Assembly: GCF_012932215.1 (NCBI RefSeq)
Contig: NZ_CP048788.1
Coordinates: forward strand, 310,001-374,000
Length of the DNA: 64,000 bases
Direction of reading: 5' to 3'
Source: Roseobacter ponti
GTDB lineage: Bacteria > Pseudomonadota > Alphaproteobacteria > Rhodobacterales > Rhodobacteraceae
Both the position numbers and the translations under genes were made by a program. Below, piece by piece: positions 1 through 64,000 of this stretch (position 1 is the stretch's first letter; each line of letters begins with the position of its first letter). The notes under the pieces were generated by a model. The model did not search any database and was not told the origin of the DNA. It was given only the letters and a program-made list of their open reading frames with translations.

Positions 1-552
1 GCCGCAGCAGAGGCCGGTGTGGCCCATGTCATCGGCACAACAGGCATGACAACAGATGATATCGCACAGCTTTCCGGCCCGGCGGAGCGCACGGTGCTGG
101 TGCGCGCCGGCAATATGAGCCTCGGGGTGAACCTGCTGGTTCAGCTGACAAGGCGGGTCGCTGCAGCGCTGGACGAGGATTACGATATCGAGATTATCGA
201 ATCCCATCACAACCAGAAGGTCGATGCGCCCTCAGGAACGGCTCTGATGCTGGGCGAGGCCGCAGCTGCTGGCCGCGGCGTGGCGCTTGAGGATGTCTCC
301 GACCGGGGACGTGACGGGATCACCGGCGCGCGTACCCGCGGTGACATCGGCTTTGCCGCCATTCGCGGGGGCGATATCGTTGGCGAGCACGATGTGATGT
401 TTGCCGCCACAGGCGAGCGCATCACCCTGCGCCATGTGGCGTCAGACCGCTCGGTCTTTGCCAGGGGCGCGGTAAAAGCTGCCCTCTGGTCGCGCGGAAA
501 ACCGCCCGGTGCCTATGATATGCTGGACGTTCTGGGCCTGTCGGAAGACTGA
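1..552 (+). CDS. dapB: 4-hydroxy-tetrahydrodipicolinate reductase, C-terminal part (5' end outside window)
   Basis: Lysine and diaminopimelate biosynthesis: NAD(P)H-dependent reduction of 4-hydroxy-tetrahydrodipicolinate in the cytoplasm. The reading frame is open from base 1, so the N-terminal Rossmann half lies before the window. The visible 183 residues carry the family hallmark [17 protein letters not shown], which contains the catalytic His pair region and Lys and the substrate-binding PSGTA loop. Further on, [24 protein letters not shown] is the usual tetramerisation/substrate region (seen as [11 protein letters not shown]). The end is normal for DapB. The first Met in view is internal and is not the start. 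Confidence 0.97.
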
Positions 553-640
553 TCCGGCGGCGCGGAAAATCTGCAGCTCATTGTGAACCAGAGGGCGCTG
601 TCAGGCGTATACAATACATCACACGATCCAGGAGGTCTGA

Positions 641-1000
641 ATGATGCGTATTGCTACCCTGTCTTTTGTCGCCGCGCTTGCGGTATCGGCCACACCTGTG
701 CTGGCCGAATTCACCAAAGTTGACGATCAGTCAGAATTTGTGGCGCTTGTCGCCGGCAAAGAGCTCAAGCGCCCCTTCGTGAACCTTGAAGTTTCGCCCG
801 ACGGGCAGATCACCGGTCGGGGTGCCGCATGGCCTGTGTCCGGCGAATGGACCTGGAAAGACGGCTTTTTCTGCCGCGATCTTTTCTGGGGCGAAGACGC
901 GCTGGGATATAACTGCCAGGAAGTCAAAGCCGCGGGCGATCGTGTGATCTTCACATCTGATCAGGGTGCGGGTGATTCCGCCGAATTCCGCCTGCGCTGA
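641..1000 (+). CDS. Small exported protein of unknown function
   Basis: 119 residues with a clear Sec signal peptide: MMRIATLSFVAALAVSATP followed by an AEF cleavage region near residue 22, so it is probably periplasmic. The mature part is about 95 residues with a WTWKDGFFCRDLFWG segment and two Cys (FFCRD, YNCQE) that could form a disulfide. From memory, relatives in Rhodobacteraceae are often labelled dihydrodipicolinate reductase. That name probably comes from adjacency to dapB, because no reductase fold is visible. An AGGAGG Shine-Dalgarno at 630-635 serves ATG 641 (spacing 5) or ATG 644 (spacing 8). The upstream 88 bases hold nothing else recognisable. Confidence 0.85.
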   Translation: MMRIATLSFVAALAVSATPVLAEFTKVDDQSEFVALVAGKELKRPFVNLEVSPDGQITGRGAAWPVSGEWTWKDGFFCRDLFWGEDALGYNCQEVKAAGDRVIFTSDQGAGDSAEFRLR

Positions 1001-1008
1001 GGCGCGGC

Positions 1009-1320
1009 TCAGAAATCGACAGCAATCCCTTTGTTTTCCCAGTCGCCGTAGCGCACGGGCTCCGGGCCATCACGTCCGCCGAGTTCCGGGGGCAGGTCGG
1101 TTGATCCGGCCGCTGCCCTGCGCTCTGCTGCCTCCTGAAGAGCCCGTCGTGCGGCCGGGGGTAAATCCGGCTCGGGCGTCGGTGTGGGATCGTTCGGGGC
1201 TGGCGGGATAGGTTTGTCGCCAGGTTTTGGATTGCCCGGCACATCAGGCGCGGGGTCAGGCTGCTTTGGTGGTACAGGGTCCTGCGACGGATCGCCGGGA
1301 CCGGGTTTTTCGACTGGCAT
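1009..1320 (-). CDS. DUF1674 (SDHAF4-like) protein with long proline-rich N-terminus
   Basis: 103 residues. The C-terminal 25 residues (ELGGRDGPEPVRYGDWENKG followed by IAVDF) are the DUF1674 signature, related to succinate dehydrogenase assembly factor 4. The N-terminal ~60 residues are dominated by Pro, Asp, Lys and Gly (PGPGDPSQDPVPPKQPDP and similar) and look disordered. Most relatives I recall are shorter, so this tail is unusual. The ATG at 1320 is preceded on the minus strand by AAAGGA, which supports the full-length start. It converges with the gene ending at 1000 and is divergent from rsmB, the common Rhodobacteraceae arrangement. A role in SDH flavinylation is family inference only. 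Confidence 0.85.
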   Translation of the reverse strand: MPVEKPGPGDPSQDPVPPKQPDPAPDVPGNPKPGDKPIPPAPNDPTPTPEPDLPPAARRALQEAAERRAAAGSTDLPPELGGRDGPEPVRYGDWENKGIAVDF

Positions 1321-1405
1321 GGCACATGTCCTTTCCGGTTATACTTGATATACGTCGCCCTTTCGCGCAGACAACCCGCCAGATCCACTCTCAGCCAGGT
1401 GCCAG

Positions 1406-2671
1406 ATGTCAGATACAGGAGTTCCCGCGCGCTTGAGCGCTGTTTACATGCTAGATCAGGTGCTTGGTGAAGGCCGGCTGATGTCCGAACTGCTGGGGGC
1501 CGGGGTGCTCGACAAACTGCCCGTTGAAGACCGCGCGCGCGCTGCCCGTCTGGCGCAGGACACTCTGCGCAGTCTTGAGCGGGCGGATCGCATTCTTCAG
1601 AAACATCTCTCAAAATACCCGCCGCTGACTGTCCGCAATGCGCTGCGGGTCGGCGCGGTCGAGCTTTGCCAGGGCGCTGCCGCGCACGGTGTGGTCAACG
1701 CAATGGTCGAGGTGGTGTCGCGGCAAAAGAACTTCGGCCACCTTAAGGGGCTGACAAATGCGGTTCTGCGCAAAGTCGCAGCCGACGGCCCGGAGGCCTG
1801 GGCTGCACTGCGGGCTCCACGCCTGCCGAAATGGCTGCGCGGCCCCCTCGTTGAAGCCTGGGGCGCAGAGGCGATCGGAGCGATGGAAGTTGCGCATTTC
1901 GCCGGCGCGCCGCTTGATCTGACTGCGAAAAGCGATCCGAAGGCTGTGGCGGATGCCACAGGCGGCGTACTTTTGCCGAACGGGTCGGTGCGTGTGTCAG
2001 ATGCCGGACAGGTATCAGCCATGCCCGGTTTTGACGCCGGGGACTGGTGGGTTCAGGACGCGGCCGCCGCCGTGCCGGTTCAGGTGCTCGCCCCTGTTGC
2101 CGGAGAACGCGTGCTCGATCTTTGCGCCGCGCCAGGTGGCAAAACCATGCAGATTTCCGCCAGCGGTGCGCAGGTGACGGCAGTGGACGAGTCTCCCTCG
2201 CGCATGAAACGCGTCGGGGAGAACCTCGTGCGCACCGGGCTGAAAGCCGATCTGATCGTTGAGGATGCACGGGCTGTGACCGGCAGTTATGACGCGTGTC
2301 TGCTCGATGCGCCCTGTTCGGCCACAGGCACGATGCGGCGTCACCCCGACCTGCCACATGCCAAGGACGGATCGGAGTTCGGTGACCTGATTGATCTGCA
2401 GGAACAGCTTATTGATCATGCCTGGAGCCTCGTCAGGCCCGGCGGGCGGCTGGTTTTCTGCACCTGTTCTCTGTTGCCGGACGAAGGCGAAGTGCAGATT
2501 GACGACGCGCTGCTGAGACATGCGGATATGACCGTAAACACTCCGGTGCCCGACGGTATCGACCCGGCGTGGATCACCAGCGAAGGCGGGCTGCGGCTCA
2601 GACCGGATTACTGGGCGGACAAGGGCGGCATGGACGGGTTCTACATCGCGCGTCTGGACAAATCTGCCTGA
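1406..2671 (+). CDS. rsmB: 16S rRNA (cytosine(967)-C(5))-methyltransferase
   Basis: 421 residues, close to the family norm. Residues ~1-135 form a NusB-like RNA-binding domain (LSAVYMLDQVLGEGR, then NAMVEVVSRQKNFGHLKGL). The SAM-dependent Rossmann methyltransferase domain follows: motif I VLDLCAAPGGKTMQ, the motif IV catalytic region LLDAPCSATGTMRRHPD and motif VI FCTCSLLPDEGE. Both Cys residues (PCS and TCS) of the m5C methyltransferase mechanism are present. The 85-base gap to the divergent DUF1674 gene must hold promoters for both. The TATACTTGATATA stretch near 1340-1352 is the only AT-rich part. No strong Shine-Dalgarno is visible. Confidence 0.95.
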   Translation: MSDTGVPARLSAVYMLDQVLGEGRLMSELLGAGVLDKLPVEDRARAARLAQDTLRSLERADRILQKHLSKYPPLTVRNALRVGAVELCQGAAAHGVVNAMVEVVSRQKNFGHLKGLTNAVLRKVAADGPEAWAALRAPRLPKWLRGPLVEAWGAEAIGAMEVAHFAGAPLDLTAKSDPKAVADATGGVLLPNGSVRVSDAGQVSAMPGFDAGDWWVQDAAAAVPVQVLAPVAGERVLDLCAAPGGKTMQISASGAQVTAVDESPSRMKRVGENLVRTGLKADLIVEDARAVTGSYDACLLDAPCSATGTMRRHPDLPHAKDGSEFGDLIDLQEQLIDHAWSLVRPGGRLVFCTCSLLPDEGEVQIDDALLRHADMTVNTPVPDGIDPAWITSEGGLRLRPDYWADKGGMDGFYIARLDKSA

Positions 2672-2779
2672 GACGCATGCCGCAATCAGTGGCGGGCTGA
2701 CAAAGCCGGTGACTCGCCGCCTGCCGCAGGTTATCATCTGGTCAAAGCGCCGCGAGAGCGTCCCAAGGCAGAGTATCAG

Positions 2780-4528
2780 ATGTCCGGAACCTACAGTTTC
2801 GCCGCGAGAAAAGTACATTTTCTGAACCGCTGGCACGCGCGTCGCGTCGGCAGGATGAAGGCGCGCGCGGTTGGATTTGTCTCTGCACCCGAACCCCGCA
2901 CCATCGGCAGTTTTGCGCGTGGCCGTCAGCTGATGGCCGGCAACTTTCTCTTTGCGGGGCATCTGGTCGAGCAGAAAGACGCCGATATCTGGGATCTGCC
3001 TGCGCCCAACGAAGACTTTGTGCGCGAACTGAACGGTTTTGCCTGGCTTGACGATCTGGCTGCTGTCGGTGACGGGCCCGCACGCGATGCAGCACAGCGC
3101 TGGCTCCGGGGGTGGATCGATCGGTCCGGCCGGGGCCGCGGGCCGGGCTGGACCCCGGATCTGACCGGGCGGCGGCTCATCCGCTGGATCAACCACGCGA
3201 TTTTTCTGCTGCGCAACACTGAAGCCGAAGAGAGCCACGCATTCTACGGCAGCCTCTACCGCCAGACTCATTTCCTTTCCAGCCGCTGGCAGGGGGCGGC
3301 ACCGGGTCTGCCCCGGTTCGAGGCGCTGACGGGGTTGATCTATGCCGGGCTCGCACTGGAGGGCATGGAGACGATGGCCATGCCCGCGGTTAACGCGCTG
3401 GCCCGGGAATGCCGGACACGGATTGATGATCAGGGCGGGTTGCCGACACGTAACCCGGAAGAACTGCTGGAGGTTTTCACGCTGCTCACCTGGGCGGGCG
3501 CGGCCTTGTCCGATGCGGGACATGCGGTGCCCCCCGATCACGTTGCGGCCATCGGGCGCATCGCACCGACGCTGCGCACGCTGCGCCATTCTGATGGCGG
3601 GCTTGCGCGGTTTCACGGGGGCGGGCGCGGCGCCGAAGGCTGGCTCGATCACGCGCTGGCGCAGGCTCAGGTCAGGGGCCGCCAGCCGGACGGCCTGTCG
3701 ATGGGCTATGCGCGGCTTTCGGCAGGACGCACGAGCGTGGTGATGGACGCCTCGCGCCCTCCCTCGGGTGCGGCCTCTTACAATGCGCACGCCTCGACGC
3801 TGGCCTTCGAACTCACGTCGGGCCGGCGTCCGCTTGTGGTTAACTGCGGATCAGGCCGGACCTTTGGCCCGGACTGGCGGCGTGCGGGCCGGGCGACACC
3901 GTCACATTCGACCCTGTCGCTGGATGGTTATTCCAGCGCCCGTCTTGGGGCGGCCGACCGCAACAGCGGACGCGAGCCGCTGATCGAGGGGCCGACCCAT
4001 GTGCCCATCGAGGTCGGTCACGCCTCTGATGGTCTGCGCTTGCAATCGGGGCACAACGGGTTCACGCCGACGCACGGGCTGACCCATGCCCGGACACTTG
4101 AGATGACCTTTGACGGTCGTGCGGTCGCGGGCGAGGACATGCTGCTGGCGATGGAGAGTGCGGAGAAACGCCGTTTTGACCGGGCGATGGACGCGGCAGG
4201 GCTGGGCGGTATCGCCTTTGACATCCGCTTCCATCTGCACCCGGAAGTCGATGCCACCATCGATCTTGGCGGGGCGGCGATTTCCATGGCGCTTAAGAGC
4301 GGCGAGATCTGGGTGTTCCGGCACGACGGCACGCAGAAACTGACGCTGCAGCCATCGGTTTACCTTGAGACCGGCCGTCTGAAGCCGCGCGGGTCAAATC
4401 AGATTGTCCTTTCGGGTCGGGCTATGTCATATGCCACCCGTGTCCGCTGGTCCTTGTCCAAGGCGCAGGAAACTGCGATTGGCGTCCGGGATCTCAGCCA
4501 GGATGCGCCAGATCTGACCGACTACTGA
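2780..4528 (+). CDS. Heparinase II/III family protein
   Basis: 582 residues, typical of the alphaproteobacterial heparinase II/III-like proteins located upstream of purH. The N-terminal half is an alpha/alpha toroid (LNGFAWLDDLAAVGDGPARDAAQRWL, then GRRLIRWINHAIFLLR). The C-terminal half is a beta-rich heparinase II/III domain with PLVVNCGSGRTFGPDWRRAG and PSHSTLSLDGYSSARLG. No signal peptide is visible, so the often assumed extracellular polysaccharide lyase role is uncertain. A role in envelope glycan turnover is possible. AAGGCAG lies 8 bases before the ATG. It sits 18 bases upstream of purH, so the two are probably co-transcribed. Confidence 0.88.
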   Translation: MSGTYSFAARKVHFLNRWHARRVGRMKARAVGFVSAPEPRTIGSFARGRQLMAGNFLFAGHLVEQKDADIWDLPAPNEDFVRELNGFAWLDDLAAVGDGPARDAAQRWLRGWIDRSGRGRGPGWTPDLTGRRLIRWINHAIFLLRNTEAEESHAFYGSLYRQTHFLSSRWQGAAPGLPRFEALTGLIYAGLALEGMETMAMPAVNALARECRTRIDDQGGLPTRNPEELLEVFTLLTWAGAALSDAGHAVPPDHVAAIGRIAPTLRTLRHSDGGLARFHGGGRGAEGWLDHALAQAQVRGRQPDGLSMGYARLSAGRTSVVMDASRPPSGAASYNAHASTLAFELTSGRRPLVVNCGSGRTFGPDWRRAGRATPSHSTLSLDGYSSARLGAADRNSGREPLIEGPTHVPIEVGHASDGLRLQSGHNGFTPTHGLTHARTLEMTFDGRAVAGEDMLLAMESAEKRRFDRAMDAAGLGGIAFDIRFHLHPEVDATIDLGGAAISMALKSGEIWVFRHDGTQKLTLQPSVYLETGRLKPRGSNQIVLSGRAMSYATRVRWSLSKAQETAIGVRDLSQDAPDLTDY

Positions 4529-4546
4529 CCATAAGGACCAGAGCCC

Positions 4547-6133
4547 ATGACCGACCTCGTCCCGCTGCGCCGCGCGTTGCTTTCCGTATCTGACAAAACC
4601 GGGCTGGCGGAACTGGGACAGGCGCTTGCGACCAGGGGTGTTGAACTCCTTTCGACCGGCGGCACGGCAAAGGCGCTGCGCGAGGCCGGGCTGTCAGTGA
4701 AAGACGTCTCGGAGGTTACAGGCTTTCCCGAGATGATGGACGGACGTGTGAAAACGCTGCATCCGGTGGTGCATGGCGGGCTGCTCGCGCTGCGCGACAA
4801 CGATGAGCATGTGGCGGCGATGGACACACACGGCATCGGCGCAATCGACCTTGTGGTGGTGAACCTATATCCCTTTGAGGCAACCGTGGCCCGGGGGGCG
4901 GGCTATACCGAAGCTATCGAAAATATCGACATCGGTGGGCCCGCGATGATCCGTTCGGCAGCCAAAAACCACGGGTTTGTGACGGTGGTGACGGATGTTG
5001 AGGATTACGAGCCGTTGCTCGAAGAGCTTGATCGCCACGACGGGCACACGGGGTACGCCCTGCGCCAGCGCCTTGCACAGACGGCGTATGCGCGGACCGC
5101 CGCCTATGATACTGCCGTCAGCTCCTGGATGGCGGGAGAGACCGGCCCAACACCGCGGCGGCGAGCTTTTGCCGGCACGCTCGCGCAGGAGCTGCGCTAT
5201 GGCGAGAACCCGCACCAGCAGGCATCGTTTTACCGGGACGGCTCCGCGCGTCCGGGCGTGGCAACGGCAAAACAGCATCAGGGAAAAGAACTGAGCTATA
5301 ACAACATCAACGATACCGATGCCGCCTTTGAGCTTGTCAGTTCGTTTGATCCGGCCGACGGGCCCGCCTGCGCGATCATTAAACATGCTAATCCCTGCGG
5401 CGTGGCGCGCGGTGCGACACTTAAAGAAGCCTATACCCGCGCGTTTGACTGTGACCGCACATCGGCGTTTGGCGGTATCATCGCGCTGAACCAGCCGCTG
5501 GACGCGGACACCGCGGCCGAGATTGCCGGTATTTTCACCGAAGTCGTGATCGCGCCCGGTGCCGATGAGGGGGCCATGCGCGTTTTCAGCCAGAAGAAAA
5601 ACCTGAGGCTGCTGACGACAGACGGTCTGGCCGATCCGCACGCGGCGGGTATTGCGGTGCGGCAGGTGTCGGGCGGTTATCTGGTGCAGGACAAGGATGT
5701 GGGCAGTATCACTGAACATGATCTGAAAGTGGTGACGAAACGCGCCCCGACAGAGCAGGAGATGGCCGATATGCTCTTTGCCTGGACGGTTGCCAAGCAT
5801 GTGAAATCAAACGCGATTATCTATGTCAGAGACGGTGCGACGGTCGGCGTGGGGGCCGGGCAGATGAGCCGGGTGGACAGCACGCGCATCGCGGCACGTA
5901 AAGCGCAGGATATGGCTGAAGCCATGGGGCTTGATGCACCGCTCACAAAAGGGTCGGTTGTGGCCTCGGATGCGTTTTTCCCGTTTGCGGACGGGCTGGT
6001 GACGGCGGCAGAGGCGGGCGCAACCGCGCTTATTCAGCCTGGCGGGTCGATGCGCGACGATGAGGTGATCGCGGCAGCGGATGAGGCGGGGCTGGCGATG
6101 GTGTTCACCGGCATGCGCCACTTCCGGCACTGA
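4547..6133 (+). CDS. purH: Bifunctional AICAR formyltransferase/IMP cyclohydrolase
   Basis: 528 residues, the standard size. It catalyses the last two steps of de novo IMP synthesis in the cytosol. The N-terminal cyclohydrolase (MGS-like fold, ~1-200) shows [28 protein letters not shown] and [16 protein letters not shown]. The C-terminal transformylase shows [14 protein letters not shown], the catalytic [11 protein letters not shown] Lys-His, ISAFGGI-type [18 protein letters not shown] and [17 protein letters not shown] precedes the ATG by about 10 bases. lspA begins 9 bases after the stop, as in many Rhodobacteraceae. Confidence 0.98.
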
Positions 6134-6142
6134 GGTCGGGGC

Positions 6143-6628
6143 GTGCGTCTGATCCTGTGGATGGCTGCCGTGGCGTTTGTCGTGGACCAGCTCAGCAAAT
6201 ACCTGGTGATCCATGTGATGGAGCTCTGGCGGATCAGGTCGGTTGACGTTCTGCCGCCGGTCCTGAATTTTCGCTATGGCGAAAACCGGGGCATTAATTT
6301 CGGCCTCTTCGGGGACGGATCGGAAGCGAGCCGCTGGGTGCTGATCGGTCTCGCGGTCGTGATCTGCGCGGGCGTGCTGATCTGGGCGCGACGCACGGCG
6401 CTGCCCCGTATGGCGCAGGCGGGTGCGGGGCTTCTTGTTGGTGGTGCGCTGGCCAATGTGCTTGACCGGCTGCTTTACGGTTATGTGCTGGATTTCCTCA
6501 ACATGTCCTGTTGCGGGTTCAACAACCCCTTTGTCTTCAACCTCGCTGATGTTTTCATTTTTGCCGGTGCGATTGCGCTGGTGTTCTTTGCGCCCGACCA
6601 TAAGACCACTTCCAAAAAAGGTCAGTGA
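6143..6628 (+). CDS. lspA: Lipoprotein signal peptidase (signal peptidase II)
   Basis: 161 residues with four predicted membrane helices. It is an inner-membrane aspartyl protease that removes signal peptides from prolipoproteins. Catalytic Asp residues lie in NVLDRLLYG and FNLADVFIF. DQLSKYLV near residue 15 and YGENRGINFGLF are also family signatures. The start is GTG at 6143, preceded by GAGGT about 6 bases upstream; no in-frame ATG would keep the first helix complete. It lies between purH and a lipoprotein gene, which is itself a likely substrate. Confidence 0.96.
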   Translation: MRLILWMAAVAFVVDQLSKYLVIHVMELWRIRSVDVLPPVLNFRYGENRGINFGLFGDGSEASRWVLIGLAVVICAGVLIWARRTALPRMAQAGAGLLVGGALANVLDRLLYGYVLDFLNMSCCGFNNPFVFNLADVFIFAGAIALVFFAPDHKTTSKKGQ

Positions 6629-6679
6629 CATTTACCGCCCGGCTGTCGTATCACAAGCGGGAGGTTGAGGAGAGTACAC

Positions 6680-7183
6680 ATGCGCCGGATTATGGCTCTT
6701 GTTCTGATAGCGGGTAGTTTGAGTGCCTGTGCAAATACCGGTCTGCGCCAGCTGAGCCCCAGTTCGCGGGGCCCGGATGAGTTTCTTGTGGAGCCCAAAG
6801 CGGAGCTTCAGCAACCGGCCGATTATTCATCGCTGCCGACGCCCACGCCGGGCCGGTCCAACCTGACCGACAATAATCCGGGGGCGGACGCTGTGCTGGC
6901 ACTTGGTGGCCGGCCCTCCGACCCGAACGCTGCGGTGCCTTCATCCGACGGCGCGCTGGTCACGGCGGCGTCGCGCTTTGGCGTGACACCGGGTATCCGG
7001 ACCGAGCTTGCGCAGGCAGATGCAGAATTCCGTCGCAGGCAGTCACGCTTTACCCAATACCGGATATTCCCCGAAGACCGGTATAACCGTGCCTACAGCC
7101 GCCAGACGCTTGATGCGGAAGAAACTGCACGGCGCTGGCGTCAGGCCGGTGCACGTACGCCAAGCTTTCCGCCCTACAACTGA
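6680..7183 (+). CDS. DUF3035 family putative lipoprotein
   Basis: 167 residues. A type II signal peptide ends in a lipobox LSACAN (Cys about residue 17), giving a lipid-anchored periplasmic protein. The rest is hydrophilic and Pro-rich with the DUF3035 pattern (SSRGPDEFLVEPKAEL near the N-terminus, a basic C-terminal tail ARRWRQAGARTPSFPPYN). Function is unknown; it is repeatedly found between lspA and the M16 proteases. The ATG at 6680 is chosen because GAGGAGAG lies just upstream, while the TTG at 6665 would start inside that ribosome site. Confidence 0.9.
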   Translation: MRRIMALVLIAGSLSACANTGLRQLSPSSRGPDEFLVEPKAELQQPADYSSLPTPTPGRSNLTDNNPGADAVLALGGRPSDPNAAVPSSDGALVTAASRFGVTPGIRTELAQADAEFRRRQSRFTQYRIFPEDRYNRAYSRQTLDAEETARRWRQAGARTPSFPPYN

Positions 7184-7288
7184 TCAGGGCTGAGGCTTTA
7201 CCTCACAATCGTGCGGGGATCACTTGAACCGCAGCTTATCCGGCGTAGGTATCGGTCAGCCGAAACACGGAATTCATCCGGGAGCCTG

Positions 7289-8629
7289 ATGATGATGTTG
7301 AGACGAATAGCACTTGTCGCTGTGGCCATAACGGCGCCGTTGCTGGCCCGGGCGGATAACGAGGCCGTCACCACCTTTGCGCTTGATAACGGAATGCAGG
7401 TGGTCGTCGTTGAAGACCACCGCGCGCCCGTCGTGCAGCACATGGTCTGGTACCGGGCCGGTTCTGCGGATGAGCCGCCGGGCTCTTCGGGTGTGGCGCA
7501 TTTTCTCGAACATCTGCTTTTCAAAGCCACGGATGATCTGGAGGCCGGAGAGCTGTCTTCCACGGTCGCGCGCAACGGCGGGCGGGACAATGCCTTTACC
7601 TCTTATGATTATACGGCGTATTTTCAGCGGGTTGCAGCCGACCGGCTGGAGCTGATGATGCGCATGGAATCAGACCGGATGCGCAATATCCGCCTGACCG
7701 AAGAAAACATCGCCACCGAGCGCGACGTGATCATCGAAGAGCGCAATCAGCGCACAGAGAACAACCCCGGCGCATTGTTCGGGGAACAGATCTCGGCCGC
7801 GCAGTATCTCAACCATCGCTATGGCGCGCCTATCATCGGCTGGATGCACGAGATGGAATCGCTGGATATGGAAGACGCGCTGACCTTCTATGATGTCTAT
7901 TATTCGCCAAACAATGCCATTCTGGTGGTCTCGGGCGATGTGACGCCGGAAGAGGTGCGCACACTGGCAGAGACTTATTATGGTGTGATCCCTGCCAATC
8001 CGGCGCTGCCGGAACGTGTGCGCTCACAGGAGCCGCCGCAAACCGCCGCGCGGCGTCTGGTCTTTGAGGACGCGCGGGTTGCGCAGCCCTATGTGCGCCG
8101 GTCATATCTTGCGCCCGAACGGGATCCCGGCGACCAGGAGCGGGCCGCAGCACTGACCATTCTGAGTGAGATACTGGGGGGCGGGACGACCTCCTTTATG
8201 GCCGAAGAGCTGCAGTTCAACAGCAGGATCGCAACCTACACGGCGGCCTTTTACCGTGGGGTTTCGCTGGATGATGCGACCTTCAACGTGATCGTTGTGC
8301 CGCAGGAGGGCGTCAGTCTTCAGGAGGCGGAAGACGCTATGGATGCCACGCTTGCGAAGTTCCTGGCGGAGGGCGTCGACTCTGAGCAGCTTGAGCGTAT
8401 CAAACTGCAGATCCGGGCCGATCAGATCTATTCGCGGGACGATGTGGACCGCATAGCCAACCGTTACGGACAGGCGCTGTCGTCGGGTCTGACGGTTGAG
8501 GATGTGCAGGCCTGGCCGGACATTCTGGAAGCGGTCACGGCAGAAGACATTATCGAAGCCGCGCGCGACGTTTTTGACATTCGGGCATCTGTTACCGGCT
8601 GGCTTATGCGAGAGGAGGTTACCCAATGA
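7289..8629 (+). CDS. M16 family zinc metallopeptidase (active subunit)
   Basis: About 446 residues. A signal peptide (MMMLRRIALVAVAITAPLLA, cleavage near ARA-DN) suggests periplasmic export. The inverted zinc motif HFLEH (His71, Glu74, His75) is intact, with the downstream Glu in the NIATERDVIIEER helix; both M16 halves are present. Three consecutive ATG codons start at 7289 behind a GGGAG, and the upstream GTG at 7211 would bury the signal peptide. The next gene overlaps by ATGA and encodes a partner lacking the zinc motif, the standard heterodimer arrangement. The 105-base leader has a small TGAGG/CCTCA hairpin at 7190-7204. Confidence 0.94.
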   Translation: MMMLRRIALVAVAITAPLLARADNEAVTTFALDNGMQVVVVEDHRAPVVQHMVWYRAGSADEPPGSSGVAHFLEHLLFKATDDLEAGELSSTVARNGGRDNAFTSYDYTAYFQRVAADRLELMMRMESDRMRNIRLTEENIATERDVIIEERNQRTENNPGALFGEQISAAQYLNHRYGAPIIGWMHEMESLDMEDALTFYDVYYSPNNAILVVSGDVTPEEVRTLAETYYGVIPANPALPERVRSQEPPQTAARRLVFEDARVAQPYVRRSYLAPERDPGDQERAAALTILSEILGGGTTSFMAEELQFNSRIATYTAAFYRGVSLDDATFNVIVVPQEGVSLQEAEDAMDATLAKFLAEGVDSEQLERIKLQIRADQIYSRDDVDRIANRYGQALSSGLTVEDVQAWPDILEAVTAEDIIEAARDVFDIRASVTGWLMREEVTQ

Positions 8630-9945
8630 TCCGTTTTGTAATGATGTTCTGTGCGGCACTCTTTCTGGCGGTGCCGGCAGGTGCTGCGGTCGAGATCAAA
8701 GAAGTGGAATCACCCGGTGGCCTCAAGGCCTGGCTGGTGGAGGACCATTCCATCCCTTTCGCTGCGCTGGAGATCCGGTTTCGCGGTGGCGCGTCGCTTG
8801 ATCTGCCGGGCAAACGCGGGGCCGTGAGCCTGATGACCTATCTGCTTGAAGAAGGAGCCGCGGACAAGGATGCCCGCGCCTTTGCGCGCGCCGCCGAAGA
8901 GCTTGCGACTACGCTGAGTTTTGACATCGGCGACGACGCATTGTCAGTGTCGGCCCGGTTTCTGACTGAGAACCGTGATGCCTCGGTGGCTCTGCTGAGA
9001 TCAGCGCTTCTGGAGCCGCGCTTTGACGAAGATGCGATTGAGCGGGTGCGGGGCCAGGTGATTTCGGGTATCCGGTCGGACGCCAAAGACCCCAATGACA
9101 TTGCCGGGCGCACGATGGATCAGATTGCTTTCGGCGATCATCCCTATGCGACGTCGCCCGACGGGACGGTGGAAAGCGTTGCGGCGCTGACACGGGATGA
9201 TCTGATTGCGGCACACGGGGCGGTCCTGGCCCGGGACCGCATCTACATCGGTGCGGTGGGTGACATCACCGAAGAGGAGCTCGCGGCGCTGATGGACACG
9301 CTTCTGGGTGATCTTCCGGAGGCCGGCGCTCCGATGCCGGAACGTGCGGAAGTCAGTATTCCGGGCGGTGTTACGGTTGTGCCCTTTGACACCCCGCAGT
9401 CTGTCGCGCTTTTCGGCCAGCCTGGCATTGCGCAGGACGATCCTGACTATTTCACCGCCATCGTTCTGAACCAGGTGCTGGGCGGCGGGTCTTTTGAGAG
9501 CCGGCTGATGACGGAAGTGCGTGAGAAACGCGGGCTGACCTATGGCGTCTATTCCTATCTGGTGCCCAAGGATCTGGCAGAGGTTTATTTCGGGTCGGTC
9601 AGCTCAGCCAATGACCGCATTGCGGAAGCCATCGATGTGATCCGGGACGAGTGGCGCAAAGCGGCGACAGAGGGTGTCACGGCAGAGGAACTGGCGGATG
9701 CCAAGACCTATATGACCGGTGCCTATCCGCTGCGGTTCGACGGCAACGGGCCGATTGCGCGGATCATGGTGGGCATGCAGATGCTGGGTCTGCCCGTGGA
9801 TTACATCGCAACGCGCAATGACCGCGTGGAAGCGGTGACACTCGAAGACGCAAAGCGCGTGGCCGGGGAACTCCTCGATCCCGACGGTCTGCATTTTGTG
9901 GTGGTGGGCCAGCCGGTCGGACTTGAGTCAACACCGGCAAACTGA
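8626..9945 (+). CDS. M16 family peptidase-like protein (zinc-less partner)
   Basis: 439 residues with a signal peptide (MIRFVMMFCAALFLAVPAGA). Both M16 domains are recognisable (GGLKAWLVEDHSIPFAALEI, LGGGSFESRLMTEVREKRGL with the conserved R/Y region TYGVYSYL). The HxxEH site is absent: the matching segment reads MTYLLEEGA. It therefore probably lacks metal catalysis and pairs with the upstream active subunit, as in mitochondrial processing peptidase-like pairs. The ATGA overlap with the preceding gene implies translational coupling and equal stoichiometry. Confidence 0.93.
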   Translation: MIRFVMMFCAALFLAVPAGAAVEIKEVESPGGLKAWLVEDHSIPFAALEIRFRGGASLDLPGKRGAVSLMTYLLEEGAADKDARAFARAAEELATTLSFDIGDDALSVSARFLTENRDASVALLRSALLEPRFDEDAIERVRGQVISGIRSDAKDPNDIAGRTMDQIAFGDHPYATSPDGTVESVAALTRDDLIAAHGAVLARDRIYIGAVGDITEEELAALMDTLLGDLPEAGAPMPERAEVSIPGGVTVVPFDTPQSVALFGQPGIAQDDPDYFTAIVLNQVLGGGSFESRLMTEVREKRGLTYGVYSYLVPKDLAEVYFGSVSSANDRIAEAIDVIRDEWRKAATEGVTAEELADAKTYMTGAYPLRFDGNGPIARIMVGMQMLGLPVDYIATRNDRVEAVTLEDAKRVAGELLDPDGLHFVVVGQPVGLESTPAN

Positions 9946-10023
9946 GCCCCTGTTAAAAGGAGGCGCTGACGCGCCACGTCATGTCCCCGGCCCTGTGCGG
10001 GCCGGGTGCTGTCGCGGAATACG

Positions 10024-10053
10024 CGTGTTTCGCGAACACGAGGCGTTGCGCCT
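10024..10053. terminator. Tandem hairpins between convergent genes, possible bidirectional terminator
   Basis: CGTGTT-TCGCG-AACACG (10024-10040) is a perfect 6-bp stem, followed directly by AGGCG-TTG-CGCCT (10041-10053). They sit in the 114-base gap between the M16 gene (stop 9945) and the aldehyde dehydrogenase gene (stop 10060, minus). No T-run follows on either strand, so intrinsic termination is uncertain. Confidence 0.35.
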
Positions 10054-10059
10054 TCAGCG

Positions 10060-12402
10060 TTATTCGCCGTAGGGGACCCAGATGTTCCTGATCTCCGTCG
10101 CGGCTTCGAGAAATGCGCGGCCCTGTCCTTCGGCACCGGACCAGTCGCGGGCCCGACCGTTGTTGACCCAGGTCCGCTTTAGGTTGGAGGCGGAGGCTTT
10201 CTCGACCGTTTCTGACAGCGCCACTTTGCCAAAGGACCAGACTGCATCGACATCCATATGACCGGCGAGCGGTTTTGCGAGGTCTGCCTGCGGACCCGTC
10301 AGGATATTGACCACACCGGCGGGCACGTCGGAGGTTTCGAGCACCTGGATGAAGTCCGTGGCGGCCAGCGGGAAAGGTTCGGAGGCGCTCAGGATGACCC
10401 GGTTGCCCATCGCAATTGCGGGCGCCATGCAGGAGATCAGCCCGAGCAGCGGCGCCTCAGACGGACAAAGAATGCCGATCACACCGACGGGTTCTTTCAT
10501 CGCAAGTGCGACGCCCCGGACCGGCACGCCGTGTATCTGGCCGTCGTATTTGTCGGCCCATGCAGCCCAGGTGAAAAGCCGGCTGATGGTTGTGCCGACT
10601 TCTTTTTCGCCCGATTTACCGCCCTGCATGTCATTCAGTCTGCGGGCAAAGTCATCTCTGCGTGCAGCGAGATTTTCCGCGATGTAATAGAGAATCTGTG
10701 CCCGGAGATGGCCCGTGGTACCGGACCACCCTTTTGCTGCATGAGCGGCCTCGACGGCGTTGCGGACATCTTTGCGCGCGGCCAGTGAGATATGGCCCAG
10801 CAGAGTGCCGGATTTGCCATGGACCGGGGCCGAATACCCCCCGTCAGGACGCGCCTGTTTCCCCCCGATATAGAGCTTGGCAGTCCGGTCAACGCTGTCG
10901 CCGCTCGGACCGCTGCCCTCGAAGGGGGCGATGTTTTTGAGGGCTTTTTCTTTGCCTTTGGGGCGCGTGTAGGACGCCAGGCCTTCCCAGCCGCCCTCCC
11001 GGCCGAAGCCACTTTCACGCACGCCGCCGAACCCTGCCGCTGCATCCATCATATTGGTACCGTTCACCCAGACGATGCCCGCAGCGAGCTTTGGCGCGAT
11101 ATCGAGCGCAAGATTGATGTTCTCGCTCCAGATGGTCGCGGCCAGCCCGTAGCGCGTGTTGTTGGCAATCGCTATGGCCTCGGCAGGTGTCCGGAAGGTA
11201 CAGGAGACCAGCACCGGCCCGAAAATCTCCTCCTGCATCAGCGTATCGGCCGGGTTAAGCCCGGTGATCAGCGTCGGGGGATAGAAACAGCCACCGGCAG
11301 GCAGAGCTCCTTTTGCGACATAGGTGTCGCCGGCTGTGTTACCCGCCACCAGAGAGGTGATTGTTCTGAGCTGCACCGGATCAACGATCGCGCCCACGTC
11401 GATGCTTTTGTCGAGCGGGCTGCCCAGACGCAGTTTGTCCATGCGGGCGCGCAGTCTGGCGTAAAAGGCATCGGCCACGGGCTCATGCACCAGCAGCCGG
11501 GAGCCCGCGCAGCAGACCTGGCCCTGATTGAACCAGATTGCATCCACCAGCCCTTCAACCGCTGAGTCAAGATCGGCGTCATCGAACACGATGTAGGGAG
11601 ATTTGCCTCCGAGCTCGAGTGTCAGCGCCTTGCCACTCCCTGCGGTGGACTCGCGGATCTTCCGACCGACGGCGGTGGACCCTGTGAAAGCCACTTTGTC
11701 GACCTCGGCGGCCACGATCATCTCGCCCACAGCGCCGTTACCGGTGACGATATTCACCACGCCTTCCGGCAGGCCCGCCTCGCGGCAGATATCGGCAAAG
11801 AGCAGTGCGGTGAGGGGCGTGTATTCTGCGGGTTTGAGCACAACGGTATTGCCCGTCGCAAGCGCCGGCGCGATTTTCCAGGCGAGCATGAGTAGTGGGA
11901 AGTTCCACGGGATGACCTGGCCGCAGACACCGAGCGCGCGACGGTCCGGCAACTCGTCTTCCATCAGCTGCGCCATGCCGGCGTGAAAGTAAAAATGTCT
12001 CTGGACCAGAGGAATATCGATGTCACGGCTTTCCCGGATCGGTTTGCCGTTGTCCATCGTCTCCAGCACGGCAAAAAGCCTGCTGTGTTTCTGCAGGAGC
12101 CGGGCAAGAGCATAGAGCGCTTTTGCCCGGGCGTGGCCACCGGCCTTTTCCCAGCCCGGCTGCGCCCGACGGGCGGCGGCCACGGCGGCATCCACATCTT
12201 TCTGCGTGCCCTGGCTTACCCGCGCCAGCACCTCGCCCGTAGCCGGGTTTCGGGTCTCGAAGGTTTTGCCGGGGCCGGTGAAGGCACCATTGATGTAGTG
12301 GCCGAATTTGCCTTTATGCGCCGCCACCCAGGCCAGCGCCTGATCCGGGCTTTCAGGGGCTGCGCCATAGTCCATTGTTTCAAAGATTTCGGAGACGGTC
12401 AT
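10060..12402 (-). CDS. ALDH16-type aldehyde dehydrogenase (catalytic plus pseudo-ALDH domain)
   Basis: 780 residues, much longer than ordinary ~490-residue aldehyde dehydrogenases. Residues ~1-500 form a complete catalytic ALDH: PWNFPL (Asn167), LELGGKSP (Glu263), GQVCCAG (catalytic Cys297), EEIFGPV. Residues ~520-780 form a second ALDH-like domain (KLYIGGKQARPDGGYSAP, then PVGVIGILCPSEAPLLGL) without the Glu and Cys motifs. This one-and-a-half architecture is that of the ALDH16 superfamily, whose bacterial members retain the Cys. It lies 24 bases after deoC, so oxidation of deoxyribose-derived acetaldehyde is the likely job (inference). NAD(P)-dependent and cytosolic. Confidence 0.9.
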   Translation of the reverse strand: MTVSEIFETMDYGAAPESPDQALAWVAAHKGKFGHYINGAFTGPGKTFETRNPATGEVLARVSQGTQKDVDAAVAAARRAQPGWEKAGGHARAKALYALARLLQKHSRLFAVLETMDNGKPIRESRDIDIPLVQRHFYFHAGMAQLMEDELPDRRALGVCGQVIPWNFPLLMLAWKIAPALATGNTVVLKPAEYTPLTALLFADICREAGLPEGVVNIVTGNGAVGEMIVAAEVDKVAFTGSTAVGRKIRESTAGSGKALTLELGGKSPYIVFDDADLDSAVEGLVDAIWFNQGQVCCAGSRLLVHEPVADAFYARLRARMDKLRLGSPLDKSIDVGAIVDPVQLRTITSLVAGNTAGDTYVAKGALPAGGCFYPPTLITGLNPADTLMQEEIFGPVLVSCTFRTPAEAIAIANNTRYGLAATIWSENINLALDIAPKLAAGIVWVNGTNMMDAAAGFGGVRESGFGREGGWEGLASYTRPKGKEKALKNIAPFEGSGPSGDSVDRTAKLYIGGKQARPDGGYSAPVHGKSGTLLGHISLAARKDVRNAVEAAHAAKGWSGTTGHLRAQILYYIAENLAARRDDFARRLNDMQGGKSGEKEVGTTISRLFTWAAWADKYDGQIHGVPVRGVALAMKEPVGVIGILCPSEAPLLGLISCMAPAIAMGNRVILSASEPFPLAATDFIQVLETSDVPAGVVNILTGPQADLAKPLAGHMDVDAVWSFGKVALSETVEKASASNLKRTWVNNGRARDWSGAEGQGRAFLEAATEIRNIWVPYGE

Positions 12403-12426
12403 GTGCCGGTCCTTTCGCAGAATGGG

Positions 12427-13431
12427 TCAGCTGGTGGCGTGGCGGTATCCGGCAGAGTAGTTGCCGGTGACATGGTGCTCGAGCTGGCGTTCAATGTCGT
12501 TGAGCAGTGACGAGGCACCAAAGCGGAAGAGGTCAGGCCTGAGCCATCTGTCGCCGAGTTCCTCTTTCATCATCGCCAGATAGGTGATCGCGTCTTTGGC
12601 TTTGGAAATGCCGCCGGCGGGTTTGTAGCCCACCCGGTATCCGGTGCGTTCAAAATAATCACGGATGGCGCGGATCATCACCAGGGTCACGGGCAGGGTG
12701 GCATTGACGCTCTCCTTACCGGTGGAGGTTTTGATGAAATCGGCCCCCGCCATCATGCAGACGACAGACGCACGGGCGACGTTGCGCAGAGAGCCGAGCT
12801 CTCCGGTGGCAAGGATGGCTTTGACATGGGCCTCGCCGCAGGCTGCTCGCATCTGCTGCATTTCTTCGTAAAGTGCGGTCCAGTTGCCGGTCAGAACATG
12901 ACGACGCGAAATCACGATGTCGATCTCTGCGGCGCCGGCTTTGACGCTTTCGCTGATCTCGGCCAGCCGCAGGTGCAGTGGCGAGAGGCCGGCAGGAAAT
13001 CCGGTGCTGACCGCCGCGACCGGAATGCCGCTGCCGTCGAGCGCGCGGACGGCGGCCGGGATCATCTCGTGATAAACACATACGGCCCCCGTCGTGATCG
13101 GCGGCATCCCAAGTGCGTCGAGCAGGTTCTGTGAAACCGGGTGGCGCGCTTTGGCGCAAAGGCGTTCAACGCGGCGTTCAGTATCATCGCCCGACAGCGT
13201 GGTCAGATCAATGCAGGTCACCGCCCGCAACAGCCAGGCGGCCTGATGGTCTTTTTTTACCGACCGGCGGGCAGGCAGCTGTGCTGTGCGGCGCTCAATC
13301 GCCGAGGTGTTTGCCTGCACCCCGCGGACCCAGTCCATATCATGCGGCATGCCCGGGTTCCGGGTGTCTGCCACCTGCGGCAGCTGATCGCGGGCTGTGT
13401 CTGTCGTGTGTTCTGTGCTTTGGCTGAGCAT
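12427..13431 (-). CDS. deoC: Deoxyribose-phosphate aldolase
   Basis: 334 residues. Cleaves 2-deoxyribose 5-phosphate to acetaldehyde and glyceraldehyde 3-phosphate. Class I aldolase features: ITCIDLTTL-type N-terminus (AVTCIDLTTL), EIDIVISRRHVL, VKAILATGELGS and the Schiff-base region GYKPAGGISK, with FIKTSTGK upstream. It resembles the longer DeoC type with an ~80-residue N-terminal extension. The ATG at 13431 (MLSQSTEH) is preceded by GGGGA 9 bases upstream. The frame stays open to 13524 but without better support. First gene of a probable two-gene operon with the ALDH16-type enzyme. Confidence 0.94.
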   Translation of the reverse strand: MLSQSTEHTTDTARDQLPQVADTRNPGMPHDMDWVRGVQANTSAIERRTAQLPARRSVKKDHQAAWLLRAVTCIDLTTLSGDDTERRVERLCAKARHPVSQNLLDALGMPPITTGAVCVYHEMIPAAVRALDGSGIPVAAVSTGFPAGLSPLHLRLAEISESVKAGAAEIDIVISRRHVLTGNWTALYEEMQQMRAACGEAHVKAILATGELGSLRNVARASVVCMMAGADFIKTSTGKESVNATLPVTLVMIRAIRDYFERTGYRVGYKPAGGISKAKDAITYLAMMKEELGDRWLRPDLFRFGASSLLNDIERQLEHHVTGNYSAGYRHATS

Positions 13432-13627
13432 GAGCAGATCCCCGTTCGCGGTGCAGGGCAAAGTCGCATGACAACCGGGTCTTGGCAATAAGCCGGACCG
13501 GTTATCACCCGGCGTCACAGACATGATTCCCGCTGATCTGAGCGCCTGGTAACAAGGGTGAAAACGGCCGCCTTTGCCTCAAAACGGGCATTCAGACCCC
13601 GTCAGGCATGAATCCGCCTGTTGTATT

Positions 13628-13678
13628 TGCGAATTATTCGCATTTTCATTGACCTTTTGCGAATGGCTCTCATATTCA
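13628..13678 (+). promoter_or_regulatory. Probable metal-responsive (Fur/Mur/Zur-type) operator and promoter
   Basis: TGCGAATTATTCGCA at 13628-13642 is a perfect 7-1-7 palindrome. The half-site TGCGAAT recurs at 13658-13664, exactly 30 bases downstream, followed by ATATTCA at 13672-13678. A possible promoter is TTGACC (13649-13654) with an AT-rich -10 near 13673 (TATTCA). Placement just upstream of a metal ABC importer points to a Fur-family repressor. Which metal and which regulator (Mur for Mn, Zur for Zn) is not decided by the sequence. The rest of the 13432-13707 gap shows nothing recognisable. Confidence 0.6.
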
Positions 13679-13707
13679 ATTACATGACTGACTTTGGGAA
13701 ACCCCGG

Positions 13708-14697
13708 ATGACGCGCGCGCATTCACTCCAGAAACTGACCCGGCGCGGGCTGCTTGGCAGCGCTGCGGGCGCGCTTGCTCTGACGGTAAGCGCACCTGTA
13801 CTGCGCGCCGCAGCACCGCTGAATATTGTGGCCACGACGGGCATGATCGCTGATACGGCACAGCGCATCGGTGGTGATCTTGTGGCGGTACGCGGGTTGA
13901 TGGGCCCGGGCGTTGACCCGCACGGTTACCGCCAGACACGCAGTGATATCGTTGCCATGACGCGTGCGGATGCAGTGCTCTGGCACGGGCTTTATCTGGA
14001 AGCGCAGATGGAGAGTTTTCTCGCGGATCTGGCCCGCAAGGTGCCGGTGTTTGCCGTTGCCGAAGCCGTGCCACAGGAGAAACTCCTGAGCCATGCCGAC
14101 TATGACGGGCGCTATGATCCGCATGTCTGGATGGATCCCCTGCTCTGGCAGGACGTTACCCTTGAAATCACCAGAGCGCTGTCCTCGCTTCAGCCGGAGA
14201 GCACAGATGCTTTTGCGCGCAATGCGGAAGAATTCCTCGGGGAACTGGATGCGCTGAGCGCCTATGCGGTCACCCATCTGTCCGCAGTCCCGCAGGAAAA
14301 ACGCGTTCTCGTGACGGCACATGATGCTTTTGGCTATTTCGGTGCGGCCTACGGGTTTGAAGTCGTGGGCATTCAGGGCATCTCGACCGACAGTGAAGCA
14401 GGTCTGAACCGCATTTCCGAACTGGTCAGTTTTCTGGTCACGCGCGGCATCGGTGCCGTGTTTGTTGAAACCTCGGTTTCTGACCGGAATATTCGTGCGC
14501 TGATTGAAGGTGCTGCGGCACAGGGCCATGATGTGACCATCGCTGGCGCTCTTTTCAGCGATGCGATGGGCCAGGAGGGAACCTACGAAGGGACTTACCC
14601 CGGCATGATTGACCACAACGTAACGACTATTGCAGCCGCGCTGGGAGCAGAAGTGCCCGATCGCGGGCGGCTTGGCAAACTTGCGGTGGGAAGCTGA
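13708..14697 (+). CDS. Metal ABC transporter substrate-binding protein (TroA/SitA/ZnuA family)
   Basis: About 329 residues. It has a Tat-like signal (LTRRGLLGSAAGALALTVSA) and then a cluster A-I metal-binding fold: LNIVATTGMIADTAQRIGGD, GVDPHGYRQTRSD (first His ligand), YDPHVWMD (second His), VTAHDAFGYF (third His) and a late Glu/Asp in VFVETSVSD. There is no long His-rich loop of the ZnuA kind, and two permeases follow, so a Mn/Fe SitABCD-type system fits better than zinc (inference). Start: ATG 13708 has GGGAA 7 bases upstream and lies after the promoter; ATG 13684 is an alternative. Confidence 0.9.
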   Translation: MTRAHSLQKLTRRGLLGSAAGALALTVSAPVLRAAAPLNIVATTGMIADTAQRIGGDLVAVRGLMGPGVDPHGYRQTRSDIVAMTRADAVLWHGLYLEAQMESFLADLARKVPVFAVAEAVPQEKLLSHADYDGRYDPHVWMDPLLWQDVTLEITRALSSLQPESTDAFARNAEEFLGELDALSAYAVTHLSAVPQEKRVLVTAHDAFGYFGAAYGFEVVGIQGISTDSEAGLNRISELVSFLVTRGIGAVFVETSVSDRNIRALIEGAAAQGHDVTIAGALFSDAMGQEGTYEGTYPGMIDHNVTTIAAALGAEVPDRGRLGKLAVGS

Positions 14698-14698
14698 T

Positions 14699-15505
14699 AT
14701 GAGCCTTCATCTTGCAACACGAAACGGAACACCGGCCGCGTCGGACGTGCAGCGCAAAAGCCCGCTGGCGGTCCGTGGCCTGACGGTTTCCTACGGTCAG
14801 AAACCGGCCGTCTTTTCGGTCGACATGACCGTCGTGCGCGGCTCTATGACGGCCATTATCGGCCCCAACGGCGCTGGTAAATCGACCCTGCTGAAGGCTG
14901 CCCTTGGCATTCTCAAACCTCTGGCGGGCATGACCACGGTTTTCGGCGACCCTGTGAGCGACGCGCGAGACCGCATTGCTTATGTTCCGCAACGTGCTTC
15001 TGTCGACTGGGATTTTCCGACGCGCGTCATCGATGTGGTGCTGATGGGGCTTTATCCGAAGCTCGGCCTGCTGGGGCGGGTACGCAAAACTCATCGCGAG
15101 CAGGCGATGGCCTGTCTGGAACGCGTCGGCATGCAGGATTTTGCCGCGCGGCAGATCGGTCAGCTTTCAGGCGGCCAGCAGCAGCGGGTGTTTCTTGCCC
15201 GTGCTCTTGTGCAGGATGCTGACCTTTATCTGCTGGATGAGCCCTTCGCCGGTGTGGATGCAGCCACCGAGAAGGCCATTATCGTCGTGCTTAAATCTCT
15301 GCGGGACGCGGGCAAAACCGTTGTTGCAGTGCATCATGACCTGAGCACCGTGACCGAATATTTCGACCATGTTTTCATGATCAATACGCGGCGGATTGCT
15401 GAAGGAACGGTCGAAGATGCCTTCACCTCCGAAAATCTGCAATACACCTATGGCGGACGTCTCGGCGTTGCACAGACCGAGCAGCTGAGCGGGACGCTCG
15501 GCTGA
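14699..15505 (+). CDS. Metal ABC transporter ATP-binding protein
   Basis: 268 residues, cytosolic ATPase of the importer. Walker A GPNGAGKST, Q-loop in AYVPQRASVDWDFP, signature LSGGQQQR, Walker B LYLLDEPFAGVD and switch His VAVHHDL are all intact. VDWDFPTRVIDVVLMGLY is typical of Mn/Zn-type ATPases. The ATG at 14699 lies one base after the TGA of the binding-protein gene, so the two are translationally coupled. The upstream in-frame codon at 14630 would overlap the previous gene and is not needed. Confidence 0.95.
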   Translation: MSLHLATRNGTPAASDVQRKSPLAVRGLTVSYGQKPAVFSVDMTVVRGSMTAIIGPNGAGKSTLLKAALGILKPLAGMTTVFGDPVSDARDRIAYVPQRASVDWDFPTRVIDVVLMGLYPKLGLLGRVRKTHREQAMACLERVGMQDFAARQIGQLSGGQQQRVFLARALVQDADLYLLDEPFAGVDAATEKAIIVVLKSLRDAGKTVVAVHHDLSTVTEYFDHVFMINTRRIAEGTVEDAFTSENLQYTYGGRLGVAQTEQLSGTLG

Positions 15506-15508
15506 GCC

Positions 15509-16714
15509 ATGATCACCGACGCGCTGCTCCTGCAACTGGGGTACAATGCGAGCCTGGTGACGCTGGGTGCGACGCTTCTGGGAATGGCGGCGGGCGTGGG
15601 CGGGACGTTTCTTTTCCTGCGCAAACGCGCCCTCGTGAGCGATGCGATTTCACATGCCACTCTGCCCGGTGTCGCGCTGGCCTTTATCGTTATGGTCAGT
15701 CTGGGGGGCGACGGGCGCAGCCTTGTCGGTCTGCTGGCCGGGGCTGCGGGGTCTGCCGCACTTGGTCTGCTGATTGTCTCCTGGCTCAGCACCCGGACAC
15801 GGCTTGCAGAGGATGCAGCGATCGGCGCGGTTCTGTCGGTGTTTTTCGGGCTCGGCGTGGTGTTGCTGACCGTGATCCAGAGCATGCGCTCGGGTCAGCA
15901 GGCGGGGCTGGAAGGGTTTCTGCTGGGCTCCACAGCCGGGATGCTGCGCTCTGACGCAGTGATTATAGCAGTGTCTGCGGCTCTGACGCTGGCGCTTGTT
16001 CTGCTGCTGCGCCGCCCGCTGACGCTTGCGTCTTTTGATCCGGGGTTTGCCACGGCAACCGGCCAGAACACGGCGCGTACGGATCTTGCGATGATGGGCA
16101 TTGTGCTTGCGGTGACGGTGGTCGGGCTCAAGATCGTGGGCCTTATTCTGATCGTGGCGTTGCTGATTATTCCACCCGTCACGGCCCGGTTCTGGACCGA
16201 GCGCACTGACCGGGTGGTGCTGGTTTCAGGACTTATCGGCGGGCTTTCTGCCTATATCGGTGCGGCGCTTTCAGCGGCACTTCCCGATCTGCCCACCGGC
16301 CCGATTATTGTGCTGGCGGGGTTTGCGTTTTTCGTGATCTCTCTCATTCTGGCGCCCCGCCGCGGGGTACTTGCGGCCTGGGTGCACCACCGCGCCTTTC
16401 AGAAAAGCGTGCATCTGCGGCAGGGTCTTCTGGCCCTGGCGCAGGGACAGCCCATCTACGAGCCGCTGACGCTGCGGCTGTTGCGGCGCGAGGGCTGGGC
16501 ACTGCCGGACGGTGTTGCAACAGACGAAGGCCGGGGGCGGGCTGCGCGGGCACTTCTGGACGAGACCCGCTGGCAGATCATCCGCCGTGATCCGTCCTTT
16601 GAGGCAGCCGCCGCGCATTATGACGGGCTGACCCCCATTGAACGGGTGCTGACCGCCGATCAGATCGCTGAGGTCGACACAAGGCTGCCCTCGGCGCGCG
16701 TGGTTGCGCCATGA
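15509..16714 (+). CDS. Metal ABC transporter permease with cytosolic C-terminal extension
   Basis: 401 residues. Residues ~1-290 are an ABC-3 family integral membrane permease with 8-9 hydrophobic helices (RKRALVSDAISHATLPGVAL, IGAVLSVFFGLGVVLLT, VALLIIPPVTARFWT). The last ~110 residues are soluble and rich in Arg and Ala (LTLRLLRREGWALPDGVATD). This tail resembles the extension of TroC/SitC-type permeases, where it looks winged-helix-like. It starts 3 bases after the ATPase stop and overlaps the second permease by ATGA. Confidence 0.93.
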   Translation: MITDALLLQLGYNASLVTLGATLLGMAAGVGGTFLFLRKRALVSDAISHATLPGVALAFIVMVSLGGDGRSLVGLLAGAAGSAALGLLIVSWLSTRTRLAEDAAIGAVLSVFFGLGVVLLTVIQSMRSGQQAGLEGFLLGSTAGMLRSDAVIIAVSAALTLALVLLLRRPLTLASFDPGFATATGQNTARTDLAMMGIVLAVTVVGLKIVGLILIVALLIIPPVTARFWTERTDRVVLVSGLIGGLSAYIGAALSAALPDLPTGPIIVLAGFAFFVISLILAPRRGVLAAWVHHRAFQKSVHLRQGLLALAQGQPIYEPLTLRLLRREGWALPDGVATDEGRGRAARALLDETRWQIIRRDPSFEAAAAHYDGLTPIERVLTADQIAEVDTRLPSARVVAP

Positions 16715-17631
16715 TGGGCGCCGAATTCGTCTCGCTCTCGCTGCCGCCGGTGATCATCGGTATCTGCGTGGCAGTGGCCTGTGCTCTGCCCGGTAACTTT
16801 CTGGTGCTGCGGCGCCAGGCGCTGATCGGGGACGCGATCAGCCATGTGGTTCTGCCGGGGATCGTCGTGGCCTTTCTGCTGACCGGGGCGGTCTCGACGT
16901 GGCCCATGCTGCTGGGCGCGGCAGGTGCCGCAGTGCTGGCTGTTGCGGCAATCGAGACCATCCGTCGTGTGGGGCGCATTGAACCCGGCGCGGCCATGGG
17001 TGTCGTCTTTACCACGATGTTCGCGGGCGGGGTGTTGCTGCTGGAGCAGTCCGATACCTCCTCTGTGCATCTCGATGTGGAACACGCACTCTACGGTAAC
17101 CTGGAAAGCCTGATCTGGCTGGATGCCAGCGGCTGGGGCTCGCTGCTCGACCCGGACGCTCTGGCAGGGCTGCCGGTGGAGCTTGTGCGTATGGCCGCAA
17201 CACTTGCCGGTGTGATCCTCTTTATGTTTGTGTTCTGGCGTCCGTTGAAAATCTCGACCTTCGACGAAGGGTTCGCGCAGACCATGGGCATGCGCACCGG
17301 CGCTCTGGGTCTCGCGCTTGTGATCGTTTCCGCCATCGCGGCGGTCGCGGCCTTTGATGCGGTAGGCAGCATTATCGTGATCGCCATGTTCATCTGTCCG
17401 CCGGCTGCCGCCCGGATGATGACAAACAGGCTTGAACGGCAGGTGGCCTGGTCGGTGCTTTTTGCGGTGATTGCTGCTGTCGCGGGCTATGTAATCGCGG
17501 GCTACGGTCCGGTCTGGATGGGTTTTGCCGCCTCTGTTTCGGCAGCGGGCATGATTGCCACCCTCTCCGGCGTGATCCTTGGCCTTGCGGCAGCTCTGGG
17601 CCCGCACCGCAGGCGCGGGGGCACGGCCTAG
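16711..17631 (+). CDS. Metal ABC transporter permease, second subunit
   Basis: 306 residues, ABC-3 family permease of normal length without the tail of its neighbour. Conserved segments include RRQALIGDAISHVVLPGIVV, GAAMGVVFTTMFAGGVLLL and VIAMFICPPAAARMM. Having two different permeases is typical of TroABCD/SitABCD Mn/Fe importers and argues against a simple ZnuABC system. The gene ends in TAG at 17629-17631, which overlaps the TAG stop of the convergent uraH gene through a shared CTAG. Confidence 0.93.
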   Translation: MMGAEFVSLSLPPVIIGICVAVACALPGNFLVLRRQALIGDAISHVVLPGIVVAFLLTGAVSTWPMLLGAAGAAVLAVAAIETIRRVGRIEPGAAMGVVFTTMFAGGVLLLEQSDTSSVHLDVEHALYGNLESLIWLDASGWGSLLDPDALAGLPVELVRMAATLAGVILFMFVFWRPLKISTFDEGFAQTMGMRTGALGLALVIVSAIAAVAAFDAVGSIIVIAMFICPPAAARMMTNRLERQVAWSVLFAVIAAVAGYVIAGYGPVWMGFAASVSAAGMIATLSGVILGLAAALGPHRRRGGTA

Positions 17632-17987
17632 CTGCCGCGATAGGTCGAGTACCCGAAAGGCGACAAAAGCAGCGGCACATGGTAATGGCTGTCGGGATCG
17701 GAAATGCCGAACCGGATCGGTATTTCCGCCAGAAAGCGCGGTGATTCCGGCGGCACACCGCATCCGTCGAGATAACTTTGCGCATCAAAGACCAGCTCGT
17801 AGTTCCCGGTTTCAAACGCGCCTTTGGGCAGAATCGGGGTGTCAGTACGTCCGTCAGTATTTGTTACGGCACGGGCGATTTCTTCGCGCGCATCGCCACT
17901 CAGCCGGTAGAGCGTGATGCTGAGCCCCGCCGCCGGGCAGCCTCTGCCTGTGTCGAGTACATGCGTTGTCAGATATCCGTCGGGCAT
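17628..17987 (-). CDS. uraH: Hydroxyisourate hydrolase
   Basis: 119 residues, transthyretin-like. Hydrolyses 5-hydroxyisourate, the product of urate oxidation, to OHCU. Diagnostic features: N-terminal [10 protein letters not shown] with the catalytic His, [20 protein letters not shown] at the C-terminus ending in the invariant YRGS. The ATG at 17987 ([10 protein letters not shown]) matches the family start; the frame open to 18068 adds an unlikely basic leader. Divergent from the PuuE-UraD gene across 109 bases, so they may share a control region. No signal peptide, so cytosolic. Confidence 0.96.
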   Translation of the reverse strand: [119 protein letters not shown]

Positions 17988-18096
17988 GATGCGCTTTCTG
18001 CAATTTGTCTTCAGGACAGCCTGCCTGCGCCAGATACGAATTGCAACGCGCGCCCGGTGGGTATTCAATGGGCGACGGCTCAGGCAGGAGAGATTG

Positions 18097-19509
18097 GTGA
18101 ACCGCTACCCCAGAGATTTCAGAGGCTATGGTGCAGCACCGCCCGATGCTGCCTGGCCCGATGGCGCTCGGATCGCTGTGCAGTTTGTGCTCAACTACGA
18201 AGAGGGCGGCGAAAATAATGTGCTGCATGGAGATGCCGCCTCCGAGGCGTTTTTATCGGAGATTGTCGGCGCACAACCCTGGCCCGGACAGCGGCACTGG
18301 AACATGGAATCGATCTATGACTACGGCGCGCGCGCTGGGTTCTGGCGATTGCACCGGCTTTTCACCGGCGCCCGCATCCCGCTGACCATATACGGTGTCG
18401 CCACAGCGCTGGCACGCGCGCCTGAGCAGGTCGAAGCGATGCAGCAGGCGGGCTGGGAAATCGCGAGTCACGGGCTGAAATGGATTGACTACAAAGATCA
18501 CAGCGAAGCCGACGAGCGCGCCGATATGATGGAAGCCATACGCCTGCACCGGGAGGTCACCGGCGACGGTCCCCGCGGCTGGTACACAGGCCGCTGTTCC
18601 GTGAATACCGTGGCGATGGCAGCGGCGACCGGCCAGTTTGATTACATCTCGGACACCTATGACGATGATCTGCCCTACTGGATCCGTGCGGGCAAACGCG
18701 ACCAGCTGATCATCCCCTATACGCTTGATTGTAACGACATGCGCTTTGCCACGCCTCAGGGATTCAATTCGGGCGATCAGTTCTTTGCCTATCTGCGCGA
18801 TTCCTTTGATGCGCTTTACGCCGAAGGCGCAGCGGGCGCAGCGAAAATGATGTCCGTGGGTCTGCATTGCCGGCTCATCGGGCGCCCGGGCCGGGTGCAG
18901 GCGCTGCGCAGATTTATTGATTATATCCAGGGTTTTGAGGGCGTCTGGTGCCCGCGGCGGATTGATATTGCGGACCATTGGGCCCGACATCATCCGCCAG
19001 CCCGCCTGACGCGCCCGTCGCAGATGCCGAAAGCCGGGTTTATCGCGGCCTGGGGCGGTATCTTTGAGCATTCCGAATGGATCGCTGAACGTGCGTTTGA
19101 CGCTGAGCTTGGCCCCGCCCACGACAGCGCCGCAGGTCTGCATTCAGCGCTGGCGCGGGTGTTCCGCAGTGCAACCGTGAAAGAGCGCATGGCCGTGCTG
19201 AAGGCGCATCCGGATCTGGCCGGTAAACTGGCGGCAGCAAAGCGCCTGACAGAGGACAGCACGACAGAGCAGGCCAGCGCCGGGCTCGATGTGCTGACGG
19301 ATGCCGAGCGGGAAACATTTGAGGCACTTAACGGTGAGTATGTGAAAAAGCACGGGTTTCCTTTCATTATCGCGGTTCGCGATCATGACAAAGACGGTAT
19401 TCTGCGCGCTTTCCGACGGCGCGTTGCCAACGAAACCGATGATGAATTCACCGAAGCCTGCCGGCAGGTCGAGCGCATTGCGAGGCTGCGGCTGGAGGCG
19501 GTACTGTGA
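18097..19509 (+). CDS. puuE: Fused allantoinase PuuE and OHCU decarboxylase UraD
   Basis: 470 residues with two enzymes in one chain. Residues ~1-300 are the polysaccharide-deacetylase-like allantoinase PuuE (YPRDFRGYGAAPPDAAWP, VQFVLNYEEGGENN, SHGLKWIDY, GWYTGRCSVNT, GLHCRLIGRPGR), hydrolysing S-allantoin to allantoate. Residues ~305-470 are UraD, decarboxylating OHCU to S-allantoin (MPKAGFIAAWGGIFEHSEWI, LKAHPDLAGKLA with the catalytic His, FPFIIAVRDHDKDGIL). The GTG at 18097 is chosen because AGGAGA lies 7 bases upstream and the PuuE family start begins here. GTGA overlap with the next gene. Fusion makes the two consecutive steps stoichiometric. Confidence 0.94.
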   Translation: MNRYPRDFRGYGAAPPDAAWPDGARIAVQFVLNYEEGGENNVLHGDAASEAFLSEIVGAQPWPGQRHWNMESIYDYGARAGFWRLHRLFTGARIPLTIYGVATALARAPEQVEAMQQAGWEIASHGLKWIDYKDHSEADERADMMEAIRLHREVTGDGPRGWYTGRCSVNTVAMAAATGQFDYISDTYDDDLPYWIRAGKRDQLIIPYTLDCNDMRFATPQGFNSGDQFFAYLRDSFDALYAEGAAGAAKMMSVGLHCRLIGRPGRVQALRRFIDYIQGFEGVWCPRRIDIADHWARHHPPARLTRPSQMPKAGFIAAWGGIFEHSEWIAERAFDAELGPAHDSAAGLHSALARVFRSATVKERMAVLKAHPDLAGKLAAAKRLTEDSTTEQASAGLDVLTDAERETFEALNGEYVKKHGFPFIIAVRDHDKDGILRAFRRRVANETDDEFTEACRQVERIARLRLEAVL

Positions 19510-20315
19510 GCTATGCTTTCCCGCCCGGCGGCCTGCCTGACCAGTTGCAAAGCCCTGAAGGCACTGCTGTTTTCACTGAGGCCTACGCCGTCCTGCCAGC
19601 GATCACCCAGCGCGATATCGTCACCAGTTTTCTGCCGGGATGGCAGAACACGCGCGTGTGGATTCTCGCCCGCCCCCTGACCGGTTTTGCCGAAACCTTC
19701 TCGCAATATGCGGTCGAGGTCGAACCCGAAGGCGGCAGTGCCACGCCGGAACCCGACGTGCACGCTCAGGCCGTGATTTTTGTGGCCAGCGGGACGGCCC
19801 GGCTCACGCTGGGGCAGGATTTCTACGATCTGCGGGCCGGCAGCTATGTTTATATCCCGCCAAGCGCTGTCTGGACGTTCTGGAACACCAGCGACCAACC
19901 CTGCCGGTTTCACTGGATCCGCAAACGCTATGAGCCCGGCGAAGGCACCAGTGTGCCGGATGCGCTGGTGACCCATGAAACCGACGTGCCGGCGATTTCA
20001 ATGCCCGGCTGCAACGATACCTGGGCGACCCAGCGGTTTCTCGAACCTCTTGACCTGGATTACGATTTTCATGTGAACATCGTGAATTTTCTGCCCGGCG
20101 GGCGCATCCCTTTTGCTGAGACCCATGTCATGGAGCACGGGCTGTATGTGTTGCAGGGCACGGCGGACTATCTGCTCAACAAAGACTGGGTTTCGGTGGG
20201 TCCCGGTGATTTTATCTGGCTGCGCGCCTTCTGCCCGCAGGCCTGTATCGCGACGGGGGATGAGCCGTTCCGCTATCTGCTCTATAAAGACGTGAACCGT
20301 CACGCAAAGCTATGA
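19506..20315 (+). CDS. allE: (S)-ureidoglycine aminohydrolase (bicupin)
   Basis: 269 residues. Two cupin domains: residues ~60-140 (DVHAQAVIFVASGTARLTLG) and ~180-262, where PFAETHVMEHGLYVLQGTAD carries the Glu/His/His Mn ligands of plant and E. coli ureidoglycine aminohydrolases. It converts S-ureidoglycine to S-ureidoglycolate and ammonia in the allantoin pathway. The GTG start overlaps the previous stop (GTGA), and the next gene overlaps by ATGA, giving tight coupling. Older databases may call such proteins allantoicase-like or YlbA. Confidence 0.93.
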   Translation: MSYAFPPGGLPDQLQSPEGTAVFTEAYAVLPAITQRDIVTSFLPGWQNTRVWILARPLTGFAETFSQYAVEVEPEGGSATPEPDVHAQAVIFVASGTARLTLGQDFYDLRAGSYVYIPPSAVWTFWNTSDQPCRFHWIRKRYEPGEGTSVPDALVTHETDVPAISMPGCNDTWATQRFLEPLDLDYDFHVNIVNFLPGGRIPFAETHVMEHGLYVLQGTADYLLNKDWVSVGPGDFIWLRAFCPQACIATGDEPFRYLLYKDVNRHAKL

Positions 20316-20800
20316 CGCGCGTGATCACCTGCCAGCCCCTGACTACTGCGGCTTTTGCCCCGTTCGGTGATGTTCTCGACTGTTCGGGTGATCCCGACCG
20401 GATGATCAACGCCGGTCTTTGCGGCCGCTATCACGACCGCGCACAACTCGATTTCGGGGAAGGGGGCCGCGCGGGCATCAGTCTGTTTCGCGCGACGCCC
20501 CGCAGTCTGCCTTACGAGGTGGAACTTCTTGAGCGCCACCCTGAGGGAAGCCAGGCTTTCATCCCGATGACAGAGAACCCTTTTCTGGTGATTGTCGCCC
20601 CCGATGCCGGCGGTCACCCGGGCCCCCCGCAGGCCTTTCTGACGGCCCCCCGCCAGGGCATCAACTTTCACGCGGGCACCTGGCACGGTGTTCTGACACC
20701 GCTTGCGGCGCCCGGAATATTTGCAGTGGTGGACCGCATTGGGGAAACCGCCAACCTCGAAGAGGTTTTCCTTGATCCACCCTGCCAGGTGGTTTCATAA
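20312..20800 (+). CDS. allA: Ureidoglycolate lyase
   Basis: 162 residues. Splits S-ureidoglycolate into glyoxylate and urea. Cupin-fold AllA features: ACQPLT-type start (ITCQPLTTAAFAPFGDVLD), LERHPEGSQAFIPM and the C-terminal GINFHAGTWHGVLTPL with the metal/substrate His residues. It is the final enzyme of the cluster. The segment MINAGLCGRYHDRAQLDFGE is also typical. After it comes a GC-rich hairpin and then the permease gene. Confidence 0.95.
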   Translation: MTRVITCQPLTTAAFAPFGDVLDCSGDPDRMINAGLCGRYHDRAQLDFGEGGRAGISLFRATPRSLPYEVELLERHPEGSQAFIPMTENPFLVIVAPDAGGHPGPPQAFLTAPRQGINFHAGTWHGVLTPLAAPGIFAVVDRIGETANLEEVFLDPPCQVVS

Positions 20801-20809
20801 AAATACAAA

Positions 20810-20827
20810 GGCCGGAGCATGCCGGCC
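20810..20827 (+). terminator. GC-rich hairpin between allA and the purine permease gene
   Basis: GGCCGG-AGCATG-CCGGCC forms a perfect 6-bp stem 10 bases after the allA stop. No U-run follows on the plus strand, so it may be an RNA stabiliser or weak attenuator, not a full terminator. It could set different levels for enzymes and permease. Confidence 0.3.
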
Positions 20828-20850
20828 CCACATAACGACGGGGACATAAC

Positions 20851-22170
20851 ATGACAGATACAACCACCGGCGCCTGGAGCGATCCGGATCAGACGCCGCC
20901 GCTTTCACAGGCCGTGCCTCTCGGGCTGCAACACGTGCTGGCGATGTTCGCCTCCAACGTTACGCCATCCATAATCGTGGCGGGGGCTGCCGGCCTGGCC
21001 TTTGGCGGACCCGAGCAGGTTTATCTCATTCAGATGGCGATGCTTTTTGCAGGGATCGCCACGCTTTTTCAGACTGTGGGCCTTGGCCCCATAGGGGCGC
21101 GTCTGCCGATCATGCAGGGCACAAGCTTTGCCTTTGTCGGTGTGCTGGCGGGTGTGGCTGCCACGCAGGGCCTCAGCGTGGCGCTCAGCGCCTGTATCAT
21201 CGGCGGTGTGCTGCACTTTATTCTGGGCGGCTTTATCCGCCATCTGAGGTGGCTCTTTCCGCCTCTGGTGACCGGCCTCGTGATCCTCGCCATCGGTCTT
21301 TATCTGATCCCGGTTGCGATCAAATACGCAGCAGGCGGTGCCGCCTCGTTCCAGATGGAAGCCGAAAGCTTCGGATCGCTGAAACACTGGTCTGTTGCTC
21401 TTTCCGTGGTCATCGTTGCTCTGGTCCTGAAGTTTTTCACCAAAGGCACACTGTCCAACGCGGCCATCCTTGTGGGTCTCATTGTCGGCTATATCCTTGC
21501 TTTTGTGCTGGGGATGGTGAATTTCGGGGCTGTGGGCAATGCCGCATGGTTTACGGCGATTACGCCGCTGCCCTATGGATTCGAGTTCTCCCTGGGCGCC
21601 GTAATTGCCGTCACGCTGGTCTCGGTGGTTTCGGCCATCGAAACGGTTGGTGACACCTCCGCCACCACCAAAGCCGGCGCAGGACGCGAGGCGACCGATG
21701 CGGAAATCTCAGGCGCCACCTATGCGGACGGGCTTGGCACGGCAATCGCGGGGGTCTTCGGGGGCCTGCCGAATACTTCGTTCAGTCAGAACGTCGGCAT
21801 CGTCGGCATGACCGGCATCATGAGCCGCCATGTGGTGACCATCGGGGCGCTTGTCCTGATCCTCTGCGGTCTCGTGCCCAAGATCGGTGCCGTCATCGCC
21901 TCCATGCCTCTGCCGGTGCTCGGTGGCGGGGTGATCGTTATGTTCGGTATGGTTGCCGCCGCCGGTCTGAATGTGCTCAGCGAGGTGAATATGAACCGGC
22001 GCAATATGGTCATCATCGCCGTGTCGCTGGCTGCCGGACTTGGTCTCAATCTTGTGCCCACCGCCGTGCAATACCTGCCAGGTGTTGTGAAAACGCTCGC
22101 GACATCTGCCGTGGCGCCCACAGCTCTGGTGGCTGTCGTTCTCAACCAGCTGTTGCCGGAAGAAATCTGA
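20851..22170 (+). CDS. NCS2 family nucleobase (probably urate/xanthine) permease
   Basis: 439 residues with about 12-14 hydrophobic helices. The NAT/NCS2 signature SQNVGIVGMTGI is present, with SAIETVGDTSATTKA in TM8. Subfamily members transport uracil, xanthine or urate by proton symport. Location between the urate degradation enzymes and PuuD makes urate or xanthine the likely substrate (inference). LQHVLAMFASNVTPSIIVAG near the N-terminus is typical of UraA/XanQ-like proteins. Confidence 0.92.
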   Translation: MTDTTTGAWSDPDQTPPLSQAVPLGLQHVLAMFASNVTPSIIVAGAAGLAFGGPEQVYLIQMAMLFAGIATLFQTVGLGPIGARLPIMQGTSFAFVGVLAGVAATQGLSVALSACIIGGVLHFILGGFIRHLRWLFPPLVTGLVILAIGLYLIPVAIKYAAGGAASFQMEAESFGSLKHWSVALSVVIVALVLKFFTKGTLSNAAILVGLIVGYILAFVLGMVNFGAVGNAAWFTAITPLPYGFEFSLGAVIAVTLVSVVSAIETVGDTSATTKAGAGREATDAEISGATYADGLGTAIAGVFGGLPNTSFSQNVGIVGMTGIMSRHVVTIGALVLILCGLVPKIGAVIASMPLPVLGGGVIVMFGMVAAAGLNVLSEVNMNRRNMVIIAVSLAAGLGLNLVPTAVQYLPGVVKTLATSAVAPTALVAVVLNQLLPEEI

Positions 22171-22187
22171 CGTCCCGGGAACCTGAG

Positions 22188-22214
22188 GCGAAAAATACTC
22201 CCGCCGGAGGCTCC
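22188..22214. repeat. Rhodobacteraceae-type intergenic palindromic element
   Basis: The element contains AATACTCCCGCCGGAGG, which on the minus strand reads CCTCCGGCGGGAGTATT followed by more T. From memory this CTCCGGCGGGAGTATTT pattern is common between genes in Rhodobacteraceae genomes. Only one copy is evident in this window. It can fold as a short hairpin (CTCC/GGAG) with a T-rich tail on the minus strand. Confidence 0.4.
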
Positions 22215-22278
22215 CCGCCCTGCCAGCAGCATGCTAGAGCAGTAAGAGAGCGCCGCCTGACTGCAAGGAGAGCAGCAC

Positions 22279-23502
22279 ATGTACGATCTCGCCGCAATGG
22301 CTGCCTGGATTGAATTCGGGGTCCGCTGGCTGCATGTGATTACCGCCATTGCCTGGATCGGATCGTCTTTTTACTTCATTGCGCTGGATCTGGGTCTGCA
22401 CCGTGACCGCAATCTCGCGTCGGGTGCTGACGGCGAAGAGTGGCAGGTTCACGGCGGTGGCTTTTACCACATCCAGAAGTATCTCGTGGCCCCCGATAAT
22501 ATGCCGGACGGGCTGATCTGGCATAAATGGCAGAGCTACTGGACATGGATCAGCGGCTTTATCCTTCTGGTGCTGGTCTATTACCTCGGGGCGGAATTCT
22601 ACCTTATTGATCCCGCCGTTCTGGATATCGGCGCCTCGCAGGCAATCGTGATTTCGCTTGCCTCACTGGCCTTTGGCTGGATCGTTTATACGACGCTCTG
22701 CAGGATTTTTGTCGATGCCAATCAGACGACGCTGATGCTGGCGCTTTTTGCGGTGCTGGTGGGCATGTCATGGTTTTATACACAGGTCTTCACCGGGCGT
22801 GCGGCGATGCTGCACCTGGGGGCTTTCACGGCCACGATCATGAGTGCCAATGTCTTTATGGTGATCATCCCGAACCAGAAAATCGTGGTCGATGATCTGA
22901 TCAACGGCCGAACACCGGATGCGAAATACGGCAAGATCGCCAAGCAGCGGAGCACGCATAACAACTATCTGACGCTGCCGGTGATCTTTCTGATGCTGAG
23001 CAACCATTATCCGCTGGCCTTTGCCACGGGCAACACCTGGATCATCGCCAGCCTTGTGTTTCTGATGGGCGTCACAATCCGGCATTACTTTAATTCGATG
23101 CACGCGCGTCAGGGCAACCCGCACTGGACCTGGGCTGTGACCGCGCTGATTTTCATTGTGATTATGTGGCTCTCGGTGGCACCCATGCGCGGCTCTGATG
23201 AGCCCGAAGAGGCCACCGGCCCGGCTTTGCGCTTTGCCCAGGCCGAAGGGTTTGAAGATGTGCATGATATCGTTCTGGGCCGGTGCTCGATGTGCCACGC
23301 GGCTGAGCCGGTCTGGGAGGGGCTGCTCTGGCCACCCGGGGGCGTGCGTCTGGAGACGGAAAACCAGATCGCGCGGCAGGCCCGCGACATCTATCTGCAG
23401 GCCGGTCTCAGCCACGCGATGCCCCCGGCAAACCTCTCGTGGATCACCAGCGAGGAACGCGCGCAGATCGTCGCGTGGTATCGCGCCGCAACCGGCGGAT
23501 AG
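22279..23502 (+). CDS. puuD: Membrane-bound urate hydroxylase/oxidase PuuD with cytochrome c domain
   Basis: 407 residues. The N-terminal ~300 form the DUF989 membrane region ([39 protein letters not shown]), with around 8 helices. The C-terminal ~90 residues are a c-type cytochrome domain with heme motif CSMCH (Cys336) and a likely Met ligand in [10 protein letters not shown]. PuuD oxidises urate to 5-hydroxyisourate and passes electrons to the respiratory chain, in place of O2-consuming uricase. This makes it the entry enzyme for UraH and UraD encoded next door. AAGGAGAG precedes the ATG. Confidence 0.95.
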
Positions 23503-23585
23503 GGCGCAGGCGCGGGACGAAACAGATCTCGTTTCAGCAGAAATCAGGTTTCAGAATCGCAGTGTGCCATGCTAAGTATAGCGGT

Positions 23586-25421
23586 ATGGCCACAGCTAAC
23601 CCCAACATAAGCGACTTTCGCCCGGTAATTCGCCAGCTTGATGAAAGCGCGGTAAACCGGATCGCCGCCGGTGAGGTTGTCGAGCGTCCGGCGTCCGCGG
23701 TGAAAGAACTCGTCGAGAACGCAATCGACGCCGGGGCCCGTAATATTACGGTTGAATACGCGGACGGTGGCAAGACTCTGGTGCGTGTTCAGGACGATGG
23801 CTGTGGCATGACGGCGGATGATCTGCCGCTGGCGCTTTCGCGACACGCAACCTCCAAAATCGACGGATCCGATCTTCTGAACATCCATACCTTCGGCTTT
23901 CGCGGTGAGGCGTTGCCCTCTCTGGGGGCCGTTGGCCGACTGACGATATCCAGCCGGACGCCGGGCGGAGACGGAATTGAAATATCGGTGGCCGGCGGGC
24001 GCACTTCGGCGGTGAAGCCGGCAGCCCGGAACGCGGGCACAACCGTCACGCTGCGCGATCTCTTTTACGCCACGCCAGCGCGGCTCAAGTTCCTGCGTAC
24101 CGACCGCGCAGAGGCGCAGGCGATCACCGATGTGATCAAACGCCTGGCGATGGCCGAGCCCTTTATCCGTTTTGTACTGCGCGATGTGTCCGGTGACGGC
24201 GAAGGCCGCGAGACGTTTCAGGCGCCGGCGGAGCAGGGAGATCTTTTTGGCGCACTGCATGGTCGCCTGACCCGTGTTCTGGGGCGGGAGTTTGCTGAAA
24301 ACGCGCTGCCGGTTGATGCGCAGCGCGAAGGATTGCATCTCACAGGCTTTGCCGCGCTGCCGACCTATTCCCGGGGCTCAGCTGTTGCGCAGTATCTTTT
24401 CGTCAACGGTCGTCCGGTGCGTGACAAGCTGCTGATCGGAGCCTTGCGCGGGGCCTATTCCGATTTCCTGAGCCGTGACCGTCATCCGGCTGCTGCACTC
24501 TTTATCGAATGCCCACCCGAGCAGGTTGACGTCAATGTACACCCGGCGAAATCAGAGGTGCGGTTCCGCGACCCGGGACTTGCGCGCGGGCTCATCGTGT
24601 CGGCGCTGCGCCACGCGCTCGCAGAGGCCGGACACCGCGCCTCGACAACTGTTTCCGGTGCCACCCTGGGAGCCATGACGCCGGAACCTGCAGGCGCACG
24701 GGTGTACCAGATGGACCGTCCCGGTGCGCTTGCGCGCGGCGCGTCCTATACGGCTCAGACCCCTCAGTTTGCGGAAACATCGGCGCCATGGGGCCGTGTT
24801 GACGCCGGTCCGGAAGTCGCCCCTGAGGAAGAGAGGCAGGATTTTCCACTGGGCACGGCCCGAGGCCAGGTGCACGAAAATTACATCGTGGCGCAAACTG
24901 CGACGGGGATGGTTATTGTTGATCAGCACGCGGCCCACGAACGGCTGGTCTATGAAAAGCTTAAAGCGCAGATGGCCGAAAAGGGCGTCGCATCTCAGGC
25001 TTTGCTGATCCCGGAAATTGTCGAGCTGTCAGCCGGCGACTGTGCGCGTGTGCTTGATGCAACCGAAGATCTGGCGGGGCTTGGCCTTGTGATTGAACCT
25101 TTCGGCGGTGACGCGGTTGCGGTGCGCGAAACACCGGCCGTTCTGGGTGAGGTCAACGCGCGCGCCATGGTGCTTGATATCCTCGATGAACTGGCCGACC
25201 AGAACCGGTCAGACACCCTGCGCTCACGTATCGAAGCGATCCTGAGCCGTGTTGCCTGTCACGGATCGATCCGGTCAGGGCGCAGGATGCGCGCCGAAGA
25301 GATGAACGCGCTGCTGCGCGAGATGGAAGCCACGCCGCATTCCGGCCAGTGCAACCATGGCAGACCCACCTATGTCGAGCTGAAGCTGTCCGACATAGAG
25401 CGCCTTTTCGGGCGGACATGA
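23586..25421 (+). CDS. mutL: DNA mismatch repair protein MutL
   Basis: 611 residues. N-terminal GHKL ATPase: [36 protein letters not shown]-terminal dimerisation and endonuclease domain: the metal-binding motif [12 protein letters not shown] matches DQHA-X2-E-X4-E, and [12 protein letters not shown] and GQCNHGRPT complete the nuclease site. It therefore looks like a nicking MutL of MutH-less bacteria. The ATG at 23586 (MATANPNI) is chosen; the frame extends to 23439 inside puuD. ATGA overlap with rmuC. Confidence 0.97.
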
Positions 25422-26653
25422 TCGAGTTCGGCGGCCAGACTTACCTGCTCAGCGATCCGCTGGTAATGGCGGTTCTGGCAGGCGGCGCCGTCTTAGTGCT
25501 GATCGTGATCCTGCTGATCATGGCTGTGCGTGCCGCAGGCAGATCCGCACAGTTCGCGGCACCACTCGCACAGCAGATCGGAATGCTGGGCCAGAATGTG
25601 CAGCAGCTTGGAGCCGGGCAGGAGCAGTTGCGCGGCGGACTGCAGACCGTATCCGACACCCAGGCCAACGCACAGGCGCATGTCATCCAGACCGTCGAGG
25701 CGCGTCTTGCCTCGGTACAGCAGCAGATGCAGGACCGGCTTGCGGACAACGCCATGCGATCGCAGCGGGCTATGACAGAGATGCAGGAGCGGATGAAAGA
25801 GACGCTGAACGGCTCTTCCAAACAGACTAACACCTCTCTTACGCAGCTGCAGGAACGGCTGGCGGTGATCGACAAGGCGCAGGACAACATTACCCGGCTT
25901 TCCGGTGATGTTCTGAGCCTGCAGGATATCCTGAGCAACAAGCAGACGCGCGGTGCTTTCGGGGAAATTCAGCTGAATGATATCGTGTCGAAAGCGCTGC
26001 CGCGGGACAGCTATTCCCTTCAGGCGACGCTCAGCAACGGCAAGCGGGCGGATTGTCTGATCCACCTGCCAAATCCTCCGGGACCGATTGTTATCGATAG
26101 TAAATTTCCGCTTGAAGCCTATGAGGCGCTGCGCCGGGCAGAGACGGAATATGAACTGAGTGAAGCGGCAAAAATGCTGCGGACGTCCGTGCGCAAGCAC
26201 ATCACAGACATTTCACAACGCTACATCATCGAGGGCGAAACCGCAGATGGAGCGCTGATGTTTCTGCCGTCGGAAGCGGTCTATGCCGAACTGCACGCCA
26301 ATTTTCCGGAACTGGTTCGGGCGGGGTTCGATGCGCGGGTCTGGATCGTTTCTCCGACCACCTGCATGGCCACGCTTAACACCATGCGCGCCATTCTGAA
26401 AGATGCCCGGATGCGCGAACAGACGGGTGCTATCCGCAAGACACTCAAACTGCTGCACCGCGATGTTGAGCTTGTTGTTGAACGGGTCGGAAAGCTCGAC
26501 ACACACTTCCGGCAGGCGCGGGAGGACCTTGACGGGATCGGCACGGCGGCCGAGCGCGCGGGCAAGCGGGCGATGCGTCTTGATAACTTCGATTTCGAAG
26601 AGCTCAGCGCGGAAGAAGAAGTTGCGGTGCCGCTGAGTCCGTCGAAACCCTGA
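25418..26653 (+). CDS. rmuC: DNA recombination protein RmuC
   Basis: 411 residues. An N-terminal membrane helix ([20 protein letters not shown]) is followed by a long coiled coil ([20 protein letters not shown]) and a nuclease-like RmuC domain: [31 protein letters not shown] and [12 protein letters not shown]. It is thought to limit recombination between inverted repeats; mechanism unclear. The ATG at 25418 overlaps the mutL stop by ATGA, implying co-translation of two genome-stability genes. Confidence 0.95.
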
Positions 26654-26674
26654 TTTGCCAGGCAGGCACCCGCC

Positions 26675-26698
26675 GAAGAAAAAGATACGCCAGCGTAT
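26675..26698 (-). terminator. Intrinsic terminator of the uxuA-ending cluster (minus strand)
   Basis: On the minus strand, just after the uxuA stop at 26709, ATACG-CTGG-CGTAT forms a short stem (26698-26685) followed by CTTTTTCTTC (26684-26675). The plus-strand rmuC gene ends at 26653, so it may serve both directions, but the T-run is only on the minus side. Confidence 0.5.
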
Positions 26699-26708
26699 TG
26701 AAAGTCGG

Positions 26709-27890
26709 TCAGGCCAGTGCCTGCATCACACCCCGCAGTTCAGCCAGGCCCCGCATCCGGCCGATCAGCGGATAGCCGGGCGCACTTTCTCTGTCACGGT
26801 CCGTGAGCAGTTCCTGCCCGTGGTCCGGGCGCATCGGGATCTGACTGTCGGCGCGCCCGGCGGTCGCGCGTCGTTTTTCTTCATTCAGCAGGGCACGAAT
26901 AACCGCGACCATGTCTGTGTCACCGTCCAGATGAGAAGCCTCGAAGAAGTCAGGTCGCTCCGGATCAGGCCCGGGTAGCCTCCGGGTGTTTCGCAGGTGA
27001 GCAAAGTGAATTTTTGAACCGAGTTTTGTGATGAAATCCACCGCGTCGAACCCTGGTGCAACACCAAGAGACCCGGTGCAGAAAGTCGCGCCGCTCGATG
27101 GCATATCGACCGCATCCAGAACGCGCGCGTAGTCCTCCGTCGACGACATTACCCGTGGCAAACCGAGCAGCGGGAAAGGCGGATCATCCGGATGGCAACA
27201 TAACCTGATCCCGAGCCGCCCTGCATGTGGTGCCACTTCTGCCAGAAAATCGATCAGATTGCTTCGCAGACGGTCAGGGGTCACTGCCCGGTAAGTGTCC
27301 AGACGCGCTTTTACATCCTCAAGCGTCCAGTTATCGTTGGCTCCCGGTAACCCCGCAATAATAGTCTGACGCAGTGTGGCCCGCTCCTCCTCCGGCATCG
27401 CCTGAAATCGCGTTCGGGCAGTGTCGTGCAGGGCTGCGTCATAATCGTCGCCCGCGGCAGGGCGGCGAAGAATGAAGAGATCAAAAACCGCAAAATCCAG
27501 CAGGGAAAACCGCATCGCGGTGCCGCCGTGCGGTTGCGGTTCACGCAATACGGTGCGGGTCCAGTCGAGGATGGGCATGAAATTGTAGCAAACGGTGGCG
27601 ATACCTTCGCTGGCCAGGTTGGTCAGACTGGTCTTATAGTGATGGATATCCTCAGAAAAATCCTTGCCGCCGGTCTTGATCATCTCAGAAACCGGCAGGC
27701 TTTCCACAACGTCCCAGGCAAAACCGGCAGCCTCCAGCGCCTGTCGCCGTGTCCGGATGTCTTCGCGGCTCCAGACATAACCGGGCGGGATGTGGTGCAG
27801 TGCAGTGACGATGCCTTCAACACCCGCCTGATGAAGATCACCAAGCCGGATCTGATCATCCGGCCCGAACCAGCGCCAGCATTGTTTCAT
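26709..27890 (-). CDS. uxuA: Mannonate dehydratase
   Basis: 393 residues. Dehydrates D-mannonate to 2-keto-3-deoxy-D-gluconate (KDG). The xylose-isomerase-like TIM barrel family signatures are present: CWRWFGPDDQIRLGDL, GIVTALHHIPPGYVW, VCYNFMPILDWTRT, RLCCHPDDPPFPLLGLPR and GSKIHFAHLRNTRR, which hold the Mn-binding His/Cys/Asp residues. The ATG at 27890 gives an ATGA overlap with the preceding gene and an AAAGGA 8 bases upstream; ATG 27899 is less well spaced. It is the last gene of the 14-gene leftward cluster and is followed by a terminator. Confidence 0.95.
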   Translation of the reverse strand: MKQCWRWFGPDDQIRLGDLHQAGVEGIVTALHHIPPGYVWSREDIRTRRQALEAAGFAWDVVESLPVSEMIKTGGKDFSEDIHHYKTSLTNLASEGIATVCYNFMPILDWTRTVLREPQPHGGTAMRFSLLDFAVFDLFILRRPAAGDDYDAALHDTARTRFQAMPEEERATLRQTIIAGLPGANDNWTLEDVKARLDTYRAVTPDRLRSNLIDFLAEVAPHAGRLGIRLCCHPDDPPFPLLGLPRVMSSTEDYARVLDAVDMPSSGATFCTGSLGVAPGFDAVDFITKLGSKIHFAHLRNTRRLPGPDPERPDFFEASHLDGDTDMVAVIRALLNEEKRRATAGRADSQIPMRPDHGQELLTDRDRESAPGYPLIGRMRGLAELRGVMQALA

Positions 27891-28939
27891 GGTTGCCATC
27901 CTTTGAACATAGGGTGTGTGTCCGGCAGGGGTAAATTTACATACGTTGCCGTACGGTCAGCGCTGTACATTGCAGTTACAAGCTCAATCGATGCGATCCC
28001 TTCCGCGAGGGTGACTGCGGCGCCGTTCACTCCCCGCAACGCCTGCGCGACCCCGGTCAGAAATCCCTCAAACCCGACCGGTGCCACAGGTGTTGTCGAC
28101 ACGATCCTGTCAACGGCCTCCTGTTTTGCCGGGTCCCGCGCTGTGAAGATCCATGTGCCCGTCCCGGGCGCGTAGGGCTCAGAGCCCGATGTCGCAGTCA
28201 GGTGCTCAAACACCAGTCTGATCCGGCTTTCATTGGTGGCGGCGCCGAGGGTTATACTGCTCGACGCGAGAGCACCGTTCTGCATCTCGAAGCTGATCGT
28301 GGCACAGTCTTCTGTCTCGATATCGTTGACGCGCGTGGTCATCATTGCAGCGACACGCGAAACCGGGCCCATGAAATGTGTGAGCAGATCATGGTTGTGA
28401 ATAGCATGGCCGAGCACGGCGCCGCCCTGTTCGCCGGCCCAGGTGCCACGCCATGGCACGGCGTAATAATCCGCGCCCCGGGACCAGTGGGTTTCGACCG
28501 ACGCGACCTGTGGTTTTCCGGCAAGATCTTCTGCAATCAACCGTCGCAACTGATTGAAAGCCGGGCCCCAGCGGTACTGGAAGACTGGAAAAACCTTTTT
28601 TCCACTAGTCTTTGCAGCCTGGGCAATGAGGTGCGCGCCCTCAAGAGATGTGGCCAGAGGTTTTTCGCAAATCACGTGTTTGCCGGCCTCCAGCGCGTTC
28701 AGACAGACCGGCACATGCAGATGCGGGGGCAGGCAGATGTCGACGAGGTCAATATCAGGATCATTCAGCGCGGCCATAACATCCTCCGCCACGGCAAAGG
28801 TATCGTTCTGGCGGAGTTCTTCGGCGCGTGCTGTGTTCTGATCAACGACCGTCAGGACCTGGTACTTTTCAGGCAATCGCCGGTAGGCCAGCAGGTGCTC
28901 GCGCCCGATGCCTGCGCCAAGGATGGCCACCCGGATCAT
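27887..28939 (-). CDS. Gfo/Idh/MocA family oxidoreductase (a)
   Basis: 350 residues. N-terminal Rossmann domain with AILGAGIGREH, and the family Lys motif CEKPLAT. The C-terminal substrate domain includes GAVLGHAIHNHDLLTHFMGP, with the HNHD in place of the usual GxHxxD. It is an NAD(P)-dependent dehydrogenase acting on a sugar, inositol or sugar acid; the exact substrate is unknown. ATGA overlaps on both sides show tight translational coupling with uxuA and the next oxidoreductase. It is one of four members of this family in the cluster. Confidence 0.88.
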   Translation of the reverse strand: MIRVAILGAGIGREHLLAYRRLPEKYQVLTVVDQNTARAEELRQNDTFAVAEDVMAALNDPDIDLVDICLPPHLHVPVCLNALEAGKHVICEKPLATSLEGAHLIAQAAKTSGKKVFPVFQYRWGPAFNQLRRLIAEDLAGKPQVASVETHWSRGADYYAVPWRGTWAGEQGGAVLGHAIHNHDLLTHFMGPVSRVAAMMTTRVNDIETEDCATISFEMQNGALASSSITLGAATNESRIRLVFEHLTATSGSEPYAPGTGTWIFTARDPAKQEAVDRIVSTTPVAPVGFEGFLTGVAQALRGVNGAAVTLAEGIASIELVTAMYSADRTATYVNLPLPDTHPMFKGWQP

Positions 28940-29943
28940 CTTCGTTTGCCCTCAGCCATTTCCTGCGCTTTCAGCGCCAGTTCCATTGCGGTGAAACAGT
29001 GCTCCTGTCGCATCGCCGTTTCCGTACGATTGCGTATGTCGTCAGCAAGGCGCCTGAAGTAAGGCAGTCCGGCGTCGCGTGCATCAATCTTCTCGCAGCG
29101 CGATCCGTTGACAAGAATGAGATGATCGGTTCCGGGTGCTCCTCCGACGTCAACGTATTTCCGCAACTCGATGTAGCCGTCCGTCCCGAGAAGGGTCAGA
29201 CGACCGTCGCCCCAGGTTGGTAAAGCATCGGGCGTGTACCAGTCGACGCGGATGTAGCCGGTGCCTTTTTCGCTGCGCAGCGAAATCTCTCCAAAATCCT
29301 CCAGTCCGGGATCCTGGCTGTTGGCATAATTATTTGTAAAAGCGTGAGAAATTTCGGCTGTGTCTGACCCGGTGAAGTGCAGAAACTGATCAATCTGGTG
29401 AGAGGCGATATCGGTCAGTATCCCGCCGTACCGGTCGCGCTGAAAAAACCAGTCAGGCCGGGTATCCCGGTTCAGACGGTGGGGGCCAAGACCGGTGGTG
29501 TGAACAACCCTGCCGATGGCGCCGGCCGCCACAAGGTCATCAGCCACAGTAACAGCGGGAACTTCAAAGCGTTCCGAGAAATTCACCGACCAGATGCGGC
29601 CTGTCTCAGCCACGCAGGCTTTGATCTCACCAAGTTGTGAAAGGGTTGTGCATCCTGGTTTATCGGTCATCACATCCATACGCTTTCGCATGGCACGCAC
29701 CGCCAGCGACGCTCTGTCGGAGGGGATAGCAGAGATCAGCGCAAGATCTGCACCTGTCTCCAGGGCCTGCTCAGGGGACGAAAACCGATTCAGATCCGGA
29801 AAGCGTGTTTCAAATCCGGAAAGTGTCTCTGGTGTTCCTTCCGTCCAGTACCCGAGACAGCGCGCGCCGGTTTTCAGCATATTCTCCGTCATGCCGTAGA
29901 TATGGCGGTGGTCGAGGCCGAGGGCGATAAATGAAAGGGTCAT
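28936..29943 (-). CDS. Gfo/Idh/MocA family oxidoreductase (b), divergent nucleotide-binding loop
   Basis: 335 residues. Overall family layout with DKPGCTT (Lys of the EKP motif, here DKP) and GGILTDIASHQIDQFLHF (substrate His region DIASHQID). The N-terminus reads FIALGLDHRHIYG, so the canonical GxGxxG loop is missing, and cofactor preference cannot be guessed. Substrate unknown. Coupled by ATGA to both neighbours. It is the most divergent of the four oxidoreductases in this operon. Confidence 0.85.
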   Translation of the reverse strand: MTLSFIALGLDHRHIYGMTENMLKTGARCLGYWTEGTPETLSGFETRFPDLNRFSSPEQALETGADLALISAIPSDRASLAVRAMRKRMDVMTDKPGCTTLSQLGEIKACVAETGRIWSVNFSERFEVPAVTVADDLVAAGAIGRVVHTTGLGPHRLNRDTRPDWFFQRDRYGGILTDIASHQIDQFLHFTGSDTAEISHAFTNNYANSQDPGLEDFGEISLRSEKGTGYIRVDWYTPDALPTWGDGRLTLLGTDGYIELRKYVDVGGAPGTDHLILVNGSRCEKIDARDAGLPYFRRLADDIRNRTETAMRQEHCFTAMELALKAQEMAEGKRR

Positions 29944-30974
29944 ATCCGGCTCACTTTCGTGCGCGTGCCGCTCTTTGCTGCGCGCTCCATGGTGTCGATC
30001 ACAGCATGCGCCATCAGAGCGCTTTTGCCGGTGGCCAGTGGCTCTGTGCCCTTTTTCAGCGCCCGGGCGAAATCCTCCAGCACAGACTGGTGCCAGGCGT
30101 GGGTAAATGCCATCGGGTCTGCGCCGCCGCCGGTTCCCCCGGCCGTGCCAAAGCTTTCGGTGCGTCCGTCCATGTGCTGCAGGGTCAGCACGCCGGATGC
30201 AAGATGCGCCGCGGCTTTCGTGCCCTGAAGTGTGATGCTTTCGGCGGCACCGGGATATGCTGCTGTTGTAGCCGTCAGGCTGCCGACCGCGCCGCTCTCC
30301 AGTTCGAACAGTGCTCCGGCCAGGTCTTCAGCTTCAAGACGGTGCAGCGGTGTGCGGTGCATGACCGCCTGAAGGCAGGTCACAGGGCCGAGCAGCCAGA
30401 GCATCAGATCAAGTGTATGTATGGCCTGGCTGATCATCACACCGCCGCCGTCACGGGCATATGTGCCCCGCCCCGGCACATCATAGTATGACTGATCGCG
30501 CCACCATGGCACGCGCACGTCCACTGTGGCGATTCTGCCCAGGGTACCGTCACCGATTGCTTTCTTCAGCTGCAAGGAGGCCGCGCGTGCCCGGTGCTGA
30601 AACACGATGCCCAGAGGAATTCCCGCCCGGTCGCAGAGGCTGACGATGTCACGGGCGACTTCGAGGCTTCGCTCTATGGGCTTTTCCATCAGGATGGGGC
30701 GGGTATTGCCGGCGAGAGCCCGGACAATCTCCTGCCGCGCATCGGGTGGCGTCGCGATAATGGCAAAATCCGCATCTGCTGCCGCAAAGGACCGGGCGTC
30801 AGGAAAGACGCCAACGTCATAACCCAGCACCGTCTTTGCTTTCTGAGCGAAAGCGTCGGCGCGCGCGGGGTCGCGCCCCAGAACACCTGAAAGAGTGAGA
30901 CGCGGCCGGGCATCGCGGATCGCCAGCAGATGTGTTCCGGCGACCATGCCGAGCCCTGCCAGAACGACCTTCAC
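29940..30974 (-). CDS. Gfo/Idh/MocA family oxidoreductase (c)
   Basis: 344 residues. Rossmann loop LAGLGMVAGTH, family motif MEKPIERS and substrate-domain signature GGGVMISQAIHTLDLMLWLL with the catalytic-type His (IHTLD). It probably oxidises or reduces a sugar or sugar-acid hydroxyl with NAD(P). Overlaps gene (b) and the kinase gene by 4 bases each. A specific substrate cannot be read from sequence. Confidence 0.88.
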   Translation of the reverse strand: MKVVLAGLGMVAGTHLLAIRDARPRLTLSGVLGRDPARADAFAQKAKTVLGYDVGVFPDARSFAAADADFAIIATPPDARQEIVRALAGNTRPILMEKPIERSLEVARDIVSLCDRAGIPLGIVFQHRARAASLQLKKAIGDGTLGRIATVDVRVPWWRDQSYYDVPGRGTYARDGGGVMISQAIHTLDLMLWLLGPVTCLQAVMHRTPLHRLEAEDLAGALFELESGAVGSLTATTAAYPGAAESITLQGTKAAAHLASGVLTLQHMDGRTESFGTAGGTGGGADPMAFTHAWHQSVLEDFARALKKGTEPLATGKSALMAHAVIDTMERAAKSGTRTKVSRI

Positions 30975-31858
30975 GGCGCATCTTTCGGGATGATTGCACC
31001 AGGGTACTGCACCACCCTTGCCGCGCAGTTGTGTCCTGCCATCAGAGCGCCGGCCTGATCCGCGCCGGTCATCAGAGCTGCGAGATAGCCGCCGTTAAAG
31101 CTGTCCCCGGCCGCCGTGGTATCAACGACCGTCGCCGCCGGGGAATAGGCCTGGTCGATCCTTTCCCCAAGGCTCAGCGGGCCGTCGGCACCGCGTTTCA
31201 GCGCACCCGTGAGGCTTAGCGCTGTAAAGCGGTCTGCCACCTCGCCCGCACTCTGATCAAAAAGCGCCATCTCGTCATCAAGTGATGGCAGGCCGATGTC
31301 GGCACGCGCCCAGAGCATCGTATTTACCGCGCGCGCGGTCGCGGGGTTTTCCCAAAGGCGGGGCCGGTAATTGCTGTCGTAGGCAAATTTCACATCCGAC
31401 TGCACAAGCCAGTCGAGCAGGGAAAGCCGGACCTTGTGGGGCAGGATCGCCATGCTGATGCCCGACAGATACACAAGGTCATACCCTTCAAGTGCGGAGA
31501 AATCCGGCTCCTGCCCGTACTGAAACATCTCGCGGGCCGCGGAACTGCCACGCCAGTAGGTAAAGGACCGCTCGCCGTCATCCGACGTGGTAATGGCATA
31601 AAGCCCGGGTGAGCGACCGGGCAGGGTTGTGATGCCGCCGGTCCCGATGTCCTGATCTGCGATGAAGTGACGGATGCGGTCAGAGAAGGGGTCATCGCCA
31701 AGGCAGGTGACGTAATCCACTTCGCATTGCGGCGCCGCGCGCTTGAGATAGATCGCTGTGTTCAGGGTGTCACCCGCAACGCCCAGCGTCGCGGCGGTTT
31801 CGTCCCTGACGGACAGCTCGATCATGGCCTCACCGGCGCAGGCGATACGCAGGGTCAT
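30971..31858 (-). CDS. PfkB family sugar kinase, probable 2-keto-3-deoxygluconate kinase
   Basis: 295 residues. Ribokinase fold with N-terminal GEAMIELSVRD, AGDTLNTAIYLKR (PfkB signature 1 region) and the C-terminal DTTAAGDSFNGGYLAAL, holding the catalytic Asp and anion hole. The ERSFTYWRGSSAAREMF segment resembles KdgK enzymes that bind KDG. With UxuA and UxaA-type dehydratases in the same operon, phosphorylation of KDG to KDPG is the natural role (inference). No KDPG aldolase gene lies in the window. ATGA overlaps on both ends. Confidence 0.85.
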   Translation of the reverse strand: MTLRIACAGEAMIELSVRDETAATLGVAGDTLNTAIYLKRAAPQCEVDYVTCLGDDPFSDRIRHFIADQDIGTGGITTLPGRSPGLYAITTSDDGERSFTYWRGSSAAREMFQYGQEPDFSALEGYDLVYLSGISMAILPHKVRLSLLDWLVQSDVKFAYDSNYRPRLWENPATARAVNTMLWARADIGLPSLDDEMALFDQSAGEVADRFTALSLTGALKRGADGPLSLGERIDQAYSPAATVVDTTAAGDSFNGGYLAALMTGADQAGALMAGHNCAARVVQYPGAIIPKDAP

Positions 31859-32736
31859 CGCTGCTCTCTTTTCCAGATAATCAGGCCCGAGCCTACGATC
31901 ACCAGCGCGCCGACGATCGTCCAGACCTCGGGGGGGTGATCAAACACGAGCCAGCTCAGTACCGCGATGTAGATCATGAAGGAATAGGTGTAGGGCATCA
32001 GAGTATTTGCAGTCCCGAAACGATGTGCGCTGGTCAGCAGCTGATGACCGCTCCAGCCGCCGGCACCCATCGCAAAGAGCAGCACCCAGCCGGTAAGGTT
32101 TTCAGGCGAGACCCAGACCCAGACCGCCAGCGGTAAAAGCAGCACTGTGCCGAGTGCACCCATGATGAACTGCATCGTTTCGGTCGCCACGAGCCCGGCC
32201 AGACGGCGGGTCATCAGCGAATAGAGTGCCAGTGCTGTGGCATTATAAACCGGCAGGATCATGGCGGGATGAAAGGCCTCACCGAACGGGCGGATCACGA
32301 TAAGCACGCCGACAAAGCCCATCACAATCGCGCCCCACCGCCAGGGGCCGATCTGTTCTTTCAGGACGGTCAGTGACAGAAAACACACGATGATCGGGCT
32401 GGAGAACATGATGGCTGAGATGACCGTCAGTGGCAGAAAGTTCAGCGAATAAAAGTTACACATCGTTGCCGAAATCAGCAGCACGGCGCGAAACATCACC
32501 TGACCCAGATAGGGCGTGCTGAGCCTGTCGCGGGACAGCCCGCCCGAGATTGCGATGGCCAGCGAAATCGCAAAGTGTCCGGCATAACGCATAAACGCCA
32601 GCTGAAACGCCGGGATGCCCGCGAGCACAAGCCATTTGGCCGACGTATCCACCAGCGCAAAAAAGAACCAGGCGGCGAGCATCATCAGGATGCCCAGCTG
32701 CGGTCGGTCCTCAATTGCGCCGGCGGTAATGGCCAT
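31855..32736 (-). CDS. EamA/DMT family membrane transporter
   Basis: 293 residues, ten predicted helices in two EamA repeats (LGILMMLAAWFFFALVDTSA at the start; MGAGGWSGHQLLTSAHRF in the second half). DMT proteins usually export small metabolites; the substrate is unknown. Embedded between the kinase (4-base overlap) and the HIBADH-like gene (adjacent, no gap), it is clearly part of the catabolic operon. It may export a toxic intermediate or act as a second uptake path. Confidence 0.88.
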   Translation of the reverse strand: MAITAGAIEDRPQLGILMMLAAWFFFALVDTSAKWLVLAGIPAFQLAFMRYAGHFAISLAIAISGGLSRDRLSTPYLGQVMFRAVLLISATMCNFYSLNFLPLTVISAIMFSSPIIVCFLSLTVLKEQIGPWRWGAIVMGFVGVLIVIRPFGEAFHPAMILPVYNATALALYSLMTRRLAGLVATETMQFIMGALGTVLLLPLAVWVWVSPENLTGWVLLFAMGAGGWSGHQLLTSAHRFGTANTLMPYTYSFMIYIAVLSWLVFDHPPEVWTIVGALVIVGSGLIIWKREQR

Positions 32737-33624
32737 TTACTTACCGAATTTTGCCGAGAAGTAATCGATCTGCTCGGCGACCAGTGTATCGCCGCGGCCC
32801 TCTTCTACAGCGCCGTTCAGGGCGGCGAGCGCGCATTTAGACATGATGCTGTCGACACCTGCGTCCTTGGCCATTTGTGTGTAATAGCCGACGTCTTTTG
32901 CGGCGTTTTTCACTGCAAAAGCAAGCATCTGTGCGTTCCCGTCGACGCCGTAGGCCTTGACGAAATCCATCATGCCCGAGGCCAGTGGCCCGGCGGACAT
33001 CACATTGTAAAGCTGTTCGCGGTCCACACCTGCGACGTCGGCCATGGCAAAGGCCTCGGACATGGCGTTGGCCGTGGTCATCGCGAAAAAGTTATTGATC
33101 AGTTTGATGGTGTGACCGGCCCCGGATGCACCGAGGTGGAAGACGTTTTCGCCCAGGTCATTCAGAACCGGGGTGATGCTGTCAAAGGCGGCCCTGTCGC
33201 CTGCACCCATGATATTGAGCTTTCCGTCTTTGGCGTGGCTGGGGGTGCGTCCGAGCGGCCCGTCAAGGTACTGCCCGCCCGCGGCTGCGACTTTTTCCGC
33301 CAGCATCTGTGTGGAGCCTGGCAGAGAGGTGCCAAAGTCGATCACTACAGTGCCCGGTTTCAGCCCGGCGATCACGCCGTCCTCCCCCAGCATACGCGAT
33401 TCCACCTGTTCGGAGGTGCCCATGCAGAGCATCACGATCTCTGACGCCTCTGCGACGGATTTCGCGTTTTCAGCTTCCGTGGCACCGCGCCCGACGGCCT
33501 GATCAACATAGGTGCGGTCACGGTTGCCGAGCACTGTGACGTCATAGCGTTTGTCCTGCAGGCGGCCGACCATTGCGCCGCCCATCAGCCCGAGGCCGAT
33601 GAATCCGATTGCTGGTTTTGTCAT
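32737..33624 (-). CDS. NAD(P)-dependent beta-hydroxyacid dehydrogenase (HIBADH/GarR-like)
   Basis: 295 residues. N-terminal Rossmann loop IGFIGLGLMGGAM, substrate motif DGPLGRTPSHAKDGKL and the catalytic Lys in GHTIKLINNFF. The family oxidises 3-hydroxyacids or reduces tartronate semialdehyde; in this setting it could act on a uronate, aldonate or C3 fragment. It may replace the missing UxuB/UxaB-type reductase, but that is speculation. Its start lies 12 bases after the stop of the dioxygenase gene. Confidence 0.88.
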   Translation of the reverse strand: MTKPAIGFIGLGLMGGAMVGRLQDKRYDVTVLGNRDRTYVDQAVGRGATEAENAKSVAEASEIVMLCMGTSEQVESRMLGEDGVIAGLKPGTVVIDFGTSLPGSTQMLAEKVAAAGGQYLDGPLGRTPSHAKDGKLNIMGAGDRAAFDSITPVLNDLGENVFHLGASGAGHTIKLINNFFAMTTANAMSEAFAMADVAGVDREQLYNVMSAGPLASGMMDFVKAYGVDGNAQMLAFAVKNAAKDVGYYTQMAKDAGVDSIMSKCALAALNGAVEEGRGDTLVAEQIDYFSAKFGK

Positions 33625-33636
33625 TAAAAATTCCTC

Positions 33637-34521
33637 TCAGATGGTGTCGAAGGCACGTTTTTTCATGCCTTTCTGGATTTCGTAAATGGAGATCGGGACA
33701 TCCGGCTGTGGCTGTGGAATGCGCACGGGGATGTCTTTGAGCCGCGGGTTCAGCGTGGGTTCACCGCACAGCATCCGGGTGTTGTAATCGGCAATGCCGT
33801 CCCATTTCGTCATGGATCCCATGATCGGGAAGGCATCGGCGGCCATCATCTCGTAAAAGAGAATACGCCGCGCGCGGTCAGATGTATTGAGGGCCGAGCC
33901 GTGCACGATCCGCCCGTGATGAATGCTGACAGATCCTGCAGGGCCCGTGAGCTGCACCGCATCATCGGGGTTCAGACCGTTCTCCTCAGGCAGCATGGCA
34001 CCGGCGAAAACGCCGTCCGTGTGGTGATCGAAAACCGGCCCTTTATGGCTGCCGGGATAAACCATCAGCGGTCCGTTTTCCGGCGCCATATCATCGAGGA
34101 TCACGCCGATGGCGAGAATGTCGTCATTGGTATGAGGATAGAAAGCATAATCCTGATGCCATTCGACCGCTGCCCCGTATCCGGCTGATTTCATGTTAAG
34201 TTTTGTGGTGTGCAGGCGCAGATCCGGGCCGATCAGATCACGGGCAGGGGCGAGGATCAGGTCGGAATACATCAGCTTGCGCATTGCCCCGGAGATCGTG
34301 TGCGGCAGTTTGATCCGGCGCAGGCGGGGGTTTTGCTGCGTATGGCTGTCTTCGAGATCGAGGCGGTCGTTGGAGGCGGTCATGCCGGCGGCTTCTTTCT
34401 CGAACCGGGCAATCTCGGCATAAATTTTTTCCAGCCATTCCGGCGGGATCCGGTTTTCGAGCACAAGATATCCATGCTCGCGGTAATGAGCGATCTGCTG
34501 CGGTGTCAGGGTTTCAGCCAT
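33637..34521 (-). CDS. Phytanoyl-CoA dioxygenase (PhyH) family protein (a)
   Basis: 294 residues. Fe(II)/2-oxoglutarate oxygenase fold: the facial triad is visible as His122 and Asp124 in WHQDYAFYPHTND and His207 in HHGRIVHGS, with an Arg (RARR, ~217-219) for 2-oxoglutarate. MVYPGSHKG and IGVILDDMAPENGPL are family hallmarks. All catalytic ligands are present, so an active oxygenase is likely. The ATG at 34521 has GGGAG 9 bases upstream; the longer frame to 34605 lies within the preceding gene. Substrate unknown; O-demethylation or hydroxylation of a sugar derivative is one possibility. Confidence 0.88.
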   Translation of the reverse strand: MAETLTPQQIAHYREHGYLVLENRIPPEWLEKIYAEIARFEKEAAGMTASNDRLDLEDSHTQQNPRLRRIKLPHTISGAMRKLMYSDLILAPARDLIGPDLRLHTTKLNMKSAGYGAAVEWHQDYAFYPHTNDDILAIGVILDDMAPENGPLMVYPGSHKGPVFDHHTDGVFAGAMLPEENGLNPDDAVQLTGPAGSVSIHHGRIVHGSALNTSDRARRILFYEMMAADAFPIMGSMTKWDGIADYNTRMLCGEPTLNPRLKDIPVRIPQPQPDVPISIYEIQKGMKKRAFDTI

Positions 34522-35527
34522 AACGTTTTTCTCCCGGGGCGGATGGCGCAAGCTGCGCTTCGATCTCAAGGGCGACCGCGAGTGTCCGGCTGGCATCTGC
34601 CACATCGATCAGCGGGGGCGCTCGGTTTTCCATCACGTCGATAAAATGATCCAGCTGCCGGTCGAGCGGTACGGTGGCGTCCCCGGGTCCGCTCAGGTCG
34701 CCGGCAATGGCCGGGCGCGACCAGTCGGTGCCCTGCCAGCGGGTCATCGACGGGAAACTCACCGCGCCTTTTGTCCCGGTAATCCACATCATGTCCTGAC
34801 CCGTTGTGCCGATATGCGGGTTCTCGCCGGTGCCGGCCTCAAACCCCCAGGGGCTGGGCGTGGTGTCGGCAAAGCTGATGGTACCGGTCGCACCGCTCTC
34901 AAACGCCAGCGCCACAGCGCCACTTTCGATGCGATCTGTGCCGCGCAGGCTGCGCCCCGGCAGCGCGGCGGTGGCGGCAATTTCCCCCAGCAGGTGCCGC
35001 AGAATGTCGATGTCGTGCACGATGTTGATCATGACCGGGCTGCCGCCTGCCGTGCGCCAGTTGCCGGCGAAATACTCGTCAGGTTTGCGCATCGCCCAGA
35101 TCAGCGCGGCCGTGACGGGCGTGCCGATCCCGCCGCCGGCAATCAGCTGGCGCAGACGGGCAATGCTGCGGTGATAGCGACGGTGATGGCCCACCAGAGA
35201 CTGCACGCCGGCCTTCGCCACCGCGGCCTGCAGCATTTTCGCACCGGCAAGGTCGCCGGCCACCGGTTTTTCGATCAGCATGTGCCAGCCACGCGACGCG
35301 GCATAGCATCCGTGGGTCGCGTGCAGATGCGTGGGCGTGGCGATAATCACCCCGTCCACGTCATCCGGCATCTCCGACATATCCGCAAAACGGGTCACGT
35401 CGTCACCGGGCAGGCAGGCGGGGTCAGGATCAACAAGCCCCGCCAGCGCACAGCGCGGATGCGTCCGGACCGCCGCCAGATGGCGCGCGCCGATCAGGCC
35501 GCCTCCGACAACGACGATCCGTTTCAC
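34514..35527 (-). CDS. Gfo/Idh/MocA family oxidoreductase (d)
   Basis: 337 residues. Rossmann loop VVVGGGLIGARH, family motif IEKPVAGD, and NIVHDIDILRHLLGE as the substrate-domain His/Asp region. GHHRRYHRSIARL resembles members acting on inositol or sugar acids. It sits between the altronate dehydratase-like gene (ATGA overlap) and dioxygenase (a) (8-base overlap), separated from the other three oxidoreductases of the cluster, so it may act at a different step. Substrate unknown. Confidence 0.88.
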   Translation of the reverse strand: MKRIVVVGGGLIGARHLAAVRTHPRCALAGLVDPDPACLPGDDVTRFADMSEMPDDVDGVIIATPTHLHATHGCYAASRGWHMLIEKPVAGDLAGAKMLQAAVAKAGVQSLVGHHRRYHRSIARLRQLIAGGGIGTPVTAALIWAMRKPDEYFAGNWRTAGGSPVMINIVHDIDILRHLLGEIAATAALPGRSLRGTDRIESGAVALAFESGATGTISFADTTPSPWGFEAGTGENPHIGTTGQDMMWITGTKGAVSFPSMTRWQGTDWSRPAIAGDLSGPGDATVPLDRQLDHFIDVMENRAPPLIDVADASRTLAVALEIEAQLAPSAPGEKRYG

Positions 35528-37032
35528 ATGACTGCTCCGATTTGCCAGGGCACGAATTCGTAATCCCCGAGGCCCTGAGCTTCGGATTTGCTGGCCTCGC
35601 CTGAGGCCACGCGCAGAAACAGCTCATAGATCTCGCGGCCCTTTTCCTCGACGCTCACGCCTTCGGTCAGGATGGTGCCGGCATCGACGTCCATATCTTC
35701 GGACATGCGTTTTGCCATGGCGGAATTGGTCGCGACCTTGATGGTCGGGCTGGGTTTGGAGCCAAAGGCTGAGCCCCGCCCGGTGGTGAAACACACCAGA
35801 TTGCAGCCCCCCGCGATCTGCCCCGTGACCGAGGCCGGGTCATAGCCGGGGCTGTCCATAAAGGTGAAACCGCGCGCCGTGACGGGTTCGGCGTATTTGT
35901 AAACGCCGGTCAGGGGCGAGGTACCGCCCTTGGCTGCCGCCCCAAGCGATTTTTCCAGGATCGTGGTCAGTCCGCCTTTTTTGTTGCCGGGCGAAGGGTT
36001 ATTGTCCATCGAGCCCTTGTTGCGCGCGGTGTAGTCTTCCCACCAGCGGATCAGACCAATCAAACGGTCTCCGGTGGCCCGGTCCACGGCGCGCCGGGTC
36101 AGCAGATGTTCGGCCCCATAGATCTCGGGCGTTTCGGCAAGGACACCGGTGCCGCCCTGTGCTGTCAGCAGATCACATGCATACCCGAGGGCCGGGTTGG
36201 CGGTGATCCCGGACCAGGCATCCGATCCGCCACATTGCAGCGCGACTTTAAGCTCTGACGCCGGGCAGGGCGTACGCGTTGCCTGACTGGCGAGCGGCAG
36301 CATGGCTTCGATCTTCGCGATGCCGGCCTCGATGGTGCGCCGCAGACCTGCAACCGACTGGATATTCATCACCTGAAAGGTCGGGCCCTGTTTCAGACCG
36401 TAAGCTTCGAGCAGCCAGTCGATCTGGTTCATTTCGCATCCGAGGCCCACCATCAGCACACCGGCATGGTTGGGGTGGCGGGCGTAACCCCACATGACGC
36501 GCTGCAACGCCTCGAACCCGTCACCATCGCCGGCCATGCCACAGCCGGTGCCGTGCACGAAGGCCACAACACCATCCACATTCGGATACTCCTCCAGCCG
36601 TTCCGGCGTGAAATGCGCGGCGATCTGGCGCGCGGCCGTGGCCGAGCAGTTCACCGAAGTGACGATGGCGATGTAATTGCGCGTGCCGACCGTGCCGTTT
36701 TCACGACGGTAGCCCATAAAGGTGTCGCGCCGATCTTCCGGGACGGGCGTAACAGCGCGCAGGTCGGTCGAGAATTCATACTCGGCTTCGGTGTTGCGGA
36801 ACTCGACGTTCTGAGTGTGAACGTGATCGCCCGCGGCAATGTCTCCGGCGGCGTAGCCGATGATCTGCGCGTATTTGCGCACCGCCTCGCCGGCGGCGAT
36901 GTCCCGGGTGGCGATCTTGTGGCCGGAGGGGATGAGGGCGCGGGTTGTGGTGTCTTCGACGGTAACGCCGGCTTCAAGCGCGCGGGTTGCTGTCACGACA
37001 TTGTCGGACTTATCAAGGCGGACGGTGTCCAT
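35524..37032 (-). CDS. uxaA: UxaA family dehydratase (altronate dehydratase-like)
   Basis: 502 residues. An N-terminal SAF domain (~1-85, with GHKIATRDIAAGEAVRKYAQ) is followed by the UxaA/GarD catalytic domain: YRRENGTVGTRNYIAI, HGTGCGM, GLGCEMNQ, LQCGGSDAWSGITANPALG and GGCNLVCFTTGRGSAFG. The conserved Cys residues fit the metal-dependent active site. D-altronate to KDG is the reference reaction, but galactarate-type substrates are possible. The ATG at 37032 follows AAAGGAGA. It is 10 bases from the upstream dioxygenase gene. Confidence 0.9.
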   Translation of the reverse strand: MDTVRLDKSDNVVTATRALEAGVTVEDTTTRALIPSGHKIATRDIAAGEAVRKYAQIIGYAAGDIAAGDHVHTQNVEFRNTEAEYEFSTDLRAVTPVPEDRRDTFMGYRRENGTVGTRNYIAIVTSVNCSATAARQIAAHFTPERLEEYPNVDGVVAFVHGTGCGMAGDGDGFEALQRVMWGYARHPNHAGVLMVGLGCEMNQIDWLLEAYGLKQGPTFQVMNIQSVAGLRRTIEAGIAKIEAMLPLASQATRTPCPASELKVALQCGGSDAWSGITANPALGYACDLLTAQGGTGVLAETPEIYGAEHLLTRRAVDRATGDRLIGLIRWWEDYTARNKGSMDNNPSPGNKKGGLTTILEKSLGAAAKGGTSPLTGVYKYAEPVTARGFTFMDSPGYDPASVTGQIAGGCNLVCFTTGRGSAFGSKPSPTIKVATNSAMAKRMSEDMDVDAGTILTEGVSVEEKGREIYELFLRVASGEASKSEAQGLGDYEFVPWQIGAVM

Positions 37033-37042
37033 CAGGTCTCCT

Positions 37043-37993
37043 TTACGCGCAGAAAGGCGCGTCGCTTTGCCAGCGGTGGATCGGAATATGCGGCTCCTGT
37101 GACAGGGTCGCGCGGGCATCTTCCCACATAAACCGCCACCTGCGCCAGTCCGTAAGCATGGTTTCGGGGGCCGCAGCGCTGCGCGCAATAAACTCCGGGA
37201 AATGCGCGCGCCCGGTCGGCTGTCCCGTCACGTTGTAGCGAAGATCGAACGACCAGCGGAACCCGTCTGTGCGGTTGACCCGCGAGGCATGCGGCGTCAG
37301 CGGATGAAAGAGCACGACCCCACCTGCGGGCACTGGCAGGGGCACGGCGGCAGCCTCATCAATGAAATCATCGGCAATGGCCGTCTGTACCCTCGGGCAG
37401 TGCGGCAGCATTCTGTCGGCGGCTTCCGGAATGACCTGCAGACACCCGTTTTCCAGGGTGGCGTCTGTCATAGCGATCCAGACGGTGATCATGTCGGTCT
37501 GATCCGCTTCGGCGTGCCCGACCCCGCGATCCTGATGCCAGTCGGTGGCGGTGATATGGGCGCGGATCTCGTCACCCTTCAGCGTGCGTGCAGGGGGTTT
37601 GATGCGCACATGCTGGATCGGGTTCGAGGTGATTTCCGGACCGATCAGGCTTTGCACGATATCGAGGATTTCTTCGCAGCGCAGCAGATCAAAAACCGCT
37701 GGCCCGAAGTGCATCGGCGTGTCAGGCGTGATCTCCTCGCCCGGCAGGCTGATGTCCATCGGCTGAAACCAGTCGCAGCCGGCGTCATATCCGACCTGCA
37801 GCTTATCCCAGAAACTCTCAAGCCGGTCTGGTGGGGTGGTGATCCGCCCCTCTGCATGCCAGCGGGCGCAGAGCTGATCAAGAAGGCCCTCGTATTCGTC
37901 CTTTACAGCATCCCGGGTGACCTTCGGAACCACGTCCGGCACAACCAGATACCCGTCGGTTCTGAAGGATTGAATCTGTTCGTGCGTGAGCAT
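37043..37993 (-). CDS. Phytanoyl-CoA dioxygenase (PhyH) family protein (b)
   Basis: 316 residues. It retains the iron triad His153/Asp155 in WHQDRGVGHAEADQ and His235 in PLTPHASRVN, with Arg246 nearby for 2-oxoglutarate. It is clearly different from the other PhyH protein of this operon: longer N-terminal region, little shared sequence outside motifs, so it probably has a separate substrate. The ATG at 37993 has a strong AGGAGGA upstream. It lies between the TRAP large permease gene and the UxaA-like gene. Substrate unknown. Confidence 0.88.
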   Translation of the reverse strand: MLTHEQIQSFRTDGYLVVPDVVPKVTRDAVKDEYEGLLDQLCARWHAEGRITTPPDRLESFWDKLQVGYDAGCDWFQPMDISLPGEEITPDTPMHFGPAVFDLLRCEEILDIVQSLIGPEITSNPIQHVRIKPPARTLKGDEIRAHITATDWHQDRGVGHAEADQTDMITVWIAMTDATLENGCLQVIPEAADRMLPHCPRVQTAIADDFIDEAAAVPLPVPAGGVVLFHPLTPHASRVNRTDGFRWSFDLRYNVTGQPTGRAHFPEFIARSAAAPETMLTDWRRWRFMWEDARATLSQEPHIPIHRWQSDAPFCA

Positions 37994-38006
37994 CTCGTCC
38001 TCCTGA

Positions 38007-39632
38007 TCACGGAAGCAGCAACGTAACAATCGGGGGCCAGATCAGCAGAACAGACAGTGCGCAGAGCTGGATGCCGATAAACGGCAGAAAGCCTTTGAAA
38101 ATGTCGGTCAGGCTGATGTGTGGCGGTGCGACTGATTTGAGGTAAAAGGCCGCGGGGCCAAAGGGCGGGCTGAGAAAGCTGACCTGCATGTTCATACAGA
38201 ACACGACGCCAAACCAGATCGCCACGTGACGCGGGTTGAGTTCACCGAAGACGCCGATTTCCTCAATCGGCAGACGCTGCACGATCGGCAGAAAAACCGG
38301 GATGATCAGCAGCACAATTCCGACCCAGTCCATGAACGCACCCATAAAGAGCAGGATGACCATCATCGCGAGAATAATACCCATGGTCGGCAGATCGGAA
38401 CCCACGATGAAATCGGCGACATAAACCGGGCCGCCGGCGATGGTGTAGGCACCGGCGAGGGCCGCAGCACCGATGGTCACCCAGATAATTGTGCCGGTGG
38501 ATTTCAGCGTGCGCATCAGGCTGTCCCAGACCAGATCAAAGGAGCCCTCGCCACGCAGAATGGCGATAACGAGCACGGCGAGCGCGCCCATGCCGGCGGC
38601 TTCGGTGATGCCGGTAATACCGCCATAGATTGACCCCATGACCACGCCGATGACGACGATGGGTGGCACAAGCCCTTTGCCCATGTTCCATCCGGTGGCA
38701 GTGGTTTTGCGCCCCAGCACGGCAAACATCATGATAAAGGCCACAATGACCGCACCGCCAAACCATGGCAGATAATCGGCTGTGCCATAGGCGATATCGG
38801 CGCCGGTATTGCGGGCATTCTGCCCGGCCAGCTCAAAGAAAAGGGCGCGCAGAAAGAGCACGGTGGAGAACCCAGCGACCAGCACCGACAGGAAAGCCAG
38901 AAAGAGCTTCAGCTTTTCAATGCCCACCGGTTCACCTTCGACGGGGTCGGGCAGGGGTGCGTCTTCGGGGCGCATCTGGGTGCGGATGATGATGTAGATT
39001 ATGATAAAGCTCGCGAGCATGAAGCCCGGCAGGAAGGACGCGGTAAAGAGCGCCTTTATCGAGGTCTCGGTGATCAGACCATAGATGATCAGCACAATTG
39101 AGGGCGGGATCATCGTACCAAGGCTGCCAGAGGCACAGATTGTCCCGATGGCAAGGTTCTGGTTGTATCCCAGGCGCAGCATCTGCGGCAGCGCGATCAG
39201 GCCGAGCAGAACAACCTCGCCGCCGATGATGCCCGACATCGCCGCCATGATGACCGCCATGATCGAGGTCACGATGGCAATGCCGCCGCGCGTGCGGTTC
39301 AGCCAGATGTTCAGCGAGGAATACATATCCTTTGCAATGCCCGACCGTTCCAGCAGGGCCGCCATGAAGATAAAGAGCGGAATGGATATGAGTACGTAAT
39401 CGGTCAGCAGCCCGTATATCTTCTGCGCCAGAATATTGAGCGGCCCCGAGCCCGGTCTGCCCGTGAGGATGCCGTCGCCAAACGTGAGCGGGTTCATCAG
39501 AAGTGTCGGTTCAAACTTCATCACCAGCACGAGAACCGCGAGGATTGCCGAGGCAAATCCGAGTGGCATCCCGATGGCGAGAAGCAGGACAAGGCCCAGC
39601 ATCAGGACCATCGAAATTGTTCCGATATCCAT
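38007..39632 (-). CDS. TRAP transporter large permease subunit (DctM family)
   Basis: 541 residues with 12 or more hydrophobic helices. It is the ion-coupled transport subunit in the inner membrane. GIIGGEVVLLGLIALPQM, ICASGSLGTMIPPSIVLIIY and MNMQVSFLSPPFGPAAFYL are DctM signatures. It is longer than the ~425-residue classical DctM because of an insertion around residues 220-330. The start shares one base with the small-subunit stop (TGATG). Long M subunits of this kind pair with long Q subunits, as here. Confidence 0.94.
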   Translation of the reverse strand: MDIGTISMVLMLGLVLLLAIGMPLGFASAILAVLVLVMKFEPTLLMNPLTFGDGILTGRPGSGPLNILAQKIYGLLTDYVLISIPLFIFMAALLERSGIAKDMYSSLNIWLNRTRGGIAIVTSIMAVIMAAMSGIIGGEVVLLGLIALPQMLRLGYNQNLAIGTICASGSLGTMIPPSIVLIIYGLITETSIKALFTASFLPGFMLASFIIIYIIIRTQMRPEDAPLPDPVEGEPVGIEKLKLFLAFLSVLVAGFSTVLFLRALFFELAGQNARNTGADIAYGTADYLPWFGGAVIVAFIMMFAVLGRKTTATGWNMGKGLVPPIVVIGVVMGSIYGGITGITEAAGMGALAVLVIAILRGEGSFDLVWDSLMRTLKSTGTIIWVTIGAAALAGAYTIAGGPVYVADFIVGSDLPTMGIILAMMVILLFMGAFMDWVGIVLLIIPVFLPIVQRLPIEEIGVFGELNPRHVAIWFGVVFCMNMQVSFLSPPFGPAAFYLKSVAPPHISLTDIFKGFLPFIGIQLCALSVLLIWPPIVTLLLP

Positions 39633-40537
39633 CAGCTTTTCCCCGGTGTGTTAGATTGTATTGACCCGCGTGTGACGTCGAGATCGCCCGTTCCGTCGGC
39701 GCCGACTGCGGCTCTGAGACGGTCCAGTTCGTCCTGATCAATGTCATCGGCGGCGGTGTGGATCACCGGCTCGGCGTTCCAGTCGGAGATGAGGTTGACG
39801 ATGGCCTGAAAGGCGACCAGCACCATCACAAGCAGAACCATCGGTTTGAGTGTCGCCGGGATCGGCGGGTCAAAGACGGTGCCGAATGTTTCCCAGCGGT
39901 AAAATTTGTCGAAAGCCTCACCGTATCCGCCGTACACGAGGAAAAAAGCAAAGGTCACGATGAGCGTGGTCGAGATGATGTCACAGACCCTCTGCAGCCA
40001 TCGGGGCATCATGTCATAGAGCAGGAAGATGCGGATGTGGCTGCGCTGCTGCATGGCGTAAAGCCCTGCACAAAGAAACACGAAACCCGCCAGCCAGAGC
40101 GACAGTTCGTTGGCCCAGAGGGTCGGTGCCTCGAAGACATAGCGCAGGATCACTTCGTAGATCATCACCGAGCAGAGCAGCACGATCAGCATCATGGTCA
40201 GACGGCCGATGAAAACAGCGAGCCTGTCGAGCGGCTTCCAGCTTTCAAACTCCATCGGCGCGCGGCGCACGGTTCTGACGCCGATGATACCGAAGACCGG
40301 CAGCAGCAGCAGGGCCGCCCAGTCCACCGCATCCGCGTATCCGCCAAAGAGGCCCGTCATGCTGTCCGTCACATCTATGCGTGCAAACAGGGCACTCAGT
40401 TTATCGTATTGAGAGGGATCTTTAGGCGGAAACCACGAGAGGGTAAAGGCCGGAAGGTGCCAGGTCAGCCAGCCGGCGCAGAGAATAAAGGCGAGCGGGG
40501 CAAGCCACTCGACCAGGCTTCCGGATTTTTCTTCCAT
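39632..40537 (-). CDS. TRAP transporter small permease subunit (DctQ family), long form
   Basis: 301 residues, well above the usual 160-200 for DctQ. The conserved DctQ core is at ~110-240 (RLTMMLIVLLCSVMIYEVIL, NELSLWLAGFVFLCAGLYAM, RSHIRIFLLYDMMPRWLQR). Two extra hydrophobic segments lie in the N-terminal 100 residues, and a charged tail (ADDIDQDELDRLRAAVGADG) follows. It follows the SBP gene after a 101-base gap that contains a terminator hairpin. Confidence 0.9.
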   Translation of the reverse strand: MEEKSGSLVEWLAPLAFILCAGWLTWHLPAFTLSWFPPKDPSQYDKLSALFARIDVTDSMTGLFGGYADAVDWAALLLLPVFGIIGVRTVRRAPMEFESWKPLDRLAVFIGRLTMMLIVLLCSVMIYEVILRYVFEAPTLWANELSLWLAGFVFLCAGLYAMQQRSHIRIFLLYDMMPRWLQRVCDIISTTLIVTFAFFLVYGGYGEAFDKFYRWETFGTVFDPPIPATLKPMVLLVMVLVAFQAIVNLISDWNAEPVIHTAADDIDQDELDRLRAAVGADGTGDLDVTRGSIQSNTPGKS

Positions 40538-40590
40538 GATGTCCCCCCCGGACGCTTTGGCCGATTATTTTTTATGTGTCCCGGCCAGAG

Positions 40591-40622
40591 ACAAAAAGAC
40601 CCCGCCTTTTGGCAGGCGGGGT
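40591..40622 (-). terminator. Intrinsic (partial) terminator between TRAP SBP and permease genes
   Basis: On the minus strand an 8-bp perfect stem ACCCCGCC/GGCGGGGT (40622-40599, 8-base loop) is followed by CTTTTTGT (40598-40591). It lies 17 bases after the SBP stop. The placement suggests it trims most transcripts after the abundant binding protein and lets some read into the permease and the downstream catabolic genes. Confidence 0.8.
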
Positions 40623-40638
40623 CCGTTTTCAGGTCAGC

Positions 40639-41661
40639 TTACTGCTTGAGGCCAAGCTGCTCGAGGTAGGCAAGGTGGCTTTCCACCAGGGCTTTGGCTT
40701 CGGGCGTGTCGGCGAACTCCGGCCATGTGGCCTGAGCCGCAGCACGGAACTTCGCCAGCTCTTCAGGGGCCCACTGCGACAGGGTCACACCCTGCTCGCG
40801 CAGCGTTGCGGCGGCTTCGGCGTTCTTTTTCTCGAACGTCAGAGCGGTGCGCAGCGCCAGCGCTTCCATCGCAACCTTCATGATCTTCTGGTGGTGCGCA
40901 GGCATCGCGTCGAATACGGCCTTGTTGCACGCCAGGTGATCAGACGGCATGGAGTGAAAGCCGGGGAAGTTGGCATATTTCACGATGTCATAGAGACCCA
41001 AGCCCACGTTGTTGGCGAGGCCCGATGCATCCGCACCATCAATGATGCCTGTTTCCAGAGCAGTAAAGATCTCTGTAAAGTCCATCACGATCGGCGAAGC
41101 GCCGAGCTTTTCAAAGATCTTTGTTTCCATGCCGGGGGGCGAACGGAATTTCCAGTCTTTGAAGTCTTCGACCTTGGCGATTGGCTTGGAAGAGGCAAAG
41201 CTCTCCTGGCCGTAAACCCACCAGCCGATCAGCTCCATGCCGTATTTGTTATAAAGCGGTGCAGCCGCCTCACGGCCACCGCCGTAATAGAGCCAGCTCA
41301 GCTGCTGATAGGGCGTGTCGTAGCCACCCATGATGTCGCCCACAAACTGGAACGCTGAGTTCTTGCCGGTCTGGTAGCCACCGCCGGTCATGTCACAGTC
41401 AAGAATGCCCGTGGATGCAGCGTCAAATGTCTCAACCGATTTCACAACGGAAGACGAATAGAACATCTCGACGTTGATTTCGCCGTTTGACATGTCCTGG
41501 ATGTCTTCTACGTATTGAGCGGCCAGCTTGCCGGACACCGTTTCGGGTGCATAGTGTGTCTGAATGCGCAGGTTTGTTGTGTCGGCCGACGCGGTAAATG
41601 CGGTCGAAGCAGCGAGTGCTGCCACAGCGGCGACGGACGCCGCCCTTTTTATCATTGTCAT
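40639..41661 (-). CDS. TRAP transporter substrate-binding protein (DctP family)
   Basis: 340 residues with a Sec signal peptide (RAASVAAVAALAASTAFTAS, cleavage near residue 26). Periplasmic receptor for an organic acid. KFRSPPGMETKIFEKLGASP contains the conserved Arg that salt-bridges the ligand carboxylate, and TALETGIIDGADASG is also typical. The ligand is probably a sugar acid or uronate given the operon. First gene of the leftward cluster, with its promoter in the 187-base divergent region shared with the GntR gene. Confidence 0.94.
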   Translation of the reverse strand: MTMIKRAASVAAVAALAASTAFTASADTTNLRIQTHYAPETVSGKLAAQYVEDIQDMSNGEINVEMFYSSSVVKSVETFDAASTGILDCDMTGGGYQTGKNSAFQFVGDIMGGYDTPYQQLSWLYYGGGREAAAPLYNKYGMELIGWWVYGQESFASSKPIAKVEDFKDWKFRSPPGMETKIFEKLGASPIVMDFTEIFTALETGIIDGADASGLANNVGLGLYDIVKYANFPGFHSMPSDHLACNKAVFDAMPAHHQKIMKVAMEALALRTALTFEKKNAEAAATLREQGVTLSQWAPEELAKFRAAAQATWPEFADTPEAKALVESHLAYLEQLGLKQ

Positions 41662-41720
41662 GTTGTCCTCCCAGACGTTAAGCGCGCTGTTTTGCCGGGG
41701 TTCCGGGCCCCGTTTCTGAT

Positions 41721-41739
41721 TACGCTAACAAAACGTTAG
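41721..41739. promoter_or_regulatory. Candidate operator in the dctP/gntR divergent region
   Basis: TACGCTAAC at 41721-41729 is followed by AAAAC and GTTAG, making the inverted repeat CTAAC-N5-GTTAG (41725-41739). The 9-mer TACGCTAAC occurs again at 44430-44438 in the other control region of this island. It lies about 60 bases before the dctP start, a sensible place for the FCD/GntR regulator encoded at 41849. The following 41755-41815 is strongly AT-rich and may hold the gntR promoter. Confidence 0.45.
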
Positions 41740-41848
41740 GCTGAGCAGGGTGCCCGCGCAAGAAAATATTTTATTTTCGCATAATTTTGATATTTTGTTT
41801 GAATTTCGAAAATTTCGCCGTAACCCTGAAGGCCAGCGGGGGGCTATC

Positions 41849-42538
41849 ATGCGAACGCAGGACGCGGACATTTTCGACGATATGCGACATCGCCTGATCA
41901 CCGGCGAGTTCGGCTACGGTATCAAACTGCGCGCTGAAAAGCTACGGTCCGATTACAACTGCTCGGCCAGCACCGTGCGTGAAGTACTGTTCCGTCTGTC
42001 TACTGTCGGGCTGGTCGATTTTCAGGAGCAGCGCGGATTTCGTTCGCCGGAGCAGTCGGTTGAACGCCAGCACGATCTCACGCACATGCGCATTATGCTG
42101 GAAAGCGAGGGGGCGTGCCTTTCGATCCGTCTGGGCGGCGTGGAGTGGGAATCGCGGCTGAGTGCGGCGCATCACAAGCTCTCGCACATCGAGATGCGGG
42201 TGCGCTCGTCGGGGGATGTCTCGCCTTTGCTGAGCCTGTGGAGCCGGGCCGAGCAGGAGTTCCATGAAACACTGATTGAGGCCAGCGGGTCAGCTCTTTT
42301 GATTCGCACCCACCAGGTAATTTACGAACAGTTTCGCCAGCAGCTGGTCTCGGCCGAGACCAACTATGGCTATTTTCCTGAGAATATCCCCGAGCATCAG
42401 GCGATTCTGGACGCGGCCCTGGACCGGAATGAGGATCTCGTGCGCAAACGGGTGCATGATCACCTCTCGCGCAACCTCAGCACGCCGTTACCGGTCCCGC
42501 ATCAGGCCGTCGCTTTTGGCAAATCCTCTTTGATGTAG
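41849..42538 (+). CDS. GntR family transcriptional regulator (FCD/FadR subfamily)
   Basis: 229 residues. N-terminal winged helix (FDDMRHRLITGEFGYGIKL, then CSASTVREVLFRLSTVGLVD) and C-terminal all-helical FCD ligand domain (HDLTHMRIMLESEGACLSIR, FHETLIEASGS, EHQAILDAALDRNEDLVRKR) with metal/ligand-binding His residues. Such regulators bind sugar acids and usually repress. The ATG at 41849 follows a GGGGGG ribosome site; the longer frame to 41750 runs through AT-rich promoter DNA. Divergent from the TRAP operon and tail-to-tail with denD (37-base overlap). Likely local regulator of the island. Confidence 0.9.
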   Translation: MRTQDADIFDDMRHRLITGEFGYGIKLRAEKLRSDYNCSASTVREVLFRLSTVGLVDFQEQRGFRSPEQSVERQHDLTHMRIMLESEGACLSIRLGGVEWESRLSAAHHKLSHIEMRVRSSGDVSPLLSLWSRAEQEFHETLIEASGSALLIRTHQVIYEQFRQQLVSAETNYGYFPENIPEHQAILDAALDRNEDLVRKRVHDHLSRNLSTPLPVPHQAVAFGKSSLM

Positions 42539-43485
42539 ACGTCGATGATTTCGTCAAAGCTGCTCTCGGCCTGAAACCCGAGGCCGATAGCGCGTTGCGG
42601 GTCGAAATTCCGCGGCCAGCCAGCGACGATTTTCATGATCGCCGGGTCCGGGGCAGAGCGGATCAGATCAACGGTTTTCTGACCCGCCGCCCGGCGCAGA
42701 GCTTCGATCTGCTCGGCCACGGTGCAGCTGATCCCGGGCAGGCTGAGCGCGCGGCGCCCTTCGAGCCGGTCCGTGTCCAGTGTTGCCGCGTGGGTTAGAA
42801 ACCCGGCCGCCGACCGCGGCGAGGCATGCCAGTGGCGCACCGTGTCGGGAACCGGCAGGATGGCCTCAACCCCGTTCAGCGGCTCTCGGATAATGCCTGA
42901 GAAAAACGACGAGGCGGCGAGGTTCGGTTTGCCCGGGCGCACACAGATCGTTGGCAGGCGCAGCGACAACCCGTCGATGTACCCTTTGCGGCTGAAATCG
43001 GTGACCATCAGCTCGCAGATTGCCTTTTGCGCGCCATAGCTCGTTTGCGGTGCGTTCAGAAATTCATCGCCGATCTTCTCCGGGAAAGGGGCGCCGAAGA
43101 CCGCGATTGATGAGGTAAACACGAGACGCGGCATCCACTGCCTGCCACTGGCGTCGTGTTCGGCGCGCAGGGCTTCCAGCAGATGCCACATCGACATCAT
43201 GTTTACCGCCCAGCCTTTCTCGAAATTCGTCTCAGCCTCACCGGAGACGATGGCGGCGAGATGAAAAATCACGTCAAATCGCGCGGCAGCAAGCGCGCCG
43301 ATGGTCGCCTGGTCCGTGATGTTTCCGGTCTTTTTTGTGACGCCGGTGACACCGTCCGGCGGGAAGGCCATGTCAAAAAGTGTGATGTCGGGCGATGCGT
43401 CTTGTCCGAGCCCTTCGGACTGCAGGCGTTTCGCGAGTTTCTGGCCGACCATGCCGCCGCCGCCAAGGATCAGAACCCGGGTCAT
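42502..43485 (-). CDS. denD: NAD-dependent epimerase/dehydratase family, D-erythronate dehydrogenase-like
   Basis: 327 residues, extended SDR. VLILGGGGMVGQKLA is the NAD loop, FHLAAIVSGEAE and SYGAQKAICELMV give the YxxxK active site, and LRLPTICVRPGKPNLAASSF is typical of DenD. DenD oxidises D-erythronate at C2/C3 toward 2-oxo acid in the tetronate pathway. It overlaps the LtnD-like gene by ATGA; OtnK, OtnC and OtnI of the canonical tetronate pathway are not in the window. Assignment to this subfamily is by overall resemblance. Confidence 0.82.
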   Translation of the reverse strand: MTRVLILGGGGMVGQKLAKRLQSEGLGQDASPDITLFDMAFPPDGVTGVTKKTGNITDQATIGALAAARFDVIFHLAAIVSGEAETNFEKGWAVNMMSMWHLLEALRAEHDASGRQWMPRLVFTSSIAVFGAPFPEKIGDEFLNAPQTSYGAQKAICELMVTDFSRKGYIDGLSLRLPTICVRPGKPNLAASSFFSGIIREPLNGVEAILPVPDTVRHWHASPRSAAGFLTHAATLDTDRLEGRRALSLPGISCTVAEQIEALRRAAGQKTVDLIRSAPDPAIMKIVAGWPRNFDPQRAIGLGFQAESSFDEIIDVYIKEDLPKATA

Positions 43486-44369
43486 ACCGGCAACCCGTTG
43501 CGCGCGCGCAGTTCCAGATAGAGGCCGGAATGATCTCTTTCTGCGCCGTTCATCTCGTCGATGAAGTGCTGGAATCGGTTGCGGACGCTTTCCGTTGCAG
43601 GCAGCGTCAGTCCCAGGGTTGCGGCTTCATCAAGGGTATTGTTGAGATCTTTCACCTGAAATTTGGTAAGCCCGCCCGGGTCAAAGTTCCGGGTGGTCAT
43701 GCGCTCACCGTGTTGCTGCAGGATTGTACTGTCAGCAAAGCCACCTTTCAGTGCGGCGCGCACCGCGGCTGGGTCGGCACCGCCCTGCTCCACCAGCAGC
43801 ATGGCCTCGGCCACGGCGGAGATGGTTACGGCAACGATGGTCTGGTTTGCCAGTTTGGATAGCTGACCGGTGCCGGAGGGGCCAACATGTACCGGCCGCC
43901 CCATCGCCTCGAAAACACCGCGGGCGGCGTCGAAATGCGTCGCCTCGCCCCCGACCATGATCGCAAGCGTGCCGCTTTCGGCGCCTTTGGTTCCTCCTGA
44001 AACCGGAGCATCGAGGTGCCCGAAGCCCAGCGATTTCAGCGTTTCAGCCTGCGCGCGGGAGTGCTCAGGCCTGGCGCTCGACATGTCCAGCCAGATAGCG
44101 CCCGGGCTCAGTGCCGCCTGAATTTCCGGGTCATCCACGAGCGCGCCCGAGGCAAATCCGTCCGACAGCATCGTGATGATGAACTCCGCCCCCACAACCG
44201 CCTCTGCGGCACTGGCCGCGACCGTGGCGCCGTGCCCGGCGAGCGGCTCTGCGCGGTCGATGGTGCGGTTCCACACGGTCAGGTGATGGCCGGCGCGCAG
44301 CAGGTTGAGGGACATGGGAAACCCCATCAATCCGGTGCCGATGAGTGCGACCTTGCGTGCTTGTGTCAT
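43482..44369 (-). CDS. NAD(P)-dependent beta-hydroxyacid dehydrogenase (LtnD/GarR-like)
   Basis: 295 residues. Rossmann loop VALIGTGLMGFPMSLNL, substrate loop DAPVSGGTKGAESGTLAIM and catalytic Lys in GTGQLSKLANQTIVA. Family members include L-threonate dehydrogenase LtnD, tartronate semialdehyde reductase and HIBADH. Pairing with DenD favours a tetronate or related sugar-acid role. It differs from the HIBADH-like protein at 32737, so the island encodes two such enzymes. First gene of a two-gene minus-strand unit whose promoter lies in the 202-base divergent gap. Confidence 0.87.
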   Translation of the reverse strand: MTQARKVALIGTGLMGFPMSLNLLRAGHHLTVWNRTIDRAEPLAGHGATVAASAAEAVVGAEFIITMLSDGFASGALVDDPEIQAALSPGAIWLDMSSARPEHSRAQAETLKSLGFGHLDAPVSGGTKGAESGTLAIMVGGEATHFDAARGVFEAMGRPVHVGPSGTGQLSKLANQTIVAVTISAVAEAMLLVEQGGADPAAVRAALKGGFADSTILQQHGERMTTRNFDPGGLTKFQVKDLNNTLDEAATLGLTLPATESVRNRFQHFIDEMNGAERDHSGLYLELRARNGLPV

Positions 44370-44429
44370 AAAGGTGGTTATCCTCTGCTGGCCGTTTTCA
44401 AAGCTGTAGCCAAAGTTAATACTGTGTCA

Positions 44430-44438
44430 TACGCTAAC
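44430..44438. promoter_or_regulatory. Second copy of the TACGCTAAC 9-mer
   Basis: TACGCTAAC lies about 60 bases upstream of the LtnD-like gene start (44369), the same distance as the copy at 41721-41729 from the dctP start. Here the second half reads differently: GTTA at 44415-44418 lies upstream in place of a GTTAG downstream. A shared binding site for the island's GntR regulator is the simplest reading. Confidence 0.35.
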
Positions 44439-44516
44439 GGAAACCAGCCGCTGAACCAGCCCGTTTGACGGTTTTTTTTGACGACAACAGCAGGAAGATC
44501 CGGGGCCCGCCTTTTG

Positions 44517-44536
44517 TCCGTACGCATGCGTCCGGA
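44517..44536. promoter_or_regulatory. Near-perfect 20-bp palindrome upstream of the SDR operon, candidate operator
   Basis: TCCGTACGCATGCGTCCGGA matches its own reverse complement at 18 of 20 positions, with the perfect core ACGCATGCGT at 44522-44531. It lies 35 bases before the ATG at 44572, where a repressor could block initiation. It does not resemble the TACGCTAAC motif, so a different regulator may be involved. Confidence 0.45.
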
Positions 44537-44571
44537 GAGATTCAGGCAGACCTGGAACGGGGGGAGATTAT

Positions 44572-45333
44572 ATGTCCGGACAAAGACTTAAGGGCAAACG
44601 CGCGCTCATCACAGCAGCAGGCCAGGGGATCGGCCGGGCCACGGCTCTCGCAATGGCGGACGAGGGCGCACAGGTGTTTGCAACCGACGTGAATATGCAT
44701 GCGCTTTCTACGATTCGCGATGCGAATCACGAAAATATGGAAATTTTCGAACTTGATGCACGTGATGATGAGAGTGTGAAAGCGGGCGTCGCACGCGCCC
44801 GGCCGGATGTTCTTTTCAACTGTGCTGGCTTCGTGCATCACGGCACCGTTCTGGACGCCAAAGATGATGAATGGGACTTCGCTTTTGATCTGAATGTGCG
44901 CTCCATGCTGCGCACGATCCGGGCCGCCCTGCCGGGAATGCTGGAACAGGGGGCGGGCTCGATCATCAACATGTCGTCGGCCTGTTCAAGTGTGATCGGC
45001 GCGCCCAACCGCTTCATCTACGGCACCACCAAGGCGGCGGTCATCGGACTCACGAAATCGGTGGCGGTCGATTACATAGCAAAGGGCATCCGCTGCAACT
45101 GCATCTGCCCGGGCACGGTCGAAAGCCCCAGCTGGCACGAGCGCGTCGATGCACTGGGCGAACAACTCGGCAGCAAGGACGAGGCTATGAAACAGTTCGT
45201 CTCGCGCCAGCCCATGGGGCGCGTCGCCACAGCAGACGAAATTGCGGCACTCGTGGTGTATCTCGCGAGCGATGAGAGTGCCTTCACCACAGGGCACCCG
45301 CATATCATTGACGGAGGATGGTCGGGCCAATGA
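44572..45333 (+). CDS. SDR oxidoreductase, 2-keto-3-deoxy-sugar-acid 4-dehydrogenase-like
   Basis: 253 residues, classical [21 protein letters not shown] is the cofactor loop, NCAGFVHHG follows, Ser in INMSSACSS and [11 protein letters not shown] give the catalytic triad, and the end is [10 protein letters not shown]. It resembles 2-keto-3-deoxy-L-fuconate dehydrogenases, which produce the 2,4-diketo acid hydrolysed by the FAH-type enzyme encoded three genes later. GGGGGGAG lies about 6 bases before the ATG. First gene of the six-gene plus-strand operon. Confidence 0.86.
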
Positions 45334-47132
45334 CCGGGAAAAAGATCGGTATCGAAGACCTGCGGTCGCGCAAATGGTTCATGAACCCGGACAATCCGGA
45401 AATGACCGCGCTTTATCTGGAACGTTATCTGAATTACGGGCTAACGCGCGCTGAGCTGCAGTCCGGCAAACCGATCATCGGGATTGCCCAGACCGGCAGC
45501 GATCTCAGCCCCTGCAACCGCCACCACCTGGAGCTGACCAAACGGGTGCGCGACGGTATCATCGCCTCGGGTGGTACCTGTATCGAGGTGCCGGTGCACC
45601 CCATTCAGGAAACCGGCAAGCGCCCGACGGCGATGCTGGACCGGAATCTTGCCTATCTCAGCCTGGTGGAGACGCTTTTCGGTTATCCGCTGGATGGCGT
45701 GGTACTGAACATCGGTTGTGACAAGACCACGCCCGCGCTGCTGATGGCTGCGGCGACGGTCAATATTCCGGCGATTGCGCTGTCGGTCGGGCCGATGCTG
45801 AACGGATATTTCCGCGGGCAGCGCACCGGCTCGGGCACGATTGTCTGGAAAGCGCGCGAAATGCTGGCTGCGGGCGAGATTGACGACGACGGGTTCATGG
45901 AGCTTGTGGCCTCTTCGGCTCCCTCGGTTGGCTATTGCAACACGATGGGCACGGCGACGACGATGAACAGCCTGGCCGAAGCGCTCGGCATGCAGCTGCC
46001 CGGGGCGGCTGCGATCCCGGCACCTTACCGCGAGCGCGGGCAGATCAGTTATGAGACCGGCCGGCGGATCGTCGATATGGTCTGGGAAGACCTGCGCCCC
46101 TCGCAGATTATGACCCGCAAAGCCTTTGAGAATGCGATTGTCATCAACTCCGCCATCGGTGGCTCGACCAATGCGCCGATCCATCTGAACGGCATCGCGC
46201 GGCATCTTGGTGTGCCGCTCGACAATGACGACTGGCAGAAGGTCGGACACGATGTGCCGCTGCTCGTTAACCTGCAGCCGGCCGGCGAATACCTCGGTGA
46301 GGATTACCAGCACGCGGGCGGTGTGCCGGCGGTCGTCGGAGAGCTGCTCTCCGCCGGATTGCTGCCACACCCGGAAGCGGTAACCGCCAACGGTCGCACG
46401 ATGGGCGAAAACTGCACCGGCAGGCGCAGCGAGGACACCAGGGTCATTCGTTCAGTCTCTGACCCGCTGGTCGCCCAGGCCGGGTTTATCAACCTGACGG
46501 GCAATCTCTTTGACAGTGCGATCATGAAAACAAGCGTCATCGGACCGGCCTTCCGACAGCAGTATCTGTCGAACCCTGATGATCCCAACGCTTTCGAGGG
46601 GCGCGCCGTGGTCTTTGACGGGCCCGAGGATTTTCACCACCGGATTGATGACCCGGCGGAGGATATCGATCAGGACTGCGTTCTGTTCATGCGGGGCGCG
46701 GGGCCGAAAGGATACCCGGGCGGTGCCGAGGTCGTTAACATGCGGCCTCCGTCCTATCTGCTGAAAAAAGGTGTCGAGGCGCTGCCCTGTGTCGGCGACG
46801 GTCGGCAGTCGGGTACCTCGGGCAGCCCGTCCATTCTGAACGCCTCGCCCGAAGCGGCAGCGGGTGGTGGTCTGGCGCTGCTGAAAAACGGCGACCGGGT
46901 GCGGATCGATCTCAATAAATGCACTGCTGACATGCTTGTGCCACTGGATGAACTGGCCGAGCGGGCGCGCGCGTTTGAAGCAGCGGGCGGTTACGACGCA
47001 CCGGAGAGCCAGTCGCCCTGGCAGCAGTATTTCCGTGAAAAGGTCGGCCGCTTTGATCAGGGCATGATCCTTGAGGACGCGGACAAATATCAGGACATCT
47101 CACGCAAATGGCTGCCCCGTGATAACCACTGA
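45330..47132 (+). CDS. IlvD/Edd family sugar-acid dehydratase (L-arabinonate dehydratase-like)
   Basis: 600 residues. Fe-S ligands Cys62 (SPCNRHH), Cys130 (IGCDK) and Cys203 (GYCNTMG) plus Lys132 line up with the [2Fe-2S] and carbamylated-Lys site of Rhizobium L-arabinonate dehydratase with a constant offset of three. It removes water from an aldonate to give a 2-keto-3-deoxy acid. Substrate (arabinonate, fuconate, xylonate or galactonate) is not fixed by sequence. ATG 45330 overlaps the SDR stop by ATGA; the ATG at 45318 sits directly on the GGAGG and is less likely. Confidence 0.92.
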
Positions 47133-47367
47133 GCCGGAAACGCCGGGCCCCTGGCAGACGGTCGATATCGTAAAGTGGATTGCGACAGCCGTGCAGCTCG
47201 TCGGCTATGCGCTGACGGGGATGGGTGTCACACCGTGGAATATCTGGGCGTTCTTTGTGGGGATCGTCCTGTGGTTTGCTGTCGGCGCAATGTGGAAGGA
47301 CAAGGCGATCATGGTCGTGCATGTCGGTGCCTTCCTGTCGCTGCTGATCGGCTATCTCAACGCATAA
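47119..47367 (+). CDS. Small conserved membrane protein (possibly DUF6552)
   Basis: 82 residues, starting at a GTG inside the dehydratase gene (14-base overlap). Two or three hydrophobic segments: [38 protein letters not shown] and [20 protein letters not shown]. No enzymatic motif. From memory, similar small proteins occur in sugar-acid operons of Rhodobacteraceae under the name DUF6552; I am not certain of that family number. No clear Shine-Dalgarno, so translation probably depends on coupling. Function unknown. Confidence 0.75.
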
Positions 47368-47381
47368 TCAAGGAGACGTGC

Positions 47382-48230
47382 ATGAAACTCGTAAGATACG
47401 GCGCTGCCGGCGCAGAAAAGCCAGGAATGCTGGATGATGGTGGCGTGCTGCGTGATCTGTCAGCCCATGTGAATGACATCGCAGGCGATGTGCTTTCGGA
47501 CGCCGGGCTTGATAAGCTGCGCGCGATTGATCCCGCGAGCCTTCCGGCGGTCGAAGGCAGCCCGCGCATGGGCGCCTGTGTCGGCGGCATCGGCAAGTTC
47601 ATGTGCATCGGTCTGAACTTTGCTGATCATGCCGAGGAAACCGGCAACCCCTTCCCCGATCATCCGGTGCTTTTCATGAAGGCGAACTCCGCCGTGGTGG
47701 GCCCGAATGATGACGTTTCGATGCCGCGCGGCTCTACCAGCACGGACTGGGAAGTGGAGCTCGGTGTGGTGATCGGCAAGGCTGCGAAATATGTGAGCAA
47801 AGAAGACGCGCTGGATTATGTGGCGGGCTATTGCGTGATCAACGATGTCAGCGAGCGGCATTTTCAGAACAACCTCACCGGGACCTGGACCAAGGGCAAG
47901 TCCTGCGACACTTTCGGGCCGACCGGCCCCTGGCTGGTGACGCGTGACGATATCCCGGACGTTCAGAACCTTGCCATGCGCCTCGATGTGAACGGCAAGC
48001 GGATGCAGACCGGCAGCACGAAGACGATGATTTTTACGGTCGCTGAAATCATTGAGCATCTCAGCGGGCTGATGACCCTGCATCCGGGTGATGTCATTTC
48101 CACGGGTACCCCACCGGGCGTTGGCATGGGCATGAAACCGACCCCTGTCTATCTGAAAAGGGGCGACGTGATGGAACTGGAAATCGAAGGTCTGGGCACA
48201 CAGCGCCAGACCGTGACAGAGGACGCATAA
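47382..48230 (+). CDS. Fumarylacetoacetate hydrolase family protein, 2,4-diketo-3-deoxy-acid hydrolase-like
   Basis: 282 residues. FAH fold with CIGLNFADHAEETGNPFPDH, VLFMKANSAVVGPNDDV, the metal-binding Glu/Glu/Asp region DWEVELGVVIGK and ISTGTPPGVGMGM. Very like 2,4-diketo-3-deoxy-L-fuconate hydrolases that split the diketo acid into pyruvate and L-lactate; with a pentonate-derived substrate the second product would be glycolate. GGAGA lies about 8 bases before ATG 47382. Partner enzyme of the SDR at 44572. Confidence 0.88.
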   Translation: MKLVRYGAAGAEKPGMLDDGGVLRDLSAHVNDIAGDVLSDAGLDKLRAIDPASLPAVEGSPRMGACVGGIGKFMCIGLNFADHAEETGNPFPDHPVLFMKANSAVVGPNDDVSMPRGSTSTDWEVELGVVIGKAAKYVSKEDALDYVAGYCVINDVSERHFQNNLTGTWTKGKSCDTFGPTGPWLVTRDDIPDVQNLAMRLDVNGKRMQTGSTKTMIFTVAEIIEHLSGLMTLHPGDVISTGTPPGVGMGMKPTPVYLKRGDVMELEIEGLGTQRQTVTEDA

Positions 48231-48232
48231 GC

Positions 48233-49162
48233 ATGGCTGACCTGCTGCAGATCGGGGGCATCACCGACACCATGCGTGAACGGCTCGAGGCGAAGTTCAC
48301 CATCCACAAGCTCAGTGATGGCGACTATCCCGCTGAGGCGATCACGCACATCGCCACCAACGGGCACGACGGGGTGGCACCCGATGTGATGGCTGCTCTG
48401 CCGAACCTCCGGGCCATCAGCTGTTACGGCGTGGGATATGATGCGATTGATGTGAACGCGGCGAAAGACAAGGGCGTCGTCGTGACCCATACCCCCAATG
48501 TACTGAACGCCGAAGTTGCAACGACGGCAGTGCTGCTGATGCTGGCCTGCTACCGGGAGCTTTTGCGCGATGACGCCTGGGTGAGGTCGGGCAACTGGGA
48601 AGTGAACGGCAACGCCCCGCTGACCCGCTCTGCGGACAATCAGACGGTCGGGATTCTCGGTCTCGGGCGTATCGGGCAGGCGATTGCCGATAAGCTCGCG
48701 CCTTTCGGAACGAAGATTGTCTATCATTCGCGCAGCAAAAAGGACGTGGCCTATAAGTATTACGGCGACCTTACCGAAATGGCGCGCGATGTGGATTGCC
48801 TGATCTGCATTACGCCGGGGGGGCCTTCGACGCAGCGGATCGTCAACCGGGAGGTGATCGATGCGCTGGGACCGCAGGGCACGCTGATCAACGTAAGTCG
48901 TGGCTCTGTGGTGGATGAGGCGGCAATGATCAAGGCACTCCAGGACGGTCGGCTCGGCTGGGCGGGGCTTGATGTGTTCGAGGCCGAACCAAAGGTGCCC
49001 GAGGCTCTGCGCCAGTTGCCCAACGTCGTGCTGTTGCCCCATGTGGGCAGCGCCACGGTGGAAACGCGCGCCGCGATGGGGGCGTTGACGGTGGATAATC
49101 TGCTGCAGCATCTCAGGGACGGAACCGTGATCAGCCCGGTGCCGGAATGCGCGGGTATGTGA
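48233..49162 (+). CDS. NAD(P)-dependent D-2-hydroxyacid dehydrogenase
   Basis: 309 residues. NAD-binding [17 protein letters not shown], then [29 protein letters not shown] with the active Arg, FEAEPKVPE (Glu) and LLPHVGSAT (His) complete the catalytic site. Related to glyoxylate/hydroxypyruvate reductases. It could interconvert the 2-hydroxyacid released by the FAH-type hydrolase (glycolate or lactate) with its oxo acid, which is inference. Begins 2 bases after the preceding stop. Confidence 0.9.
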
Positions 49163-49166
49163 CCCC

Positions 49167-50261
49167 ATGAGCGCAATTGCAGATGTCACCGCGCGGCTTT
49201 TCAACGTGCCGCTGGACGAAGTGCTTGTGGATGCAAAACACGGCAGCCACAGCCATTTTCATCTGATCACCGCGACGGTGACGCTGGAGGATGGCCGCGA
49301 GGGCACCGGATATACCTATAACGGCGGTCGCGGCGGTCATGCGACAGCGGCGATGATCACCCATGATCTGGCGCCTTTTCTGAAGGGCCGGGACGCGGGC
49401 GATGTCGAAGCGCTCAACGACGCGATGCAGTGGCACATGCATTATGTCGGGCGCGGGGGTATCCTGAGCTTCGCGGTCTCAGCCGTCGATATCGCGCTCT
49501 GGGACCTGCGCGGGCGGTCTGCCGGTCGGTCGCTCCGCCAGATGGCGGGCGGCGCGGGCACGACCTGCAACGCCTATGGCGGCGGTATTGATCTGGCCTT
49601 TCCGCTGCCAAAGCTGCTGACCCATGTGCAGAGCTATCTGGATGCGGGTCTGCGTGCGGTAAAGATCAAGGTGGGTCAGCCGACGCTGGAAGAGGACGTA
49701 AAGCGGATCCGTGCCGTGCGCGCGCAGATCGGGCCCGATGCCGGGTTCATGATCGATGCGAATTATTCGCTGAGCGTGGAGCAGGCCATTGCGATGGCCC
49801 GGGCGGTCAGCGACCAGAATATCATGTGGTTCGAAGAGCCGGTGATCCCGGACGATTACCCCGGCTATGCCCGCATCACGGATGCCACAGGCATGGCCGT
49901 GGCCCAGGGCGAGAACCTGCACACAATCCATGAGTTTGAGATGGCGCTGGCGCAGAGCGGTCTGAGTTTTGTGCAGCCTGATGCATCGAACTGCGGTGGC
50001 ATCACCGGATGGCTTCAGGCCGCGCGGGCGGCAGAGGAGGCGGGTGTGCAGGTGTGCAGCCACGGCATGCAGGAGCTGCATGTGGGGCTTTTGTCGGGCC
50101 TGTCGCCCGAAGGCTGGCTCGAAGTGCACAGCTTTCCCATCGACCGGTATACAAAGCGCCCGCTCGTGATTGAGAGCGGGCGTGCTGTAGCATCTGATGA
50201 GCCCGGAACCGGCGTGACCTTTGACTGGACGCGGCTGGAGCCGTTTGAATTCATGCTCTGA
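49167..50261 (+). CDS. Enolase superfamily sugar-acid dehydratase (mandelate racemase subgroup)
   Basis: 364 residues. All mandelate racemase subgroup residues are present: Lys166-x-Lys168 (VKIKVG), metal ligands Asp197, Glu223 and Glu249, the Asp272-His299 dyad and Glu319. Numbering differs from mandelate racemase by a constant two. This set is used by galactarate/talarate, fuconate and rhamnonate dehydratases, so an acid-sugar dehydratase is likely. It gives the operon a second dehydratase of unrelated fold beside the IlvD/Edd enzyme. The operon ends here, 3 bases from the convergent chrR stop. Confidence 0.9.
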
Positions 50262-50264
50262 TCG

Positions 50265-50915
50265 TCAGATTCGCAGGAAGCGCTGCGCAATTCGCGGAAG
50301 CAGGCGGTCAAAACGCAGGGGCGCGTCGGTCACTGCGAGACAGATGCAGTCCTCGTGGATATCGGCCACGGGTGTGTGGTGCAGATCACTGTCGGCGATT
50401 TCGACATCGCCACGGGCAAAATAACCGTCGTCGTCCTGAAACGCACCCTTAAGCACCATGGTCATCTCGGTTCCGTGATGGCCATGGTCGGGCATCGCAG
50501 CACCTGCCGGAATAAAGAGCAGCCGCGCAGTCGCTTCTTTGGACGTCGGCAGGATCGCCTGTTTCACACCCATGCCAACAGGCTTCCAGCGTATGGCATC
50601 AAGATCGCCGCCGACGTAATCGCGCAGCGGTCCGGGCAGAACGGCATTCTCCAGGGCAGGCACTTCGATCGTGTCCGGTGCACCGCTTTCAATCAGAGCC
50701 ATCGTGGCCTCAAAGCTGTCGGCACTTACGCCCGCCTCTGCCTGCCGGTCGAGGATCTCGCCGCCCAGAGCATCAAAGCTGCCGGCACGTGCACGGCAGT
50801 CATCGCAGAGCGACAGATGCGAGGCGACAATCAGGTTAAACGCTTCCGGCAGCGTCCCGGCAGAATAGGCCATCAGGACGGCGTCATTCAGGTGATGTTT
50901 GATTGTATCAGTCAT
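50265..50915 (-). CDS. chrR: ChrR-type zinc anti-sigma factor
   Basis: 216 residues. N-terminal ZAS zinc site His8, His33, Cys37, Cys40 (SHLSLCDDC) and C-terminal cupin with His144, His146, Glu150 (HGHHGTE) and His180, matching the functional ligands of R. sphaeroides ChrR. It holds RpoE inactive until singlet oxygen or peroxides trigger its turnover. The ATG at 50915 gives MTDTIKHHLND, matching the known N-terminus; a GTG at 50924 overlapping the rpoE stop is an alternative. Cytosolic. Confidence 0.95.
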   Translation of the reverse strand: MTDTIKHHLNDAVLMAYSAGTLPEAFNLIVASHLSLCDDCRARAGSFDALGGEILDRQAEAGVSADSFEATMALIESGAPDTIEVPALENAVLPGPLRDYVGGDLDAIRWKPVGMGVKQAILPTSKEATARLLFIPAGAAMPDHGHHGTEMTMVLKGAFQDDDGYFARGDVEIADSDLHHTPVADIHEDCICLAVTDAPLRFDRLLPRIAQRFLRI

Positions 50916-50920
50916 GGCTT

Positions 50921-51472
50921 TCACTTCAGTGTATGGCGCAGACGGTCCAGCGCCAGTCTTATTCTCGATTTGATCGTGCCCAGTGGCAGACCGGTTTCGG
51001 CGGCGATTTCACTGTGGGTCAGATCCCCGAAATACGCCTTTTCTATTAACTCTCTCTGTGGCTCCGGGAGCTTCGCGAGTGCGGCCCCCAGTAATTCTGT
51101 TTCCTGTTGCAGGTTCAGGACATCTTCCTGATCCGGCTCTGCCTCGGGACCCCAGGTCAGGTCCTCCGGTTCCGGTCTGCGCTGGCGGCGCAGAAGGTCA
51201 ATCTTGCGGTTCCGCGCGATCGTGAAAATCCACGTCGCGACGGAGGCCCGTGCGGGATCGAACTGATGCGCCTTGTGCCAGAGCGAGGCCATCACATCCT
51301 GAGTGCACTCTTCTGCCAGAGATGCATCTGTCCCGGTCCGCATCAGGAACCCTTTTACCCGCGGAGCGAAGTGTTCAAACACTTCGGCAAAGGCGCGGCG
51401 GTCCCGGTCATCCCGGATCCGTACCATATGCTCCACCCAGAGCATCCGGGCTGATCCGTCTTTAGCTGTCAC
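50921..51472 (-). CDS. rpoE: ECF sigma factor RpoE (group ECF11, ChrR-controlled)
   Basis: 183 residues from the chosen GTG at 51472. Region 2 is seen in FAEVFEHFAPRVKGFLMRTG and VATWIFTIARNRKIDLLR, region 4 in GDLTHSEIAAETGLPLGTIK. Closely resembles the singlet-oxygen sigma-E of Rhodobacter. The frame runs up to 51664, but a sigma-E promoter at 51582-51611 would start transcription near 51575, so upstream Met codons at 51664 and 51577 cannot be used from it. ATG 51523 (behind AGAGGG) is the main alternative, giving 200 residues. Co-transcribed with chrR. Confidence 0.93.
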   Translation of the reverse strand: MTAKDGSARMLWVEHMVRIRDDRDRRAFAEVFEHFAPRVKGFLMRTGTDASLAEECTQDVMASLWHKAHQFDPARASVATWIFTIARNRKIDLLRRQRRPEPEDLTWGPEAEPDQEDVLNLQQETELLGAALAKLPEPQRELIEKAYFGDLTHSEIAAETGLPLGTIKSRIRLALDRLRHTLK

Positions 51473-51581
51473 GTCTGCACGCCCTGCTCTGGTCACGCAT
51501 TTAAGCGGCGCCGGTGGCGCCATCGGCACAGCCAACCCTCTTTCGTTCCGATTTTCAACTGCGACATCTGCGTACATGTCA

Positions 51582-51611
51582 GGTTTACGCTGCACCTGCA
51601 CAGCCGGATCA
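51582..51611 (-). promoter_or_regulatory. Sigma-E (RpoE) autoregulatory promoter for rpoE-chrR
   Basis: On the minus strand TGATCC (51611-51606), an 18-base spacer and TAAAC (51587-51583) match the R. sphaeroides sigma-E consensus TGATCC-N18-TAAGA closely. The transcription start would fall near 51575, upstream of rpoE. This supports positive autoregulation. Confidence 0.75.
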
Positions 51612-51635
51612 TAAAAACTTTGTTTTTGTCCTGAC

Positions 51636-51665
51636 CGATCCAGATTAAGAAGCCTCGCGTACACT
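51636..51665 (+). promoter_or_regulatory. Possible sigma-E promoter for the divergent flavoprotein operon
   Basis: CGATCC (51636-51641), an 18-base spacer and TACACT (51660-51665) resemble the sigma-E pattern with a good -35 and a weaker -10. It is placed 33 bases before the ATG at 51699. The homologous operon in R. sphaeroides is sigma-E dependent, which favours this reading. Confidence 0.45.
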
Positions 51666-51698
51666 TAATGACAAAACAAACCGAGCGGATATCCCTTT

Positions 51699-53027
51699 AT
51701 GCCTTTCGAAGCCCTCACTTCAGGTGACGTATCAACATGCGCGCCGAAATCAGATCCCTTGCGGATCGCAGTGATCGGAGGGGGCATTTCGGGCATGGGA
51801 GCGGCTTATATGCTCGGGCGCGACCATCATGTCACGCTTTTCGAAGCAGAGCCGCGTCTGGGCGGTCATGCGCGGACGGTCATGGCGGGCAGGAACGGGG
51901 ATCAGCCTGTCGATACGGGGTTCATCGTATTCAATTACGCCAACTATCCGTTCATGGCGGCGCTCTTTGACGAACTCGGCGTGCCGGTGGTGAAATCCAA
52001 CATGAGTTTTGGTGCTTCTGTTGACGGCGGCCGTCTGGAATATGCGCTCACGTCTCTTGATGCTCTCTTCGCCCAGAGGCGCAATGCAGTCACGCCGGCT
52101 TTTCTCGGCATGGTGCGTGATATTCTGAAATTCAACAAAAACGCATTGCGGATTGCGGAAAACAGCGAGCTGACACTGCGCGATTTTCTGGCCGAACTCG
52201 GGACCGGTGACTGGTTCCGGGATTATTATCTGCTCCCGCTCTCCGGTGCGATCTGGTCCACGCCGACCGAAAAGATAATGGATTTCCCGGCGCAGGCGAT
52301 GATCCGGTTTTTCGAAAATCATGCACTGCTGAACACCACAGGCCAGCATCAGTGGTACACCGTCCAGGGCGGATCGGTGCAGTATGTGCAGCGTCTGCAA
52401 AGCGCTCTGAAATCACGCGACGTGCGGGTCCGCACCGGCGCGCCGGTGCGGTCGGTATCGCGCATCGGCGGGCAGGTGTCCGTGCGCGCGGCGAGCGGCG
52501 AGGCGGAAATTTACGACCACGTGGTATTTGCAACGCATTCGGATGACAGCCTGAGCCTGCTGGCGGATGCCACCGCCGCTGAGCGAAATGCTCTCGGGGC
52601 CATCGGGTATCAGCCCAACCGCATTGTTCTGCACGCTGATGAAGCGATTATGCCGGCGCGGCGCAAAACCTGGGCCAGCTGGGTCTATACAGAAGACAGG
52701 GCGGCAATGTCCGACAGGATCGACCTGACGTACTGGATGAACTCATTGCAGCCCATCCCGCAGGACGACCCGCATTTTGTGACGCTGAATTCCAAGCGTA
52801 CGATCCGCGAAGACCTGATCTATGATGAGGTAACGCTGCGCCATCCGGTCTATGATCTTGCAGCCCTTGCCGCGCAGCAGGATGTTGCGGCCTTTAACGG
52901 CACGGGAAATACCTGGTTCTGCGGGGCATGGATGAAAAACGGCTTTCACGAAGACGGTCTTTCGAGCGCCGTCGATGTTGTGCGTGCCCTGCGCGCGGGA
53001 ACATCGGTGCGGGTCGCTGCCGAATGA
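51699..53027 (+). CDS. FAD-dependent oxidoreductase (flavin amine oxidase family; RSP_1091-like)
   Basis: 442 residues. FAD loop IAVIGGGISGMGAAYML and FEAEPRLGGHARTV, then a C-terminal FCGAWMKNGFHEDGLSSAVD that closes the FAD fold. It belongs to the NAD(P)-binding/phytoene desaturase-like proteins next to DUF1365. In R. sphaeroides the equivalent (recalled as RSP_1091) is needed for furan fatty acid formation and is sigma-E controlled. Thus a role in modifying unsaturated or methylated membrane acyl chains under singlet oxygen stress is likely. ATGA overlap with the next gene. Confidence 0.9.
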   Translation: MPFEALTSGDVSTCAPKSDPLRIAVIGGGISGMGAAYMLGRDHHVTLFEAEPRLGGHARTVMAGRNGDQPVDTGFIVFNYANYPFMAALFDELGVPVVKSNMSFGASVDGGRLEYALTSLDALFAQRRNAVTPAFLGMVRDILKFNKNALRIAENSELTLRDFLAELGTGDWFRDYYLLPLSGAIWSTPTEKIMDFPAQAMIRFFENHALLNTTGQHQWYTVQGGSVQYVQRLQSALKSRDVRVRTGAPVRSVSRIGGQVSVRAASGEAEIYDHVVFATHSDDSLSLLADATAAERNALGAIGYQPNRIVLHADEAIMPARRKTWASWVYTEDRAAMSDRIDLTYWMNSLQPIPQDDPHFVTLNSKRTIREDLIYDEVTLRHPVYDLAALAAQQDVAAFNGTGNTWFCGAWMKNGFHEDGLSSAVDVVRALRAGTSVRVAAE

Positions 53028-53785
53028 CAGAAACCGTCGATCATATCGCCGGTCTGACGTATCACGGGCGCAAGGGGGATATCACCAACGCCTTTCGTTA
53101 TTCGGTGGATTATGTGCTTTTTGACGCCGAGGCGGAGCTCGATACGCCCGGGCTTTTTGCGCGTAACCGGCGTGGCGTGACGGCCGTGCATGATCGCGAT
53201 CACGGCGGCGCACCGGGCAAAGGGCGCGGCGCACCCTGGGTACGCGACGTTCTCGGGCAGCATCAGATCACCGGCGTTACGCGGATTGAACTGCTCGCAC
53301 AGCCGCGCGTGCTGGGGCATGTGTTTAATCCCGTCAGCTTCTGGCTCTGCCGCAACGGGACGGGCGATCTGATCGCTGTTATTTCTGAAGTCAGCAATAC
53401 CTTCGGCGACCGGCACAGCTATCTTTGCTATCACCCGGACCAGCGCAGGATTGCGCCGGGAGACACTCTCCGGGCGCGCAAGGTTTTCCACGTCTCTCCG
53501 TTTCAGCCGGTCGAGGGCGGATATACCTTTCGCTTTGACATCACGCCGGCGCGGATCGGTATCTGGATCGACTATGCCCGCGAGGGTGGCGGGCTGATCG
53601 CCACGCTGACCGGAAAACGCCGCCCGCTGAGCAATGCCATTATCCTGAAATCGGCTCTGCGCCGGCCTTTTGGCGCGCGCCGGGTGCTTGCCCTGATCCA
53701 CTGGCAGGCCTTCAGGCTGTGGCTGCGCGGCGCGCTTTATCGTCCGCGCCCGACCCCTCCGTCCGAAGAGGTATCGCGGGGATGA
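53024..53785 (+). CDS. DUF1365 domain-containing protein
   Basis: 253 residues. DUF1365 hallmarks: ITNAFRYSVDYVLFDAEAEL, QPRVLGHVFNPVSFWLC, VSNTFGDRHSYL and KVFHVSPFQPVEGGYTFRF. Function is not proven, but the gene nearly always follows the flavoprotein and often precedes a cyclopropane-type methyltransferase. Here the methyltransferase is absent and an MFS gene follows directly. Start ATG 53024 overlaps the flavoprotein stop (ATGA). No signal peptide; the C-terminal half may be membrane-associated. Confidence 0.92.
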   Translation: MTETVDHIAGLTYHGRKGDITNAFRYSVDYVLFDAEAELDTPGLFARNRRGVTAVHDRDHGGAPGKGRGAPWVRDVLGQHQITGVTRIELLAQPRVLGHVFNPVSFWLCRNGTGDLIAVISEVSNTFGDRHSYLCYHPDQRRIAPGDTLRARKVFHVSPFQPVEGGYTFRFDITPARIGIWIDYAREGGGLIATLTGKRRPLSNAIILKSALRRPFGARRVLALIHWQAFRLWLRGALYRPRPTPPSEEVSRG

Positions 53786-55014
53786 CAGTCACCAGCGACC
53801 GCCTGCCGTCCTATTCCCTCTTTGCGGCTCTTCTCGCCTCTGCCGGGTTGCCGATCTATATCCATGCGCCGAAATTCTATGTGGATGAATATGGTGTGTC
53901 GCTCGCTGCGCTTGGCACGGTGCTGTTTGGTCTGCGCCTTCTGGATGTCGTCCAGGATCCTCTGCTCGGCTGGCTGTCGGAGAAAACCCGTGATGCCCGG
54001 GCGGTGGCGGTGGGCATCGGCTGTGCCGTACTGGGCGGGTCGATGCTGCTCCTCTTTGCCGTGCCGCCCTTTCTGCCACCGGTTTTGTGGTTCGCATTCA
54101 GCCTGACCCTGGTTTTTTCCGCTTTCAGCTTTCTGACGATCAACTTTTACGCGCAGGGGGTGGTCAAAGCGGCCAGACTGGAAGGCGACGGGCATCTCAG
54201 GCTGGCGCGCTGGCGCGAAAGCGGGGCGCTGGCGGGCGTCTGCGCCGCATCGGTCGCGCCGGTCGCGCTGGGTTTTGTTTTCGCTGCGCCATTTGCCGGC
54301 TTCGCAGTTGCATTTGCGGTGCTGTCGCTGGCAGCCTGGTGGTTCATGCGACCCGAATGGAGCACGGCGGGGCTGGGGCAGTCCACCGGGTTTGCGGCTG
54401 TTCTTGCCGATCCGATGGCGCGCCGCCTGCTGGTGATCGCTTTTTTTAACGCGGCCCCGGTTGCCGTGACGTCCACCCTGTTCCTGTTTTTCGTGGAGAG
54501 CCGGCTTGAAGCACCGGGATTTGAAGGCCCGCTTCTGCTTGTGTTTTTCCTGTCGGCAGCCCTCGCCGCCCCGCTCTGGGGGATGATGGCCGAACGCTTC
54601 GGACCGCGTGATGTGCTGGTTCTGGCGATGGTGCTCGCAATCATTTCGTTTGGCCTCGCGTTTACACTTGGCCCGGGCGACTGGCTGCTTTTTGCGGTGA
54701 TCTGCATCGCCTCCGGGGCAACACTGGGTGCTGACCTTACATTGCTGCCGGCGATTTTTGCGACCCGGATGGCACAGGTCTCGCCCTCAGCCTCTGAAGG
54801 GTTCGGCCTGTGGTCGTTCGTATCAAAACTGACGCTGGCTTTTTCGGCGGTGACGCTGCTGCCGCTTCTGGAGAACACCGGGTTTCAGAGCGGAGCCGCG
54901 GACAACCCGCCCGAGGCGCTTGCGATGCTGACTTTCCTTTACGCCGCAGTCCCCTGCGCGCTCAAAGTGATCGCAATCATCCTGCTGTCCCTCACAAACC
55001 TGAAAGAGGCCTGA
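53782..55014 (+). CDS. MFS transporter (GPH/MelB-like family)
   Basis: 410 residues with about 12 hydrophobic helices. The early LLDVVQDPLLGWLSEKTRD is the Asp-rich cation-binding segment of the glycoside-pentoside-hexuronide family; in this operon the cargo is more likely a lipid or lysolipid-related molecule than a sugar (inference). The same family member sits in the R. sphaeroides sigma-E operon. ATG 53782 overlaps the DUF1365 stop by ATGA; the in-frame codon at 53719 is inside the previous gene. Confidence 0.9.
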   Translation: MTVTSDRLPSYSLFAALLASAGLPIYIHAPKFYVDEYGVSLAALGTVLFGLRLLDVVQDPLLGWLSEKTRDARAVAVGIGCAVLGGSMLLLFAVPPFLPPVLWFAFSLTLVFSAFSFLTINFYAQGVVKAARLEGDGHLRLARWRESGALAGVCAASVAPVALGFVFAAPFAGFAVAFAVLSLAAWWFMRPEWSTAGLGQSTGFAAVLADPMARRLLVIAFFNAAPVAVTSTLFLFFVESRLEAPGFEGPLLLVFFLSAALAAPLWGMMAERFGPRDVLVLAMVLAIISFGLAFTLGPGDWLLFAVICIASGATLGADLTLLPAIFATRMAQVSPSASEGFGLWSFVSKLTLAFSAVTLLPLLENTGFQSGAADNPPEALAMLTFLYAAVPCALKVIAIILLSLTNLKEA

Positions 55015-55017
55015 ATT

Positions 55018-55578
55018 ATGAGCGCTTGGATCTGGATACTGACCGGTGCGGTGCTCGCGTTTGCCGTTGTATGGGCCAAAGCACGCTTTGCGGGGTTTAC
55101 CGCGCAGCGCCCCGAAGATTATGAGGATGACCACCCGGTCTTTGATATCCGCCGGCACCTGAACGGACCGATCGTCTGCGAGGGGATCATCTATGGGCCG
55201 CTCGGGCGCGTCAGCAGCCGGTTCAGGGCTGATTTTAACGCTTCATGGGATGGCGACACCGGCGTGATGAAAGAGCATTTTGTCTATGATGACGGCTCTG
55301 TTCAGGACCGCGAATGGCGTCTTACGCTGCGCCCAGACGGTGCAATCCGTGCACAGGCTGACGATGTGGTGGGCGACGGTCTTGGGCGTCAGTCGGGCTC
55401 TACCGTTCTCCTGCGGTACCGGATCAGGCTGCCGGAAGCTTCCGGCGGGCATGTGCTCAATACGACAGACTGGATGTATCTGACGCCAGACGGGACGATC
55501 ATGAACCGCTCGCAGTTCCGCAAATTCGGCATCAAGGTTGCTGAACTGGTCGCAACTATGCGTCCTGGGAGCGTCTGA
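55018..55578 (+). CDS. DUF3833 family protein
   Basis: 186 residues. One N-terminal membrane anchor (WIWILTGAVLAFAVVWAKA) and then a beta-rich domain: FDIRRHLNGPIVCEGIIYGP, LGRVSSRFRADFNASWDGDT, MKEHFVYDDGSVQDREWRL and NTTDWMYLTPDGTIMNRSQF. The pattern of a lipocalin-like barrel hints at lipid binding, which would fit an acyl-chain modification operon, but no function is established. It shares one base with the next start (TGATG). Confidence 0.9.
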   Translation: MSAWIWILTGAVLAFAVVWAKARFAGFTAQRPEDYEDDHPVFDIRRHLNGPIVCEGIIYGPLGRVSSRFRADFNASWDGDTGVMKEHFVYDDGSVQDREWRLTLRPDGAIRAQADDVVGDGLGRQSGSTVLLRYRIRLPEASGGHVLNTTDWMYLTPDGTIMNRSQFRKFGIKVAELVATMRPGSV

Positions 55579-56309
55579 TGCGATCCTGGACAGGCAAACG
55601 CTACTGGCTCGTCGGCGCCAGCGACGGGCTGGGTGAAGCCCTTGCGCACAGGCTGAGTGCAGAGGGCGCGCATGTGATCGTCTCGGCGCGTTCCGAAGAT
55701 AAGCTCAAAGCTGTCGTCGAGGCGCTGCCGGGTGGTGGTTCATGGCAGACGGTTGATGTCTCTGATGACGACAGCGTGCGTGAGGCTGCCGCTGCTGTAG
55801 GCCAGGTCGATGGTGTGGTGTTTCTGGCCGGAGTGTACTGGCCTTTCAGCGCGCTGGAGTGGGACGCCGCCCAGGCCACTGCAATGGCGGATATCAACTT
55901 TACCGGTCTGATGCGTGTGATGGGGCAGGTGGTCCCACAGATGGTCTCGCGTGACGAGGGCCATATCGTGATTACCGGCAGCCTTTCGGGATTTCGCGGC
56001 CTGCCCGGATCCATCGGCTATACCGCGTCCAAGGCGGGGACCATGTCGCTGGCTGAATGCATGTATGCTGATCTGCGCGAAACCGGTGTGCAGGTCCAGG
56101 TCGCCAACCCGGGGTTCATCAAGACCCAGCTGACCGACAAGAATAATTTCAGAATGCCCTTCCTTATGACGCCTGAAGAAGCGGCTGATTACATGTTCCG
56201 GCATATGAACAGCAACCGGTTCAAGCTCAGCTTTCCACGGGTATTTTCATGGGTTTTCCGGGGCAGCCAGTTTCTGCCCGACTGGCTCTATTTCCGTATC
56301 TTTTCCTGA
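55578..56309 (+). CDS. SDR family oxidoreductase (RSP_1087-like)
   Basis: 243 residues. YWLVGASDGLGEALAHRL is the cofactor loop, VITGSLSGFRGLPGS and YTASKAGTMSLAECMYADLR provide Ser/Tyr/Lys, and NPGFIKTQLTDKN follows the active site. The C-terminal FPRVFSWVFRGSQFLPDWLY is hydrophobic and may touch membrane, consistent with a lipid-type substrate. Last gene of the sigma-E-type operon; convergent with saccharopine dehydrogenase 4 bases away. Confidence 0.9.
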   Translation: MRSWTGKRYWLVGASDGLGEALAHRLSAEGAHVIVSARSEDKLKAVVEALPGGGSWQTVDVSDDDSVREAAAAVGQVDGVVFLAGVYWPFSALEWDAAQATAMADINFTGLMRVMGQVVPQMVSRDEGHIVITGSLSGFRGLPGSIGYTASKAGTMSLAECMYADLRETGVQVQVANPGFIKTQLTDKNNFRMPFLMTPEEAADYMFRHMNSNRFKLSFPRVFSWVFRGSQFLPDWLYFRIFS

Positions 56310-56313
56310 CGCA

Positions 56314-57369
56314 TCAGAGCCGTTCCAGATGCGCGTCAAAGGTCGCGGTCGCGCGCGCCCAGACCTCTTCAGGATCGTTCGGAAGCCCCAGCAGCACAGG
56401 CAGAAGCTGTCCCGCATAGTCTTCGCTGCTTTCCAGTGGCAGCATAGAGGGCAGATTGTCGATCGCCGTGACATCCAGAACCGGATCATCATGCACGCGA
56501 AGCGCGGGTGCCGACCATGTTGTGGTCCGGTCATAGACTTTGATCGGTGAGAAATCGCTGTCCGGATCGCAGGCGATATCGCCGATGACACTCAGCCTGC
56601 GGCTGGCGGTCCTGGCACCGGCGGGTACAAAGACCGGTGTCCCGGGGCGGGCCAGTACGCAGTTGAAAAATAGCTCGTGGGCGAGCACCTGCGGGAACGG
56701 TCCGCCCGATTCCGTCTCTGCCAAATCCCATCTGGTTGTCGCGACACCCATCGCAGTGCAGAGATCGGCCACGCCGTGCCCGACCCGCCCCAGTGCGCCG
56801 ACAATCAGCGCATCGGGGCGATGGGCGCCCGTTGCCACGAGGTCTGACTGCAGATCCTGCAGAAGGTGGGTGGAGCTTTCATACGCGCTTACCGGGCCGG
56901 CGAGACGCCCGTGCTGCTGTGCCACCCAGCATTTCAGTGCCACGGCAGCACCGGCGTATCCGGCCCAGTAGCCAAAGGCTGCCAGCCTGCGGCCGGTGTC
57001 ATCGGTCAGATATTCCAGATCAAGCAGAGTGCCGCCGCCTTCGCGGAACCGCTGCAACAGGCGGAGCCCCGCGGGCTGGCCCTTGAACGCGTGGCCGAAC
57101 ATTATGTGAAGATGCGGCAGAGGGGTGCCGTCTTCGGGCAGCTCTTTGAGCCCGAAGATAATCGCCTCCTCCGGTGCATCCGGCCAGGTGTAAGCGGGCG
57201 CCATCGTGCACCCGGTTGCGGCATAGTCAGCATCCGGAATGACGCGCGTCGGGCTTTGCTCGACTGTCACCTTCAGACCTGCGTCCTGCAGCCGGTACAC
57301 GCCCTCCGGTGTTATCCCGACCCTGGTTTCGTGATCACGTTGTTCGGCGCGGACCCACAGATGCGTCAT
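56314..57369 (-). CDS. Saccharopine dehydrogenase (NAD, L-lysine-forming type)
   Basis: 351 residues. Resembles fungal Lys1: LWVRAEQRDHETRVGITPEG at the N-terminus, FGLKELPEDGTPLPH, HIMFGHAFKGQ, then a second Rossmann segment LIVGALGRVGHGVAD and VIGDIACDPDSDFSPIKVYD. In bacteria this enzyme can interconvert saccharopine with lysine and 2-oxoglutarate. No partner saccharopine reductase gene is nearby, so a lysine role alone is uncertain. Two bases after the GST stop. Confidence 0.92.
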   Translation of the reverse strand: MTHLWVRAEQRDHETRVGITPEGVYRLQDAGLKVTVEQSPTRVIPDADYAATGCTMAPAYTWPDAPEEAIIFGLKELPEDGTPLPHLHIMFGHAFKGQPAGLRLLQRFREGGGTLLDLEYLTDDTGRRLAAFGYWAGYAGAAVALKCWVAQQHGRLAGPVSAYESSTHLLQDLQSDLVATGAHRPDALIVGALGRVGHGVADLCTAMGVATTRWDLAETESGGPFPQVLAHELFFNCVLARPGTPVFVPAGARTASRRLSVIGDIACDPDSDFSPIKVYDRTTTWSAPALRVHDDPVLDVTAIDNLPSMLPLESSEDYAGQLLPVLLGLPNDPEEVWARATATFDAHLERL

Positions 57370-57371
57370 GT

Positions 57372-57989
57372 TCAGATCAGCCCCTTTTCACTGACAGCTG
57401 CCACCGACGGACGGGCACGCACCCGGTCAAGCCAGACCCGGAGTGTCGGAAACGGCCCGAGGTCCACGCCGTCGCCTTCCAGCCAGGAACAGACCACAAA
57501 GGCATAGGCGTCTGCGAGCGAAAACCTGTCGCCCAGAATGTAATCTCCGCGCAAACAGTCGCTGGCGACAAAAGCCGCAGAGGCTGTCATGGTTTCGGGT
57601 ACTTTGGCTGACATATCAGCAAGGCTTTCGGGCCGGTCTGCCCAGCGGCTGCCTCGCCGGCTGTGGGCATGATTTACGTGCATGGTTGAGGCCATGTAGT
57701 ACATGACACTGCGCATATGCGCGGCCTCCAGCGGATCGTCCGGCACAAGGCCGGCCTGCGGCGTGATCGCGGCAATGTATTCAAGGATTGCGCCGGTTTC
57801 GGTCAGTCGCGTCCCGTCGCGGGTTTCCAGCAGGGGCACGCGGCCCTTTGGATTGAGTTTGAGATAGGCGTCGCCGGTCTGTTCTCCTGCGCGAAAATCC
57901 ACGGCGACCAGTTCATGGTCGAGCCCGGCTTCCTCAAGCGTGATGGCGGCGGCAACGGAGATTGTGCGGGGGGCGTACCAGAGGCGCAT
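57372..57989 (-). CDS. Glutathione S-transferase family protein
   Basis: 205 residues. N-terminal thioredoxin-like domain (MRLWYAPRTISVAAAITLEE, NPKGRVPLLETRDG, LTETGAILEYIA with the cis-Pro and Glu/Thr glutathione-binding residues) and helical C-terminal domain (LRGDYILGDRFSLADAYAFV). A Ser/Thr start to the first helix suggests a beta/theta type. ATG 57989 follows AAAGGA; ATG 58007 and longer starts have weaker sites. Possibly detoxification; substrate unknown. Confidence 0.9.
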   Translation of the reverse strand: MRLWYAPRTISVAAAITLEEAGLDHELVAVDFRAGEQTGDAYLKLNPKGRVPLLETRDGTRLTETGAILEYIAAITPQAGLVPDDPLEAAHMRSVMYYMASTMHVNHAHSRRGSRWADRPESLADMSAKVPETMTASAAFVASDCLRGDYILGDRFSLADAYAFVVCSWLEGDGVDLGPFPTLRVWLDRVRARPSVAAVSEKGLI

Positions 57990-57999
57990 GGGCTGTCCT

Positions 58000-58653
58000 T
58001 TAAACATGGGTCCGGGCGTGCTGCCGGTCGGGGTCTTCGAGATGCGGGATCGCGTTGAACATCGTGGGCGAGAGGTTGCCACCGATCGGAAAGAGCTGAT
58101 GCTGTGAAGTATTGTAGATTGCCAGCGCCATCTGCGCCATGGCGGCGATATCAAGACGCAGCACCTGACGCATGGCCATAGAAATCAACCCGCCGGATGT
58201 CACCACCAGCGCCGGTCCGTCGCCTGCGGCAATTTCGGAAAGGGCATCTCCGACCCGCGCTTCAAAATCGCTGAACCGTTCCGGCGCACCGGCGATCTCG
58301 TCGTTCTGCCAGGCCCGGAAGAGGCGCGGCAGATGCTCGGTAAAGCCTGCGCTGTCGGTGGGAAAGGCCACGCCATGTTCGTCTTCCATGGCCCGTGCCA
58401 GCGTGAGGTACTCCAGCTCATTCAGCCGCGCGTCGCGGACCGGTGTGAGGCCCGTATCCATCGCATCTGCGGTCTCAACGTGACGTCTGAGCGTGCCGGT
58501 ATAAAGCCGCGCGTGATGTTGCTGGCGCTCGCGCAGATGCGCGCCGAGCCATGCAGACTGCTGGTGGCCCAGCGGGCTCAGCCGGTCATAGCTGGCCTCG
58601 TCCCGTGCGCCTGAATTGGCCTGACCGTGGCGGATGAGGGTGATGTGGGACAT
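58000..58653 (-). CDS. Histidine phosphatase superfamily protein with altered second His
   Basis: 217 residues. N-terminal ITLIRHGQANSGARDEASYD has the phospho-acceptor RHG. LSPLGHQQSAWLGAHL and YTGTLRRHVETADAM are also typical. The usual second catalytic His site (SHGG) reads VVTSGGLISM here, so Ser takes its place; activity may be altered, although related proteins with SSGG exist. The ATG at 58653 (MSHITLIRHG) is the family start. First of the three-gene minus-strand set with the GST and saccharopine dehydrogenase. Substrate unknown. Confidence 0.88.
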   Translation of the reverse strand: MSHITLIRHGQANSGARDEASYDRLSPLGHQQSAWLGAHLRERQQHHARLYTGTLRRHVETADAMDTGLTPVRDARLNELEYLTLARAMEDEHGVAFPTDSAGFTEHLPRLFRAWQNDEIAGAPERFSDFEARVGDALSEIAAGDGPALVVTSGGLISMAMRQVLRLDIAAMAQMALAIYNTSQHQLFPIGGNLSPTMFNAIPHLEDPDRQHARTHV

Positions 58654-58886
58654 GGATGCTTTCTCTGGTGTCAGCGATATGTAGGGGAGGCCGGTGGGAT
58701 AGGAAAGGGCAGGCACCTGCGACGGGCCCGGTTAACGCGGGTGATGTTCCGGTTGCGCCGATAAGCGGCCCCGGAGAGGCATCGGAAACCGATCTGGCGG
58801 AAATCCGGCGGGATGTGTCGGGATTGGGACTCCGGTCCGGGCGCTCCGCGGGTTAGAGTATCCGCGAAGAAGCGGGAGATTTTGTC

Positions 58887-61652
58887 ATGCCGGATCAGAT
58901 CACATTTACTCTTGATGGTCAGGAAGTGACCACGGAGGCCGGTCTGACCATCTGGGAGGTGGCCAATGGCCGTGGTCTGGTAATCCCGCATCTGTGCCAC
59001 AAGCCCGCCCCGGGGTATCGCCCGGACGGCAACTGCCGCGCCTGCATGGTCGAGATCGAGGGCGAGCGCACGCTGGCTGCCTCCTGCATCCGTGAGCCGT
59101 CCGAGGGGATGATCGTCACAACCGACACCGCACGCGCGAAGAATGCGCGCAAAATGGTCGTAGAGATGCTGCTGGCGGACCAGCCGGAGCAGGCGCAGGC
59201 GCATGATAAATCCAGCCATCTGTGGGATATGGCCGCCGAAAACGGCGTGAGCGAGAGCCGGTTTCCGAAGCTCGAAGAAGGGCGCATTCCGCTGCTTGAT
59301 GACAGCCATGTGGCGATGTCCGTGAACCTTGACGCCTGTATTCAGTGCGGCCTTTGCGTGCGGGCCTGCCGCGAGGTTCAGGTCAATGACGTGATCGGCA
59401 TGTCAGGGCGCGGGCACGATGCCTGGCCCACTTTCGACATGGCCGATCCCATGGGCGCATCGACCTGCGTGGCCTGTGGAGAATGTGTGCAGGCCTGTCC
59501 GACAGGCGCGCTGATGCCCGCGACCGTAGTGGACGAAAACCAGATCGGTGACAGCGCGGATTTCGACAGCGAAGTGGAGAGCATCTGCCCGTTCTGCGGT
59601 GTTGGCTGCCAGGTGTCGCTCAAGGTCAAAGACAACAGAATTAAATATGTGGATGGCATTAACGGCCCTGCGAATGAGGGCCGGCTCTGCGTGAAGGGTC
59701 GCTTTGGCTTTGACTATATTCACCACCCTCACCGGTTGACGAAACCGCTGATCCGGCGTGAGGATGCGCCAGAGAAGGGGTTGAACGTCGATCCCGGCAA
59801 CTGGTCGGCGCATTTCCGTGAAGCGACCTGGGATGAGGCGCTTGATGCCGCAGCGGCGGGCATGAAGGGGCGCGGTCGCGAGATTGCTGGCTTTGGCTCC
59901 GCAAAATGCACCAATGAGGAAGCTTATCTCTTTCAGAAGCTGATCCGTCAGGGCTTCGGGCACAATAACGTCGATCACTGCACGCGGCTTTGCCACGCTT
60001 CATCTGTAGCGGCGCTCCTGGAGAACGTCGGATCGGGGGCGGTCACGGCGACCTTCAATGAGATCGAAAACGCCGATGTGGCCATCGCCATCGGGTGCAA
60101 TCCGATCGAGAACCACCCGGTCGCGGCGACCTTCTTCAAACAGTTCACCAAACGCGGCGGCAAGCTGATTGTGATGGATCCCCGCGGTCAGGCGCTGAAA
60201 CGCTACGCCAGCCATATGCTGCAGTTCCGTCCTGGTGCGGATGTTTCGATGCTCAATGCGATCATGCACACCATCGTTGAGGAAGGCCTCTACGATCAGC
60301 AGTATATCGACACCTGGACGGAGAACTGGGAGGCGGAGAAAGCCCATCTGGCTGATTTCTCGCCCGAGGCTATGGCAGGCGTCTGCGGTATCGCGCCTGA
60401 GGTGCTGCGCGACGTCGCGCGGACCTTTGCCGGGGCGAAATCGGCGATGATTTTCTGGGGGATGGGCATCAGCCAGCACATCCACGGCACGGATAACTCG
60501 CGCTGTCTGATCAGCCTGGCCCTTATGACGGGGCAGGTGGGGCGCCCGGGCGCAGGGCTGCATCCCCTGAGGGGTCAGAACAACGTGCAGGGCGCGTCTG
60601 ATGCAGGGCTTATTCCGATGTTTCTGCCCGACTATCAGCCTGTGACCGACGATGGCGTGCGCTCGGCCTTTACCAAAGTCTGGGGCACTGCGGATTTCTC
60701 CAACGAGCGCGGGCTGACGGTCACTGAAATCATGGACGCTGTGCACGACGACAGGATAAAGGGCATGTATATCCTAGGTGAAAATCCTGCGATGTCGGAT
60801 CCGGACGTGGAGCACGCGCGCGCAGCACTTGCGAAACTCGATCATCTGGTGGTGCAGGATATCTTCATTACCGAGACCGCGAATTATGCGGATGTGATCC
60901 TGCCGGCCTCAGCCTTTGCGGAAAAATCCGGCACCGTGACCAACACCAACCGTCAGGTGCAGATGGGGCGCCCTGCGGTGCCGCCGCCGGGCGAGGCGCG
61001 CGAGGACTGGTGGATCGAGACAGAGCTTGCCAAGCGGCTCGGCCTGCCCTGGGATTACGAGAGCCCGGCGGATGTTTTTGCCGAGATGAAGCAGAACATG
61101 CGCAGCCTGAACAACATCACCTGGGAGCGGCTGGAAGAGCAGAACGCGGTAACCTATCCGTCGCTCAGCCCCGAGGACCCGGGGCAGGCGATTGTCTTTG
61201 GCGACGGTTTCCCGCGGCCTGACGGGCGTGCGCGGTTCACGCCGGCGTCGGTGATCGCGCCTGACGATGTCCCTGATGCAGAGTACCCGATGGTGCTGAC
61301 CACAGGCCGGCAGCTTGAGCACTGGCACACCGGGTCGATGACGCGGCGCAGCAAAGTGCTGGACGGGCTGGAGCCTGAGGCGAACTGTTCTCTGCATCCT
61401 GCAACTCTGCGCCGTCTTGGTGTCGCGCCGGGCGAACATGTGACGCTGACCACCAAACGCGGCAGCATCTCGATCATGGCGCGCGAGGACCGCGCGGTGG
61501 CGCCCGATATGGTGTTCGTCCCCTTTGCCTTTGTCGAGGCGGCGGCAAATATCCTGACGAATCCGGCGGTGGACCCTTACGGCAAAATCCCCGAATTCAA
61601 GTTTTCGGCCGTTCGGGTTGAGCGCACAGCAGATCAGGTCGCGGCGGAATAG
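58887..61652 (+). CDS. fdhF: Formate dehydrogenase, molybdenum-containing alpha subunit
   Basis: 921 residues. N-terminal [2Fe-2S] ferredoxin domain (Cys37, Cys50, Cys53, Cys67), two [4Fe-4S] motifs (CIQCGLCVRAC, CVACGECVQACP), then the molybdopterin domain with its own cluster (CPFCGVGC) and catalytic Cys369 in HCTRLCHA followed by the essential His. This matches NAD-linked FdsA/FDH alpha subunits. No beta, gamma, FdsC or FdsD genes lie nearby, so partner subunits must be elsewhere or it uses another electron acceptor. GGGAG lies 9 bases before the ATG. The 233-base gap before it holds only the small ATCGG/CCGAT hairpin at 58781-58793. Confidence 0.94.
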   Translation: MPDQITFTLDGQEVTTEAGLTIWEVANGRGLVIPHLCHKPAPGYRPDGNCRACMVEIEGERTLAASCIREPSEGMIVTTDTARAKNARKMVVEMLLADQPEQAQAHDKSSHLWDMAAENGVSESRFPKLEEGRIPLLDDSHVAMSVNLDACIQCGLCVRACREVQVNDVIGMSGRGHDAWPTFDMADPMGASTCVACGECVQACPTGALMPATVVDENQIGDSADFDSEVESICPFCGVGCQVSLKVKDNRIKYVDGINGPANEGRLCVKGRFGFDYIHHPHRLTKPLIRREDAPEKGLNVDPGNWSAHFREATWDEALDAAAAGMKGRGREIAGFGSAKCTNEEAYLFQKLIRQGFGHNNVDHCTRLCHASSVAALLENVGSGAVTATFNEIENADVAIAIGCNPIENHPVAATFFKQFTKRGGKLIVMDPRGQALKRYASHMLQFRPGADVSMLNAIMHTIVEEGLYDQQYIDTWTENWEAEKAHLADFSPEAMAGVCGIAPEVLRDVARTFAGAKSAMIFWGMGISQHIHGTDNSRCLISLALMTGQVGRPGAGLHPLRGQNNVQGASDAGLIPMFLPDYQPVTDDGVRSAFTKVWGTADFSNERGLTVTEIMDAVHDDRIKGMYILGENPAMSDPDVEHARAALAKLDHLVVQDIFITETANYADVILPASAFAEKSGTVTNTNRQVQMGRPAVPPPGEAREDWWIETELAKRLGLPWDYESPADVFAEMKQNMRSLNNITWERLEEQNAVTYPSLSPEDPGQAIVFGDGFPRPDGRARFTPASVIAPDDVPDAEYPMVLTTGRQLEHWHTGSMTRRSKVLDGLEPEANCSLHPATLRRLGVAPGEHVTLTTKRGSISIMAREDRAVAPDMVFVPFAFVEAAANILTNPAVDPYGKIPEFKFSAVRVERTADQVAAE

Positions 61653-61660
61653 GAACAGTC

Positions 61661-62032
61661 ATGCAGCATCTTGAGGTCGCCGGACGGCTCTGGGACGACC
61701 TGCTGGCGGGGCGCAAGACCAACACCATCCGCTGGCGCGAGACCCGCGCTCAGCCGGGCCCGCTGACCTTTGTCCGGGGCGATGACCCGGCGCAGCGGGT
61801 GGTGGTTGAGGTGCTGCGCTGCACCGATCTGCCGCTTGGCGAGGCCGCGGCCTTTCTGGGGAAAGAAGAGATCTGGCCCGCAGAGGTGATGCTCGCTGGC
61901 ATGCGCAGCCATTACCCGAGGATCACGATGGACGACACCGTGCAGGTCATCGAATTCGCGCCCGTGCAGGATCCTCAGGTACAGCGTTCGCCTGCTACGA
62001 CGAGCTCAAAGCCGGTAATCTCAAATTCGTAA
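61661..62032 (+). CDS. ASCH domain-containing protein
   Basis: 123 residues. RLWDDLLAGRKTNTIRWRET is the ASCH/PUA-like RNA-binding signature, and ASCH domains also occur in nucleoside-processing amidohydrolases. VVVEVLRCTDLPLGEA follows. It starts 8 bases after fdhF and may be co-transcribed with it. The last ~20 residues ([19 protein letters not shown]) lie over the opposite-strand small gene and look unconstrained. Function unknown. Confidence 0.82.
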   Translation: MQHLEVAGRLWDDLLAGRKTNTIRWRETRAQPGPLTFVRGDDPAQRVVVEVLRCTDLPLGEAAAFLGKEEIWPAEVMLAGMRSHYPRITMDDTVQVIEFAPVQDPQVQRSPATTSSKPVISNS

Positions 62033-62157
62033 AGCGCGCTGCCGTCCGGTTTCTCCGCCCGTGCGATCAGGGCGCCGGCCTCGTTGCGGAAAACGGCATG
62101 CGCCGTGTGCAGAGCGCGATAACAGTGGCTGCCATCGGGATAGTAATATTTAATCAT
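61975..62157 (-). CDS. Small protein of unknown function
   Basis: 60 residues ([20 protein letters not shown] at the start). AGGAGA lies 6 bases before the ATG at 62157, a good reason to accept it. The composition is balanced and beta-strand-like, with [20 protein letters not shown], a pattern of a small beta-sheet fold. It overlaps the ASCH gene tail-to-tail by 58 bases. No family recognised. Confidence 0.55.
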
Positions 62158-62252
62158 CCGGGATCTCCTCGGGGCTACTCTGGCAGGTTTCGGTGTCAAA
62201 AGCTGTCAGCAGGCCGTCGCGGGGGAGCGGAAAGTTTCGGGATAGGACAGAC

Positions 62253-63443
62253 ATGGTGAACCCGGAACGGTTCCTGGCGGATCTTCATAAGCTGCGGTCT
62301 TTCGGGGCGAGCGGTGTGGGGAAGGGGGTGGTGCGCCCTGCTTATTCCGACGCCGATCTGGCGGCGCGCGACTGGCTTGGCGCGCAGATGCGGGACGCCG
62401 GTCTTGATGTGCAGACAGATGGGATGGGCAATCTCTTTGGTCTGGCGGAAGGGCGCTCTCTGCTCCTGGGCTCGCATTCCGACAGCCAGCCGGAAGGCGG
62501 ATGGCTCGACGGGGCGCTGGGGGTGATTGCTGCCCTGGAAGTGGCGCGCTCCAGCCGTGAATCGGGCGGCCCGCCGGTCTCTGTGGTGTCCTTTCAGGAT
62601 GAAGAAGGCCGTTTCGGCGTCACCACTGGCAGTGCCGTCTGGGCCGGCCACCTCAAACAGACGGATGCCGACGCGCTGACCGATCATACGGGCGTTTCTC
62701 TTGCTCATGCCCGGGCGGGCCTGGGACGCAGGGTAACCGGGCCCGTCGATACGGGCCGGTTCACGGGTTTTATCGAAATGCACATTGAACAGGGACCGAC
62801 ACTGGACAGCAGCGGTGACAGGATCGGCGTTGTGACCGACATCGTCGGCATCCGCGATATGCGTGTCACATTTGAAGGCGAGCAGAACCACGCGGGCACA
62901 ACGCCGATGCATCTGCGTCGGGACGCCTTTCAGGCGCTGGCCGCTTTCAGCACCGGCCTTAGTGACAGGTTCCGCAACATCGTCACACCGCAGACGGTTT
63001 GGACCATCGGCCATGTGAGCCTGCATCCTAATGCAAGCTCCATCGTGCCGGGACGGGTGGTATTTTCCATGCAGTGGCGTGACGCGCAGAGCGACAGGCT
63101 CGCGCGCATGGAAACGGTGATCCGTGCACTGGCGGATGAGATTGCGGAGGCCCGCGGGCTGACCGTGAGTTTCGGGCCGATGCTCGGGCTTGATCCTGTG
63201 GCGATGGATGCAGCACTGCGCGCCTGTCTGGAGGATGCGGCGGAAAAGGAGGCACCGGGGGCCTGGCGCATGATGCCCTCGGGTGCATTGCACGATGCCA
63301 CCAATGTCGCCGCCCTGATGCCTGTCGCGATGGTCTTCGTGCCGTCGATTGGCGGGATCAGCCATGCTTTTGAGGAGGACACCGCCGAACCGGACCTTGT
63401 TTGCGGGCTCAGGGTGCTGGCGCGCGCTGCCGGTCTGGGGTGA
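62253..63443 (+). CDS. M20 family amidohydrolase (hydantoinase/carbamoylase or allantoate amidohydrolase)
   Basis: 396 residues. Metal ligands: His/Asp in [18 protein letters not shown], Glu pair in SFQDEEGRF, His in EMHIEQGP and His in [24 protein letters not shown] is the dimerisation/substrate region. The family cleaves N-carbamoyl amino acids, ureidopropionate or allantoate. Allantoate amidohydrolase is the missing step of the urate pathway at 17628-23502, so this is a candidate, but it is not near that cluster. ATG 62253 has AGGACAG upstream; the frame from 62193 lacks support. Confidence 0.86.
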
Positions 63444-63650
63444 GCGGTCGTTTTGCTGTCCCGATGGCATCCCGCCCCGGTTGCACAATCGGTACGAAGG
63501 CACTTGCGATCTGCCAAAGGTCTGCAACAATGGACGGGACGTCTGAATTAGCGACGAAGACGTTGACGGGAAGACCAAAAGCAAGATTGATAAGCACAGA
63601 CGGTTCATAAGAGCCGCATCTGCCGTCACAATGGCAGCGTCTGGGAGGAC

Positions 63651-64000
63651 ATGAGTTTGAATACGCCGAGCCGACCGGCCGACGGACCTGCATCCGTACC
63701 GGCTCTTCTGCATCTCAACGCAAAACGATATGCCAATGCTCCGGCATACCGCGAAAAAGAATACGGGATCTGGCAGAGCTGGACCTGGGCGCAGACGCTG
63801 GAAGAAACCGAGGCGCTGGCGCTGGGGCTGCTGGATCTGGGCGTAGCGGAAGGGGATTTTGTTGCTGTTATCGGGCGCAACCGGCCCCGGCTCTACTGGG
63901 CGATGGTCGCAGCGGAGATGTGCGGTGCAGTGCCTGTGCCGCTTTATCAGGACGCCGTCGCGGAAGAGATGGCCTATGTCATGGGGCATTGCGGCGCGCG
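63651..64000 (+). CDS. AMP-dependent acyl-CoA synthetase, N-terminal part (3' end outside window)
   Basis: The frame is open from ATG 63651 (GGAGG 3 bases upstream) to the window end, 116 residues. LLHLNAKRYANAPAYREKEY, WQSWTWAQTLEETEALALGL and VAVIGRNRPRLYWAMVAAEM with GAVPVPLYQDA match the N-terminal domain of long-chain fatty acid:CoA ligases. In Rhodobacteraceae such genes often head branched-chain amino acid ABC transporter clusters; that lies outside the window. The 207 bases before it hold nothing certain. Confidence 0.88.
   Translation, partial: MSLNTPSRPADGPASVPALLHLNAKRYANAPAYREKEYGIWQSWTWAQTLEETEALALGLLDLGVAEGDFVAVIGRNRPRLYWAMVAAEMCGAVPVPLYQDAVAEEMAYVMGHCGA

Follow-up and report, generated by a model that had tools for sequence, protein, structure and literature searches.

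The fourteen-gene run on the minus strand at positions 26709-41661 belongs to a wider sugar-acid island (26709-50261) of the window, that is, of the whole 64,000-nucleotide stretch of Roseobacter ponti DNA that was analysed. We tentatively favour reading the region as a modular island for sugar-acid catabolism, in which two oxygenases would provide optional first steps and a UxuA/kinase branch would run in parallel. A first-pass annotation had described the fourteen genes as a single operon. All fourteen open frames are present where it had placed them, and family scans agree with the families that it named (DctP/Q/M, two PhyH, UxaA/GarD, four Gfo/Idh/MocA, a 3-hydroxyisobutyrate-dehydrogenase-type enzyme (HIBADH), EamA, PfkB and UxuA). 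Its genes are real, but its boundary was drawn too narrowly, omitting a GntR regulator and seven neighbouring enzyme genes (Table 1). Its description of the junctions as mostly 4-base overlaps was also too strong; such overlaps occur at 5 of the 13, with spacings of -13 to +13 bases at 7 and a gap of 101 bases between the SBP gene and DctQ. For PhyH1, UxaA and PhyH2 the long frames in the list begin too early; alignments of homologues place the starts at about 37993, 37035 and 34524, respectively.

Table 1. Features of the sugar-acid island (positions are those of the window).
Feature	Position	Strand	Family evidence
UxuA mannonate dehydratase	26709..27899	-	TIGR00695 447.7 bits (above cut-off 199.55)
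Gfo/Idh/MocA oxidoreductase 4	27887..28939	-	PF01408, PF22725
Gfo/Idh/MocA oxidoreductase 3	28936..29943	-	PF22725, PF01408
Gfo/Idh/MocA oxidoreductase 2	29940..30974	-	PF01408, PF22725
PfkB kinase, KdgK-like	30971..31858	-	PF00294
EamA-family transporter	31855..32736	-	PF00892
Beta-hydroxyacid dehydrogenase (HIBADH / tartronate semialdehyde reductase type)	32737..33624	-	PF03446, PF14833; NF008592 157.8 bits (below cut-off 397)
PhyH2, predicted Fe(II)/2-oxoglutarate oxygenase	33637..34524	-	PF05721 121.9 bits
Gfo/Idh/MocA oxidoreductase 1	34514..35527	-	PF01408, PF22725
UxaA/GarD-family dehydratase (SAF + GD_AH)	35524..37035	-	PF08666, PF04295, PF20629
PhyH1, predicted Fe(II)/2-oxoglutarate oxygenase	37043..37993	-	Pfam PhyH 97.1 bits
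DctM, TRAP large permease	38007..39632	-	PF06808
DctQ, TRAP small permease	39632..40537	-	PF04290
TRAP substrate-binding protein (SBP; DctP family)	40639..41661	-	PF03480 161.7 bits
GntR/FCD regulator	41750..42538	+	PF07729, PF00392
D-erythronate dehydrogenase-type (DenD)	42502..43485	-	NF043036 363.6 bits (above cut-off 325)
Tartronate semialdehyde reductase-type (TSR)	43482..44369	-	TIGR01505 254.5 bits (below cut-off 340.75)
SDR oxidoreductase	44572..45333	+	SDR family
IlvD/Edd-family dehydratase	45318..47132	+	NF009560 1005 bits (above cut-off 684)
FAHD (FAH-family hydrolase, 2,4-diketo-3-deoxy-acid hydrolase type)	~47382..48230	+	NF053535 427.4 bits (below cut-off 500)
D-isomer-specific 2-hydroxyacid dehydrogenase (glyoxylate/hydroxypyruvate reductase-like)	48233..49162	+	PF02826; NF009714 204.9 bits (below cut-off 455)
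3,6-anhydro-L-galactonate cycloisomerase-like enzyme (ACI; enolase superfamily)	49167..50261	+	5xd7 E 2.9e-153

Enzymes of the PhyH type are expected to carry a facial triad, HxD...H, followed about 11 residues past the distal His by an Arg that binds 2-oxoglutarate. In PhyH1 this pattern (H153/D155/H235/R246) is kept in 19 of 19 aligned sequences and in PhyH2 (H123-x-D125, H208 and R219) it is invariant in 18 of 18. Both proteins clear the Pfam PhyH gathering cut-off of 22 bits, and structure comparison supports the PhyH fold. PhyH1 and PhyH2 are thus predicted from their sequences to be Fe(II)/2-oxoglutarate oxygenases. The nearest solved relatives of PhyH2 (model pLDDT 67.1) are amino-acid (leucine, proline) and ectoine hydroxylases, not sugar enzymes. 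Assignment of PhyH2 as the ectoine hydroxylase EctD was rejected, with a score of 84.7 bits for TIGR02408 against a cut-off of 336.5. The PhyH-family oxygenases ThoJ, SnoK, EvdO2, EctD and GriE resemble ours in fold and in sequence-profile matches, but identities are about 12-26% in the structure matches listed, and for none of these enzymes is a role in sugar-acid catabolism named. The oxygenases may plausibly strip a modified sugar, and our leading guess is that they would take off an O-alkyl (methyl) group.

PhyH1 matches (E 1e-60 or better) were found in 67 of the about 393-394 sampled Rhodobacteraceae genomes (genera), and gene order is retained in many of them. The search of this family suggested by the first-pass annotation therefore recovers a conserved set that is more than a chance association. 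Among the 80 named loci, which are the closest to the query among 328 and whose flanks of at most 10 kb miss more distant genes, UxaA directly follows PhyH1 in 70 and DctM directly precedes it in 68. At the genome level, UxaA (at least 68% identity) accompanies PhyH1 in 59 of 67 cases and is present in 48 of the 327 genomes without PhyH1, proportions that are uncorrected for relatedness. Dioxygenases and dehydratases are thus conserved together, which removes one of the grounds on which the annotation had said that its idea could fall. The sugar-acid core also exists without the oxygenases. In 12 of 19 UxaA loci, picked because no PhyH1 is adjacent, DctM is followed directly by UxaA and neither oxygenase is found; PhyH1 and PhyH2 are therefore optional add-ons. 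Other arrangements occur as well. A genome of another family (L181) carries TRAP-PhyH1-Gfo1-HIBADH-EamA together with ACI-like (60%), SDR and FAHD genes on one strand, and in another (L180) the order TRAP-PhyH1-UxaA-PhyH2 is accompanied by IlvD and FAHD. A search of open-licence papers found none that assigns this gene set to a substrate or function.

The position of the SDR gene divides the closest 80 of 328 loci into 19 in which it lies downstream of PhyH1 on the same strand (type B), 39 in which it is divergent and 22 in neither class. In the 19 type B loci UxaA is present in 16, FAHD in 15, HIBADH in 16 and IlvD in 13. UxuA and UxaC/UxuB were found in none of these 19 loci, and a PfkB kinase at 40% identity was found in 1 alone. 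That type B loci keep PhyH1, SDR, UxaA and FAHD with nearly no kinase and no UxuA argues that the hexuronate genes belong to a separate branch. FAHD is widespread in the family (50/50 PhyH1 genomes and 24/30 controls, the latter not matched for relatedness), so that its position alone is informative; in 37 of 50 genomes it is found no more than 15 kb from PhyH1. FAHD, the kinase and HIBADH all fall short of their NCBIfam equivalog cut-offs. As the shared exit we favour an SDR plus FAHD cleavage that would yield pyruvate and a C3 hydroxy acid.

The protein encoded at 49167-50261 is identical to the Vibrio enzyme VejACI (5xd7) at 219 of 358 positions, or 61%. According to the available excerpts of PMC9706016, SCO3480 is active at 42% identity to VejACI, and the active-site residues of ACI are KxK, Asp, Glu, Glu, Asp and His. 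These residues are identical to those of 5xd7 in our protein, in an alignment read by eye. Both similarity and active-site residues thus indicate a 3,6-anhydro-L-galactonate cycloisomerase-like enzyme, and the product of ACI is given as 2-keto-3-deoxy-L-galactonate in the excerpts of PMC9147760 and PMC9706016. An ACI-like gene occurs in 30 of 50 PhyH1 genomes (at least 60% identity), in 22 of 48 UxaA-only genomes (at least 58%) and in 0 of 30 with neither. Given UxaA, it does not track PhyH1 (30/50 vs 22/48, p 0.22). In 15 of 30 cases its distance from FAHD is no more than 4 kb. The identity to the Vibrio enzyme is a pointer to red-algal L-galactose acids, and red seaweed is possibly the source of the modified sugar acids.

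Comparison with described systems shows partial likeness to several. The non-phosphorylative diketo-hydrolase route for L-rhamnose and L-fucose consists of an SDR and an FAH hydrolase. The island has a similar pair, its FAHD being near the model for 2,4-didehydro-3-deoxy-L-rhamnonate hydrolase but below its cut-off, and it adds several dehydratases and the oxygenases. The Ashwell hexuronate pathway comprises UxaC, UxuB/UxaB, UxuA, UxaA and KdgK. The island shares UxuA, the kinase and the UxaA family with it, and relatives have UxaC and UxuB-like genes, but the oxygenases, four Gfo/Idh enzymes and SDR/FAHD are foreign to it. The UxaA-family protein itself (SAF and GD_AH domains present) is 37% identical to the altronate dehydratase UxaA of E. 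coli. It matches the GarD structure 6u7l with 314.7 bits, but was rejected as galactarate dehydratase GarD (TIGR03248 377.8, cut-off 730.85). The 3,6-anhydro-L-galactose pathway of Vibrio sp. EJY3 (AHG dehydrogenase, ACI, L-KDGal) shares the ACI-like enzyme, but the island would import by a TRAP system, and its ACI-like gene lies with SDR, IlvD and FAHD, with PhyH and UxaA on the opposite strand. The Zobellia carrageenan cluster for D-anhydrogalactose (dauA-D) likewise uses an enolase-superfamily cycloisomerase on anhydro-galactonate, as the available part of PMC5698469 describes. Our protein scores 130.5 bits against this D-form enzyme (DauB, 5olc) and 513.5 against the L-form enzyme 5xd7.

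The first-pass annotation had read the whole set as a single linear pathway: the oxygenases would strip or rearrange a modified sugar, UxaA and UxuA would each deliver products leading to KDG, and PfkB would phosphorylate the KDG. UxuA and the kinase are indeed both in the operon. The former exceeds the mannonate dehydratase equivalog cut-off and matches the solved enzyme 4eac with 407.5 bits; the latter scores best with KdgK (NF052444, 259.4 bits), below the cut-off of 400. Elsewhere in the genome there are a UxaC gene and two KDPG-aldolase-family genes. Divergent-SDR loci keep the kinase in 36 of 39 cases (within the closest 80 of 328), and kinases of 35-42% identity were seen in related loci L063, L070, L071, L109 and L201. 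UxuA is found in 30 of 50 PhyH1 genomes (2 as partial matches) but in 5 of 30 controls unmatched for relatedness (p 0.0002), and this enrichment favours some tie to KDG. To this extent the proposed funnel to KDG is partly right. However, 20 of the 50 genomes have no UxuA and only 4 have it less than 15 kb from PhyH1, and the type B loci, without UxuA or UxaC/UxuB and in 18 of 19 cases without a kinase at 40% identity, do not fit a single linear pathway, which we regard as unlikely. An ordinary hexuronate operon, in which D-glucuronate or D-galacturonate is converted by UxaC, UxuB/UxaB, UxuA and UxaA to KDG with the oxygenases and Gfo/Idh enzymes as passengers, would explain why UxaC/UxuB-like genes appear in 33 of 120 related loci (in two that were inspected, between the kinase and Gfo2) and why UxaC there exceeds its cut-off. 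But the UxuB-like proteins do not reach the cut-offs for fructuronate or tagaturonate reductase, the 19 type B loci show no UxaC, UxuB or UxuA, and the solved relatives nearest by sequence to the SBP are 4pe3 and then lactate, ketoacid and isethionate binders. Since PhyH1 directly precedes UxaA so often, it is unlike a passenger, and we consider an ordinary operon quite unlikely. UxuA and the KdgK-like kinase, joined in relatives by UxaC/UxuB, seem to form a hexuronate branch of their own.

Two further readings concern the substrate of the oxygenases. Their substrate might be a sugar acid that bears an amino acid or is N-alkylated (of amino-uronate or Amadori type), to be deaminated by an amine oxidase or aminotransferase. 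The hydroxylases that PhyH2 resembles, and an FAD amine-oxidase-type gene, aminotransferase or LysE in some relatives, are consistent with this notion. Such accessory genes are rare, however: of 63 full-length named loci, 4 have the FAD type, 3 have LysE and 0 have the aminotransferase. None was seen within the island in the window, and this reading is decidedly improbable. Alternatively, hydroxylation of 3,6-anhydro-L-galactonate beside its ether oxygen might open the anhydro ring through a hemiacetal to D-galacturonate, from which UxaC, together with a reductase and UxaA, would produce KDG. This chemistry is reasoned, and agrees with the ACI-like enzyme for the same acid in the island and the hexuronate genes alongside in relatives. 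But ACI needs no oxygen to open this ring, as stated in the available excerpt of PMC9147760, and type B loci keep PhyH1 with no UxaC/UxuB seen. We think such ring opening very improbable indeed.

For the modular island that we prefer, we infer each reaction, the step order and the substrate as follows. The TRAP transporter would import one or more polyhydroxy monocarboxylic acids. Where present, PhyH1 and PhyH2 would take the first step, in which a modified acid is converted with O2 and 2-oxoglutarate into one usable by the core. The UxaA-family enzyme, IlvD and the ACI-like cycloisomerase would then form 2-keto-3-deoxy acids, with Gfo/Idh enzymes adjusting stereochemistry through oxidation and reduction. 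The SDR would oxidize C4, and cleavage of the 2,4-diketo acid by the FAH-family hydrolase would give pyruvate plus a C3 hydroxy acid; the latter would enter central metabolism through the HIBADH, TSR and 2-hydroxyacid dehydrogenases. UxuA and the KdgK-like kinase, with UxaC and UxuB-like proteins in relatives, would form a parallel hexuronate-to-KDG branch in the same operon. A more specific and rather improbable version makes PhyH1/PhyH2 an O2-dependent gateway that unmasks O-methylated or anhydro L-galactose-type acids of red-algal galactans, which TRAP-UxaA-ACI-SDR-FAHD would take to pyruvate and glycerate. If this version is true, it would at the same time fill in the exit from 2-keto-3-deoxy-L-galactonate that is still missing in bacteria.

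Marine Rhodobacterales turn over a large amount of algal carbon, of which modified sugar acids, such as methylated and anhydro forms, belong to the less well understood fraction. PhyH1 is present in 67 of the sampled family genomes, mostly beside UxaA, and the search of papers found no function for the set, so that the set lends itself readily to assays of its transporter and enzymes. Bacterial breakdown of 2-keto-3-deoxy-L-galactonate needs more study, according to the available excerpt of PMC11219438, and the pairing of an ACI-like gene with SDR and FAHD makes this question directly testable. Optional oxygenases would let the bacterium use chemically modified sugar acids.

All fourteen minus-strand frames of the operon that the first-pass annotation had claimed are present, and Pfam and NCBIfam agree with the identities it gave them. 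The operon is tightly packed, with an exact 4-base overlap at 5 of its 13 junctions, spacings between -13 and +13 bases at 7 and a gap of 101 bases at one. Adjoining it are genes matched by Pfam and NCBIfam as a GntR/FCD regulator, a DenD-type dehydrogenase (above its cut-off) and a tartronate-semialdehyde-reductase-type enzyme, and the island also holds a plus-strand run of an SDR, an IlvD dehydratase, an FAH-family hydrolase (FAHD), a 2-hydroxyacid dehydrogenase and an enolase-superfamily enzyme. The window spans positions 310001-374000 of contig C1 in a 3.96 Mb genome, and the top named relative of PhyH1 among the matches listed, at 95%, comes from a Roseobacter MAG (L076). Elsewhere in the window, the genes around the ZnuA-type protein are predicted to form a metal uptake transporter, the group with the OHCU decarboxylase domain looks like urate/allantoin catabolism, and we take the molybdopterin oxidoreductase to be formate-dehydrogenase-like.

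Positions of the features discussed, in window coordinates except for the last two lines
Feature	Position	Strand	Remarks
Aldehyde dehydrogenase region	10060-13524	minus	aldehyde dehydrogenase (two matched stretches) adjoining a DeoC/LacD-type aldolase
ZnuA-type metal-binding protein	13621-17631	plus	ABC-3 permease nearby
OHCU decarboxylase region	17914-22170	plus	protein with this domain at its C-terminus, cupin, xanthine/uracil-type permease
Operon	26709-41661	minus	14 genes
Wider island	26709-50261		
PhyH2	33637-34524	minus	predicted Fe(II)/2-oxoglutarate oxygenase
UxaA	35524-37035	minus	UxaA/GarD-family dehydratase
PhyH1	37043-37993	minus	predicted Fe(II)/2-oxoglutarate oxygenase
ACI	49167-50261	plus	3,6-anhydro-L-galactonate cycloisomerase-like
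Molybdopterin oxidoreductase	58887-61652	plus	large, with 2Fe-2S and 4Fe-4S domains
Enolase-superfamily enzyme of locus L034	16180-17400		between SBP and DctQ
PhyH pair of locus L156	14062-15948		Pantoea dispersa plasmid

Among 394 genomes of the family, 67 have PhyH1 (identity at least 56%) and 107 have UxaA (at least 68%). UxaA accompanies PhyH1 in 59 of the 67 PhyH1 genomes and occurs in 48 of the 327 others (Fisher p 1e-31, relatedness ignored). A 43% PhyH1 match (genome G194), UxaA matches below 68% and ACI matches of 41-43% (G168, G346 and G008) were left out of the counts. PhyH2 at 63% or more was found in 37 genomes, 36 of them with UxaA, and a second PhyH2-like group (44-50% identity) in 35, of which 31 have UxaA. 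Within the UxaA genomes PhyH1 and PhyH2 co-occur, since PhyH2 is present in 28 of the 59 with PhyH1 versus 8 of the 48 without it (p 0.0009). A class-wide search (E 1e-45) recovered PhyH1 in just 3 of 289 genomes, R. ponti among them, so that PhyH1 is mostly confined to the family. Gene maps of the loci were made by tblastn with flanks of up to 10 kb, and the named-locus sample consists of the closest 80 of 328 confirmed PhyH1 loci. In these 80 the gene immediately after PhyH1 is UxaA in 70 and the one immediately before it is DctM in 68. Culturable isolates with the cluster include Tateyamaria pelophila (L127) and Tateyamaria omphalii (L149), and in Ruegeria atlantica (L145) PhyH1 has no PhyH2 nearby. 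Two loci outside the family have the orders TRAP-PhyH1-UxaA-PhyH2-EamA, plus DenD, IlvD and FAHD (L180), and TRAP-PhyH1-Gfo1-HIBADH-EamA, followed by an ACI-like gene (60%), SDR and FAHD (L181).

The core of this arrangement also exists without the oxygenases. Twenty stretches were fetched, of which 19 were the surroundings of UxaA copies selected for no adjacent PhyH1; none of these 19 contains a PhyH1 or PhyH2 match. DctM leads directly into UxaA in 12 of them, and these 12 include HIBADH in 10, Gfo1 in 9 and EamA in 9. Similarly, PhyH1 and both PhyH2 groups are absent from 32 of the 107 genomes with UxaA. The oxygenases are therefore optional, which fits a role for PhyH1 and PhyH2 as feeder enzymes upstream of the core reactions. 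Around six more distant UxaA copies (about 57% identity), an SDR adjoins UxaA in two and FAHD does so in one.

The residues H153, D155, H235 and R246 of PhyH1 are kept in 19 of 19 sequences, as are H123, D125, H208 and R219 of PhyH2 in 18 of 18. The predicted model of PhyH1 (pLDDT 83.4) has the PhyH fold, and its top Foldseek matches are ThoJ, SnoK, PHYHD1, human PhyH, SyrB2 and EvdO2; VIA gives ties among many PhyH-fold chains. PhyH2 is closest to leucine, proline and ectoine hydroxylases, a fold match that counts for little because the model is poor (pLDDT 67.1). None of these structure or profile relatives points to a substrate. Algal galactans bear O-methyl groups, and because the oxygenases are optional and PhyH1 adjoins the transporter, our guess is that PhyH1 and PhyH2 remove an O-alkyl group. 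The chemistry may instead be hydroxylation, ring opening or action on amine-linked substrates. A Pantoea dispersa plasmid carries adjacent distant relatives of PhyH1 (37.4%) and PhyH2 (35.5%), which precede a B12-binding radical SAM protein and an O-methyltransferase; we regard this context as a distinct one, possibly biosynthetic, and set it aside.

ACI is 61% identical (219/358) to the Vibrio 3,6-anhydro-L-galactonate cycloisomerase, compared through its PDB chain (5xd7), with the active-site residues aligned, and it scores 513.5 bits to this L-form enzyme versus 130.5 to the D-form enzyme 5olc. SCO3480 is active as a 3,6-anhydro-L-galactonate cycloisomerase at just 42% identity to the Vibrio enzyme (PMC9706016), and for this reason the window enzyme is likely to be an L-form cycloisomerase. 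For genome-level counts we sampled 50 of the 67 PhyH1 genomes; the other 17 were mostly fragmented, and some were omitted merely for sample size. ACI-like enzymes of at least 60% identity occur in 30 of these 50, and 22 of the 48 UxaA-only genomes have one of at least 58%; none was found in 30 genomes that lack both PhyH1 and UxaA. Given UxaA, ACI does not track PhyH1 (p 0.22), so a partnership with PhyH1 itself was rejected; ACI goes with the UxaA core. In 19 of the 30 ACI-bearing PhyH1 genomes ACI and PhyH1 are no more than 15.5 kb apart, and the same holds for ACI and UxaA in 9 of the 22 ACI-bearing UxaA-only genomes. FAHD is found no further than 4 kb from ACI in 15 of 30.

The product of ACI, 2-keto-3-deoxy-L-galactonate (L-KDGal), is the 6-hydroxy form of an L-fucose-pathway intermediate whose breakdown by an SDR and an FAH hydrolase is known. 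By analogy, the island SDR and FAHD would convert L-KDGal to pyruvate and L-glycerate. A 2024 review states that L-KDGal breakdown in bacteria calls for further study (PMC11219438). Three loci (L174, L175 and L178) have an ACI-like gene (62%) near ADH and SDR relatives (30-32% and 40-41%) that resemble the L-idonate-5-dehydrogenase-like ADH and gluconate-5-dehydrogenase-like SDR of other loci; perhaps these provide a C5 oxidation-reduction exit for L-KDGal.

The kinase and UxuA, together with UxaC/UxuB-like enzymes, would form a hexuronate branch. Of 120 loci (80 named and 40 unnamed, with some genomes shared between the sets), 33 have UxaC or a UxuB-like reductase inside the fetched stretch. 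In both loci read in detail these genes lie between the kinase and Gfo2; UxaC scores above its cut-off in related loci and the UxuB-like proteins below theirs. We favour a reading in which this branch and the SDR/FAHD route are separate exits, for which the evidence is gene position. In 19 of the 80 named loci (type B) the SDR is downstream of PhyH1 on the same strand, and these contain UxaA in 16, HIBADH in 16, FAHD in 15 and IlvD in 13, with a kinase at 40% identity or more in one and, within flanks of up to 10 kb, no UxuA and no UxaC/UxuB. Another 39 have the SDR upstream on the opposite strand, and here the kinase is seen in 36 and UxaC/UxuB in 25; the remaining 22 belong to neither class. 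Weaker PfkB matches (35-42%) are present in some related loci. Within 15 kb of PhyH1 in the 50 genomes, FAHD was found in 37 and UxuA in 4, and UxuA was not found anywhere in 20 of the 50. Against separate exits stands the enrichment of UxuA in PhyH1 genomes, 30 of 50 versus 5 of 30 controls. FAHD was rejected as a genome-level marker, being present in 24 of the 30 controls as well, so that the evidence it offers is its position.

Additional genes were also considered as clues to the substrate. Gap frames from 100 PhyH1 loci were clustered and ten representatives scanned. The matches were to GntR/LysR regulators and a sigma factor, to an ABC ATPase and AzlC, and to an aldehyde dehydrogenase, transketolase halves and an Epimerase-family protein; one frame matched no family, and none of the ten fixes the substrate. 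Inspection by eye of the pocket residues of the SBP (40639-41661) gave no ligand that we would propose. The second enolase-superfamily enzyme of locus L034 falls below every NCBIfam cut-off listed; of the 63 full-length named loci, 21 contain a relative of it (at least 40%). Literature searches of open-licence papers found no publication assigning this gene set. As a whole, the island is a conserved, new arrangement of known enzyme families rather than a wholly new kind of system.
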